32,092 nt of DNA, from positions 1 through 32,092 of the IMG/VR virus record IMGVR_UViG_3300032401_000048. One strand, written 5' to 3'. The notes beneath the pieces were generated by a model, which was not told where the DNA came from, did not search any database, and saw only the letters and a program-made list of their open reading frames with translations. Below are positions 1 to 32,092 of the stretch, one piece after another (positions within the stretch are counted from its first letter, which is position 1; every line of letters starts with the position of its first letter). Origin of the DNA: a virus. The position numbers and the translations under genes are program-made.

Positions 1-84
1 CATATTGGCGTGGTCGGCTGTAGCTTCTAGGGTAGTTCCGGCAACCGGGGTATAGGAATCAATCGCTGCGGGATATGCTGCCAT
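1..84 (-). CDS. Structural/fibre protein, N-terminal fragment (runs off left edge)
   Basis: Only the first 28 codons are in the window, beginning MAAYPAAIDSYTPVAG and continuing past position 1. The pattern of a short proline/serine-rich opening, a T-x-V-x-G-T-T-L stretch and then an A-D-H-x-N motif resembles the N-terminus of many phage fibre or head-fibre proteins, in which this segment precedes an alpha-helical trimerisation region. The ATG at 84 lies just 8 nt after a CACAAT -10 box, and I see no Shine-Dalgarno sequence, so this start is probably leaderless. It follows the glycosyltransferase genes in the late direction but has its own promoter. The function is inferred from the short N-terminus only. 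Confidence 0.5.
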   Translation of the reverse strand, partial: MAAYPAAIDSYTPVAGTTLEATADHANM

Positions 85-92
85 ATAAACTT

Positions 93-120
93 ATTGTGTA
101 AGATTTGAGGAAACTGTCAA
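93..120 (-). promoter_or_regulatory. Sigma70-type promoter for the left-edge structural gene
   Basis: On the minus strand, TTGACA (120-115), a 16-bp spacer and CACAAT (98-93) are seen. The ATG of the left-edge gene is 8 nt downstream. The -35 box is perfect and the -10 matches 4 of 6 positions. It lies just after the stop codon of the GT4 gene. Confidence 0.5.
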
Positions 121-121
121 G

Positions 122-1297
122 TTAGGGGCTATTGTAGATTTCCGCTTCGATCCGGTTAAAAAATGGCATCCAGCCATTCTCAAAGACCTTATCAGCATCA
201 TAATCGGATAACATATATTCACGGGCCGCCTCGCCCATCTTTACCCGGTCTTTGTTGTAAATCCGCATCATGCAGTCATAAATTGAATTGACATCCGGGT
301 AGGCGCTATAAGCTAACATCGGGGTAAACCATTTACCTTTAAGCTCGCAGGAATAGCCGGTGGTACCCTCTTTGACCAGTTCGGGCATGGAAGTCCAGCG
401 GGTAGTGATTACCGGTACACCACAGGCTTGGGCCTCAATAATGGGAATGCCGAAGCCCTCATTGGTTGATGGGGCCAGAAGCACATCCATGGAGTTATAG
501 ATTCTGGCAAGTTCGCTTCTTCCGACATGATAGGCCAGATCATAGGGTTTAAGAAAATAGATCTTATCCCGAATCCCCAGAAAGTCCGCATATTGGGTAA
601 TCGGAAATCCCCCCGGCTGATCCAAGAAAGTATGGATATACATGACCGCTTTGGGTTCTTTTTTGAGAAACATGACGAAAGCATCAATGGCTTCCTGAAA
701 ACTTTTCCGGGGCGGGTTGTCTTTATTGGCTGCTACCATGCCGTATACATAAGCATCTTCCGGCATCCCGATTTCCTTTTTAAATTTGGCCTTATCGCCC
801 AGCGGCTTAAAGATTGAAGTTTCCACGGTGCAGGGAATATAGGTTGAATATAATCCTTCTTTCTGAAGTTGGTCATGGCCGAACTTGGAATAGGTCACAA
901 TCCGATAGGCAAACTTTAGCCGGTCAAATACGGCAGGTGGGGTAGGATTATGGTCAATCGGAACGACCGGTACGAAGCGGTTCATGGCTTTTAAAGCATT
1001 CGGGTCAAGCGTCCAGATATCCTGCATGGTCATGGAAATGTCCGCTTTAAAGTCATTGGAGTGGTGAAATAGCGCATCCTCGCCCCACATGGAGGCGATT
1101 TTGGGATATTGTTTTACCCCATCAAGTTCAAATGAACCGCCTTCTAAACCATAGAAACAAACATTTGCCAGTGGGAATCCTGCGGCAATAATGCGGGGAT
1201 TTAATTGCTTTATAATATTAGCATACCCGGAGGTACTCCATTGGGCATTAGTATTTATGATAATCCTAAGTTTCCGTTTCGGTTTCGGTTCATCCAT
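122..1297 (-). CDS. GT4-family glycosyltransferase (GT-B fold)
   Basis: This 391-residue protein should transfer a sugar from a nucleotide-sugar donor onto a glycan or protein acceptor in the cytoplasm. The C-terminal half carries the GT4 signature: LAPSTNEGFGIPIIEAQACG contains the E-x7-E donor-binding motif and is followed by GVPVITT and an MPELV segment. The N-terminal acceptor domain begins after a basic linker with RIIINTNAQWSTSGYAN, typical of the glycine-rich first loop. Its length is normal for the family. The start overlaps the stop of the GT8-like gene by 8 nt, so the two are translationally coupled. It is the fourth gene of a glycan cassette (two FkbM methyltransferases, GT8, GT4). 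The acceptor is unknown; the phage virion fibres or host surface glycans are both possible. Confidence 0.85.
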   Translation of the reverse strand: MDEPKPKRKLRIIINTNAQWSTSGYANIIKQLNPRIIAAGFPLANVCFYGLEGGSFELDGVKQYPKIASMWGEDALFHHSNDFKADISMTMQDIWTLDPNALKAMNRFVPVVPIDHNPTPPAVFDRLKFAYRIVTYSKFGHDQLQKEGLYSTYIPCTVETSIFKPLGDKAKFKKEIGMPEDAYVYGMVAANKDNPPRKSFQEAIDAFVMFLKKEPKAVMYIHTFLDQPGGFPITQYADFLGIRDKIYFLKPYDLAYHVGRSELARIYNSMDVLLAPSTNEGFGIPIIEAQACGVPVITTRWTSMPELVKEGTTGYSCELKGKWFTPMLAYSAYPDVNSIYDCMMRIYNKDRVKMGEAAREYMLSDYDADKVFENGWMPFFNRIEAEIYNSP

Positions 1298-2030
1298 ATA
1301 TTTTAGAAATATAATCCGATACTTCCTCGCTGAAATAGGCCCGGTAGTTCATTTTGACATCCAAATTGCCTCCAGCAAAATGAATAGCCCTAATTACCTT
1401 ATCCCGTTCCGGGTAGCGGTCAGCACCCTTTTTAAGCGTAATTAATCCGTTTTCCATGATACATTTGTTCCATTCGCTTTTAGATCGCAACCCATACCAC
1501 GAATCCCAGTCATCCAAAACTTTGACTTCATAATTGCCGTAGTGGGTAATAATGTTTAAAAAGTCCTGTTCCCGGTAGGGGTAGTTTTCAATATTGGGTC
1601 TTTTGCAAAGTTTCCACAAATGCTCCACAAATTCTTTTGACCGGAATAGGACAAAGCCGTTATTGTAATATGATTGCGGGGTGATATCCCAAACCTTAAC
1701 CTCATTGCTGATTTTATCCCTAGTCCAGTTGTAAACCACGCCCACATCAAATGTTTCGGGGCTGTCCATTGCTTCCAATGGGGCGGTAATAATGCTATCG
1801 GCATCAACCTTTAAGACCTGATCATATTCCTTTAAAAGCTGTCGGGCGAAAAGCGGGGTAGAGATATAAAACACATATGGCCGGGGCAGACCGGTTTCGG
1901 CAATCTCTTTATCCCCATAAATAATGAAAGGGATATCGGGGTGAAAATGTTTAAAAGACTTTTCCAATCCCTTTGCCCAAGGCAGGTTTTTTGAATCGGC
2001 GATGGTAAAAGCTACAGTTTTTGGAACCAT
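1290..2030 (-). CDS. GT8-like glycosyltransferase (GT-A fold)
   Basis: The 246-residue protein has the hallmarks of a retaining GT-A enzyme of the glycogenin/GT8 type. These are an early TIADSKNLPWAKGLEKSF segment, a DxD metal and nucleotide-sugar motif in LKVDADSIIT, the acceptor-site YYNNGFVLF, REQDFLNI, and a late IHFAGG resembling the family's HF/HW-x-G metal-binding motif. It probably transfers a hexose from a UDP-sugar. The start overlaps the end of the upstream FkbM gene by 19 nt and its own end overlaps the GT4 start, so the cassette is tightly packed and presumably co-expressed. The substrate cannot be told from sequence. Confidence 0.75.
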   Translation of the reverse strand: MVPKTVAFTIADSKNLPWAKGLEKSFKHFHPDIPFIIYGDKEIAETGLPRPYVFYISTPLFARQLLKEYDQVLKVDADSIITAPLEAMDSPETFDVGVVYNWTRDKISNEVKVWDITPQSYYNNGFVLFRSKEFVEHLWKLCKRPNIENYPYREQDFLNIITHYGNYEVKVLDDWDSWYGLRSKSEWNKCIMENGLITLKKGADRYPERDKVIRAIHFAGGNLDVKMNYRAYFSEEVSDYISKIYG

Positions 2031-2638
2031 AATACGGTGGCCTGTGTCGGCAGGACTTTGACCGAATAACCCCTATCCCTGATAGTGTTAATTAAAAGTG
2101 CAGCAGTTATTCCGCACCACGAATGGTATTCAACAATGATCTGATCCGTCTTTTGGGCCACCTCATCAAATGAGGGATGGGAAAATAGAATCCCTTCGGC
2201 CCCTTCCACATCCACTTTGAGAATGTCGATATGGGGGGAATCTTTACAGAGGTTGCCAATTGTAACCGTTTTGACAGTTTCTTTTTCGCCTTTGCCGGGG
2301 GTCAGCGAAAACATGGTGGTATTGTCGTTGTGGTAAAAAGTGGCCTCCCCGTCTTTATTGGATAATGCCACCGGAATCAGTTTAATTTTGGTTAAGCCGT
2401 TAAACTCAACCAGCTTTTGGATGGTTTCACCGTGCATTTTGGCCGGTTCCACGGCGTAAATTTCTTTGGCGAAGGGGTACATCCAGAGGCTGAATAAGCC
2501 GATATTCGCCCCTACATCGTATATAACAAGGTCTTTTTTATCCTCAACCAGCGGGGCATAGAGCCTTTCCCAGAAGATTTCCTGCAAAATATTGCCCACA
2601 TAGTCATGATCCCAATCCCGGTAAAATATGCCTTTCAT
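2012..2638 (-). CDS. FkbM-family SAM-dependent methyltransferase (second copy)
   Basis: This Rossmann-fold methyltransferase has the SAM motif I as IYDVGANIGLFSLWMYPF, an acidic motif II AVEPAKMHG, and the FkbM-type DILKVDVEGAEG segment followed by IIVEYHSW. FkbM-family members commonly O-methylate sugars in polysaccharides or antibiotics. The longest frame begins at a TTG (2647), but the ATG at 2638 overlaps the TGA of the preceding FkbM gene in an ATGA arrangement, so I use that start (208 residues). It is a diverged tandem copy of the next gene: both share DVGANIGLFS/DIGAHIGLFS, the YPFAK segment and the K-x-D-x-EG motif. It likely acts with the adjacent glycosyltransferases. Confidence 0.8.
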   Translation of the reverse strand: MKGIFYRDWDHDYVGNILQEIFWERLYAPLVEDKKDLVIYDVGANIGLFSLWMYPFAKEIYAVEPAKMHGETIQKLVEFNGLTKIKLIPVALSNKDGEATFYHNDNTTMFSLTPGKGEKETVKTVTIGNLCKDSPHIDILKVDVEGAEGILFSHPSFDEVAQKTDQIIVEYHSWCGITAALLINTIRDRGYSVKVLPTQATVLWFQKL

Positions 2639-3234
2639 CTTTTGCAAATAGTAATTCGGTCTTTATTTTCGACCTTAAAGCCTAAATCCATAAACATTCT
2701 GCCTAAACCCTGTCCATGTTCCATTATAACCGCTTTTACGGTTTTAAGGATTTCTGAGGCCCCCGGCCCGCCGAAGATGTTGCCCTCTGAGCCTTCGGTG
2801 TCGCATTTGATAATGTCAATTGTATCCGGGGCTACAAATTTGGTGACAAAAACCGATAAAGTATGGGTTTGCACCGGGCCTTCATCCCGATGCAATTCCC
2901 AACCACCGGATGAGGATGGGGTTCTTAAGGTAAATTTGCCTTCCGTATTGGACAGGGCGCAGTTGTAGGGGATGACGTTTTCTAAGTTATTGGCATCAAT
3001 ATTCTGCTTTAACAGCGCAAAATTGGTGGGGTCGGGTTCTATGGCATAAATCTGTTTGGCAAAAGGATAAGCCCGCATTGAAAACAGGCCGATATGGGCC
3101 CCGATATCCAAAATAGTATTGTTTTGGGATTCCAAGACCGAATCATATTCCCCGTTTTTGAAGATGTCATTTAAAAACCGGATGCCGTCATCATCTGAAT
3201 AATTAATGGTAAATCCGTCACTTACTGTCTGCAT
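2635..3234 (-). CDS. FkbM-family SAM-dependent methyltransferase (first copy)
   Basis: SAM motif I is visible as ILDIGAHIGLFSMRAYPF, followed by the acidic AIEPDPTN, and DIIKCDTEGSEG matches the FkbM consensus. It probably methylates a sugar hydroxyl. The open frame extends upstream to 3282, but that part translates a 12-bp perfect hairpin with a T-rich tail. I therefore choose the ATG at 3234 just after the hairpin, giving 199 residues and starting MQTVSDGFT. No strong Shine-Dalgarno is seen before either start. It heads the glycan-modification cassette that follows the structural genes, and it may depend on read-through of the hairpin. Confidence 0.75.
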   Translation of the reverse strand: MQTVSDGFTINYSDDDGIRFLNDIFKNGEYDSVLESQNNTILDIGAHIGLFSMRAYPFAKQIYAIEPDPTNFALLKQNIDANNLENVIPYNCALSNTEGKFTLRTPSSSGGWELHRDEGPVQTHTLSVFVTKFVAPDTIDIIKCDTEGSEGNIFGGPGASEILKTVKAVIMEHGQGLGRMFMDLGFKVENKDRITICKR

Positions 3235-3277
3235 AAATAAATGTGCTCCGGGGAAGTTGCCCAAACCCGGAGCACAT
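3235..3277 (-). terminator. Rho-independent terminator at end of structural operon
   Basis: A perfect 12-bp inverted repeat (3241-3252 with 3266-3277, containing GTGCTCCGGG) with a 13-nt loop is followed on the minus strand by TTTATTTAT. This would stop or attenuate transcription between the minor structural gene ending at 3320 and the FkbM/glycosyltransferase cassette. Confidence 0.65.
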
Positions 3278-3319
3278 AGCAACTTACTTTAGTATGCATT
3301 TTAGCATACCCATGCAACT

Positions 3320-3979
3320 CTATTTTTCGTCATTGGTATAGTCATGAGTTGGTTTTGCCCAGACTGTCAGACCTGATGCAGTTCCGAAATCAGTTAAGGC
3401 TTTAATGGCACTCATACCGGTATCGGTATAGCTGCCAATTGCTGCCGATCCAACCACCTGTGCGGCTGATACGGAAGCGAAAGCATAATTGACCACATCG
3501 TTAGTTCCCCCTAATCTCCAAGGCAGACCGAAAAGAGTGGTAGTACCCGAAGTTCCTACCCCTAAATTTCCGGTTCCCGCCCCGGCATTACAACCGGAGG
3601 AAAAATTGGTGGTTCCCGATGTCACTTTGGCAAAAACTTTGGTGCCGAGTGTGGTTCCGCCATCGGCTGCGACTGCCACCACGATTGATTCCTGAATGGA
3701 ATCGCCAAATTGGTTTAAGCCATTAACCACCACAGTTCCGCCAACGGTTGAGCCTGATGGCCCGATTACTACCGCCCGGATATTTCTGGGATAGTCCAAA
3801 TTGGTCTTTTTAAGTCCGAAAGCAATCGATTGGCTTTTGGTGCCTTCCGCAGTTCCGATTTCGGCTGATCCCAATGAGGGATAAAAAGCCGTATAGACCA
3901 ACGGATAACCGACATCATCAGGTGCCACTTTGACACCACTGAATGCAAACTCTGGAAAATGATTTTTTAATGTATCCAT
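3320..3979 (-). CDS. Probable minor virion (decoration-like) protein
   Basis: This 219-residue protein has the Gly/Thr/Ser/Val-rich, beta-strand-like composition of phage head decoration or minor structural proteins, with stretches such as GGTVVVNGLNQFGDSIQESI. That segment recalls structural proteins in which sugar- or capsid-binding beta sandwiches are linked by GTSGTT loops. No catalytic motif is visible. It is the last gene before the operon terminator, three genes after the major capsid protein. The ATG at 3979 lies just after the stop of the 48-codon gene, and a GGGAGG sits about 16 nt upstream. Position and composition support a virion role; the exact role is unknown. Confidence 0.55.
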   Translation of the reverse strand: MDTLKNHFPEFAFSGVKVAPDDVGYPLVYTAFYPSLGSAEIGTAEGTKSQSIAFGLKKTNLDYPRNIRAVVIGPSGSTVGGTVVVNGLNQFGDSIQESIVVAVAADGGTTLGTKVFAKVTSGTTNFSSGCNAGAGTGNLGVGTSGTTTLFGLPWRLGGTNDVVNYAFASVSAAQVVGSAAIGSYTDTGMSAIKALTDFGTASGLTVWAKPTHDYTNDEK

Positions 3980-3981
3980 AT

Positions 3982-4128
3982 TTATTTACGTTTCGCCTCC
4001 CTTCTTAGAAATGGTTTGAAAAACTTATAAATTATAATTCTCTGCATCGGCGTTATTCCGACCTCCCTCGCAAAACGGGCATAATCTACCCGGTAAACCT
4101 TGCGGGCATTTTTGTGTTTGCGGGGCAT
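3982..4128 (-). CDS. Small basic protein (48 aa), unknown
   Basis: A 48-codon frame begins MPRKHKNARKVYRVDY and ends LRREAKRK. It starts 1 nt after the TAA of the upstream gene and stops 2 nt before the ATG of the downstream gene, so it fills its interval exactly. It is strongly basic (about a third Lys/Arg), which suggests nucleic-acid or capsid-interior binding, but I recognise no family. The exact packing within the operon is the main evidence that it is expressed. Confidence 0.5.
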   Translation of the reverse strand: MPRKHKNARKVYRVDYARFAREVGITPMQRIIIYKFFKPFLRREAKRK

Positions 4129-4129
4129 T

Positions 4130-4576
4130 TTAGTTAGGCAAATAGAGCTTCCGCTTTTTGCCTCCGATTGTATAAAAGCCCTTTAGGATCTGCAATATTT
4201 TTTCGCCCCGAAGGTGGGACATCATCTTTTTGCCGAAATACTTCTCAATCGGGGTATTGCCCTCGGCAATCCGGCTGGTCAGATATGTCGCTACCGCATC
4301 CGACCGTTCGGCAATCTGATCCCGGTATTCCTTCATTTTTAATTTCCGTTTAGCTTCGTATTTTTTGATGGTGCCCGCTATTACCGCCCGGTTATGGGCC
4401 TCAGAAAATCCCGGCTCACCATCGGCCACAAAGTACAGGGCATGATCCCGCTTCTGTTCCTCCGCAATTTTGGGGTTTTTGTCTTTTTTGATCATATAAA
4501 TCGGGGGGCAAACCTGTCCATTTGCCCCCTCATTTATGCCGATTTTTAAGGCAAAACCGGCCAAAACCAACTGCAT
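4130..4576 (-). CDS. Uncharacterised protein downstream of the major capsid gene
   Basis: The 148-residue protein is lysine-rich. A short hydrophobic N-terminus (LVLAGFALKIGI) is followed by a predicted long helical region around AGTIKKYEAKRKLKMKEYRDQ. No family is recognised. The start ATG overlaps the TAA of the major capsid gene, giving translational coupling. The position immediately after the capsid gene is often used for head-completion or connector proteins, but the sequence itself does not show that. Confidence 0.5.
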   Translation of the reverse strand: MQLVLAGFALKIGINEGANGQVCPPIYMIKKDKNPKIAEEQKRDHALYFVADGEPGFSEAHNRAVIAGTIKKYEAKRKLKMKEYRDQIAERSDAVATYLTSRIAEGNTPIEKYFGKKMMSHLRGEKILQILKGFYTIGGKKRKLYLPN

Positions 4577-5829
4577 TATGCAGTTTTCTGTGTCAACCTG
4601 CCATTTGCGGCGGGTGCCCTACAAATAAGGTTCGTAAACCAAGCCATAGTTGCCTGATAGGTAATGTAATCGGGTCTGCGGAAGAGTGCGCCCTCACGGA
4701 CGTCCTCTAGCCATCCCAGATCTGAAACCTGACAGATAGTCCAGCTATCGAGGTTCAGAATTTCAACTTCCCCATCCGGTACATCATAGTCAAGGAAAAC
4801 TCCGACTTTGCCACCTCCGGCGGCAAACTCAAGACCAGTCCAACCACCCAGAAGTTCGGTTTCATTGACAACTCTCCGCAATGCTACGAGCAAATCCCCG
4901 TATTTTTTGTACAGAGTTTTGTTCATAAAGATTGCGTACTGGTCGCCCATTTGAGCGAACTTTTTCGCACCCAGATATTGGGTTTCGATTGCTGAGATGG
5001 TTAAAGCTCCACTGGTGGTACCGACCTGCGGTGTCCATCCCTGTGTGGATCTCGCCAAACTTGCATAGGTAGAAGTCCCGGTGGAAGAGGAAAGTGCGTT
5101 TCGTACCCCCTGAATCTCTGAGGTACCTGCGCCCCCTCCCGATCCGTCCACAATGTAAACAACCCCTCCTGCGGAGGTTAAATCGTTGTCGCTCATTGTC
5201 ACATTTGTACCGCTGACTGAGGTCACTGATGCGGTAGACGATCCGGCAGCTGATCCGAATCCGAGGATCTGTCCGGCAAAGATATACTCTGTCGGGCTGA
5301 TATCACCGTTGACTGACCCGTATACATCAAGTAGACGGGCATCGTTGGTGCCCCCGGCGGCAGCGGTGATTGCCTGAACGGTTAAAGAACCGGTTGCGGT
5401 TCCCACCACTTCGGCAATAGCGCCATAGCCATCGGAATAGTATTGTCGGTTAACTCCTTTTGCAAAATCTGAAGCGAGAGTAGATGCCTGAAAGGTCAGT
5501 TGGTTTTCCACTGCGCCTTTGCTGGTTCTGGTCGCATCGAGCGTCAGTTTGCTGATATCGAACGTGCCAGTTAGAATTTTTACTGCTACAGATGCTTGAC
5601 CGATAGAAGCCTTGCCTGATACAAGTGCGTTTCCATCATTGGCAAGATTGGTAATACCGCCATGTCTGGAACTTCTCACAGGCGCATAGAAGTTATCATT
5701 TAGAAATGTAACCCCGGTATTGCGTTTTAACTGATCCAGAAGGATAGTCTGTTTGTTGAAGTTGTCCTGAATGTACGGCAATATAATCTTGTTTAAAGCA
5801 TTACTAACATTTGAAAGTAAAACAGCCAT
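4576..5829 (-). CDS. Major capsid protein (HK97-fold type)
   Basis: This 417-residue protein would form the icosahedral shell. Supporting features are its position directly after a scaffold-like gene, and an N-terminus rich in short helices (LNKIILPYIQDNFNKQTILL) followed by an alternating beta/loop pattern. A conserved-looking late region has FMNKTLYKKYGDLLVALRR, a G-G-W-x-G segment and VFLDYDVPDGEVEILN. It ends with a stretch typical of phage coat C-termini (LFRRPDYITYQATMAWFTNL). The open frame extends 21 nt upstream, but a GGGAGGTGA Shine-Dalgarno at the right distance marks the ATG at 5829. The 417-residue length is close to that of P22-type coat proteins. I am confident of the role but less so of the exact coat subgroup. 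Confidence 0.8.
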   Translation of the reverse strand: MAVLLSNVSNALNKIILPYIQDNFNKQTILLDQLKRNTGVTFLNDNFYAPVRSSRHGGITNLANDGNALVSGKASIGQASVAVKILTGTFDISKLTLDATRTSKGAVENQLTFQASTLASDFAKGVNRQYYSDGYGAIAEVVGTATGSLTVQAITAAAGGTNDARLLDVYGSVNGDISPTEYIFAGQILGFGSAAGSSTASVTSVSGTNVTMSDNDLTSAGGVVYIVDGSGGGAGTSEIQGVRNALSSSTGTSTYASLARSTQGWTPQVGTTSGALTISAIETQYLGAKKFAQMGDQYAIFMNKTLYKKYGDLLVALRRVVNETELLGGWTGLEFAAGGGKVGVFLDYDVPDGEVEILNLDSWTICQVSDLGWLEDVREGALFRRPDYITYQATMAWFTNLICRAPAANGRLTQKTA

Positions 5830-5859
5830 TTTTATTTCACCTCCCTTCAAAAATTAAAT

Positions 5860-6564
5860 TCATTCGTTTGATTGTCCCCATAATTCTTCCCTGATCATCT
5901 GCTGGATGTTATCCTTGGTGACCTTGGGATTGGTCGGTTGTCTGGTCGCCCCGGTCGGCATTAAGGTCGGCAACTGCTGGCCCTTCTGCTTACCGAGTTC
6001 CGTATTTTTCCAACTGTCCAATTCGGTTTCGTATTTATCCTTATATGCCTTCATCGGATCCCTGATTCCGGTTTCAGCCATGTGATTTAAAATTTCCTGC
6101 GTTTCAAACTTAGGCCGTCCGTCATCCCCCGGAATTTCAGTTTGCAAACTGTTGCATTCCTCCAAGAGCTTTTCCCCGGCCCGCCGCTGCTGATACCAGC
6201 TATCCAGTTCCTTATCCGTCATCGGCTTGCCGCCCAGAATGTCCTGTAGGGCAGTTCGGGCCTGAATCTTCTGATCTTCAGTGAGTTGTCCGCTACCTTG
6301 TTGCGGTACCACCTCCTGAGCTTTCCTTAAAGTTTCCAGCTCTTCCTGCAAGCGCTTATTTTCCTGTGTGGTCTTGCCGTAGCTTGACCATGCCCGGTCA
6401 AAATCGGTATTGTATTTTTTCTGGTATTCGTCAACCTTTTTACCCTTATCTACGAGCGCCTGAAGTTCGGTCGGATCATATTCGGTTTCACCGAGCTTGA
6501 TCTTATCCAGCTCTTCCTGAGCTTTCTTTTCCTCGTCTGCAAAAAAATCAGTATTGTCGGCCAT
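5860..6564 (-). CDS. Capsid scaffold-like protein
   Basis: The 234-residue protein is highly charged, Glu/Lys/Gln-rich and mostly coiled-coil (residues about 10-170, for example KRLQEELETLRKAQEV). It has an acidic N-terminus, MADNTDFFADEEKKAQEELD, and a short amphipathic helix near the C-terminus (TKDNIQQMIREELWG). This architecture and the position directly upstream of the major capsid gene are characteristic of scaffolding proteins, whose C-terminal helix binds coat. A strong AAAGGGGG ribosome-binding site precedes the ATG. It would act during procapsid assembly. Confidence 0.7.
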   Translation of the reverse strand: MADNTDFFADEEKKAQEELDKIKLGETEYDPTELQALVDKGKKVDEYQKKYNTDFDRAWSSYGKTTQENKRLQEELETLRKAQEVVPQQGSGQLTEDQKIQARTALQDILGGKPMTDKELDSWYQQRRAGEKLLEECNSLQTEIPGDDGRPKFETQEILNHMAETGIRDPMKAYKDKYETELDSWKNTELGKQKGQQLPTLMPTGATRQPTNPKVTKDNIQQMIREELWGQSNE

Positions 6565-6612
6565 GGGCCCCCTTTCTCGTCTGCACCCGGTTACCGGGCC
6601 AGTGCGAACTTT

Positions 6613-7035
6613 TTATAATTCATAATGAACTGTCAAAGTAAATGTGCCCCCACCGGCAGTCGTGACTGTACCATTGGGATTTCCGGTTAATGTGGCTATA
6701 AATTTCATGGATGTATCAATCGGCTGGATAGTGCCTGTAGTAACTGTAGCCGCTTCCACTTGAGCCGGGAGAGCTAAAATTGTACCCCCCACGCTATCGA
6801 TTAATGCGGTATCCACGGTTGCCGCAATTGAGGCTAGTGCGGGACTGACCTGTGTAACACTTCTCACAAGTCCGTTTATGGGACTATTTAAGGTTCCGAG
6901 GGCTTTGGCACTTCCGACTACCAAAGTTCCGGTATATGAAGCAATCTGATGGGAAACCAATACCGCAGTGGTACCGTCCCCAATTTCCACAAATTTTGCA
7001 AACTCTCTGCTATTAAGATCTCCGGGTAATGCCAT
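6613..7035 (-). CDS. Small virion/decoration protein
   Basis: The 140-residue protein begins MALPGDLNSREFAKFVEIGDGTTAV and ends in a beta-rich FTLTVHYEL. The N-terminal pattern (a short charged stretch, then a x-V-x-x-G-x-G segment) is common in phage fibre or decoration proteins. It has its own promoter (7059-7086) followed by an AAGGAGA Shine-Dalgarno 8 nt before the ATG, so it can be expressed separately from the upstream fibres, perhaps together with the scaffold and coat genes downstream. No enzymatic motif is seen. Confidence 0.55.
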   Translation of the reverse strand: MALPGDLNSREFAKFVEIGDGTTAVLVSHQIASYTGTLVVGSAKALGTLNSPINGLVRSVTQVSPALASIAATVDTALIDSVGGTILALPAQVEAATVTTGTIQPIDTSMKFIATLTGNPNGTVTTAGGGTFTLTVHYEL

Positions 7036-7058
7036 AGTTATTTTCTCCTTATAAACTT

Positions 7059-7086
7059 ATGGTATGAAGAATGGGGATGCTGTCAA
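7059..7086 (-). promoter_or_regulatory. Promoter upstream of the 6613-7035 gene and head genes
   Basis: On the minus strand, TTGACA (7086-7081), a 16-bp spacer and TACCAT (7064-7059) are followed 23 nt later by ATG. AAGGAGA lies in between. Unlike other promoters here, it leaves room for a normal short leader. Confidence 0.6.
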
Positions 7087-7087
7087 G

Positions 7088-7915
7088 TTATCCCATGCCA
7101 AGCATCATGAAGTTGCCCAAATTGCGTCCGCCGCCAGACACATCTGAAGTCAGATAGGTAACGAGGACAATGCCCGATCCGCCCAGATGGGTGTCACCGA
7201 TATGGAATTGAGTTGAGGCTGCGGCTCCGCCACCGGTATTAGCTGAACCATCAGTACCTATTGGCCCGGCTGTGCCACCGCCACCGCCCTGCCCACCGAC
7301 ACCGGTATTACCATTCCAGCCCCCACCCGCTCCGCCACCGGCAAACCAACCGGAAATTCCGTAAGCGGTTCCGAATACAGAACTGTAATCCACACCGGCT
7401 CCGCCGCCACCACCGCTACCACCACCATTTCTAGTGCCTACAGTTCCGACAGCACCCATACCGCCACCACCGCCACCGCCGGGTAAATCCGAGGCCTGAC
7501 CCACGCCGCCATCATATCCCTGTGATCCGGTTCCGGCACTGCCGGGAACACTGGGATAGCCACCGGCCCCGCCACCACCGCATCCGCCGTTGGCTCCGGC
7601 TCCGGCATTATATGCTCCGCCTTTACCGCCGCCCGTTCCGGTCATGGTACTGAAGGTGGTATTGGTGCCATTGGCAGCAGATCCTCCGGCCCCGATTGTG
7701 GCAGTCGCCGCCCCGTTAATGCTGGTTGAGGCGGTGTAGGCAATTCCGCCCGCACCGCCACCGCCACCACCGTTTGAGGCTCCGGCAGCCCCACCACCAA
7801 CCACCAACACTTTACAGGTCAAAGCCAAGCCTCCCGTATCAAACGTCCCGTTCGTCAGGAAGGCATGGATGGTATAAAGCCCATTGGTTGTTATCGTTCC
7901 GCCTGTAACTGCCAT
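7088..7915 (-). CDS. Glycine-rich fibre protein
   Basis: This 275-residue protein is about one-third glycine with repeated GGGGGAGG runs. It begins with a beta-rich head, TNGLYTIHAFLTNGTFDTGG, followed by LTCKVLVVGGGAAG. That start pattern (Y-T-I-H-x-F-x-x-x-G-T-F, then V-L-V-V-G-G-G) is the familiar opening of phage and bacterial glycine-rich domains. Such poly-Gly regions in phage adhesins fold as polyglycine-II helices that bind host surface components. The C-terminus (LGGSGIVLVTYLT) is the usual end of the domain. It starts 3 nt after the stop of the upstream repeat protein, in the fibre cluster. Receptor binding is the likely role. Confidence 0.7.
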   Translation of the reverse strand: MAVTGGTITTNGLYTIHAFLTNGTFDTGGLALTCKVLVVGGGAAGASNGGGGGGAGGIAYTASTSINGAATATIGAGGSAANGTNTTFSTMTGTGGGKGGAYNAGAGANGGCGGGGAGGYPSVPGSAGTGSQGYDGGVGQASDLPGGGGGGGMGAVGTVGTRNGGGSGGGGGAGVDYSSVFGTAYGISGWFAGGGAGGGWNGNTGVGGQGGGGGTAGPIGTDGSANTGGGAAASTQFHIGDTHLGGSGIVLVTYLTSDVSGGGRNLGNFMMLGMG

Positions 7916-7918
7916 AGG

Positions 7919-8869
7919 TTATGCACTAATAAAATAACTGACACTAAACGTCACTGTCCCGGCTGCATCAGACCAGCAATTCAAATCATAGTTGGTCATC
8001 CCGCAATTAACCGCCTTGGAAAACGACTTTTGGATTCCGCCCTGCGGGCCAAACATTCCCTTGGCTATTACCGAAGTGCCGTTAATTGCCGATCCGAACA
8101 TTACGCCCGCCTGTACGGTACCGTTATGATTGACTATGGATACGTCATTGACCCATATAGACGTTCCGGCCCCGACACCAGTCGACCCGACTAAAGTCGC
8201 AAAAGCCGATGCTGAAAAAACCTGTGTAGTCGAATATGAAAGTATGTTCTGGGTGCTCCTTGCGTCCATCCTGAATGTCCCGGCATTTATTGTCCCGGCA
8301 TTAATCGTACCGCTGTTAATGGTTCCTGCATTAATAGTCCCGGCTACTATTGCCACCGATCCTGATGTTAATACCCCGGTGCCCGCTACTACCGCAACTG
8401 AACCTGAAGTTAAAACTCCCGTTCCGGCGACAACTGCAACTGAACCGGCGGTTATAGTACCGGCGGTTACTGCAATTGATCCCCCGGTAACCACACCTGT
8501 CCCGGCTACTACCGCAACTGATCCCGATGTCACAACTCCCGTACCTGCCACAACCGCTATTGATCCTGCAGCAATTGTTCCGGCAGTTACCACAATTGAT
8601 CCTCCGGTGACAATACCGGTTCCGGCAGTGACAGCAATTGATCCGGCATTAATGGTTCCGGCTTTAAACATATCGATAGTCCCGCCCGAAACCTTATCGA
8701 CCGTTCCTGAAATAACGGCTGCCGGTAATGGTCTGCCTGAATAGACATCGCCATCCGCAGTCCCGTCATTTCCCAAAGCAATTTTCATTCTGGGATATTG
8801 GATACCACCGACATCATCCGATGCGGCTGTTCCCGAAGTCCCGGCTGTAAATGTATAATTATCTGCCAT
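7919..8869 (-). CDS. Repeat-rich structural protein with AGT/GSxAV beta-repeats
   Basis: The N-terminus (residues about 1-55) has the pattern Y-P-R-M-K-I-x-x-G-x-D-G-T-A-D-G ending in R-P-L-P-A-A-V. This opening is seen in many phage virion proteins. The centre (about residues 62-200) consists of 12- and 14-residue repeats of the form AGTG(V/I)(V/L)TSGSVAVV alternating with AGTIxAGSIAVV, and closes with a run of five-residue xGTIN units. These periodicities suggest a beta-solenoid shaft. The last 110 residues form a globular, beta-rich head ending VTFSVSYFISA. A strong GAAAGGGGGTG ribosome-binding site precedes the ATG. It probably forms part of a fibre or spike, or decorates the capsid. Confidence 0.65.
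   Translation of the reverse strand: MADNYTFTAGTSGTAASDDVGGIQYPRMKIALGNDGTADGDVYSGRPLPAAVISGTVDKVSGGTIDMFKAGTINAGSIAVTAGTGIVTGGSIVVTAGTIAAGSIAVVAGTGVVTSGSVAVVAGTGVVTGGSIAVTAGTITAGSVAVVAGTGVLTSGSVAVVAGTGVLTSGSVAIVAGTINAGTINSGTINAGTINAGTFRMDARSTQNILSYSTTQVFSASAFATLVGSTGVGAGTSIWVNDVSIVNHNGTVQAGVMFGSAINGTSVIAKGMFGPQGGIQKSFSKAVNCGMTNYDLNCWSDAAGTVTFSVSYFISA
8278..8665 (-). repeat. In-frame tandem repeats (36- and 42-bp units)
   Basis: The DNA encoding the AGT/GSxAV region repeats a GC-rich unit with about one copy every 36 or 42 bp, followed by 15-bp units encoding GTINA. Copies are diverged at third positions, so the array is old or under selection on protein rather than DNA. Confidence 0.7.
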
Positions 8870-8885
8870 ATAAACTCACCCCCTT

Positions 8886-9992
8886 TCATTCATAAATTAA
8901 TGTTACGTTCGCTGTTCCTCCTGACATGGAAAGTGTCAAACCCGTAAAAAACGGTGTGTTTTTCAGATCAACGCTGTATGGAACGGCGTTTGCCCCCTGA
9001 GCTCCTGAATGCCAGATGACTGATGCTGACGTCCCGATGCTGTCATATAGCTGTACGATATTTGAATTCGCTACCCCGGAAAGTGATATGGCGTGCAGAT
9101 TACCGGGCCCATTCTTGCAGGTTGTCGTTCCTAATGCATTGAAAAATTTACTGACCGATTGAGTCTGTTCCGCACCTAATCGGATAATTGTCATCACCCT
9201 GACATTAAATCCCACATTTGATGTACCGCCGTTGGCATTATTATTTTCTACGCGGGCCGGTAAATTCATAGAATCTGCCCATGATGTGGTCACGGCTGAA
9301 AACGTATGCAATAGTGTCCCGCCGACAACATAGTAAACTTTAGAATTTGTCCAATAAATCTCATAGCTATAGACCGTATTCGTACCGGGTACAAAAGTTG
9401 CACCCATGTTCCCATTGAATGCACCACTTGCAACCGTTGAATCGTTGCTCGTTTTTCGGGTAATAACACCGAAAGCGCTCCCCGCCAGCTCAAAAAATGC
9501 CCCATCGGTTGTGCCGAATGCTCCCCATCTGCGGGTATTATTTACCGTTCCCGCATCAGGAAGCCGGATCTGGGCCCTAAATCTATTTGATGCCGCCCCG
9601 ATATATCTGGCCGTCCTGACTGATTGAACATTGGTCGTATTGTTTGCCGTAGTTCCGACATTCAAAGAAAGCTGGGCATTCCCAACCGCTGCAGTCCCAC
9701 CCGTTCCGGTTCCTGCAGTCCAATAGTTCGCATCAATTGATGTACCATTAAATGTAGCTCCAACTAACCGATATGGCGTAACAACCCGAAATTCATCCAT
9801 GGGTGTAAACTCAGGAGTAAACCCGTATACATCCCGTAAATTCATAGTTCCTGCAGTTACCACAATACTTCCAGTGGTAATAGTAGCTGAATTAATTGTT
9901 CCGGCGTTCAATGTCCCGGCTGTAATCGTTCCTGCCGTTACTACGATACTTCCGCTTGTAACAGTTGAATTGACGTTTCCGAAATAACTCAT
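8886..9992 (-). CDS. Fibre protein with N-terminal GT repeats and lectin-like domain
   Basis: The 368-residue protein opens with a short version of the neighbouring repeats (GTITAGTLNAGTINSATITT, residues about 20-45). It continues with a beta-rich domain (residues about 80-255) of concanavalin/LamG-like appearance: strands such as FNGTSIDANYWTAGTG, then YSYEIYWTNSKVYYVVGG and LLHTFSAV. It ends with a beta-sandwich tail (LHAISLSG...VTLIYE). A perfect AGGAGG lies just upstream of the ATG. Carbohydrate binding is inferred from the fold-like pattern, not from a catalytic motif. It probably shares an assembly interface with the 7919-8869 product through the common repeats. Confidence 0.6.
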   Translation of the reverse strand: MSYFGNVNSTVTSGSIVVTAGTITAGTLNAGTINSATITTGSIVVTAGTMNLRDVYGFTPEFTPMDEFRVVTPYRLVGATFNGTSIDANYWTAGTGTGGTAAVGNAQLSLNVGTTANNTTNVQSVRTARYIGAASNRFRAQIRLPDAGTVNNTRRWGAFGTTDGAFFELAGSAFGVITRKTSNDSTVASGAFNGNMGATFVPGTNTVYSYEIYWTNSKVYYVVGGTLLHTFSAVTTSWADSMNLPARVENNNANGGTSNVGFNVRVMTIIRLGAEQTQSVSKFFNALGTTTCKNGPGNLHAISLSGVANSNIVQLYDSIGTSASVIWHSGAQGANAVPYSVDLKNTPFFTGLTLSMSGGTANVTLIYE

Positions 9993-9999
9993 ATGCCTC

Positions 10000-10551
10000 C
10001 TATGTTATGGCCCATTTATTGGACTGATAATCGATTATGTACATATTATTCCACTGGTTTACGGTCTGTGAGGAAGCCCCGTCAATGGTGTCAGAGCCGT
10101 TGGGCACTATCACTGCCGCTCCCGAATTTACATTTTTAATGTTAAATCCCTTGCCTGAACCTGATGCTACCGGTAAAGTCACGGTCATCGCCACTGCCGA
10201 ATCACAAACCACCATATCTACCGCAGTTGCGGCGGTATAATTGACAGTTTGTACCGTCACATTCTGGTTTAAGGAATTCAAAAGCCGCAGCGTACCGTAA
10301 TTGTCCTTGTAACTGACCTGCACCGTACCGGCTTGGGCGATTATCGTTCCCATCATCATGGGAAATCCCAACATCTGGAATTGTCCCCCCGCATCTGCCA
10401 GAAAATAACCCGTATCAACCGCCCAGACATCCCCTTTTTTAGCAGTTGCCGGGTCAGCCGCATATTCGGGAATGTAAGCATTCTTACGGATCCCCAAAGC
10501 GGCATGGTCAATTATGTGATCAGGTAAATCGTTAAGTGCTTTTATACCCAT
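10000..10551 (-). CDS. Fibre/appendage protein
   Basis: The 183-residue protein starts MGIKALNDLPDHIIDHAALG. It has a middle repeat-like GTIIAQAGTVQV and ends in a domain (about residues 105-183) with the pattern TLPVASGSGKGFNIKNVNSG, then a D-T-I-D-G segment, then NNMYIIDYQSNKWAI. That C-terminal block is common at the tips of phage tail fibres and appendages. It overlaps the preceding gene by 10 nt in the same operon as the other fibre genes. A host-recognition role is likely but unproven. Confidence 0.6.
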   Translation of the reverse strand: MGIKALNDLPDHIIDHAALGIRKNAYIPEYAADPATAKKGDVWAVDTGYFLADAGGQFQMLGFPMMMGTIIAQAGTVQVSYKDNYGTLRLLNSLNQNVTVQTVNYTAATAVDMVVCDSAVAMTVTLPVASGSGKGFNIKNVNSGAAVIVPNGSDTIDGASSQTVNQWNNMYIIDYQSNKWAIT

Positions 10552-10877
10552 ACGCTCACCGTGGACAGATTATTACTGACATCATAGCCCAAAGTTTTCA
10601 CATAACTGGCGGTGCCCAAATATTTGGTGACCGTCCCTAAATTTCCGGCGCTGTCATATTGCAATTTATAGCTCGGATTATCCCCATAGGAACTGTTCGG
10701 TGCCCCGTCAATGGCTTTGGTAAATATCGCCCCGTTATCCGGGTCAACCCCGATCGGAAGCGTGTTGGCAGTGCCGCCCACATCTGAAGTTCCCAGAGTT
10801 CCGATTACTCCAAGGATGGAAAAGACCTGATTGACGTTATCATTATGTGCCCCGTAAACGGGATCGCCCTTGGCCAT
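10542..10877 (-). CDS. Small structural protein in fibre cluster
   Basis: The 111-residue protein is rich in Gly, Thr, Ser and Asn with no charged helices. Its C-terminal half reads like consecutive beta-strands (YKLQYDSAGNLGTVTKYLG), and ends LSTVSVWV. A GAAAGGAAAG ribosome-binding site lies 9 nt before the ATG. It overlaps the downstream fibre gene. No family is recognised; a virion role is inferred from composition and neighbours. Confidence 0.45.
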   Translation of the reverse strand: MAKGDPVYGAHNDNVNQVFSILGVIGTLGTSDVGGTANTLPIGVDPDNGAIFTKAIDGAPNSSYGDNPSYKLQYDSAGNLGTVTKYLGTASYVKTLGYDVSNNLSTVSVWV

Positions 10878-10879
10878 AA

Positions 10880-11188
10880 TTATTTCTTTCCTTTCATAAA
10901 CTCAATGGCCGGTTTTCGGAGTTTGCGGTCGGATAGTTCCTTAAATTTACCCTTCAAAGTCTGTGGACGGCCTACCGGATTGGGATCAGCAGCCCCGGCT
11001 ATCATCGGCTTTTTAGTCACCAGCATAACTCTCCGGTCTTTTGAACCGTTCATGGGGGAAATAATTTCACCTATCAATCCCCGGCTGTCCAGAAACTCGC
11101 CGAAAAATTTTTCAAATTCATATAGCGATGAAAAAGAACCTGATGCGTCAATCAGGTAGGCATATTCCAAAAGTTTGAGTTGGGCCAT
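10880..11188 (-). CDS. Uncharacterised small head-region protein
   Basis: This 102-residue protein begins MAQLKLLEYAYLIDASGSF. The open frame extends further upstream, but that stretch is occupied by the 49-codon gene next door, and ATG 11188 follows its stop by 1 nt, so this start is preferred. The sequence is mixed alpha/beta with a basic C-terminal half (QTLKGKFKELSDRKLRKP). No known domain is recognised. Its place between portal and fibre genes suggests a structural or assembly role. Confidence 0.45.
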   Translation of the reverse strand: MAQLKLLEYAYLIDASGSFSSLYEFEKFFGEFLDSRGLIGEIISPMNGSKDRRVMLVTKKPMIAGAADPNPVGRPQTLKGKFKELSDRKLRKPAIEFMKGKK

Positions 11189-11189
11189 G

Positions 11190-11339
11190 TTATTCCATCC
11201 TGCCTTTCTTCTTTTTTGCCATTTCCTCATGCTTTGGCATCTCATGTTCATCAGGACTGTCGCCTTTATCGTCCCCGTTTATGACATCCCTGACTTTTTT
11301 AATTGTTTTCTGTTCCTCATCACCCTTATTGTATTTCAT
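11190..11339 (-). CDS. Small charged protein (49 aa)
   Basis: A 49-codon frame (MKYNKGDEEQKTIKKVRDVI ... KKKKGRME) fits exactly between the 60-codon gene (stop at 11342) and the next ATG at 11188. It is extremely charged, with an acidic middle and a Lys-rich end, and is probably unstructured. No family is recognised. Its snug fit in the operon supports its being a gene. Confidence 0.5.
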   Translation of the reverse strand: MKYNKGDEEQKTIKKVRDVINGDDKGDSPDEHEMPKHEEMAKKKKGRME

Positions 11340-11341
11340 AA

Positions 11342-11524
11342 TTACTTCATCGACTGGGCGTGTTTGACGGCGCTTTTGTCGTATGACCCTCCTTTTTTGT
11401 GCCAGCCGCTGCTACCGGCTTTTTTGGCATTTATGGATGCATAAAATACGGAGGCACCTTTTTTGGCCCCATATTCACCTTTCATACTAGCGAGCACTTT
11501 GGCTCCGGCTTTGGTTAGTGGCAT
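11342..11524 (-). CDS. Small conserved phage protein (MPLTKxGxKVL type)
   Basis: The 60-residue protein MPLTKAGAKVLASMKGEYGA, followed by KKGASVFYASINA, matches a short pattern commonly found next to portal genes in phages (x-G-x-K-I-L-x-x-M-x-x-x-Y-G-x-K-K-G-x-x-V-F-Y-A-S-I-N). It is basic and its function is unknown. It overlaps the end of the portal gene by 38 nt, so translation is probably coupled. Confidence 0.6.
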   Translation of the reverse strand: MPLTKAGAKVLASMKGEYGAKKGASVFYASINAKKAGSSGWHKKGGSYDKSAVKHAQSMK

Positions 11525-13706
11525 TTTGGCCCCCTTTCTGTTTTAACTGCTGTTTTTGTAGGTCATTTTGAGCTATTGCCTGATCCCCCGATTGTTTGAA
11601 CTTGGCTACTTCCAGAGCCGTCTGGTTTTGGGATTGCATTGCACTTTGCTCAAGGCTCTTCTGTTTTATGACCTGATCGGTTCCGGCGGGGGAAATTTCC
11701 TTTGAAGGTGTCAGTCCGGCCTTGGCTTCCATTTGGCGTTTGATATCTTCCGGTGCATCCTTATAGGGAATGGGTGCCAGTTCCGGGTTATCGGCTACTT
11801 CTGATTTGGGCATGGTCACACCCAAATCCTTGAGTACCTGTACAAAACCGATCTTGTTTTCGGCAATGCGTTTGTCGCTGGCCTCTTTACCTACTTCCCC
11901 GGCATCTTTTAAGGCCTGAAGGAGTGCCGTTTTAAGTTTTGTCTGTTGGTTTGCCTCCATCGCCCCAAACTGGGGATTACCCTCCATCGCATCCATAAAT
12001 TCGGCAGTTGAACCAAACTGGAAGGTATTCAGAAATTTCCTGATGACTACCGCTAATGCTTCCGGCGGAATAATCTGTTCGGTAGCCAGTTTAGTCATGT
12101 AATCAATAAGCTGCATCATGGTGGTACGCTTACCCTCTTCGGTAAAGCCCATGCCCGATTGGGTTTCGATGACCACCTGATAGTCTTTTTTAATTACCGT
12201 AGCGTTTGGAACTTGGACGGTTGAACCTTTTTTCTTAGCGAGCTTTTGATAGGCCTTCATGCCCCGTTCGCCGATAATGTCAAAATAGGTGGGCTTATCA
12301 TTTTGCATAAATGAAATAGTTTTGGGGGTAATGAAGTATTTGCTGCCGAGCTCGATCATCCTTTCGGCGATTCTTTTGGCGGTATTTTTGAGTTGGTCTG
12401 AGGCAATCTTCAGGTTTGAGTATTCGGTGGCCTTTAAGCCCTCAATGGCAACACCGCTTTTTACCCCCGGCGGCAATTGATTTAAAGCCGAAGTTGAGGC
12501 CCCCTGCTCTTCGATGATGCTGTTTAATTCCCCGATGAAGTCAAATACAAACGCGGGCATCGGCGAGAGGGGCATCTGGGCTGGCGGGGTAGTGTCATAT
12601 TCGACTTCTGCCCCTCCCGCAATGTTATTGATCCGGTAATTTTCGCCCCGGCGTTTCATATAAACCCCGACAATTTGGGTGCCGATATATCTCTCTATCC
12701 GGCTCATTACGGCATCAAGGCTCTTATTGGCTGAAATAAATCTCTCTATCAGTGGCACCTGATGGACATAGCCGGGTTCAAACCTAAGATCTACAAACGG
12801 ATATTCGGGGAAGGTGGTGTAGGTATCTTTGAGTGTCATTCCGGCGACTGAGAATACCTGTCTGATAATGGGGTCACCGTCTTTTTTGTCGTATTCGCCT
12901 TTAAGGTCGGCTTTAATCCGGGCCCGGTTTTCGTTACTGACATATTCCTTAAAGAAGGCTTCCTTTAAAAGTAATGTGCCGGTATCCCGGTTCATGCCGA
13001 ACCTACTCATCATGTAGGCTTCCTTAATTTCTGAAGCAGCGTATTTATTATCCGGGTTAATTTTGGCAACCGCCATGGGATCGTAGTCCTCATTGGCTTT
13101 AATCTCTTCTATCGGGGTGGGTACCACTTTTATGATCGCCGGGGATTCGTAAATTTCATTGCCGTTACCCTTGCAGTAAACGTCAAAGGCATCATAGACA
13201 CTAAACCTAATATCTTCTTTAACTGCGTCAGGCCAGATCTGCAAATAGGATACGCCGTGTTTTGAGGTCAATATTCCCATGTTGGTTAATAGCCGTTTGA
13301 TGTCGTATTTATTCCATGCCCACTCAATCCAGTTGCCGATCTGCTTGGCGTTATCCGCTGCCTGTTTTTCGGCCTGTTGGAACTGTTGGAGATCAGGATA
13401 GTTTGACTGCATGACCCGCTCAGGATATACCACCGCTTGGGGCTCACCGGCTAAAAGCAGATTTACGATGCCCCGGATTTGTCTTGACGCTTTCGGGATG
13501 GCCCGATAAGGGATGAAGGTATCCGAAGAGGCTGACAGATCCATGACCCTTCCCGTGGTTCTTGAAACAAACCGGTAGTGGAAACCATCATCAAAGAAGT
13601 TGTTGTTATACCATCTGCGTTCAAAGGGTTTTCTTTGGGCTCCGAAGTTAGCTACAAGCTCATCTACCCGGCGGCCGATTTCAGGGGTCGGAATAAATCT
13701 GTCCAT
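11487..13706 (-). CDS. Portal protein
   Basis: The 739-residue protein should form the dodecameric ring at the packaging vertex. The length is close to P22-type portals (about 725 residues). The start MDRFIPTPEIGRRVDELVAN, an early aromatic-rich segment RRWYNNNFFDDGFHYRF, and the region FEPGYVHQVPLIERFISANK (about residues 310-330) followed by a helix around SRIERYIG look like a portal clip and stem. The segment GVAIEGLKATEYSNLKIASDQ (about 416-436) and the Gln-rich C-terminal tail are typical of the crown/barrel. Its placement after the terminase genes agrees. The ATG is 6 nt after a TACGAT -10 box with no Shine-Dalgarno, so the message is probably leaderless. Confidence 0.8.
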   Translation of the reverse strand: MDRFIPTPEIGRRVDELVANFGAQRKPFERRWYNNNFFDDGFHYRFVSRTTGRVMDLSASSDTFIPYRAIPKASRQIRGIVNLLLAGEPQAVVYPERVMQSNYPDLQQFQQAEKQAADNAKQIGNWIEWAWNKYDIKRLLTNMGILTSKHGVSYLQIWPDAVKEDIRFSVYDAFDVYCKGNGNEIYESPAIIKVVPTPIEEIKANEDYDPMAVAKINPDNKYAASEIKEAYMMSRFGMNRDTGTLLLKEAFFKEYVSNENRARIKADLKGEYDKKDGDPIIRQVFSVAGMTLKDTYTTFPEYPFVDLRFEPGYVHQVPLIERFISANKSLDAVMSRIERYIGTQIVGVYMKRRGENYRINNIAGGAEVEYDTTPPAQMPLSPMPAFVFDFIGELNSIIEEQGASTSALNQLPPGVKSGVAIEGLKATEYSNLKIASDQLKNTAKRIAERMIELGSKYFITPKTISFMQNDKPTYFDIIGERGMKAYQKLAKKKGSTVQVPNATVIKKDYQVVIETQSGMGFTEEGKRTTMMQLIDYMTKLATEQIIPPEALAVVIRKFLNTFQFGSTAEFMDAMEGNPQFGAMEANQQTKLKTALLQALKDAGEVGKEASDKRIAENKIGFVQVLKDLGVTMPKSEVADNPELAPIPYKDAPEDIKRQMEAKAGLTPSKEISPAGTDQVIKQKSLEQSAMQSQNQTALEVAKFKQSGDQAIAQNDLQKQQLKQKGGQNATNQSRSQSAR

Positions 13707-13712
13707 AATCGT

Positions 13713-13740
13713 ATCGTATGAGAATCGGATGGATTGTCAA
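13713..13740 (-). promoter_or_regulatory. Promoter directly abutting the portal start codon
   Basis: On the minus strand, a perfect TTGACA (13740-13735), a 16-bp spacer and TACGAT (13718-13713) are seen, with ATG only 6 nt after the -10 box. Transcription would begin at or next to the ATG. Confidence 0.6.
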
Positions 13741-13741
13741 C

Positions 13742-16681
13742 TTATTTAAGGGCTTCCTCTAATGCTTGGTGGAGTTCAGCTTCGGTTCTGGGGGTTTGGC
13801 TTTTTGGTATTTTTGCAATGCCTGATGAACTTCCTGCTTCACGCGGGCTGGAGATTTTCCGGCGGTACTGATTAAAAACATTAATCGCTTCATCAATCGG
13901 ATTATACACCCCTTTGACCATTTTTCCTAATTCTATATTGCCATTCCAGCCCCCCGCAAGGCTCTCAAGATCGAAGGCTCCAAGTTGCTTTGACTTAATG
14001 GCTCTCCCCAGCGTTTCTGCGTTCGGATCACCAACTTGTGAAACATCCAAATAAATATTTCCACCATCTTCCCATCCGCCGATATGATTTCCGGGGATCT
14101 GTAATAGTTTATAGTTCTTTTTATAAAACGCATCAATATCTTTTGGATTGAATTTATCCTTTGGTATAATCGTTTCCAATCCTTTATATGGTGAATATGA
14201 AAAACCTTTTGTCGGTTGGTTGCCGGATAATGAAATTGTCACCCCACCATTTTTAACAGTCTGCTGATATGCCAAATCTGATATTTGGAATGATGGCGGA
14301 TTGCCACTGGGCTGTTTTAATTGCGGTGCTTGTCCCATAATCTTTGCTTTGATGTCAGGGGTGAGGTGAATGGCCTGTTGCATAACCGATGGAGGTTTTG
14401 ATAAATCTATTGTCTGTCCATATTTTTCATCCAATTTAGCCATTAATACTTTGTCTTTATGCAACGCATTAATTGTTCCTTCTTCGCTCAATCCTTTAAA
14501 ATACCCTTTTTTAATTATGGCATTATATATTTCATCATCGTTTGATGCTTCCAATAATCCTGAAGCGACAACTCTAATTTTCCCATTCCCTAATTTTTTT
14601 GTTACGATTTTTGTTGTAGCATCATCACCATATTCGTTTACATCTTTGGCAATTTCCATTCCAATCTTAACCGTATCGTAATTAATATCACCTTTACCTA
14701 TTGCCATATAATTATTTGTATTTCTGGGATTTTCGGATGCCAATCCCAAATCCAACTTTTCCACCTTTCCGCCCGTTATGTCCTCAACGATATTTTTTAC
14801 CTGTCGGTCATAGAGGTTGTATGCCCACTCGCCGCCGATGTTTAAGCCTTCGCCAGAAAGTTTACCTTTAGATCCACCTGCCAATATTTTTTCTCCAACA
14901 CCTTTTCCGATAACCTGATCGAGTTGTTTACCTACCCATGTATCTACTTGCGGTTGACCTTTTGCAGTCACAATTTTCCCAGCCTGATCTACTTCTAATT
15001 GAATATCGCTTATATCTCCTTTTGGCTTTATAAAAACTGATTTTGTTGGAGTACCCGCCACTTGATGCCATGAAATATCATCCACCTGCTTACTCAAATT
15101 ATATCTGGCTGCCTGTTGCTCGCCTGTAGTCCATGCAAAATACTCGGCATCGCTGTCAACTGCGTCTTTTAAGGCGCGTTTAGCGGATACTTTTTGCCAG
15201 TCTTTGAGGAGGGGATGGTTGGGAATAGCACTTGATGTTTCTTTTAATTTTTTTGTAATATTATTCCACGCCTCTACTTCTGTATCAAAACCAGTATTAG
15301 GAAATCCTTCTCTATAAAAAAATTGGTTAGTTGGATTATCAATGAAGTATGCTCCTTCACCAGTAGAACTTTTTGCTTTATATACTGTAAATCCTTGTTG
15401 TTTGGCTGTATCTTTTGTTATTTCTGTTGCAAACCCCTTACTCCTTCCCTTCCTTGCCCAATCGGATTGCATTTCTTCCATGAAGGCGACCTTTTTTCCA
15501 TCATAGGTTCGTTCATTCATCCTGATATGGGCAAGAACATTAGGTTCATTCCAATGGGCGCTTTCAAACTGATTTGAAATTCGTGACATGGATTTTATAG
15601 CTGCCTCACGAGATGGGAACAATCCCATTGATCGATTATTATCATCCATAAGCATTACGCCATCTCTTGGATCAGGTGCATCCGTTACATACCAGCCTTT
15701 TTCGGTTAGCATTTTTGCAGTATTATCAGGCGCCTGTATCAGTATTTCCCGATAGTTTTCACCGCCTGGAAGCGTATATTGGGAATATTTGGTAGGAGTT
15801 GTATTTACTTTATAAATATTACTAATAACCCCGCCCTCGGTAGGATCAAATAAAACGTCATAACCATCTAAAAATAATCTTTGTTTGAGTGTAGCTTCAT
15901 CAATTTTACCCGATTGATATTCATCAACATCTCCCTGTAATAATACTGGTAATTCTTCATAACTTGAGGGTTCATTTTTACTAGTCCCTTTTATCGTTTC
16001 CGTGGTCTGTGCCAATTCGGGGGCAAACGGCTGGGCTTCACTTGTCACCGCATTGCCTTTGAGGTTCTGAAACTGGTTTTTGTTGAGGATATACTCATCC
16101 GAGTCCTTAATCAGAATCTTATTACCGCTGATTCTGTATGGCGTCAGGGGTTCACCCGCCGGGATAACTGCTTTTTGTCCATGGATATCGGTAATTGGGA
16201 CTGCTCTTTTTGTATTCATTATTGGTTCTACACCCTCTATTGTGACTGGGGTTTTGGGCTTTTCAAGGAATGATAATGGTGCCGGTAGTGCCTTTTGGAT
16301 ATTGGCTTCTTCTACTAGTGCTGTCGTGCGGTTGAGAATATTTGGTACCGTTTTATTTATTGCCGTAGGCCCGGAGGTCATAAACATTAGCGGCGTTGCC
16401 TTTGTTAATGATTCGGGTGTCACCCGGCTTGAGGTCATATCCGGTTGGTTTTCCGGGTAAAGCATCGATTGGGGTAAAACCCGTTTAGTTTGGGGATTGA
16501 ATATATATTGTTGTAATAGTTCGGGTAATTGGGTGGCCGGGATACCTAGCTTTAGAGCTTGGGTTAAAGGATCATAGCCGGGTGGCTTTTGCATTACCGG
16601 TTCAATGATTTGTTTTTGCGCCTGAAGTTTTAACTCATCGACCTGTTTTCTGATTTCATCAAAGAAGGCATTTACGTCCAT
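13742..16681 (-). CDS. Large polyvalent virion protein (979 aa)
   Basis: The protein has no single catalytic signature that I can assign. Its central part (about residues 305-635) carries the patterns of the large polyvalent-protein-associated domain: NYREILIQAP, HWNEPNVLAHIRMNER, AFMEEMQSDWARKGRSKG, EYFAWTTGEQQAARYN and WAYNLYDRQVKNIVEDI. Proteins of this kind are very long virion components, thought to be carried in the capsid and delivered with the DNA. The N-terminus (1-100) is helical and Gln-rich. The 680-979 region has a second mixed segment with KKNYKLLQIPGNHIGGWEDG. It lies between a small membrane protein and the portal. TAAACT ends 6 nt before its ATG, so the start is probably leaderless. 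Internal ejection protein is my best guess. Confidence 0.65.
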   Translation of the reverse strand: MDVNAFFDEIRKQVDELKLQAQKQIIEPVMQKPPGYDPLTQALKLGIPATQLPELLQQYIFNPQTKRVLPQSMLYPENQPDMTSSRVTPESLTKATPLMFMTSGPTAINKTVPNILNRTTALVEEANIQKALPAPLSFLEKPKTPVTIEGVEPIMNTKRAVPITDIHGQKAVIPAGEPLTPYRISGNKILIKDSDEYILNKNQFQNLKGNAVTSEAQPFAPELAQTTETIKGTSKNEPSSYEELPVLLQGDVDEYQSGKIDEATLKQRLFLDGYDVLFDPTEGGVISNIYKVNTTPTKYSQYTLPGGENYREILIQAPDNTAKMLTEKGWYVTDAPDPRDGVMLMDDNNRSMGLFPSREAAIKSMSRISNQFESAHWNEPNVLAHIRMNERTYDGKKVAFMEEMQSDWARKGRSKGFATEITKDTAKQQGFTVYKAKSSTGEGAYFIDNPTNQFFYREGFPNTGFDTEVEAWNNITKKLKETSSAIPNHPLLKDWQKVSAKRALKDAVDSDAEYFAWTTGEQQAARYNLSKQVDDISWHQVAGTPTKSVFIKPKGDISDIQLEVDQAGKIVTAKGQPQVDTWVGKQLDQVIGKGVGEKILAGGSKGKLSGEGLNIGGEWAYNLYDRQVKNIVEDITGGKVEKLDLGLASENPRNTNNYMAIGKGDINYDTVKIGMEIAKDVNEYGDDATTKIVTKKLGNGKIRVVASGLLEASNDDEIYNAIIKKGYFKGLSEEGTINALHKDKVLMAKLDEKYGQTIDLSKPPSVMQQAIHLTPDIKAKIMGQAPQLKQPSGNPPSFQISDLAYQQTVKNGGVTISLSGNQPTKGFSYSPYKGLETIIPKDKFNPKDIDAFYKKNYKLLQIPGNHIGGWEDGGNIYLDVSQVGDPNAETLGRAIKSKQLGAFDLESLAGGWNGNIELGKMVKGVYNPIDEAINVFNQYRRKISSPREAGSSSGIAKIPKSQTPRTEAELHQALEEALK

Positions 16682-16687
16682 GAGTCA

Positions 16688-16715
16688 AGTTTACGGCTTT
16701 TGGTTAGTGTGTCAA
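16688..16715 (-). promoter_or_regulatory. Promoter directly abutting the 979-aa gene
   Basis: On the minus strand, TTGACA (16715-16710), a 16-bp spacer and TAAACT (16693-16688) are seen, then 6 nt to ATG at 16681. The -35 box overlaps the 3' end of the preceding gene. Confidence 0.5.
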
Positions 16716-16994
16716 TTCTTCCTGCTCAAATTCTTTTTTGCCGGCGTTTATTTCTGCCTGTATGTGTTTATCAAATAATTCATCATCTTCGGCGTTAAGA
16801 GCCGTGAATTCCGGCATATTTGGGGTATCATTCACGGGTTTTTTCTCCATTAAGGCATTTTGGGTTAGATCCGTCAGATCCTTGGCCATGATAGCTTTTG
16901 TCCAGTCTTTGCGCTCATCCTGAAGAGATCTATTTACCAAATAGATTTCAGCCAGTAAGGCAATAATGATAATGGCAAAGATGATTTCGGTCAT
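16704..16994 (-). CDS. Small membrane-anchored protein
   Basis: The 96-residue protein has a single N-terminal hydrophobic segment (residues about 3-22, EIIFAIIIIALLAEIYLV), then a basic/helical stretch and an acidic C-terminal tail. This gives an inner-membrane anchor with a mostly soluble, helical tail. Comparable one-helix proteins occur near terminase and portal genes in many phages; their role is unknown, with spanin- or holin-related functions being possible. The ATG overlaps the stop of the upstream zinc-finger gene by 4 nt. Confidence 0.5.
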   Translation of the reverse strand: MTEIIFAIIIIALLAEIYLVNRSLQDERKDWTKAIMAKDLTDLTQNALMEKKPVNDTPNMPEFTALNAEDDELFDKHIQAEINAGKKEFEQEELTH

Positions 16995-17197
16995 TTGCGT
17001 AATCCCCCGTGACTGGCCTGTTTGGTTTTTGATAGATCCATAAATGGGGTTTCGACATTGGGAACAAACTTGGGCTCTATAGATTTTTCGGGATCTGCCT
17101 TCAATGGGCCTGAGCGGTGATAAAGAACTTTATGGGATGGGGAACAGAATACTTTCCGGTCTATGGCTTTTCCGCAATAATCGCAGTTTACGCTCAT
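16991..17197 (-). CDS. Small zinc-ribbon protein
   Basis: The 68-residue protein begins MSVNCDYCGKAIDRKVFCSP. Its four candidate zinc ligands form C-x2-C-x7-C and then a histidine (SPSHK). Such small zinc fingers are frequent in phages and often bind nucleic acid or act in late regulation. The open frame has an upstream ATG at 17206, but a TACCAT -10 box overlaps that codon. The ATG at 17197 lies 8 nt after the box and is preferred, with no leader. Its promoter is overlaid by two palindromes, so it is a regulated gene within the late block. Confidence 0.55.
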   Translation of the reverse strand: MSVNCDYCGKAIDRKVFCSPSHKVLYHRSGPLKADPEKSIEPKFVPNVETPFMDLSKTKQASHGGLRK

Positions 17198-17198
17198 A

Positions 17199-17255
17199 TT
17201 TACCAATGGTAAACGATTGTTTACTTTTAGTCAATATTTGTTTACCAAAGGTAAA
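17199..17255 (-). promoter_or_regulatory. Promoter with two palindromic operators
   Basis: TTTACCAATGGTAAA (17199-17213) and TTTACCAAAGGTAAA (17241-17255) are two copies of one dyad, with centres 42 bp apart. Between and across them lies a minus-strand promoter: TTGACT (17234-17229), 17 bp, TACCAT (17211-17206). The downstream dyad covers the -10 box and the upstream one lies behind the -35. This is a classic arrangement for cooperative repression by a dimeric DNA-binding protein. Confidence 0.7.
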
Positions 17256-17675
17256 TCAGATTTCAAAATGGTCATCACCCGCCCAGTATTCGTCAAAGGG
17301 ATTGGGGATATGGAAGGGTTCAACCCAGTACCAATGGATGTCGGGGTTTAAAAGGGTTTTATAATTCTTCTTTATGATCGTGATTACTACCTTTGCCGAG
17401 CCCTCTGTGATGCTCCAACCGTCCATATTCTGCTCTATGGTGGGATCAATTGTTTTTAAAAGGCTAGTGCATTCCGGCATGGCGTGCTGCTGCAGGACAC
17501 CAAAGGTGATTTTAGGTACATGCAGGGGTTCATCATGCATGATCTGATAGGCGGCTGATCCTAAAACTATGAACGGGATCTGGGCCCGTTCCATAATGTC
17601 CTGTGCCTTCATTAGCGCATCCCGAAGCTCTATCTCTGTGGGCCATGTGTCAGTATTCGCTGTCCCATTCGGCAT
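17256..17675 (-). CDS. Uncharacterised protein, possible nucleotidyltransferase-like fold
   Basis: The open frame extends to 17903, but that part overlaps the terminase C-terminus. I start at ATG 17675, leaving a 26-nt overlap and 139 residues. The segment IPFIVLGSAAYQIMHDEPL recalls the G-S/G-x-A opening of minimal nucleotidyltransferase folds (as in AbiEii-like or DUF6036-like proteins). The Asp pair expected in the next strand is not evident (KITFGVLQQH). If the fold is right it is probably inactive. It lies between the large terminase and the operator region. I treat the family call as tentative. Confidence 0.4.
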   Translation of the reverse strand: MPNGTANTDTWPTEIELRDALMKAQDIMERAQIPFIVLGSAAYQIMHDEPLHVPKITFGVLQQHAMPECTSLLKTIDPTIEQNMDGWSITEGSAKVVITIIKKNYKTLLNPDIHWYWVEPFHIPNPFDEYWAGDDHFEI

Positions 17676-18918
17676 TGGTGTCGATGATGGAGCGGTTATA
17701 TTGATCTTTGATGGAATTGTAGTAGTTCCTGATGCGGGGCTCATTTGGAAGCTGTTGGTTTTTGACGATTTCGGTAAGTTGTGAAACTGCAAGGGCGTGT
17801 GAGAGTACGATATCGTCATGGTAGCCCGTTCTGGCTTGATATCTGATCTTTCCGGTAACACCGATTTCGTAGGAAAAGTTTTCAAATTCTTCGAGCGTTT
17901 CATGTAAGGGTAGCATCAGGCATTTGCGTTGTTCTATCCATATAGACAGCTTTTCAATCAGTTCTTTTTTGACCTGTTCGGTGATCTTTACCGGGATGAC
18001 CGGGATATTAATCCTGATCAGATCATCCGCAATGGGGTCACCAATTCCGGTGGCATCTATAACCACAATGGCATCGTTATATTTCCTTGACAGCGCTGCA
18101 ATGCGCTGTTTTTGAAAGGGCCATTCTATGGTTTGAAACCTGTCCTGATATACCTGATTATTTTTCATTCTATCATATACCGTCAACACGGTGTAATCCG
18201 TAACCTTAGCTAAATCGCAGCCGATAACATAAAGATGTTTGGGTTGTTCACCGGATGGATGGCTGATCATGGCGCCCCGAACTGATCTAAACACGGTGCC
18301 TTCATTTTCCAGAAAGTTACACATGACTTCCTGTTCGTACATCTTCTGGGTCATGGAAGTCTTAAGTTGATTTAATTGAAATGGGTTATAGATTCCCGAT
18401 TGTTCGCCCGTAAGATGCCAGCTGGCCCATCCGGGCAGCTTACCGCCCCGTTGCATAAATTCAAATAGATGGTTTTTACCTTTGGGTGTACCGATAAACC
18501 ATGCCCAAGCGTTATTGGCGATTACAGCGGGCTCAATGACCTGCCATGCCTCAAACTTCATGGTCGCAAATTCATCTAATACCACGCCGTAAGGGCCGGG
18601 GCCTCTGAGCCTATCTACATCATCGCTGCCTTGTAGCTGATAAAGCGAGCCGTTCTTAAAATATATGACACATTCGCTATCGTTCTTTTTGGCTATCAGC
18701 TGCTCTGGAATGAAATGGAAGATCATGTTGGGATCGCGCCAGATGGTGTCTTTACCTTCGGTAAACGTGGGGAATAAATGCCAATAAAGGCCCTTTCTTA
18801 AATGAGCTTGTTTAACGAGCTCATAGATTGCCGTTGTGGTCTTTCTGGCCTTCCGGTGCCAGACTAGCACCTTGAATTGATGGCTGTCCTGAAGCAGTAC
18901 CAGCTTCTGGTGTGGCAT
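17650..18918 (-). CDS. Terminase large subunit (ATPase/nuclease)
   Basis: This is the packaging motor. Seen in order are a Walker A-like loop in WHRKARKTTTAI (a departure from the usual G-K-T), Walker B VVLDEFATM, and coupling motif FIGTPKG. The RNase H-like nuclease domain follows, with acidic residues in IGCDLAKVTDY, VVIDATGIGD and GYHDDIVLSHALA. An in-frame ATG at 18984 also exists. I choose MPHQKLV at 18918, because most large terminases have a P-H-Q or similar segment about 20-30 residues before the Walker A. Even so, the gene overlaps the small subunit by 98 nt. It would bind the small subunit and the portal. Confidence 0.85.
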   Translation of the reverse strand: MPHQKLVLLQDSHQFKVLVWHRKARKTTTAIYELVKQAHLRKGLYWHLFPTFTEGKDTIWRDPNMIFHFIPEQLIAKKNDSECVIYFKNGSLYQLQGSDDVDRLRGPGPYGVVLDEFATMKFEAWQVIEPAVIANNAWAWFIGTPKGKNHLFEFMQRGGKLPGWASWHLTGEQSGIYNPFQLNQLKTSMTQKMYEQEVMCNFLENEGTVFRSVRGAMISHPSGEQPKHLYVIGCDLAKVTDYTVLTVYDRMKNNQVYQDRFQTIEWPFQKQRIAALSRKYNDAIVVIDATGIGDPIADDLIRINIPVIPVKITEQVKKELIEKLSIWIEQRKCLMLPLHETLEEFENFSYEIGVTGKIRYQARTGYHDDIVLSHALAVSQLTEIVKNQQLPNEPRIRNYYNSIKDQYNRSIIDTNAEWDSEY

Positions 18919-19327
18919 CAACAACGACACCGGCGGGAATAAATCCGGTTCCTGTAATGATGGCGAGTGGTTGTCCATTTGCACCTGTGATTTCAGTTCG
19001 ACTGGCTTCCATTAAACCATGATTTGCCTTAAGCAGAAAGATTGCCATGGCGCTGTTAACGTCTTTTCCGCCATACATCCCGTCATTCATTAATTGGTTC
19101 TTTTGTTTTTTCTTTAAGGCTTTTATTGTAGCGTCAAACTCTGGATATTTTTCGGCATATTCAGATATGCGTTCATCATCTAGGCCGAGCTGAAGCGCTA
19201 AACCCTCAATCGTTGGTAATTCGGTAGCTTCCCTATTACAGGAGTTTATATATTCAATTGCCCGTTTTATAAATGACGGGTCATATTTGGTGGGCCTACC
19301 GCCCGGATGTTTGGTTAAACTCATCAT
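18821..19327 (-). CDS. Terminase small subunit
   Basis: The 168-residue protein has a DNA-binding N-terminal region GGRPTKYDPSFIKRAIEYIN, followed by an HTH-like segment LQLGLDDERISEYAEKYPEF and a helical Lys-rich stretch. The C-terminus (SLAPEGQKDHNGNL) is a flexible tail of the kind seen on small terminases. These features are standard for this protein, which recognises the packaging site. The open frame extends to 19420, but the ATG at 19327 (or 19324) overlaps the TGA of the transketolase gene and is preferred. The 3' part overlaps the large-subunit gene extensively. Confidence 0.7.
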   Translation of the reverse strand: MMSLTKHPGGRPTKYDPSFIKRAIEYINSCNREATELPTIEGLALQLGLDDERISEYAEKYPEFDATIKALKKKQKNQLMNDGMYGGKDVNSAMAIFLLKANHGLMEASRTEITGANGQPLAIITGTGFIPAGVVVDATPEAGTASGQPSIQGASLAPEGQKDHNGNL

Positions 19328-19803
19328 GTTCTGATTAGTGATAAAAATGTCGGTAGTTTGTTGTTGATTATAATAGGCATTAACTTTGCAATTTGGTCGG
19401 TATGGGTGGGCCAATAGCATTCTATTTGCGGCAGGTTAGCAAGTACTGCCCTAGCCTCGCTTGACCAATGTGAAAATCCGTCATGCTTATAATCCCGATC
19501 CCGGCCTGAGCCGATCAGCTTAATTGGGATCAGTTCATGATTGACGTAATTTCGCAGGGATTCAAACGGCCGGTAAAGCAAAAAGGATGTGATGCTATAA
19601 ACAAACGGGATCTTGCCGGACATGGCAAGTCCTACCGCGATATCTACCATCGCCTGTTCACTAGCGCCAGCATTAATATAACGATCAGGAAAACGGGTAC
19701 TAATATAATCAAACCCGCCATATCCCAAGTCCCCGGTAAGCGCATATATTCGATCATTATTATACATCGCCTGATCTAATTCTTTAAAAAAGGATTTACG
19801 CAT
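19324..19803 (-). CDS. Transketolase-like, pyrimidine-binding subunit (short form)
   Basis: This subunit would pair with the next gene to form a thiamine-diphosphate transketolase. The segment LTGDLGYGGFDYISTRFPDR followed by INAGASEQAMVDIAVGLAMSG is the pyrimidine domain, and the Glu of GASEQ is the expected cofactor-activating glutamate. At 159 residues it lacks the C-terminal domain III of the usual ~310-residue bacterial subunits. It resembles, from memory, a short two-gene transketolase family of viruses and some bacteria. The open frame extends upstream to 19869. I use ATG 19803, which overlaps the end of the TPP-subunit gene by 8 nt. Confidence 0.8.
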   Translation of the reverse strand: MRKSFFKELDQAMYNNDRIYALTGDLGYGGFDYISTRFPDRYINAGASEQAMVDIAVGLAMSGKIPFVYSITSFLLYRPFESLRNYVNHELIPIKLIGSGRDRDYKHDGFSHWSSEARAVLANLPQIECYWPTHTDQIAKLMPIIINNKLPTFLSLIRT

Positions 19804-20434
19804 AATATTTTTTGAGTTTTTTGTAAAGCTTATCGTCCAGTTTTTTGTAATGCCCAGCAATACCTTCAAGTCCCGGCGGGTTTTCAGTGCGTTTAAAAAC
19901 TACCTGTGGAAATTTATCTTTGATGAATGCTGCCAGTTGCCATTCCAATCTGTCCCGATGCACTGATTTGAAAGCGCTAAAACCATTGGCATTAATCATC
20001 ACAATTAAATTCGGGATGATATAATCAGCGGCAATCCGCAATGATTCCCACATTGACCCTTCGGCCCATTCACCATCAGAACTGATACAGAAAACATTAT
20101 GCAATGGGTCTGCCAGTGCCATCCCGATTGCGATTGGCAGTCCATGACCCAGACTGCCAGTTGAACAGTCAATTTTACAGTATTTGCATCTGTCGGGATG
20201 GGTGCCGTGGTGATTATAAATTGTCAGGGCGTTGCCATCTTCGTATTGTTCGATGGCACAGTATAGCGCCAAACCCGCATGACCGTTTGATAATACAATC
20301 TTATCGCCGGGTTGTTTTAACTGATAGGCATCGTCAATTAGTTCCGCAGCAGTCAGGCAACTGCCCAGATGTGACAATTCATATTTAAAACTGATTTCCA
20401 ATATCCGTTGCCGGATTTTATTTAAAGGAGTCAT
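19796..20434 (-). CDS. Transketolase-like, TPP-binding subunit (short form)
   Basis: The 212-residue protein has the expected motifs: HLGSCLTAAEL, LSNGHAG, STGSLGHGLPIAIGMALA and the TPP/Mg motif SSDGEWAEGSMWES ending with NANGFSA. The usual G-D-G is S-D-G and the second Asn of the motif is split (NAN), a minor departure. The reaction would be two-carbon ketol transfer between sugar phosphates, feeding the pentose phosphate or a sugar-precursor pathway. There is an unusual Cys triplet (CKYCKIDC) just before the STGSLG loop. It starts 17 nt inside the epimerase gene's 3' end. The product probably works with the epimerase in making a modified sugar. Confidence 0.8.
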   Translation of the reverse strand: MTPLNKIRQRILEISFKYELSHLGSCLTAAELIDDAYQLKQPGDKIVLSNGHAGLALYCAIEQYEDGNALTIYNHHGTHPDRCKYCKIDCSTGSLGHGLPIAIGMALADPLHNVFCISSDGEWAEGSMWESLRIAADYIIPNLIVMINANGFSAFKSVHRDRLEWQLAAFIKDKFPQVVFKRTENPPGLEGIAGHYKKLDDKLYKKLKKYYA

Positions 20435-21260
20435 AGGTTTTTTTGAGGCCCTCAGAAAGTGAATAATGCTGTATCCAGCCGAAACTTTTGAGAAGTGAAT
20501 TATCAGCTACCCAGTTATCCCGGCTTCGGAGTGATTTAATATTGGTTATTGGAAGTAGATTAACATTCTTTTTGGCAAACATGGCTAAGTATTTAACGAT
20601 ATCATAATTATCATACTGCTGCCCGGAGCCGATATTAACCGCCTTGCCTTTTAAGTCTTTGGCATATTCCTGAACCAATAGCAGCGCTTCCAAAAAGTCA
20701 TCAATATAAATCCAGTCATGCTTACCGGGGGCAAGCTGCATGGGTTCATTATATTTGACACAGTGGATGGCGGTCGGAATAAACCTGAGTGCATTCTCAC
20801 CGGGGCCATAGACCGAGAAAGGCCGGACACTTATCACCGGTTTTAGGTATTGGGATACATAAGCCCTGATGAGTAGCTCCCCGGCGATTTTAGTAATGCC
20901 ATACCAGTCGGTGGCTTCTAAACTATTGGTTTCATGCATCGGATGTTTTTTGTCGCCGTATACGGATGAGCTTGAGGCGTTGATAAAGGCCTTGTAATCA
21001 GTATCCCCGGTTGCCAGAAGCAGATTATAAAGATTAATAATGTTGGCCTGAATCATTTCGTGAGAATCCGGCATCCATGCCATGTTCCCATACCCGGCGA
21101 AATGATAAATATAGGTCGGCGGAAATTCTTCGGCAAACTTCATTAGGGTTGATAAATCCTTCAGTTGATGATGGGGAATACACAAAACATTGCGGGATGG
21201 GAAGCGTTTGATTAAATGTGAACCGATAAAACCGGAAGATCCGGTTAGCCAAATCTTCAT
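20418..21260 (-). CDS. NAD-dependent sugar epimerase/dehydratase (SDR family)
   Basis: The protein (about 280 residues) begins with the Rossmann motif MKIWLTGSSGFIGSHL. It carries the extended-SDR catalytic set: NASSSSVYGD (Ser/Thr), and D-W-Y-G-I-T-K (the Y-x3-K pair), followed by RPFSVYGPGE, the substrate-binding RP-x-x-V-Y-G-P-G. It should act on a nucleotide sugar (for example UDP-galactose-type or GDP-mannose-type). It is the first gene of the late block and is followed by the transketolase pair. The ATG at 21260 lies exactly 7 nt after an extended TGATATAAT -10 element. The frame would also allow 21269, but that ATG overlaps the -10 box. Confidence 0.85.
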   Translation of the reverse strand: MKIWLTGSSGFIGSHLIKRFPSRNVLCIPHHQLKDLSTLMKFAEEFPPTYIYHFAGYGNMAWMPDSHEMIQANIINLYNLLLATGDTDYKAFINASSSSVYGDKKHPMHETNSLEATDWYGITKIAGELLIRAYVSQYLKPVISVRPFSVYGPGENALRFIPTAIHCVKYNEPMQLAPGKHDWIYIDDFLEALLLVQEYAKDLKGKAVNIGSGQQYDNYDIVKYLAMFAKKNVNLLPITNIKSLRSRDNWVADNSLLKSFGWIQHYSLSEGLKKTYDSFK

Positions 21261-21267
21261 TGCGGGC

Positions 21268-21276
21268 ATTATATCA
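21268..21276 (-). promoter_or_regulatory. Extended -10 promoter of the late/sugar operon
   Basis: TGATATAAT on the minus strand (21276-21268) gives an extended -10 element ending 7 nt before the epimerase ATG. I see no good -35 box, which is common for extended -10 promoters. This predicts a leaderless epimerase message. Confidence 0.6.
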
Positions 21277-21390
21277 CACCGATAGTTACATCATCTTTTG
21301 AATTTGCAGCCGTTGTGGGGCATCCTACGAGGTCTTTTTTTGACCTATAGTGGCAGAAAGCCCGATTTGACGCTCTTTGTGCATGGGGGC

Positions 21391-21437
21391 TTGACAACAT
21401 ATGTTGTATATGATATCATGCTCTCAATAAGAGCATG
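21391..21437 (+). promoter_or_regulatory. Major early promoter with two overlapping dyads
   Basis: TTGACA (21391-21396), a 17-bp spacer and TATCAT (21414-21419), preceded by TG for an extended -10, give a strong promoter. The perfect 14-bp palindrome ACAACATATGTTGT (21394-21407) overlies the -35 and spacer. CATGCTCT-N5-AGAGCATG (21417-21437) overlies the -10 edge and start site. Both are candidate operators; the second could also be a 5' hairpin. The leader to the first annotated ATG is about 124 nt. Confidence 0.7.
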
Positions 21438-21502
21438 ACCAAAGACAGCACCGCAGCTTCCTGTACAGTCAGGACACACATTAAAAATTTAATCTGCCAA
21501 AC

Positions 21503-21887
21503 CTACTAGCCTTTATTTATGCGGTAGCTTTTAAAGAAAGGAAGCGCATATGACACAAGCTGAGTTAAAAATTCAATTTGTTAGGGCTTATTTAAAAGCC
21601 CGTAAAGATCAATTAGAACTGGTAGCTTTAAAAGCTAAAGTCCTGCCGATTATAAAAGACACCGGCGAGATAGTAGCCGGTCACAAACTGGCAACCGCTC
21701 TTCGCCCGGTATATTCAGATGTAACTTTGGATGAGGCCCGAAAATATGACGCGGTGATTAAAGCCATTGATTCTGCCAAATTAACCGCCGAGATTAAAGC
21801 CGGGGCCAAAGTTGAGGGTGTGAAATACACCAAATATATAACCGTAACTTAATATAAACCAGCTACCGCAGCAATAAGGGCTAGTAG
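21503..21887. repeat. 27-bp imperfect inverted repeat enclosing the first early gene
   Basis: Positions 21503-21529 and 21861-21887 are inverse copies, with 24 of 27 matches. They share CTACTAGCC and GCGGTAGCT blocks separated by a variable centre. They bracket the 21550-21852 gene. In addition, a 19-bp sequence AGAAAGGAAGCGCATATGA is repeated directly at 21534-21552 and 21906-21924, giving the first two genes identical ribosome-binding sites. I see no target-site duplication around the repeat. Confidence 0.7.
21550..21852 (+). CDS. Unknown early protein (100 aa)
   Basis: The protein is mostly helical and Lys/Ala-rich, beginning MTQAELKIQFVRAYLKARKD and ending with a beta-rich VEGVKYTKYITVT. 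I recognise no family. It is the first clear gene of the early block, has the shared AAAGGAAGCGCAT ribosome-binding site, and is enclosed by the 27-bp inverted repeat. An early takeover or regulatory role would fit its position, but nothing in the sequence shows it. Confidence 0.55.
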   Translation: MTQAELKIQFVRAYLKARKDQLELVALKAKVLPIIKDTGEIVAGHKLATALRPVYSDVTLDEARKYDAVIKAIDSAKLTAEIKAGAKVEGVKYTKYITVT

Positions 21888-21921
21888 ATAATATAAATTA
21901 TTTTTTAGAAAGGAAGCGCAT

Positions 21922-22263
21922 ATGAAATCAATAATCGTAACTGAAAAATGGTGGAAATGGTTTAATCTTGAATATGACCGGGGTGATTGTGGGTATCAAT
22001 TCTCCCATATAACCATTATTCCGGTAGGGAATAAACTGCAAATAACTGCAGATGACACATTTGTCCTGACTGAAAAAGAGGACATAAATAATGTGGGAGA
22101 AACCGTGTGGAGCTGGTTGACCATGATTATACGAACCGATGCCGATCCATATGGTTGGGTCATGGAAGCACATGAGAGCATGGATAGAAGCGAATGGATG
22201 AAGGCGTTTAATTACGTCAGGGGATGCAGAAGAATTATGGCACAATTAAAGGAGGTAAAATAA
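21922..22263 (+). CDS. Unknown early protein (113 aa)
   Basis: This acidic, Trp-rich protein begins MKSIIVTEKWWKWFNLEYDR and has a C-terminal helix-like AFNYVRGCRRIMAQLKEVK. No family is recognised. It uses the same ribosome-binding cassette as the preceding gene. Its many tryptophans and a beta-rich first half suggest a small compact domain. Confidence 0.5.
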   Translation: MKSIIVTEKWWKWFNLEYDRGDCGYQFSHITIIPVGNKLQITADDTFVLTEKEDINNVGETVWSWLTMIIRTDADPYGWVMEAHESMDRSEWMKAFNYVRGCRRIMAQLKEVK

Positions 22264-22264
22264 T

Positions 22265-22492
22265 ATGAAAAAACATATGTTAAATACTGAAGATCCGAAT
22301 CCTGATAACTGGGTTGATATGTGCAATTATAAAAATTGCCAGAACCCGGTTAAGGCCAAAGGTTGGTATTTATGTGATAAACACATAGGTCAGCAGGAGC
22401 GGGATTTTCAGGTGAATCATATCAGGATTGGCAATCTCATTTTCAAAACCGATAAAGCCACGGCGTTAATATTTAATAAGGGGGTGAAATAA
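22265..22492 (+). CDS. Small putative zinc-binding protein
   Basis: The 75-residue protein has a candidate zinc site, C-N-Y-K-N-C followed by W-Y-L-C-D-K-H (C-x4-C-xn-C-x2-H), in its first half. The second half is a beta-hairpin-like region (RIGNLIFKTDKATALIF). An excellent AAAGGAGGT precedes the ATG, and the gene starts 1 nt after the previous stop. Nucleic-acid binding is plausible; function unknown. Confidence 0.5.
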   Translation: MKKHMLNTEDPNPDNWVDMCNYKNCQNPVKAKGWYLCDKHIGQQERDFQVNHIRIGNLIFKTDKATALIFNKGVK

Positions 22493-22493
22493 C

Positions 22494-22790
22494 ATGACTA
22501 TTCCACAACCTGTAATAAATACATTTATGAGAATCGGGTTAAATCCGAAATTTGCTCAGGAGATGGCTGACCGAACTGACAAGGTAAAGGTTGAAAATCG
22601 TTTTGGCGGGGGCAGTTGTGAAACTAACCCATTGGTAGCATACCTGATTAATTGGGTATACGAAACCTCAAACGATTACGAACGGACACCTAATCCGTGG
22701 GTAAAGTTGCCGACAATTGCAGACTTTGACCGGGTTCGTTATTTTATCGCCAAGGTCGATGGTAACGCATATATGACCTGTATTGATTAA
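22494..22790 (+). CDS. Unknown early protein (98 aa)
   Basis: This protein begins MTIPQPVINTFMRIGLNPKF and has a Gly-rich centre (NRFGGGSCETNPLVAYLINW). No family is recognised. It starts 1 nt after the upstream stop, behind an AAGGGGGTG ribosome-binding site. A small globular protein is likely; several small phage proteins of unknown function have a similar Gly-rich loop after a helical start. Confidence 0.5.
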   Translation: MTIPQPVINTFMRIGLNPKFAQEMADRTDKVKVENRFGGGSCETNPLVAYLINWVYETSNDYERTPNPWVKLPTIADFDRVRYFIAKVDGNAYMTCID

Positions 22791-22808
22791 AAGAAAGAGG
22801 TGAATTTT

Positions 22809-23024
22809 ATGGATATAAGAACAACTGATGCATATAAGAAAATGGATTCATATACTGCCTGTAGTTATGCGGAGGGGTTTTCGGAAACGGAACCGACCGA
22901 AGTTGAACTACACGCTGCTTGGCAATGGCTGGTTGATACCGGACTCTGTTGGCAATTGCAGGGTTGGTATGGCCGGGCCGCTGCCAGTCTGATAGAGGCA
23001 AGTAGAATTGAACCGAAAGAATAA
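22809..23024 (+). CDS. Small conserved-looking phage protein (71 aa)
   Basis: The longest frame begins at a GTG (22800), but AAAGAGGTG places the start at ATG 22809. The C-terminal half AWQWLVDTGLCWQLQGWYGR, followed by AAASLIEA, matches a pattern I recall in many small phage proteins of unknown function (x-W-x-x-L-I/V-D-T-G-x-x-W-x-L-Q-G-W-x-G-R-x-A). The gene ends this five-gene early cluster before a strong terminator. Confidence 0.6.
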   Translation: MDIRTTDAYKKMDSYTACSYAEGFSETEPTEVELHAAWQWLVDTGLCWQLQGWYGRAAASLIEASRIEPKE

Positions 23025-23030
23025 AATTAA

Positions 23031-23064
23031 ACCGGTATAGGTAAAACTATGCCGGTTTTTTTTT
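23031..23064 (+). terminator. Strong bidirectional rho-independent terminator
   Basis: ACCGGTATAG pairs with CTATGCCGGT (one G-U) around a six-base loop, followed by nine T's on the plus strand. On the minus strand the hairpin is followed by a T-rich TTTAATTTTATT tract, so it can also serve the converging resolvase gene, whose stop codon lies inside it. Confidence 0.85.
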
Positions 23065-23484
23065 GGCTACCTGAGCTTGTTTGCTGAATTTCAATTGGTT
23101 GGCGCTCTCATCGGTGAAGTGCTGCTTTTTGGCGGGCTTGGCATATTTGACTTTGGGGGCAGCGCCGTCTTGGATTACCTGAATTAGATCCGAAAGTAAT
23201 ACAAACGCGAACGGTTCGCCCTTATAAATCCATGCAATCATTGGCGGTTTGGTTTGGGATTGGTCATTGGCTTTTACCCACCATGGCATGAATGTGGTTT
23301 TGGCGGTGTTTTTAACTTCGACAAAAAACGGGAAGTCTTTGGAAGTCAGATCCCCCTTCCAACCATCTATGCCGCCTGATAGCGGGGTTCTTCTGACCTC
23401 ATAGCCGAAGCCACGGATCAGATCCCTGACGGCATATTCCCCACGCTTACCCTTAGAATGCGGATTGATGGTTTTATTTTTCAT
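23047..23484 (-). CDS. Hjc-like Holliday junction resolvase (PD-(D/E)XK nuclease)
   Basis: The 145-residue protein has a helix with KGKRGEYAVRDLIRGFG, then RRTPLSGGIDGWKGDL and FPFFVEVKN. This is the archaeal Hjc-type arrangement of E16, D45 and E56-x-K58 active-site residues. The substrate would be four-way DNA junctions in late replication or packaging. The C-terminal half is divergent, ends Lys-rich, and is tentative. It lies on a short minus-strand island within the plus-strand early block. No Shine-Dalgarno is obvious before its ATG. Confidence 0.75.
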   Translation of the reverse strand: MKNKTINPHSKGKRGEYAVRDLIRGFGYEVRRTPLSGGIDGWKGDLTSKDFPFFVEVKNTAKTTFMPWWVKANDQSQTKPPMIAWIYKGEPFAFVLLSDLIQVIQDGAAPKVKYAKPAKKQHFTDESANQLKFSKQAQVAKKKPA

Positions 23485-23785
23485 ACCCTGAAAGCTGGAG
23501 GGAAAGAACGCTTAAATACCGCCTTTCAAAGTTACTTCGATCAAGGTTTCCCCCAATCGCTCTGGCAATGTCCAACCAATACCTAAGTTTACTTTCCAAG
23601 TTGTGGAACCTCTGCACTATTGCAAAACGGCCATTTTTACAAGAAATGAGTTTTGTTTTTGGCTCCCCAACTCACTCACCATACTCAGGGATTCCCTCTG
23701 TATGTCCTACTCACCCTTACGGACTTTCGGCAAAGAGCGCTGCATTAACCGTGCGTAGCAGTTTATTGTGCAACCCCAGCTTTCA
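23485..23785 (-). other. Unexplained ~300-bp region bounded by inverted repeats
   Basis: No gene of normal quality fits this gap. TGAAAGCTGG at 23489-23498 recurs inverted at 23776-23785, and CTTTCAAAGT occurs directly at 23523-23532 and 23780-23789. Inside is a dyad AGGGAATCCCT. One minus-strand frame (roughly 23484-23655, without an ATG) reads like protein, and two others are open too. The right-hand repeat forms the 3' end of the zinc-ribbon gene. A structured RNA, a small mobile element or a decayed gene are all possible. Confidence 0.4.
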
Positions 23786-23942
23786 AAGTACGCTTGCTTA
23801 AACATTTCCGGCATTCCAAAAACGGTGCGCCTTCCGGCAGAAAATACGATGACAACGGATAGAACTTCACCATCAGTTCCCCGCAGGTGGGGCATTTAAT
23901 TTTTATTAATGGCAATGGTTGTTTTAAATTTTTACGATCCAT
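23763..23942 (-). CDS. Small zinc-ribbon protein (59 aa)
   Basis: This 59-residue frame has the zinc-ribbon ligands C-P-T-C-G and C-R-K-C, separated by about 23 residues (LIKIKCPTCGELMV ... FLECRKCLSKR). Its ATG overlaps the end of the HTH gene (ATG 23942; HTH stop at 23932-23934), so the pair is coupled. Zinc-ribbon proteins of this size often bind DNA or RNA polymerase. The final residues fall in an inverted repeat shared with the neighbouring gap, so the C-terminus may be altered. Confidence 0.55.
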   Translation of the reverse strand: MDRKNLKQPLPLIKIKCPTCGELMVKFYPLSSYFLPEGAPFLECRKCLSKRTLKAGVAQ

Positions 23943-24105
23943 TTTCTGATTCCTTTCTGGCTTTCTTAACTATCGCCTGAATCCGGGGATAGCTGACTTT
24001 AAACTTTTTAGAGATGTAGGAATAACTATAGCCTTCCTGATTCATTTTGAGTATTTCCTGCCTTCGGGCCTTCCATTTTTCGCGTAGGGTTTTGATTCCT
24101 TCCAT
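23932..24105 (-). CDS. Helix-turn-helix DNA-binding protein
   Basis: The 57-residue protein has an HTH of the resolvase/homeodomain type: ILKMNQEGYSYSYISKKF followed by KVSYPRIQAIVKKARK. The frame could begin at 24126, but the -10 box TATGAT of its promoter lies inside that stretch. I start at ATG 24105, 9 nt after the box. It faces the helicase operon across overlapping promoters and lies upstream of a zinc-ribbon gene, so it is a good candidate repressor of its own and the divergent promoter. Its size would suit a very small repressor or an accessory protein. Confidence 0.65.
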   Translation of the reverse strand: MEGIKTLREKWKARRQEILKMNQEGYSYSYISKKFKVSYPRIQAIVKKARKESENGS

Positions 24106-24114
24106 ATGTACATG

Positions 24115-24183
24115 ATCATAAATCATATATTATATAATGTCAACGGTTTGATATATTGACTTTGGGTTTGGAAGGATTAATAT
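24115..24183. promoter_or_regulatory. Back-to-back divergent promoters
   Basis: On the minus strand, TTGACA (24143-24138), 17 bp, TATGAT (24120-24115) drive the HTH gene. On the plus strand, TTGACT (24156-24161), 16 bp, TAATAT (24178-24183) drive the 24194 gene. The two -35 boxes are only 12 bp apart. Start codons lie 9-10 nt after each -10 box. Confidence 0.65.
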
Positions 24184-24193
24184 TTACTTACCT

Positions 24194-24460
24194 ATGTCGA
24201 TCCGTAACATCCAAGGCAGCAGTCCCCCCGTTCCCACATATAGCGGGTCGACAAACGGGGGGGCTGGTGTTTTGGATGCCTGTCTGCGGCTGATGACCAA
24301 GTATGAAGATGCTTCTGCCTATTGGTTTTTACAGCACCGGTTCTATAAGCCGGGTTCCAAAGAAGAGAAGAAGTGCCTGAAGAAAGCCGATTATTATACG
24401 GATATGTTTATTTCAGTTTCCGAAAGGGTAATTCGTTATGCCAAAAAAAACCTTAGATGA
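24194..24460 (+). CDS. Unknown protein (88 aa), first gene of replication operon
   Basis: The protein has a Pro/Ser/Gly-rich N-terminus (SSPPVPTYSGSTNGGAG) and a helical, basic C-terminal part (FISVSERVIRYAKKNLR) with a Tyr-rich centre. No family is recognised. It overlaps the ATPase gene start by 23 nt. Its ATG lies about 10 nt after a -10 box and has no near Shine-Dalgarno. It probably acts with the ATPase, by position only. Confidence 0.5.
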   Translation: MSIRNIQGSSPPVPTYSGSTNGGAGVLDACLRLMTKYEDASAYWFLQHRFYKPGSKEEKKCLKKADYYTDMFISVSERVIRYAKKNLR

Positions 24461-25934
24461 ACAGATAGAATCGGACATAATGCGGGAACGCAAAACCGGG
24501 CCAAGCTATCTGGCTTCCTTTCCCAATTTGGTTGATATAGTTGAAAACGAAACCGGAGATTATGAATATCTGATTTATAATCCAACCACAAAAAAATGTT
24601 TTACCCAATTGGATGTCGTTATTGATAACAAAACCTATCATCCCCCACCCAAAAGATTACTACCCCATAATCTTTTATTTCCGGCTAAGGAAAATGTGCT
24701 TCATTACATATTTGAACGAAATTCCAGTCCAATGGAACATATTGGATCAAACGGTATCATTGGTGACAATGTTGGTGACGATAGTGACGTTATGACGATA
24801 AAAGAGAACGTAGTGAATATTTGGGATGTGATGTTGTATGATGAGATTATAGGTTATTATAAAGATCGGGCAGAATTACCGGATGAAAATTTATATGATT
24901 TATGTACGGCATGGGCATTCCATACTAATGCCATGGAACGGGCAAACTTTTCACCAATCATTTATTTTCTGGGTCTGCCGGAAAAAGGAAAAAGCCGAAT
25001 GCTGAAAGCTATGACCTATATTGCCCATCGGGGGCTGCGGAAGATTAGTTTAACTGACGCACAGGTTCTACGGGATTGCACCCATATTGATGCTACATTG
25101 GCCTTAGACATGATGAATTTATGGAATAAGGTCGAGAAGGCCGGGAGCGAAGATGTGTTTCTGAACAGACCGGAGCGGGGAGTTGATGTTTCGCGGGTGA
25201 ACAGACCGGAGAAGGGTGCATTTAATGATACCGATTATTATACGGTGTTCGGCCCGACTATATTTGCCACAAATGAAACAATCCATGAGATTTTAGATAC
25301 CAGAGCCATCCCGATTATCATGGTAAATTCTACCAAAGAGTTTTCGTTGCAGGTCAAACCGGAAGATGCATTACCGATAAAAGAAAAGCTGACCGCATGG
25401 AGAGCCTGTACAATGGGGGATAAATGGGAAGAAGTGGGAAGAATTGCCAAGTCCCGGTTGGGAGATATTACACAACCGCTATATCAGGTTATTAAAAATG
25501 TAAACCCGGCGAAGGCACCCGCTTTTATTGATATCATTCAGAAAATTGAAATAAAGCGGCTGGCAGAAAAAGCCGATTCAATGAGCGGGCAAATAATATT
25601 GGCTCTATTAGCCTGTAGCGAGCTGGTTGATCATGGCTGTATTAAGGGACAGGTTCTGGCAAATAAATTTAATGAAGGAAATACAAATTCCAAATACAAT
25701 ATTCAAAGCCGCACCCTATTGAATAGACTTCGTGCTATGGGCTTAGAAACCCAGACCATGCATGGCGGCAATATGGGCATAATTTGGAATCCGGTGCGTA
25801 TTGACGCTCTAAAGATTGAATTTGGAATAGATGATGAAATATTACCACCTTCCTCTATAACGTCAACAACGCCAACAACGTCAACATTGTCACCAAAACA
25901 GGAGGCATGGTATGCAAAAGAAGCCGATAGTTAA
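24438..25934 (+). CDS. P-loop helicase/ATPase for replication (SF3/AAA-like)
   Basis: The 498-residue protein has Walker A at residues 179-186 (GLPEKGKS), a probable Walker B around D224 (TLALDMM), a sensor-like FATN at 276-279 and an arginine-finger candidate R289. This layout is that of SF3/D5-like or YfjI-type phage replicative helicases. It would unwind DNA at the phage replication fork. The N-terminal half (1-165) has no recognisable primase motif, so any priming function is unknown. The tail is Thr/Ser/Pro-rich (TSTTPTTSTLSP). A GAAAGGG ribosome-binding site lies upstream. Confidence 0.7.
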   Translation: MPKKTLDEQIESDIMRERKTGPSYLASFPNLVDIVENETGDYEYLIYNPTTKKCFTQLDVVIDNKTYHPPPKRLLPHNLLFPAKENVLHYIFERNSSPMEHIGSNGIIGDNVGDDSDVMTIKENVVNIWDVMLYDEIIGYYKDRAELPDENLYDLCTAWAFHTNAMERANFSPIIYFLGLPEKGKSRMLKAMTYIAHRGLRKISLTDAQVLRDCTHIDATLALDMMNLWNKVEKAGSEDVFLNRPERGVDVSRVNRPEKGAFNDTDYYTVFGPTIFATNETIHEILDTRAIPIIMVNSTKEFSLQVKPEDALPIKEKLTAWRACTMGDKWEEVGRIAKSRLGDITQPLYQVIKNVNPAKAPAFIDIIQKIEIKRLAEKADSMSGQIILALLACSELVDHGCIKGQVLANKFNEGNTNSKYNIQSRTLLNRLRAMGLETQTMHGGNMGIIWNPVRIDALKIEFGIDDEILPPSSITSTTPTTSTLSPKQEAWYAKEADS

Positions 25935-26100
25935 AGAAAAATTTAAACCCTTTTGCTGGTGGTGTGGGAAAGAAATTCCTGCCGGAAATCTGTGTTATGC
26001 ACATCGGGATAAAACAGAGGCTTTTATATGGACAAACGGCAAAACATCTTTTACATATGTTCCGCATAATAATGGAAAGTGGGATGTGAAAAAAACTTGA
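25912..26100 (+). CDS. Small zinc-binding protein (62 aa)
   Basis: This 62-residue protein has C-W-W-C-G followed by C-Y-A-H (FKPFCWWCGKEI ... GNLCYAHRDK), a C-x2-C-xn-C-x2-H zinc site. An AGGAGG in good position precedes the ATG, and the gene overlaps the ATPase end by 23 nt. The rest is basic and beta-rich. Binding to nucleic acid or to the helicase is possible; no known family. Confidence 0.55.
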   Translation: MQKKPIVKEKFKPFCWWCGKEIPAGNLCYAHRDKTEAFIWTNGKTSFTYVPHNNGKWDVKKT

Positions 26101-26104
26101 TCTC

Positions 26105-26134
26105 TTGACAGAATCATAACACTTGTTCTACAAT
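26105..26134 (+). promoter_or_regulatory. Promoter of the recombination operon
   Basis: TTGACA (26105-26110), an 18-bp spacer and TACAAT (26129-26134) form a near-consensus sigma70 promoter. ATG of the 26142 gene is 7 nt after the -10, so the message should be leaderless. It begins a new unit after the zinc-finger gene. Confidence 0.65.
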
Positions 26135-26141
26135 AGCAGAT

Positions 26142-26276
26142 ATGAGTACAGACGAATACAAAGCTCTGTCCCTCGATGCCCAAGCTGAATACGACAGTTA
26201 TTTATGGGATTTGGCCTATGATATCTATCTGGATGCCAAAGCCGAATCCGAAGCGCAATATGAACCGGAAAATTGA
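26142..26276 (+). CDS. Small acidic protein (44 aa), leaderless
   Basis: A 44-residue frame (MSTDEYKALSLDAQAEYDSY ... EAQYEPEN) is rich in Asp, Glu and Tyr, with no basic patch. Its ATG lies exactly 7 nt after a TACAAT -10 box. It overlaps the following gene by 17 nt. No family is recognised; acidic small proteins early in phages often mimic DNA or bind host factors, which is only a possibility here. Confidence 0.5.
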   Translation: MSTDEYKALSLDAQAEYDSYLWDLAYDIYLDAKAESEAQYEPEN

Positions 26277-26430
26277 AATCCTACTAGCCGACCTTCTTCA
26301 TTCCTACTTCGAAATTCAGAAGCAGTTTATGCGTAGTGAAATCACCCAAGCCGAATTTGAGGCCCAGCTTAACCCATTGCTTAAAAACTATGCTTTAAAA
26401 ATAAGGAGGTTGTATGGATCAGCTAACTAA
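26260..26430 (+). CDS. Small helical protein (56 aa)
   Basis: The longest frame starts at 26176, but the ATG at 26260 (MNRKIEILLADLLHSYFEIQ) fits the operon better, overlapping the acidic gene by 17 nt. It is a basic, almost entirely helical protein ending KIRRLYGSAN. It overlaps the start of the annealing-protein gene by 17 nt. No family is recognised. Confidence 0.5.
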   Translation: MNRKIEILLADLLHSYFEIQKQFMRSEITQAEFEAQLNPLLKNYALKIRRLYGSAN

Positions 26431-26977
26431 AACCAAATTTGAGGATGCCAATGCCTTAGATAAAAAGGTGCCGCAGGATTTACTAATGAAGTACCAGAAC
26501 AAATGGTACATCCTGAAGGCCGGACTGGAATGGAAAGCCAATTATTTATTCGGAGGTGGTAACTATGGGGTCGATCTTGAAATTCTCAAACAGGGCCGGG
26601 ACGGCGAACCGGATTACTACCTTTGTAAAGCCACCTTCAAAACGAAGGATGGTGTTTTGTTTACGAACTACGGGGAAGCATCTAAGGCAAATGTGTCAAA
26701 CCCGCAGATGCACAAGTATATGCTGCACTTAGCTTTAACACGGGCGGAATGTCGCGTTCTTCGCATGGCAACCGCCTGTGGTTACACCAGTGTCGATGAA
26801 ATGGACATTGGCAACGGCGAAAAAGAGATTCCGGTCAGCCCGGATGACGGGAAGGAACCGACAGCGCAGCAGCTAGCAGTGCTTAAGGGTTTAAAGATTG
26901 AAACGGTTCCGGCTACCCAAAAGGAAGCCAAGGAACTGATCGCCGCTGCCGTGAAAGGAAAAAATGAAACCGCCTAA
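26414..26977 (+). CDS. Probable single-strand annealing recombinase
   Basis: The 187-residue protein has an N-terminal beta/alpha region (NKWYILKAGLEWKANYLFGG) and a stretch VSNPQMHKYMLHLALTRAEC followed by RVLRMATACGYTSVDEM. That sequence of a beta meander and an R-A-x-x-R-x-L-R-x-A helix recalls phage single-strand annealing proteins of the Rad52/Erf-like kind. It would bind and anneal complementary DNA in recombination-dependent replication. A very good AAGGAGGTTGT precedes the ATG. The nuclease encoded at 27925 could supply the ssDNA ends. I am fairly but not fully sure of the family. Confidence 0.6.
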   Translation: MDQLTKTKFEDANALDKKVPQDLLMKYQNKWYILKAGLEWKANYLFGGGNYGVDLEILKQGRDGEPDYYLCKATFKTKDGVLFTNYGEASKANVSNPQMHKYMLHLALTRAECRVLRMATACGYTSVDEMDIGNGEKEIPVSPDDGKEPTAQQLAVLKGLKIETVPATQKEAKELIAAAVKGKNETA

Positions 26978-27302
26978 CATTGAAGAGTTAGTCGATAGCT
27001 ATGTGAAAGCCCAAGCGGTAGTTGAAGAGGCCACCGCCGAAAAAGAGGTGATTCGGGATGCGATTCTGGATCAACTCAAAGAGCTGAAGTTAACCGGCAT
27101 TAAAACCAAATCCGGCTACAACGTCAAAAAGGTGGTAGCCCAGAGGTTTGACAAGGTGCCGATGAGCTTTGCCCGTGACATGGGGGCCGTAGAAACGATT
27201 GAGAAGGTCGACAGCGGAAAGCTGCGGGTGCTTGCCCAACGGGGTACCAAAATACCGGGGGCAACCACAATGGTGTATTTAAAAGTAGAGGAGTCTAAAT
27301 AG
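26964..27302 (+). CDS. Coiled-coil protein beside the annealing protein
   Basis: The 112-residue protein has an N-terminal coiled coil (KPPNIEELVDSYVKAQAVVE, residues 2-50) and a beta-rich basic C-terminal half (KSGYNVKKVVAQRFDK ... TTMVYLKVEES). It overlaps the annealing-protein gene by 14 nt. Short proteins of this shape often accompany phage annealing proteins, possibly as partners or nuclease regulators, but no family call is made. Confidence 0.5.
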   Translation: MKPPNIEELVDSYVKAQAVVEEATAEKEVIRDAILDQLKELKLTGIKTKSGYNVKKVVAQRFDKVPMSFARDMGAVETIEKVDSGKLRVLAQRGTKIPGATTMVYLKVEESK

Positions 27303-27318
27303 AAGGGTGGTGATAATT

Positions 27319-27786
27319 GTGTTTAGAAAAGACGGAAAACCAAGCCGATCATTTACGCCTGAAGAATTAGTTTTTATCTACAAGTCATATCTTGAAGGTA
27401 AGACCTCCGTCAAAACAGCTGAACTTTTGGGGGTGAAGGTTTCTGCCGTCTGGTTTGCTTTAAACCTGCTGCGTAAAAATCAGGGGCACATCCGAAAGTA
27501 CGGCAAGATAAGATACCGGCAAGCGGCCAGACTGTTGTTTCATGACAAGACCCTAGAGGCTGCGGAAAAAGTAGCACTGGCAGAACCCGAAGTCACGGTC
27601 AAAACAGATCCGTATAACGGACTTGGTACCGCATTTGAAGATTTAAAATCAGCCATTGAAGGGGTTATCGCCTACGAAGTTGCAAGGCGAGTGGCAAGCC
27701 AGAAAGAGGAATTTGATGCGCTGAAGGAAGTGGCCCAGAAATCAAATTGGGTCGGTGAGTTACGGAAAAAGTTTCAGAGTTTGTAG
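27319..27786 (+). CDS. HTH DNA-binding protein (155 aa)
   Basis: The frame opens at GTG 27307, but GGTGGTG at about 6 nt before the GTG at 27319 supports that start (MFRKDGKPSRSF). The N-terminus has an HTH of the pattern SFTPEELVFIYKSYLEGKTS followed by VKTAELLGVKVSAVWFAL. The rest is basic and helical, with an amphipathic C-terminal segment that may oligomerise. It may be a regulator of middle genes or a replication-initiation protein. It sits in the recombination operon. Confidence 0.6.
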   Translation: MFRKDGKPSRSFTPEELVFIYKSYLEGKTSVKTAELLGVKVSAVWFALNLLRKNQGHIRKYGKIRYRQAARLLFHDKTLEAAEKVALAEPEVTVKTDPYNGLGTAFEDLKSAIEGVIAYEVARRVASQKEEFDALKEVAQKSNWVGELRKKFQSL

Positions 27787-27823
27787 TCTTATTCTGCTCA
27801 TTTTGGTGGGCAGAAATAAGATT

Positions 27824-27928
27824 ATGCAACTAATTGCCTTTATCATTACGATTTTATTTTTATTCGCCATCGGCTGGTCTTGGCTGGCGTGGATAATAAT
27901 TGTGTTGGCTTTTTTGGGAATTTTATGA
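27824..27928 (+). CDS. Tiny single-span membrane protein (34 aa)
   Basis: A frame of 34 codons encodes almost pure hydrophobic residues (MQLIAFIITILFLFAIGWSW and then LAWIIIVLAFLGIL). It would be a single or folded membrane span. Its TGA overlaps the ATG of the nuclease gene (ATGA), so translation is coupled. It could be a small membrane tether or a holin-like peptide. No Shine-Dalgarno is obvious. The overlap and composition are the evidence. Confidence 0.45.
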   Translation: MQLIAFIITILFLFAIGWSWLAWIIIVLAFLGIL

Positions 27929-28512
27929 AAAAGCTGTACCTTTCCTATTCGACATTAAACGACCTGATCCAACATCCGCATACCTATTTATGTAAGGCAT
28001 TAGGCATTGTGCAGCCGGTATCGGAAGCCATGGAAGCCGGACGGCAAGCCCATGAGATAGTCATCGGTCATGTCTGCGGCACTAAAATCGACCATCGGCT
28101 ACCCGATACGCTGCCGGGATTCCAGAAGCCGGAATATAAAGTCTTTGCGGAGTACCGCAACGGGTATGCGCTATACGGATTTTGCGATGCGGTAGATTTC
28201 AGATCCAAAACTATCATGGAATACAAAACTTCCGGCACCACATGGAGCCAGAATAAATTTGATGCGCTGATGCAGATTCCGTTTTACAGTTTGGCAACCA
28301 ATTTTCGGAAGGTTTATATGATTACATCCCATGCCGACCTGACCGGATTTAAGGTCTTTTATAAAGAGGTCACGGATGCGGAAATTGAAAAGGTCAAAGC
28401 GTGGATTGAATCCGGCATTAAGATTATCGAATCGGGGAATTTTACATCCGATCTGGTAGACGGAAAATGCCCCGGCAGATGTAATTATGGATCAGCCTGT
28501 TTCTTTGCCTGA
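27925..28512 (+). CDS. Cas4/RecB-like Fe-S exonuclease (PD-(D/E)XK)
   Basis: The frame can extend to 27880, but ATG 27925 (MKKLYLSYSTLNDLIQH) is the family-like start. It gives 195 residues. Visible catalytic residues are H43 (AGRQAHEIVIG), D88 in GFCDAVDF and E99-x-K101 in MEYKTS. C23 plus C182-x3-C186-x5-C192 forms the four-cysteine iron-sulphur cluster of Cas4 and AddB-like nucleases (usual spacing C-x2-C-x5-C). It probably resects DNA ends to supply substrate for the annealing protein encoded upstream. Confidence 0.8.
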   Translation: MKKLYLSYSTLNDLIQHPHTYLCKALGIVQPVSEAMEAGRQAHEIVIGHVCGTKIDHRLPDTLPGFQKPEYKVFAEYRNGYALYGFCDAVDFRSKTIMEYKTSGTTWSQNKFDALMQIPFYSLATNFRKVYMITSHADLTGFKVFYKEVTDAEIEKVKAWIESGIKIIESGNFTSDLVDGKCPGRCNYGSACFFA

Positions 28513-28684
28513 AATTGAAAAGATAAGTGATACCCATTTTCTGGTCAGAAGCATGACCGAAGCGGATAAGGTGTATCATGTAACTAAAAGGGGCGAATAC
28601 TGGTTTTGTTCCTGTCCCCGGCGGGTGTTCAGCAGACAGAATTGCAAGCATATCTTAAAAGTACTTGGTGTCATGTCCCGATAA
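28487..28684 (+). CDS. SWIM-type zinc finger protein (65 aa)
   Basis: Residues 41-55 read C-S-C-P-R-R-V-F-S-R-Q-N-C-K-H, a clean CxC-x9-CxH SWIM finger. SWIM domains bind DNA or proteins and occur in recombination mediators and helicases. It overlaps the nuclease gene end by 26 nt. The N-terminus is a short beta hairpin (FLVRSMTEADKVYHVTK). Confidence 0.7.
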   Translation: MDQPVSLPEIEKISDTHFLVRSMTEADKVYHVTKRGEYWFCSCPRRVFSRQNCKHILKVLGVMSR

Positions 28685-28686
28685 AA

Positions 28687-28753
28687 GCAGAGCAGTCGAT
28701 GGGGCTTCTCTGCCATTATGGGGACGGGAGATCATGCGCTTCGCCTGTCCCCA
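28687..28753 (+). other. Two tandem hairpins before the C2H2 gene
   Basis: GCAGAG (28687-28692) pairs with CTCTGC (28708-28713). TGGGGACGGG (28719-28728) pairs with CCTGTCCCCA (28744-28753; one G-U, 15-nt loop). There is no T-tract, so a terminator is unlikely. The hairpins end 7 nt before the 28761 ATG and could shield it or act as a processing or protein-binding site. Confidence 0.5.
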
Positions 28754-28760
28754 ATAAAAC

Positions 28761-28931
28761 ATGATGGGTTATACAAAAATCTGGAAGGCCAATGGCGACA
28801 CCACGTTTTCACGTTACCGGTGCAATGTCTGCGGCAAAGAGGTACCGCACAACCTGCGGTTTGAACATCTGTTGGATCACCGGATCGCTAATATAAAATC
28901 CTTGCCCTTAAAACCCAAAGGAGGGATATGA
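28761..28931 (+). CDS. Small C2H2-type zinc finger protein (56 aa)
   Basis: A 56-codon frame contains RYRCNVCGKEVPHN and RFEHLLDHRI. The spacing C-x2-C-x11-H-x3-H is that of a C2H2 finger. It is basic overall and probably binds nucleic acid. The stop overlaps the next ATG (ATGA). ATG at 28761 or 28764 could be used; no Shine-Dalgarno is clear, and the start lies directly after the hairpins. Confidence 0.5.
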   Translation: MMGYTKIWKANGDTTFSRYRCNVCGKEVPHNLRFEHLLDHRIANIKSLPLKPKGGI

Positions 28932-29158
28932 AAAGAGTCATTGTCAACAAAAGGAAGCTTAAGTCAGGTAAGACAAAATTGTTCCCGCAGACCGTAAAAT
29001 TCGGGAAACAGCATAAGTTTGAAAAACATTTTATCAAAAAGAGCGATAGTGGAAGGTTAATGTTTGGCTTGTTTGCTACCGCCGGGATATTGCTTATCGG
29101 ATATATAATCGGACTTTATGCCGGGGTGATGCACCCGGTGATATCACCCTTACCATGA
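28928..29158 (+). CDS. Small membrane protein with basic N-terminus
   Basis: The 76-residue protein has a very basic first 40 residues (KRKLKSGKTKLFPQ ...) and one transmembrane helix at about 44-66 (LMFGLFATAGILLIGYIIGL). The sequence predicts a cytoplasmic tail and a single span. It has an AAAGGAGGG ribosome-binding site very close to the ATG. Role unknown; holin-like or membrane-tethering functions would fit. Confidence 0.5.
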   Translation: MKRVIVNKRKLKSGKTKLFPQTVKFGKQHKFEKHFIKKSDSGRLMFGLFATAGILLIGYIIGLYAGVMHPVISPLP

Positions 29159-29388
29159 ATGAAATAAAACTGAAACGGAAAGATTATAAGAAGCCCAAAG
29201 ACCTGATTAGTTTCTTACAGGAGATTGCGCCTAGTGAAAAGTTCAGCCGGAGCCAATTAAAACGATTAGTCAAAGACGGAGCCGTAGAAATATTAACATC
29301 GGATTATAAACCGAAATACAAATTGAATGATCCGAAAAGCAAAGTTATTGCCATAGATAATAAATTAGTTGTAATTGAAAAAAAATGA
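29155..29388 (+). CDS. S4-like RNA-binding protein
   Basis: The 77-residue basic protein resembles an S4 domain: SRSQLKRLVKDGAVEI is like the TyrRS or S4 helix pattern (S-R-S-x-x-x-R-x-I/L-I/V-x-x-G-x-V-x-I/L). The last part VIAIDNKLVVIEKK is like the closing beta hairpin. Such small domains bind structured RNA. The start overlaps the previous stop (ATGA), so translation is coupled. Confidence 0.6.
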   Translation: MNEIKLKRKDYKKPKDLISFLQEIAPSEKFSRSQLKRLVKDGAVEILTSDYKPKYKLNDPKSKVIAIDNKLVVIEKK

Positions 29389-29618
29389 GTGACTACTTAC
29401 CGAAAATAATCAAGCGGTTACAGGACGGCAGTTATACGCCGCATACGCAAATCGTGTTCTTTAAGGACGGGACAACCAGAACCATTATGGATGTGCGCTA
29501 TATATGGCAAAACCAGATGACGCATTTAATAACCGGCAATGGAATAGAATTTATCATAAATCCCCTAAACGTAAATTATATTCAGAGGTATTTGGACTAT
29601 AAGAATTCAGATTTATGA
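29385..29618 (+). CDS. Unknown small protein (77 aa)
   Basis: The protein is beta-rich with aromatic residues (KDGTTRTIMDVRYIWQNQMT) and ends RYLDYKNSDL. No family is recognised. Its ATG overlaps the S4-like gene stop, and a gap of about 20 nt follows before the next unit. Confidence 0.45.
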   Translation: MSDYLPKIIKRLQDGSYTPHTQIVFFKDGTTRTIMDVRYIWQNQMTHLITGNGIEFIINPLNVNYIQRYLDYKNSDL

Positions 29619-29639
29619 ACGGTTGTATCGGGAGGGGAT

Positions 29640-29870
29640 ATGAAAACTTTACGGGAGAAAATAACTAAAATATTATATGAATTATTATACGAAGCTGATT
29701 TGGATGATGAATATGCTCATAAAGTTACTGATGCTATTCTGAAAGCGGTGAAAGGAGCGTTGCCGAAAAAATTAAGTAACGATATAAATGGTTTTCCTTA
29801 TGGCATAACAGAAACTTCCTATAACCAAGCCCTATCTGATATTAAAAAACTATTAGAGGAGAAAGCATGA
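29640..29870 (+). CDS. Unknown small helical protein (76 aa)
   Basis: This is an almost wholly helical protein (KTLREKITKILYELLYEADL ... NQALSDIKKLLEEKA). A GGGAGGGG ribosome-binding site precedes it. It overlaps the next gene by 4 nt (ATGA). No family is recognised. Confidence 0.45.
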   Translation: MKTLREKITKILYELLYEADLDDEYAHKVTDAILKAVKGALPKKLSNDINGFPYGITETSYNQALSDIKKLLEEKA

Positions 29871-30187
29871 AACAACTACCTGACTTTTATCCAGCTAAAG
29901 GTAAATTAGACCCTGAAGTTATTTATCCGTCATTTGTGACGAAGCCCAAAAACATGACTAAAAAAGATTGGAAAAGGTTTGTGGATGAAAAAGTGGATGA
30001 GTCTATGTTTTTGGAATATGGAAAGCCTAAAGTAAAGAAAACCAAACCCAAACTTAACATCTCAAAGGTAGATGTAAAGGGTTTTACCTCCATCATCTGT
30101 AAGAAATGCGGTAAGGAGTTTAAGCATGTTGAACCGGAATTATGTGATGATTGTAAAATAGAGGATTCTGATGCGCCATATTGGTAA
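29867..30187 (+). CDS. Zinc-ribbon-tailed small protein (106 aa)
   Basis: The first two-thirds are basic and helical (KNMTKKDWKRFVDEKVDESM). The last part is a zinc ribbon, C-K-K-C-G then C-D-D-C (SIICKKCGKEFKHVEPELCD). It is coupled to the previous gene. Nucleic-acid binding is plausible; no family is recognised. Confidence 0.55.
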   Translation: MKQLPDFYPAKGKLDPEVIYPSFVTKPKNMTKKDWKRFVDEKVDESMFLEYGKPKVKKTKPKLNISKVDVKGFTSIICKKCGKEFKHVEPELCDDCKIEDSDAPYW

Positions 30188-30210
30188 ATGATTGAAAGGG
30201 GGTGAAACAT

Positions 30211-30750
30211 ATGAAAGCCAAGTTATTTTTCTTATTTAGTATTGTTTTTACTTTAGTACTGATGTCATCTAAATGGTTTACGGTGCCACTGGTAGAAGCC
30301 AATGTTGAAAACTGTATTCAGTTTAATGGTGAAGATGGTTGTCAAAGACCAACCCATACACCAACGCCGACACCAACACCTACCGAAACTCAACCTCAGC
30401 CGCCCCCGTCAAATACGGGTGGGCCGGGAGATGGCAGAAGTGATGGAGCTCATGGGCCAGCCTATGTTCCTGAAACCTGTACCGGGCCCATACCTGATAA
30501 GCCGGTATTAAATCGGTTTAAGGTCATTAATTCAACTACCGATGAATATGGTTGGGAACCGGTAAAGGGAGCTGATAAATATAGCGTAGTCTATGGCTAT
30601 AAGCCGGATATGCTGGTTTATGGGATTCCTGAATTACCGCCAAGCACCAGTTCAGTTCAGATCGGGGGTTTAAAACCCAATACCCAGTCTTGGGCGCAGG
30701 TCTGGGCGTGGATTGGGCCATGTGCCAGTTTCTCGAATATATTTAATTAG
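30211..30750 (+). CDS. Secreted protein with PT-rich linker and fibronectin-like domain
   Basis: The GTG at 30202 is inside the ribosome-binding region. GAAAGGGGGTG sits the right distance before ATG 30211, the true start. A signal peptide (residues 1-30, ending around LVEA) is followed by a (TP)n linker, a Gly-rich segment, and a C-terminal beta domain of fibronectin type III character (about residues 100-180), with the phrases YGWEPVKGADKYSVVYG and IGGLKPNTQSWAQVWAW. Four cysteines may pair. This is unusual among intracellular early genes. It would act outside the membrane, perhaps on the cell surface in superinfection exclusion. The linker style is typical of Chloroflexota and some candidate phyla. 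Confidence 0.65.
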   Translation: MKAKLFFLFSIVFTLVLMSSKWFTVPLVEANVENCIQFNGEDGCQRPTHTPTPTPTPTETQPQPPPSNTGGPGDGRSDGAHGPAYVPETCTGPIPDKPVLNRFKVINSTTDEYGWEPVKGADKYSVVYGYKPDMLVYGIPELPPSTSSVQIGGLKPNTQSWAQVWAWIGPCASFSNIFN

Positions 30751-30762
30751 GAGGTGAGATTT

Positions 30763-30936
30763 ATGGATAAAAAGAAGTATGAAAGTTTTACTATCAATAA
30801 AGCAGCCAACGGATTTTTACTGGATGCCGATTATAAACTTAAACCTGATGATGAAGAATATAATACCGAAACTGAACGCTGGATTTTTTTCACGGTAGAT
30901 GAAATGGTTACCAAATTAAAAGAATTACTCAGTTAG
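30763..30936 (+). CDS. Unknown small protein (57 aa), last gene of early block
   Basis: AGGAGGTG (about 30749-30756) is well placed for ATG 30763; the upstream GTG lies within it. The protein has a beta-rich core (FTINKAANGFLLDADYKL, ERWIFFTVDEM) and an amphipathic tail helix. No family is recognised. Confidence 0.55.
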   Translation: MDKKKYESFTINKAANGFLLDADYKLKPDDEEYNTETERWIFFTVDEMVTKLKELLS

Positions 30937-30946
30937 TATTCTGTAC

Positions 30947-30986
30947 TTCCGGCTTCTCTTTTTATATTTTTTTCAGGGAGCCGGAA
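30947..30986 (+). terminator. Candidate terminator between converging genes
   Basis: TTCCGGCT (30947-30954) pairs perfectly with AGCCGGAA (30979-30986) around a U-rich 24-nt loop. The T-tract is in the loop rather than after the stem, so it is a poor classical terminator, but it separates two converging operons. Confidence 0.35.
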
Positions 30987-30996
30987 ATAAAGAATA

Positions 30997-31290
30997 TTAT
31001 TCCCCCAATGGGAATTCGTGTTTAAAGGCAACGACCTGTTCAGCTAAGGCCCAATCGGTCTTGGCGTTGAGGAATTTGACACAACTCATGCACCCGCAAG
31101 CGATACGTCTTTGGTAAATTTGTTGAGCCGCTTCCTTGACTTCATCGGGGTAATTTACACCCGGTTGATATTTCTTAATTATTTCCAAGAAGAAGTTCCT
31201 TTCAAAATGATAATTGTCATAGTCAAAGGGCTTGGGATGAAACCCGTCAAACTCATCTTCTATTAAAGCTAGGGTTTCGGGACTTGTCAT
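30997..31290 (-). CDS. Uncharacterised protein with Cys cluster
   Basis: The 97-residue protein is acidic, with an N-terminal helix (SPETLALIEDEFDGFHPKPF) and a C-terminal cysteine cluster, R-R-I-A-C-G-C-M-S-C. That cluster might bind zinc or an Fe-S unit, or form disulphides. It overlaps the phosphoesterase stop by 4 nt (ATGA), so it is translated with it. No family is recognised. Confidence 0.5.
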   Translation of the reverse strand: MTSPETLALIEDEFDGFHPKPFDYDNYHFERNFFLEIIKKYQPGVNYPDEVKEAAQQIYQRRIACGCMSCVKFLNAKTDWALAEQVVAFKHEFPLGE

Positions 31291-32092
31291 TTCAGAGAAT
31301 TAACGGCTTCTTCAACCGTCCAATAAAATTCAATCTTCTGTTTACCCGGATAAAGTATTAAGGCGGTTGCCCCGATACCCTGTTCCCCGGTTCTAGCCCA
31401 TCCCATCTTTCTACTGTACCTGTCAGATTCCTTATAAGTTCCAAGTGATATGGCATGAATGGTTCTGTCTTTACCCCCGAAAGTCTTTCTGACCTGTCTA
31501 AGGTAACCCTTAACGTGGTTATGAGCCGTAACTGAAACTACATCACCGTTCATATTGCTTTCATCAAGTTGTTGCCGCCATGAAGCATGGGAATCGTTAT
31601 AGACTGAAAAGCCTTTATGCCTATGGCTTCCTACTATCTGGTAAGGAGTGGTTTGTTTGCCATCATACAGATTGACTGTAACGTAGCTTACACCCTCTAG
31701 GTAATGCGTTTGGTAGTTCTTTTGGAAGTTCTGGTATAAGGTATGCGCTCCGCTTCTGTCCCTCGCCCACATATCATGATCCCCTCCCCAAGCGGCTATT
31801 AAGTGTCCGTTTTCGGAAAGCTGCTTTAAGGCAGATTGCATAAATAGAACCTGTTCGTCACCCGATACGATCTGTTCCCCGGCTTCAGGAAAGAAAAAAT
31901 AACTGTCGGTTAAGTCCCCGAAGGCTAAAGAAAACCCGCCTACTGAGCGGGTAAGTTTTACATCATTGGCAAAAGCCCGGTAATTTACCTCATTTGATCC
32001 GGCGTGAACATCACCAACTAGGGTTAAAAGTATGGGTCTGCCGGTCTGGATGGTGACTTCTATAGCCTCTGGAATACCTAGTAGTTCGTGGC
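31287..32092 (-). CDS. Calcineurin-like metallophosphoesterase (5' end beyond right edge)
   Basis: The gene is open at 32092, so its start lies outside. In the visible 268 codons, the metal-binding motifs appear in order: VGDVHAGSN (the D-x-H motif), AFGDLTD (GD), AAWGGDHD (usually GNHD/E), GSHRHKGFS, and VTAHNHV (H-x-H). This is the calcineurin-like phosphoesterase fold, which hydrolyses phosphoesters such as nucleotide or nucleic-acid phosphates. GGDHD has an unusual G-D for G-N. It is convergent to the early block and followed directly by a small cysteine-cluster gene. The substrate is unknown. Confidence 0.75.
   Translation of the reverse strand, partial: HELLGIPEAIEVTIQTGRPILLTLVGDVHAGSNEVNYRAFANDVKLTRSVGGFSLAFGDLTDSYFFFPEAGEQIVSGDEQVLFMQSALKQLSENGHLIAAWGGDHDMWARDRSGAHTLYQNFQKNYQTHYLEGVSYVTVNLYDGKQTTPYQIVGSHRHKGFSVYNDSHASWRQQLDESNMNGDVVSVTAHNHVKGYLRQVRKTFGGKDRTIHAISLGTYKESDRYSRKMGWARTGEQGIGATALILYPGKQKIEFYWTVEEAVNSLK

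Follow-up and report, generated by a model that had tools for sequence, protein, structure and literature searches.

Leaderless transcripts are known from phages, archaea and bacteria. The classic leaderless phage mRNA is that of lambda cI transcribed from PRM and, in the lambda record, the cI start codon lies exactly 6 nt after the -10 box TAGATT. In archaea, leaderless genes are marked not by -10/-35 boxes but by a TATA-like signal located about 30 bp 5′ of the initiation codon. In bacteria, leaderless genes have been reported from many groups, and the so-called TA-led genes carry a -10-like signal about 10–12 bp 5′ of the start codon (PMC3160421). The -10-motif pattern of Deinococcus-Thermus consists of a -10 box adjoining the ORF, with a spacing requirement, and leads to a leaderless mRNA (PMC12340547). 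Kasugamycin is reported to block the translation of leadered mRNAs and to spare that of leaderless ones (PMC5230787).

In the phage contig described here, complete -35/-10 pairs end 6–9 nt 5′ of an ATG, hence the start codon is probably also the 5′ end of the corresponding mRNAs. With a probability of roughly 0.8, these are genuine sigma-70-type promoters giving leaderless mRNAs, beside genes led by a Shine-Dalgarno (SD) site in the same phage. No earlier description of the promoters of this phage family was found in the open-access literature.

The phage contig and its genes

The window (i.e., the whole stretch analysed, 32,092 nt) is the complete record of the IMG/VR virus contig IMGVR_UViG_3300032401_000048. 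Profile searches identified genes for a terminase large subunit, a P22-type portal and a major capsid protein, which places the contig among the tailed phages. Genes lie mainly on the minus strand in the left two thirds and mostly on the plus strand in the right third. The GC content varies between 38 and 53%, and megablast with 24 kb of the window against named phages brought up no closely related DNA. Two neighbouring late genes are central to what follows:

11487–13706, minus: portal protein gene (P22_portal, 739 aa), without SD site
13742–16681, minus: gene for a 979-aa protein; neither a homologue in the relatives nor a Pfam family at E 0.1 was found

The gene at 19324–21260 encodes an NAD-dependent epimerase according to Pfam, and the 122–3282 region contains, by eye, transketolase-like halves with glycosyltransferase- and methyltransferase-like genes; both recur in several relatives. 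Together they suggest a phage-encoded sugar modification. Minus-strand ORFs leave the record at both ends (1–84 and 31287–32092) and, should the genome be circularly permuted, might belong to a single gene; their reading frames join only if one missing base is assumed.

Promoters adjoining start codons

The sites in the window are as follows:

82–120, minus: start of the gene running off the record; TTGACA (120–115), N16, CACAAT (98–93), N8, ATG (84–82)
13704–13740, minus: portal promoter; TTGACA (13740–13735), N16, TACGAT (13718–13713), N6, ATG at 13706
16679–16715, minus: promoter of the 979-aa gene; TTGACA (16715–16710), N16, TAAACT (16693–16688), N6, ATG at 16681
17195–17234, minus: promoter of the small gene 16991–17197; TTGACT (17234–17229), N17, TACCAT (17211–17206), N8, ATG at 17197
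21258–21276, minus: start of the epimerase gene; extended -10 only, TGATATAAT, N7, ATG at 21260, without a -35 box
24103–24143, minus: promoter of a 57-aa HTH-like gene; TTGACA (24143–24138), N17, TATGAT (24120–24115), N9, ATG at 24105
24156–24196, plus: weaker site divergent from 24105; TTGACT (24156–24161), -10 box TAATAT (24178–24183) or AATATT (to 24184)
26105–26144, plus: promoter of a 44-aa ORF; TTGACA (26105–26110), N18, TACAAT (26129–26134), N7, ATG at 26142

An earlier sequence-only reading had named seven of these starts, and direct reading bears out 84, 13706, 16681, 17197, 24105 and 26142. Six of the seven combine a TTGACA-like -35 box, a 16–18 nt spacer and a TATAAT-like -10 box, the exception being 21260, where the -35 box is absent. 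At six window sites, the -10 box stands next to the start codon, 6–9 nt away. The weaker 24194 site, absent from that list, reads TTGACT-N16/17 followed by TAATAT/AATATT, N10/9 and the ATG; taken singly, 24194 and 21260 could each be a chance match.

Upstream ATGs in the same frame, claimed for three genes, do occur at 21260 (ATG at 21269) and 24105 (ATG at 24126); at 17197 the codon is a TTG, at 17206. At 21260, homologues place the N-terminus of the protein at this start with an agreement within 1–2 residues. The promoter positions support the start-codon calls at 21260, 24105 and 17197. All five genes cited as SD-led counter-examples (5829, 9992, 22265, 26414 and 30211) have a clear SD site, and the use of both leaderless and SD-led initiation in one genome is well supported by the sequence and by comparison with relatives. 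As for scale, the feature is real, and "widespread" stands for about 7–8 of some 50 genes.

Leadered promoters and palindromes are also present:

21391–21419, plus: strong promoter with a leader, TTGACA-N17-TATCAT, some 130 nt 5′ of the SD-led gene 21550
7059–7086, minus: likewise strong and leadered, TTGACA-N16-TACCAT, 23 nt 5′ of the SD-led start 7035
17199–17213 and 17241–17255, no strand: two TTTACCNNNGGTAAA palindromes, 42 bp apart, bracketing the 17197 promoter

The palindrome at 17199–17213 overlaps the -10/start region of the 17197 promoter and the one at 17241–17255 sits just 5′ of its -35 box, an arrangement that suggests a putative operator at which a DNA-binding protein would repress this promoter. 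A third TTTACCNNNGGTAAA palindrome is found at 18751–18765, within the terminase gene. A perfect 14-bp palindrome, ACAACATATGTTGT, lies at 21395–21408 and overlaps the -35/spacer region of the leadered 21391 promoter. Further downstream, an imperfect 46-nt inverted repeat (74%; 21484–21529 and 21861–21906) flanks the small gene 21550–21852 on either side, and the two starts following the repeats have a common context, AGAAAGGAAGCGCATATGA.

Enrichment over chance in the window

The null model consisted of 300 dinucleotide-preserving shuffles of the window. TTGACA promoters with an ATG at 6–9 nt were observed five times, the shuffles averaging 0.12; TTGAC[AT] promoters were observed seven times (24194 counted), the shuffles averaging 0.21; none of the 300 shuffles reached the observed counts, the shuffle maximum being 2. 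The check proposed in the sequence-only reading, a count of TANNNT-N6-9-ATG, gave no enrichment (93 versus 90.4, sd 10.1), so TANNNT alone was rejected as evidence within the window: the signal resides in the -35/-10 pair and in its distance to the ATG. Similarly, a plain promoter scan of the window returned about as many sites as the shuffles, hence a positional test of the -35/-10 pair was required.

Family-wide statistics

With terminase, portal and capsid proteins as queries, searches recovered roughly a hundred related IMG/VR contigs, which with the window amount to about 1.39 Mb; gene starts in the relatives were called by script and are uncurated. The distance from promoter to ATG was scanned over 1.28 Mb (duplicates removed, window included) that contain 184 TTGACA promoters, taking as endpoint an ATG that begins an ORF of 40 aa or more. 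The distances peak at exactly 6 nt with 16 cases, followed by 6, 5 and 3 cases at 7, 8 and 9 nt, over a background of about 1 per position. The fraction at 6–9 nt is 16.3% for TTGACA versus 2.0% for permuted -35 hexamers, the best-scoring permutations being shifted copies of TTGACA. Seen from the gene starts, 39 of the 233 called starts with a -10 box at 6–9 nt also match the -35 hexamer at 5 or more of its 6 positions, versus 8/225, 5/203 and 7/183 (2.5–3.8%) at three other -10 offsets.

Across the family, genes lacking an SD site show a peak of TATAAT-like hexamers at 6 nt that is missing from SD genes, and there is no excess at 20–35 nt. A family-wide excess of the -10 box alone at 6 nt may exist. 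SD sites are rare among the leaderless-type genes (1/33, or 2/42), a figure partly due to construction and to be read beside the likewise low 10% of -10-only genes. Absence of SD was rejected as independent proof after this -10-only control (5% of both-box genes versus 10% of -10-only genes, p = 0.38), since for the most part it follows from the presence of the -10 box itself. Control sequences were few and gave little power: TerL-distant IMG/VR contigs hold 15 TTGACA promoters in 331 kb, two of them with an ATG at 6–9 nt, while lambda, TP901-1 and Meiothermus MMP17 have none at 6–9 nt and Tunturi_4 and Thermus Riverbug have one each at 6 nt.

Conservation and gene content in relatives

The arrangement is concentrated in the closest relatives of the window. 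In the portal tree, the window and three contigs (L004, L005 and L006) form one supported clade, joined by L139 and L074. In these four sequences (80 kb), 11 of 16 TTGACA promoters have an ATG at 6–9 nt, compared with 24 of 186 in the remaining 1.31 Mb of the family. In L004, whose portal is 65% identical in amino acids, the portal promoter reads TTGACG-N16-TATTAT-ACGATT-ATG; N6 is kept and the spacer is unrelated to that of the window, 3 of 16 positions matching. L006 has kept the portal promoter with N7, and L005 has TTGACA-N15-TATAAT but with a leader of 32 nt. Nearly all other relatives yielded no such promoter 5′ of the portal start, which usually follows directly after the upstream gene.

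Other genes carry the same arrangement. Leaderless-type promoters precede HNH-like endonucleases in L004, L006, L009, L020, L049 and L103, and small HTH-like proteins in the window (24105), L006, L075, L112 and L120; in the relatives, the HNH and HTH labels are based on sequence appearance and mutual similarity. A family of proteins of about 95 aa is leaderless-type in L005, L020, L023 and L066, and its orthologues in L047 and L054 have an SD site instead. Such switching of orthologous genes between leaderless-type and SD modes offers a second point for comparative work, next to the case of phage structural genes with predicted leaderless mRNAs beside SD-led genes.

The same-strand gap 5′ of leaderless-type genes has a median of 35 nt, approximately the length of a promoter, versus 2 nt for other genes, and these genes have homologues in a median of 5 contigs of the family versus 15 for other genes (p = 0.03). 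The interval from the 16704 gene to the portal is occupied by the 979-aa gene in the window and by an HNH-like gene in L004, both of them preceded by a leaderless-type promoter of their own. These observations suggest that the promoter-ATG unit may serve inserted genes. A bolder version, which we regard as less likely than not, is that this unit of about 37–40 bp, devoid of ribosome-binding site, could be the standard expression device of the lineage for inserted or uncoupled genes. Its clients would then possibly be, with the same reserve, the HNH-like endonucleases, the HTH regulators, the 979-aa gene and the portal behind the insertion. If this is true, leaderless promoters would act as cassettes in the evolution of the late operon.

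Proposed mechanism and rival readings

A sigma-70-type RNA polymerase, presumably that of the host, would transcribe from the leaderless-type promoters, with the transcription start falling at the AUG or within about 3 nt of it. When 6 nt follow the -10 box, the first transcribed base would be the A of the ATG, if transcription initiates 7 nt past the box. The resulting leaderless mRNAs would be translated without SD site, and many other genes of the phage would rely on SD sites or, probably, on translational coupling. The promoters at 17197, 16681 and 13706 would restart expression inside the late gene block, and the remaining ones would drive regulator, accessory and small genes. The promoter sequences, their spacing, their enrichment over chance and their conservation in relatives are direct observations; the positions of the transcription starts, the leaderless translation and the use of the host polymerase are what we infer.

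It is improbable that the promoters are real and the first ATG goes unused, either because the mRNA begins a few bases into the gene or because translation initiates further downstream at a codon with its own SD site. At the N6 sites, transcription could indeed start a few bases further down; however, portal homology in the window, L004 and L006 runs from residues 4–5, which places the start at the promoter-adjacent ATG, and the exact 6-nt peak fits a transcription start on the A of the ATG and is otherwise unexplained. Far less credible still is the possibility that AT-rich intergenic sequence mimics -10 boxes and that the sites were merely picked by eye. The shuffled-level results for TANNNT-N6-9-ATG alone and for the general promoter scan would agree with it, but the paired -35/-10/ATG arrangement stands far above both shuffles and permuted hexamers and recurs at orthologous genes of relatives, hence chance is refuted for the set of sites as a whole.

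The question of the host

Leaderless initiation had been taken as a clue to a Deinococcus, actinobacterial or archaeal host. This is unsupported, because leaderless genes are spread over many groups of bacteria (PMC3160421) and the sites have a TTGACA -35 box of E. coli type. That the arrangement marks such a host is rather unlikely, although predicted leaderless fractions are high in Deinococcus-Thermus and Actinobacteria (averages of about 39% and 19%; PMC3160421), Thermus phages are among the nearest named TerL matches (26–32% identity) and the nearest capsid matches are actinophages (22–23% identity). These TerL and capsid similarities are too distant for a host assignment. Moreover, the consensus TTGACA box is not archaeal, and the window signals are -35/-10 pairs and not of the archaeal type. 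In D. radiodurans the motif is the -10 box, which an added -35 region only enhances (PMC12340547), whereas TANNNT-N6-9-ATG at shuffled level in the window leaves no enrichment of a -10 box devoid of -35. The GC content of the window (38–53%) also weighs against this host reading, as does the fact that no prophage or plasmid relative was found: genome contigs gave no match to the portal and capsid profiles and plasmids none to the capsid. Scans for tRNAs and Rfam families gave no useful host clue, and all capsid and terminase matches in named phages were distant. Leaderless promoters alone should therefore not be read as a host signature.

Comparison with known systems

The mechanism is known; what sets this small lineage apart is its unusually dense use, which extends to structural genes. 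As for lambda cI, the spacing of 6 nt between -10 box and ATG is favoured, here as the peak of a whole family. The difference is that lambda uses it for its repressor with a weak -35 box, while here consensus -35 boxes serve several genes including the portal. Similar to the TA-led genes, leaderless-type genes are mixed with SD-led genes in one genome; that survey concerned bacterial and archaeal genomes and a -10 signal (PMC3160421), whereas in this phage family the signal includes the -35 box. The Deinococcus-Thermus pattern likewise has a -10 box adjoining the ORF, with the difference that its conserved motif is the -10 box alone (PMC12340547), which is unenriched in this window.
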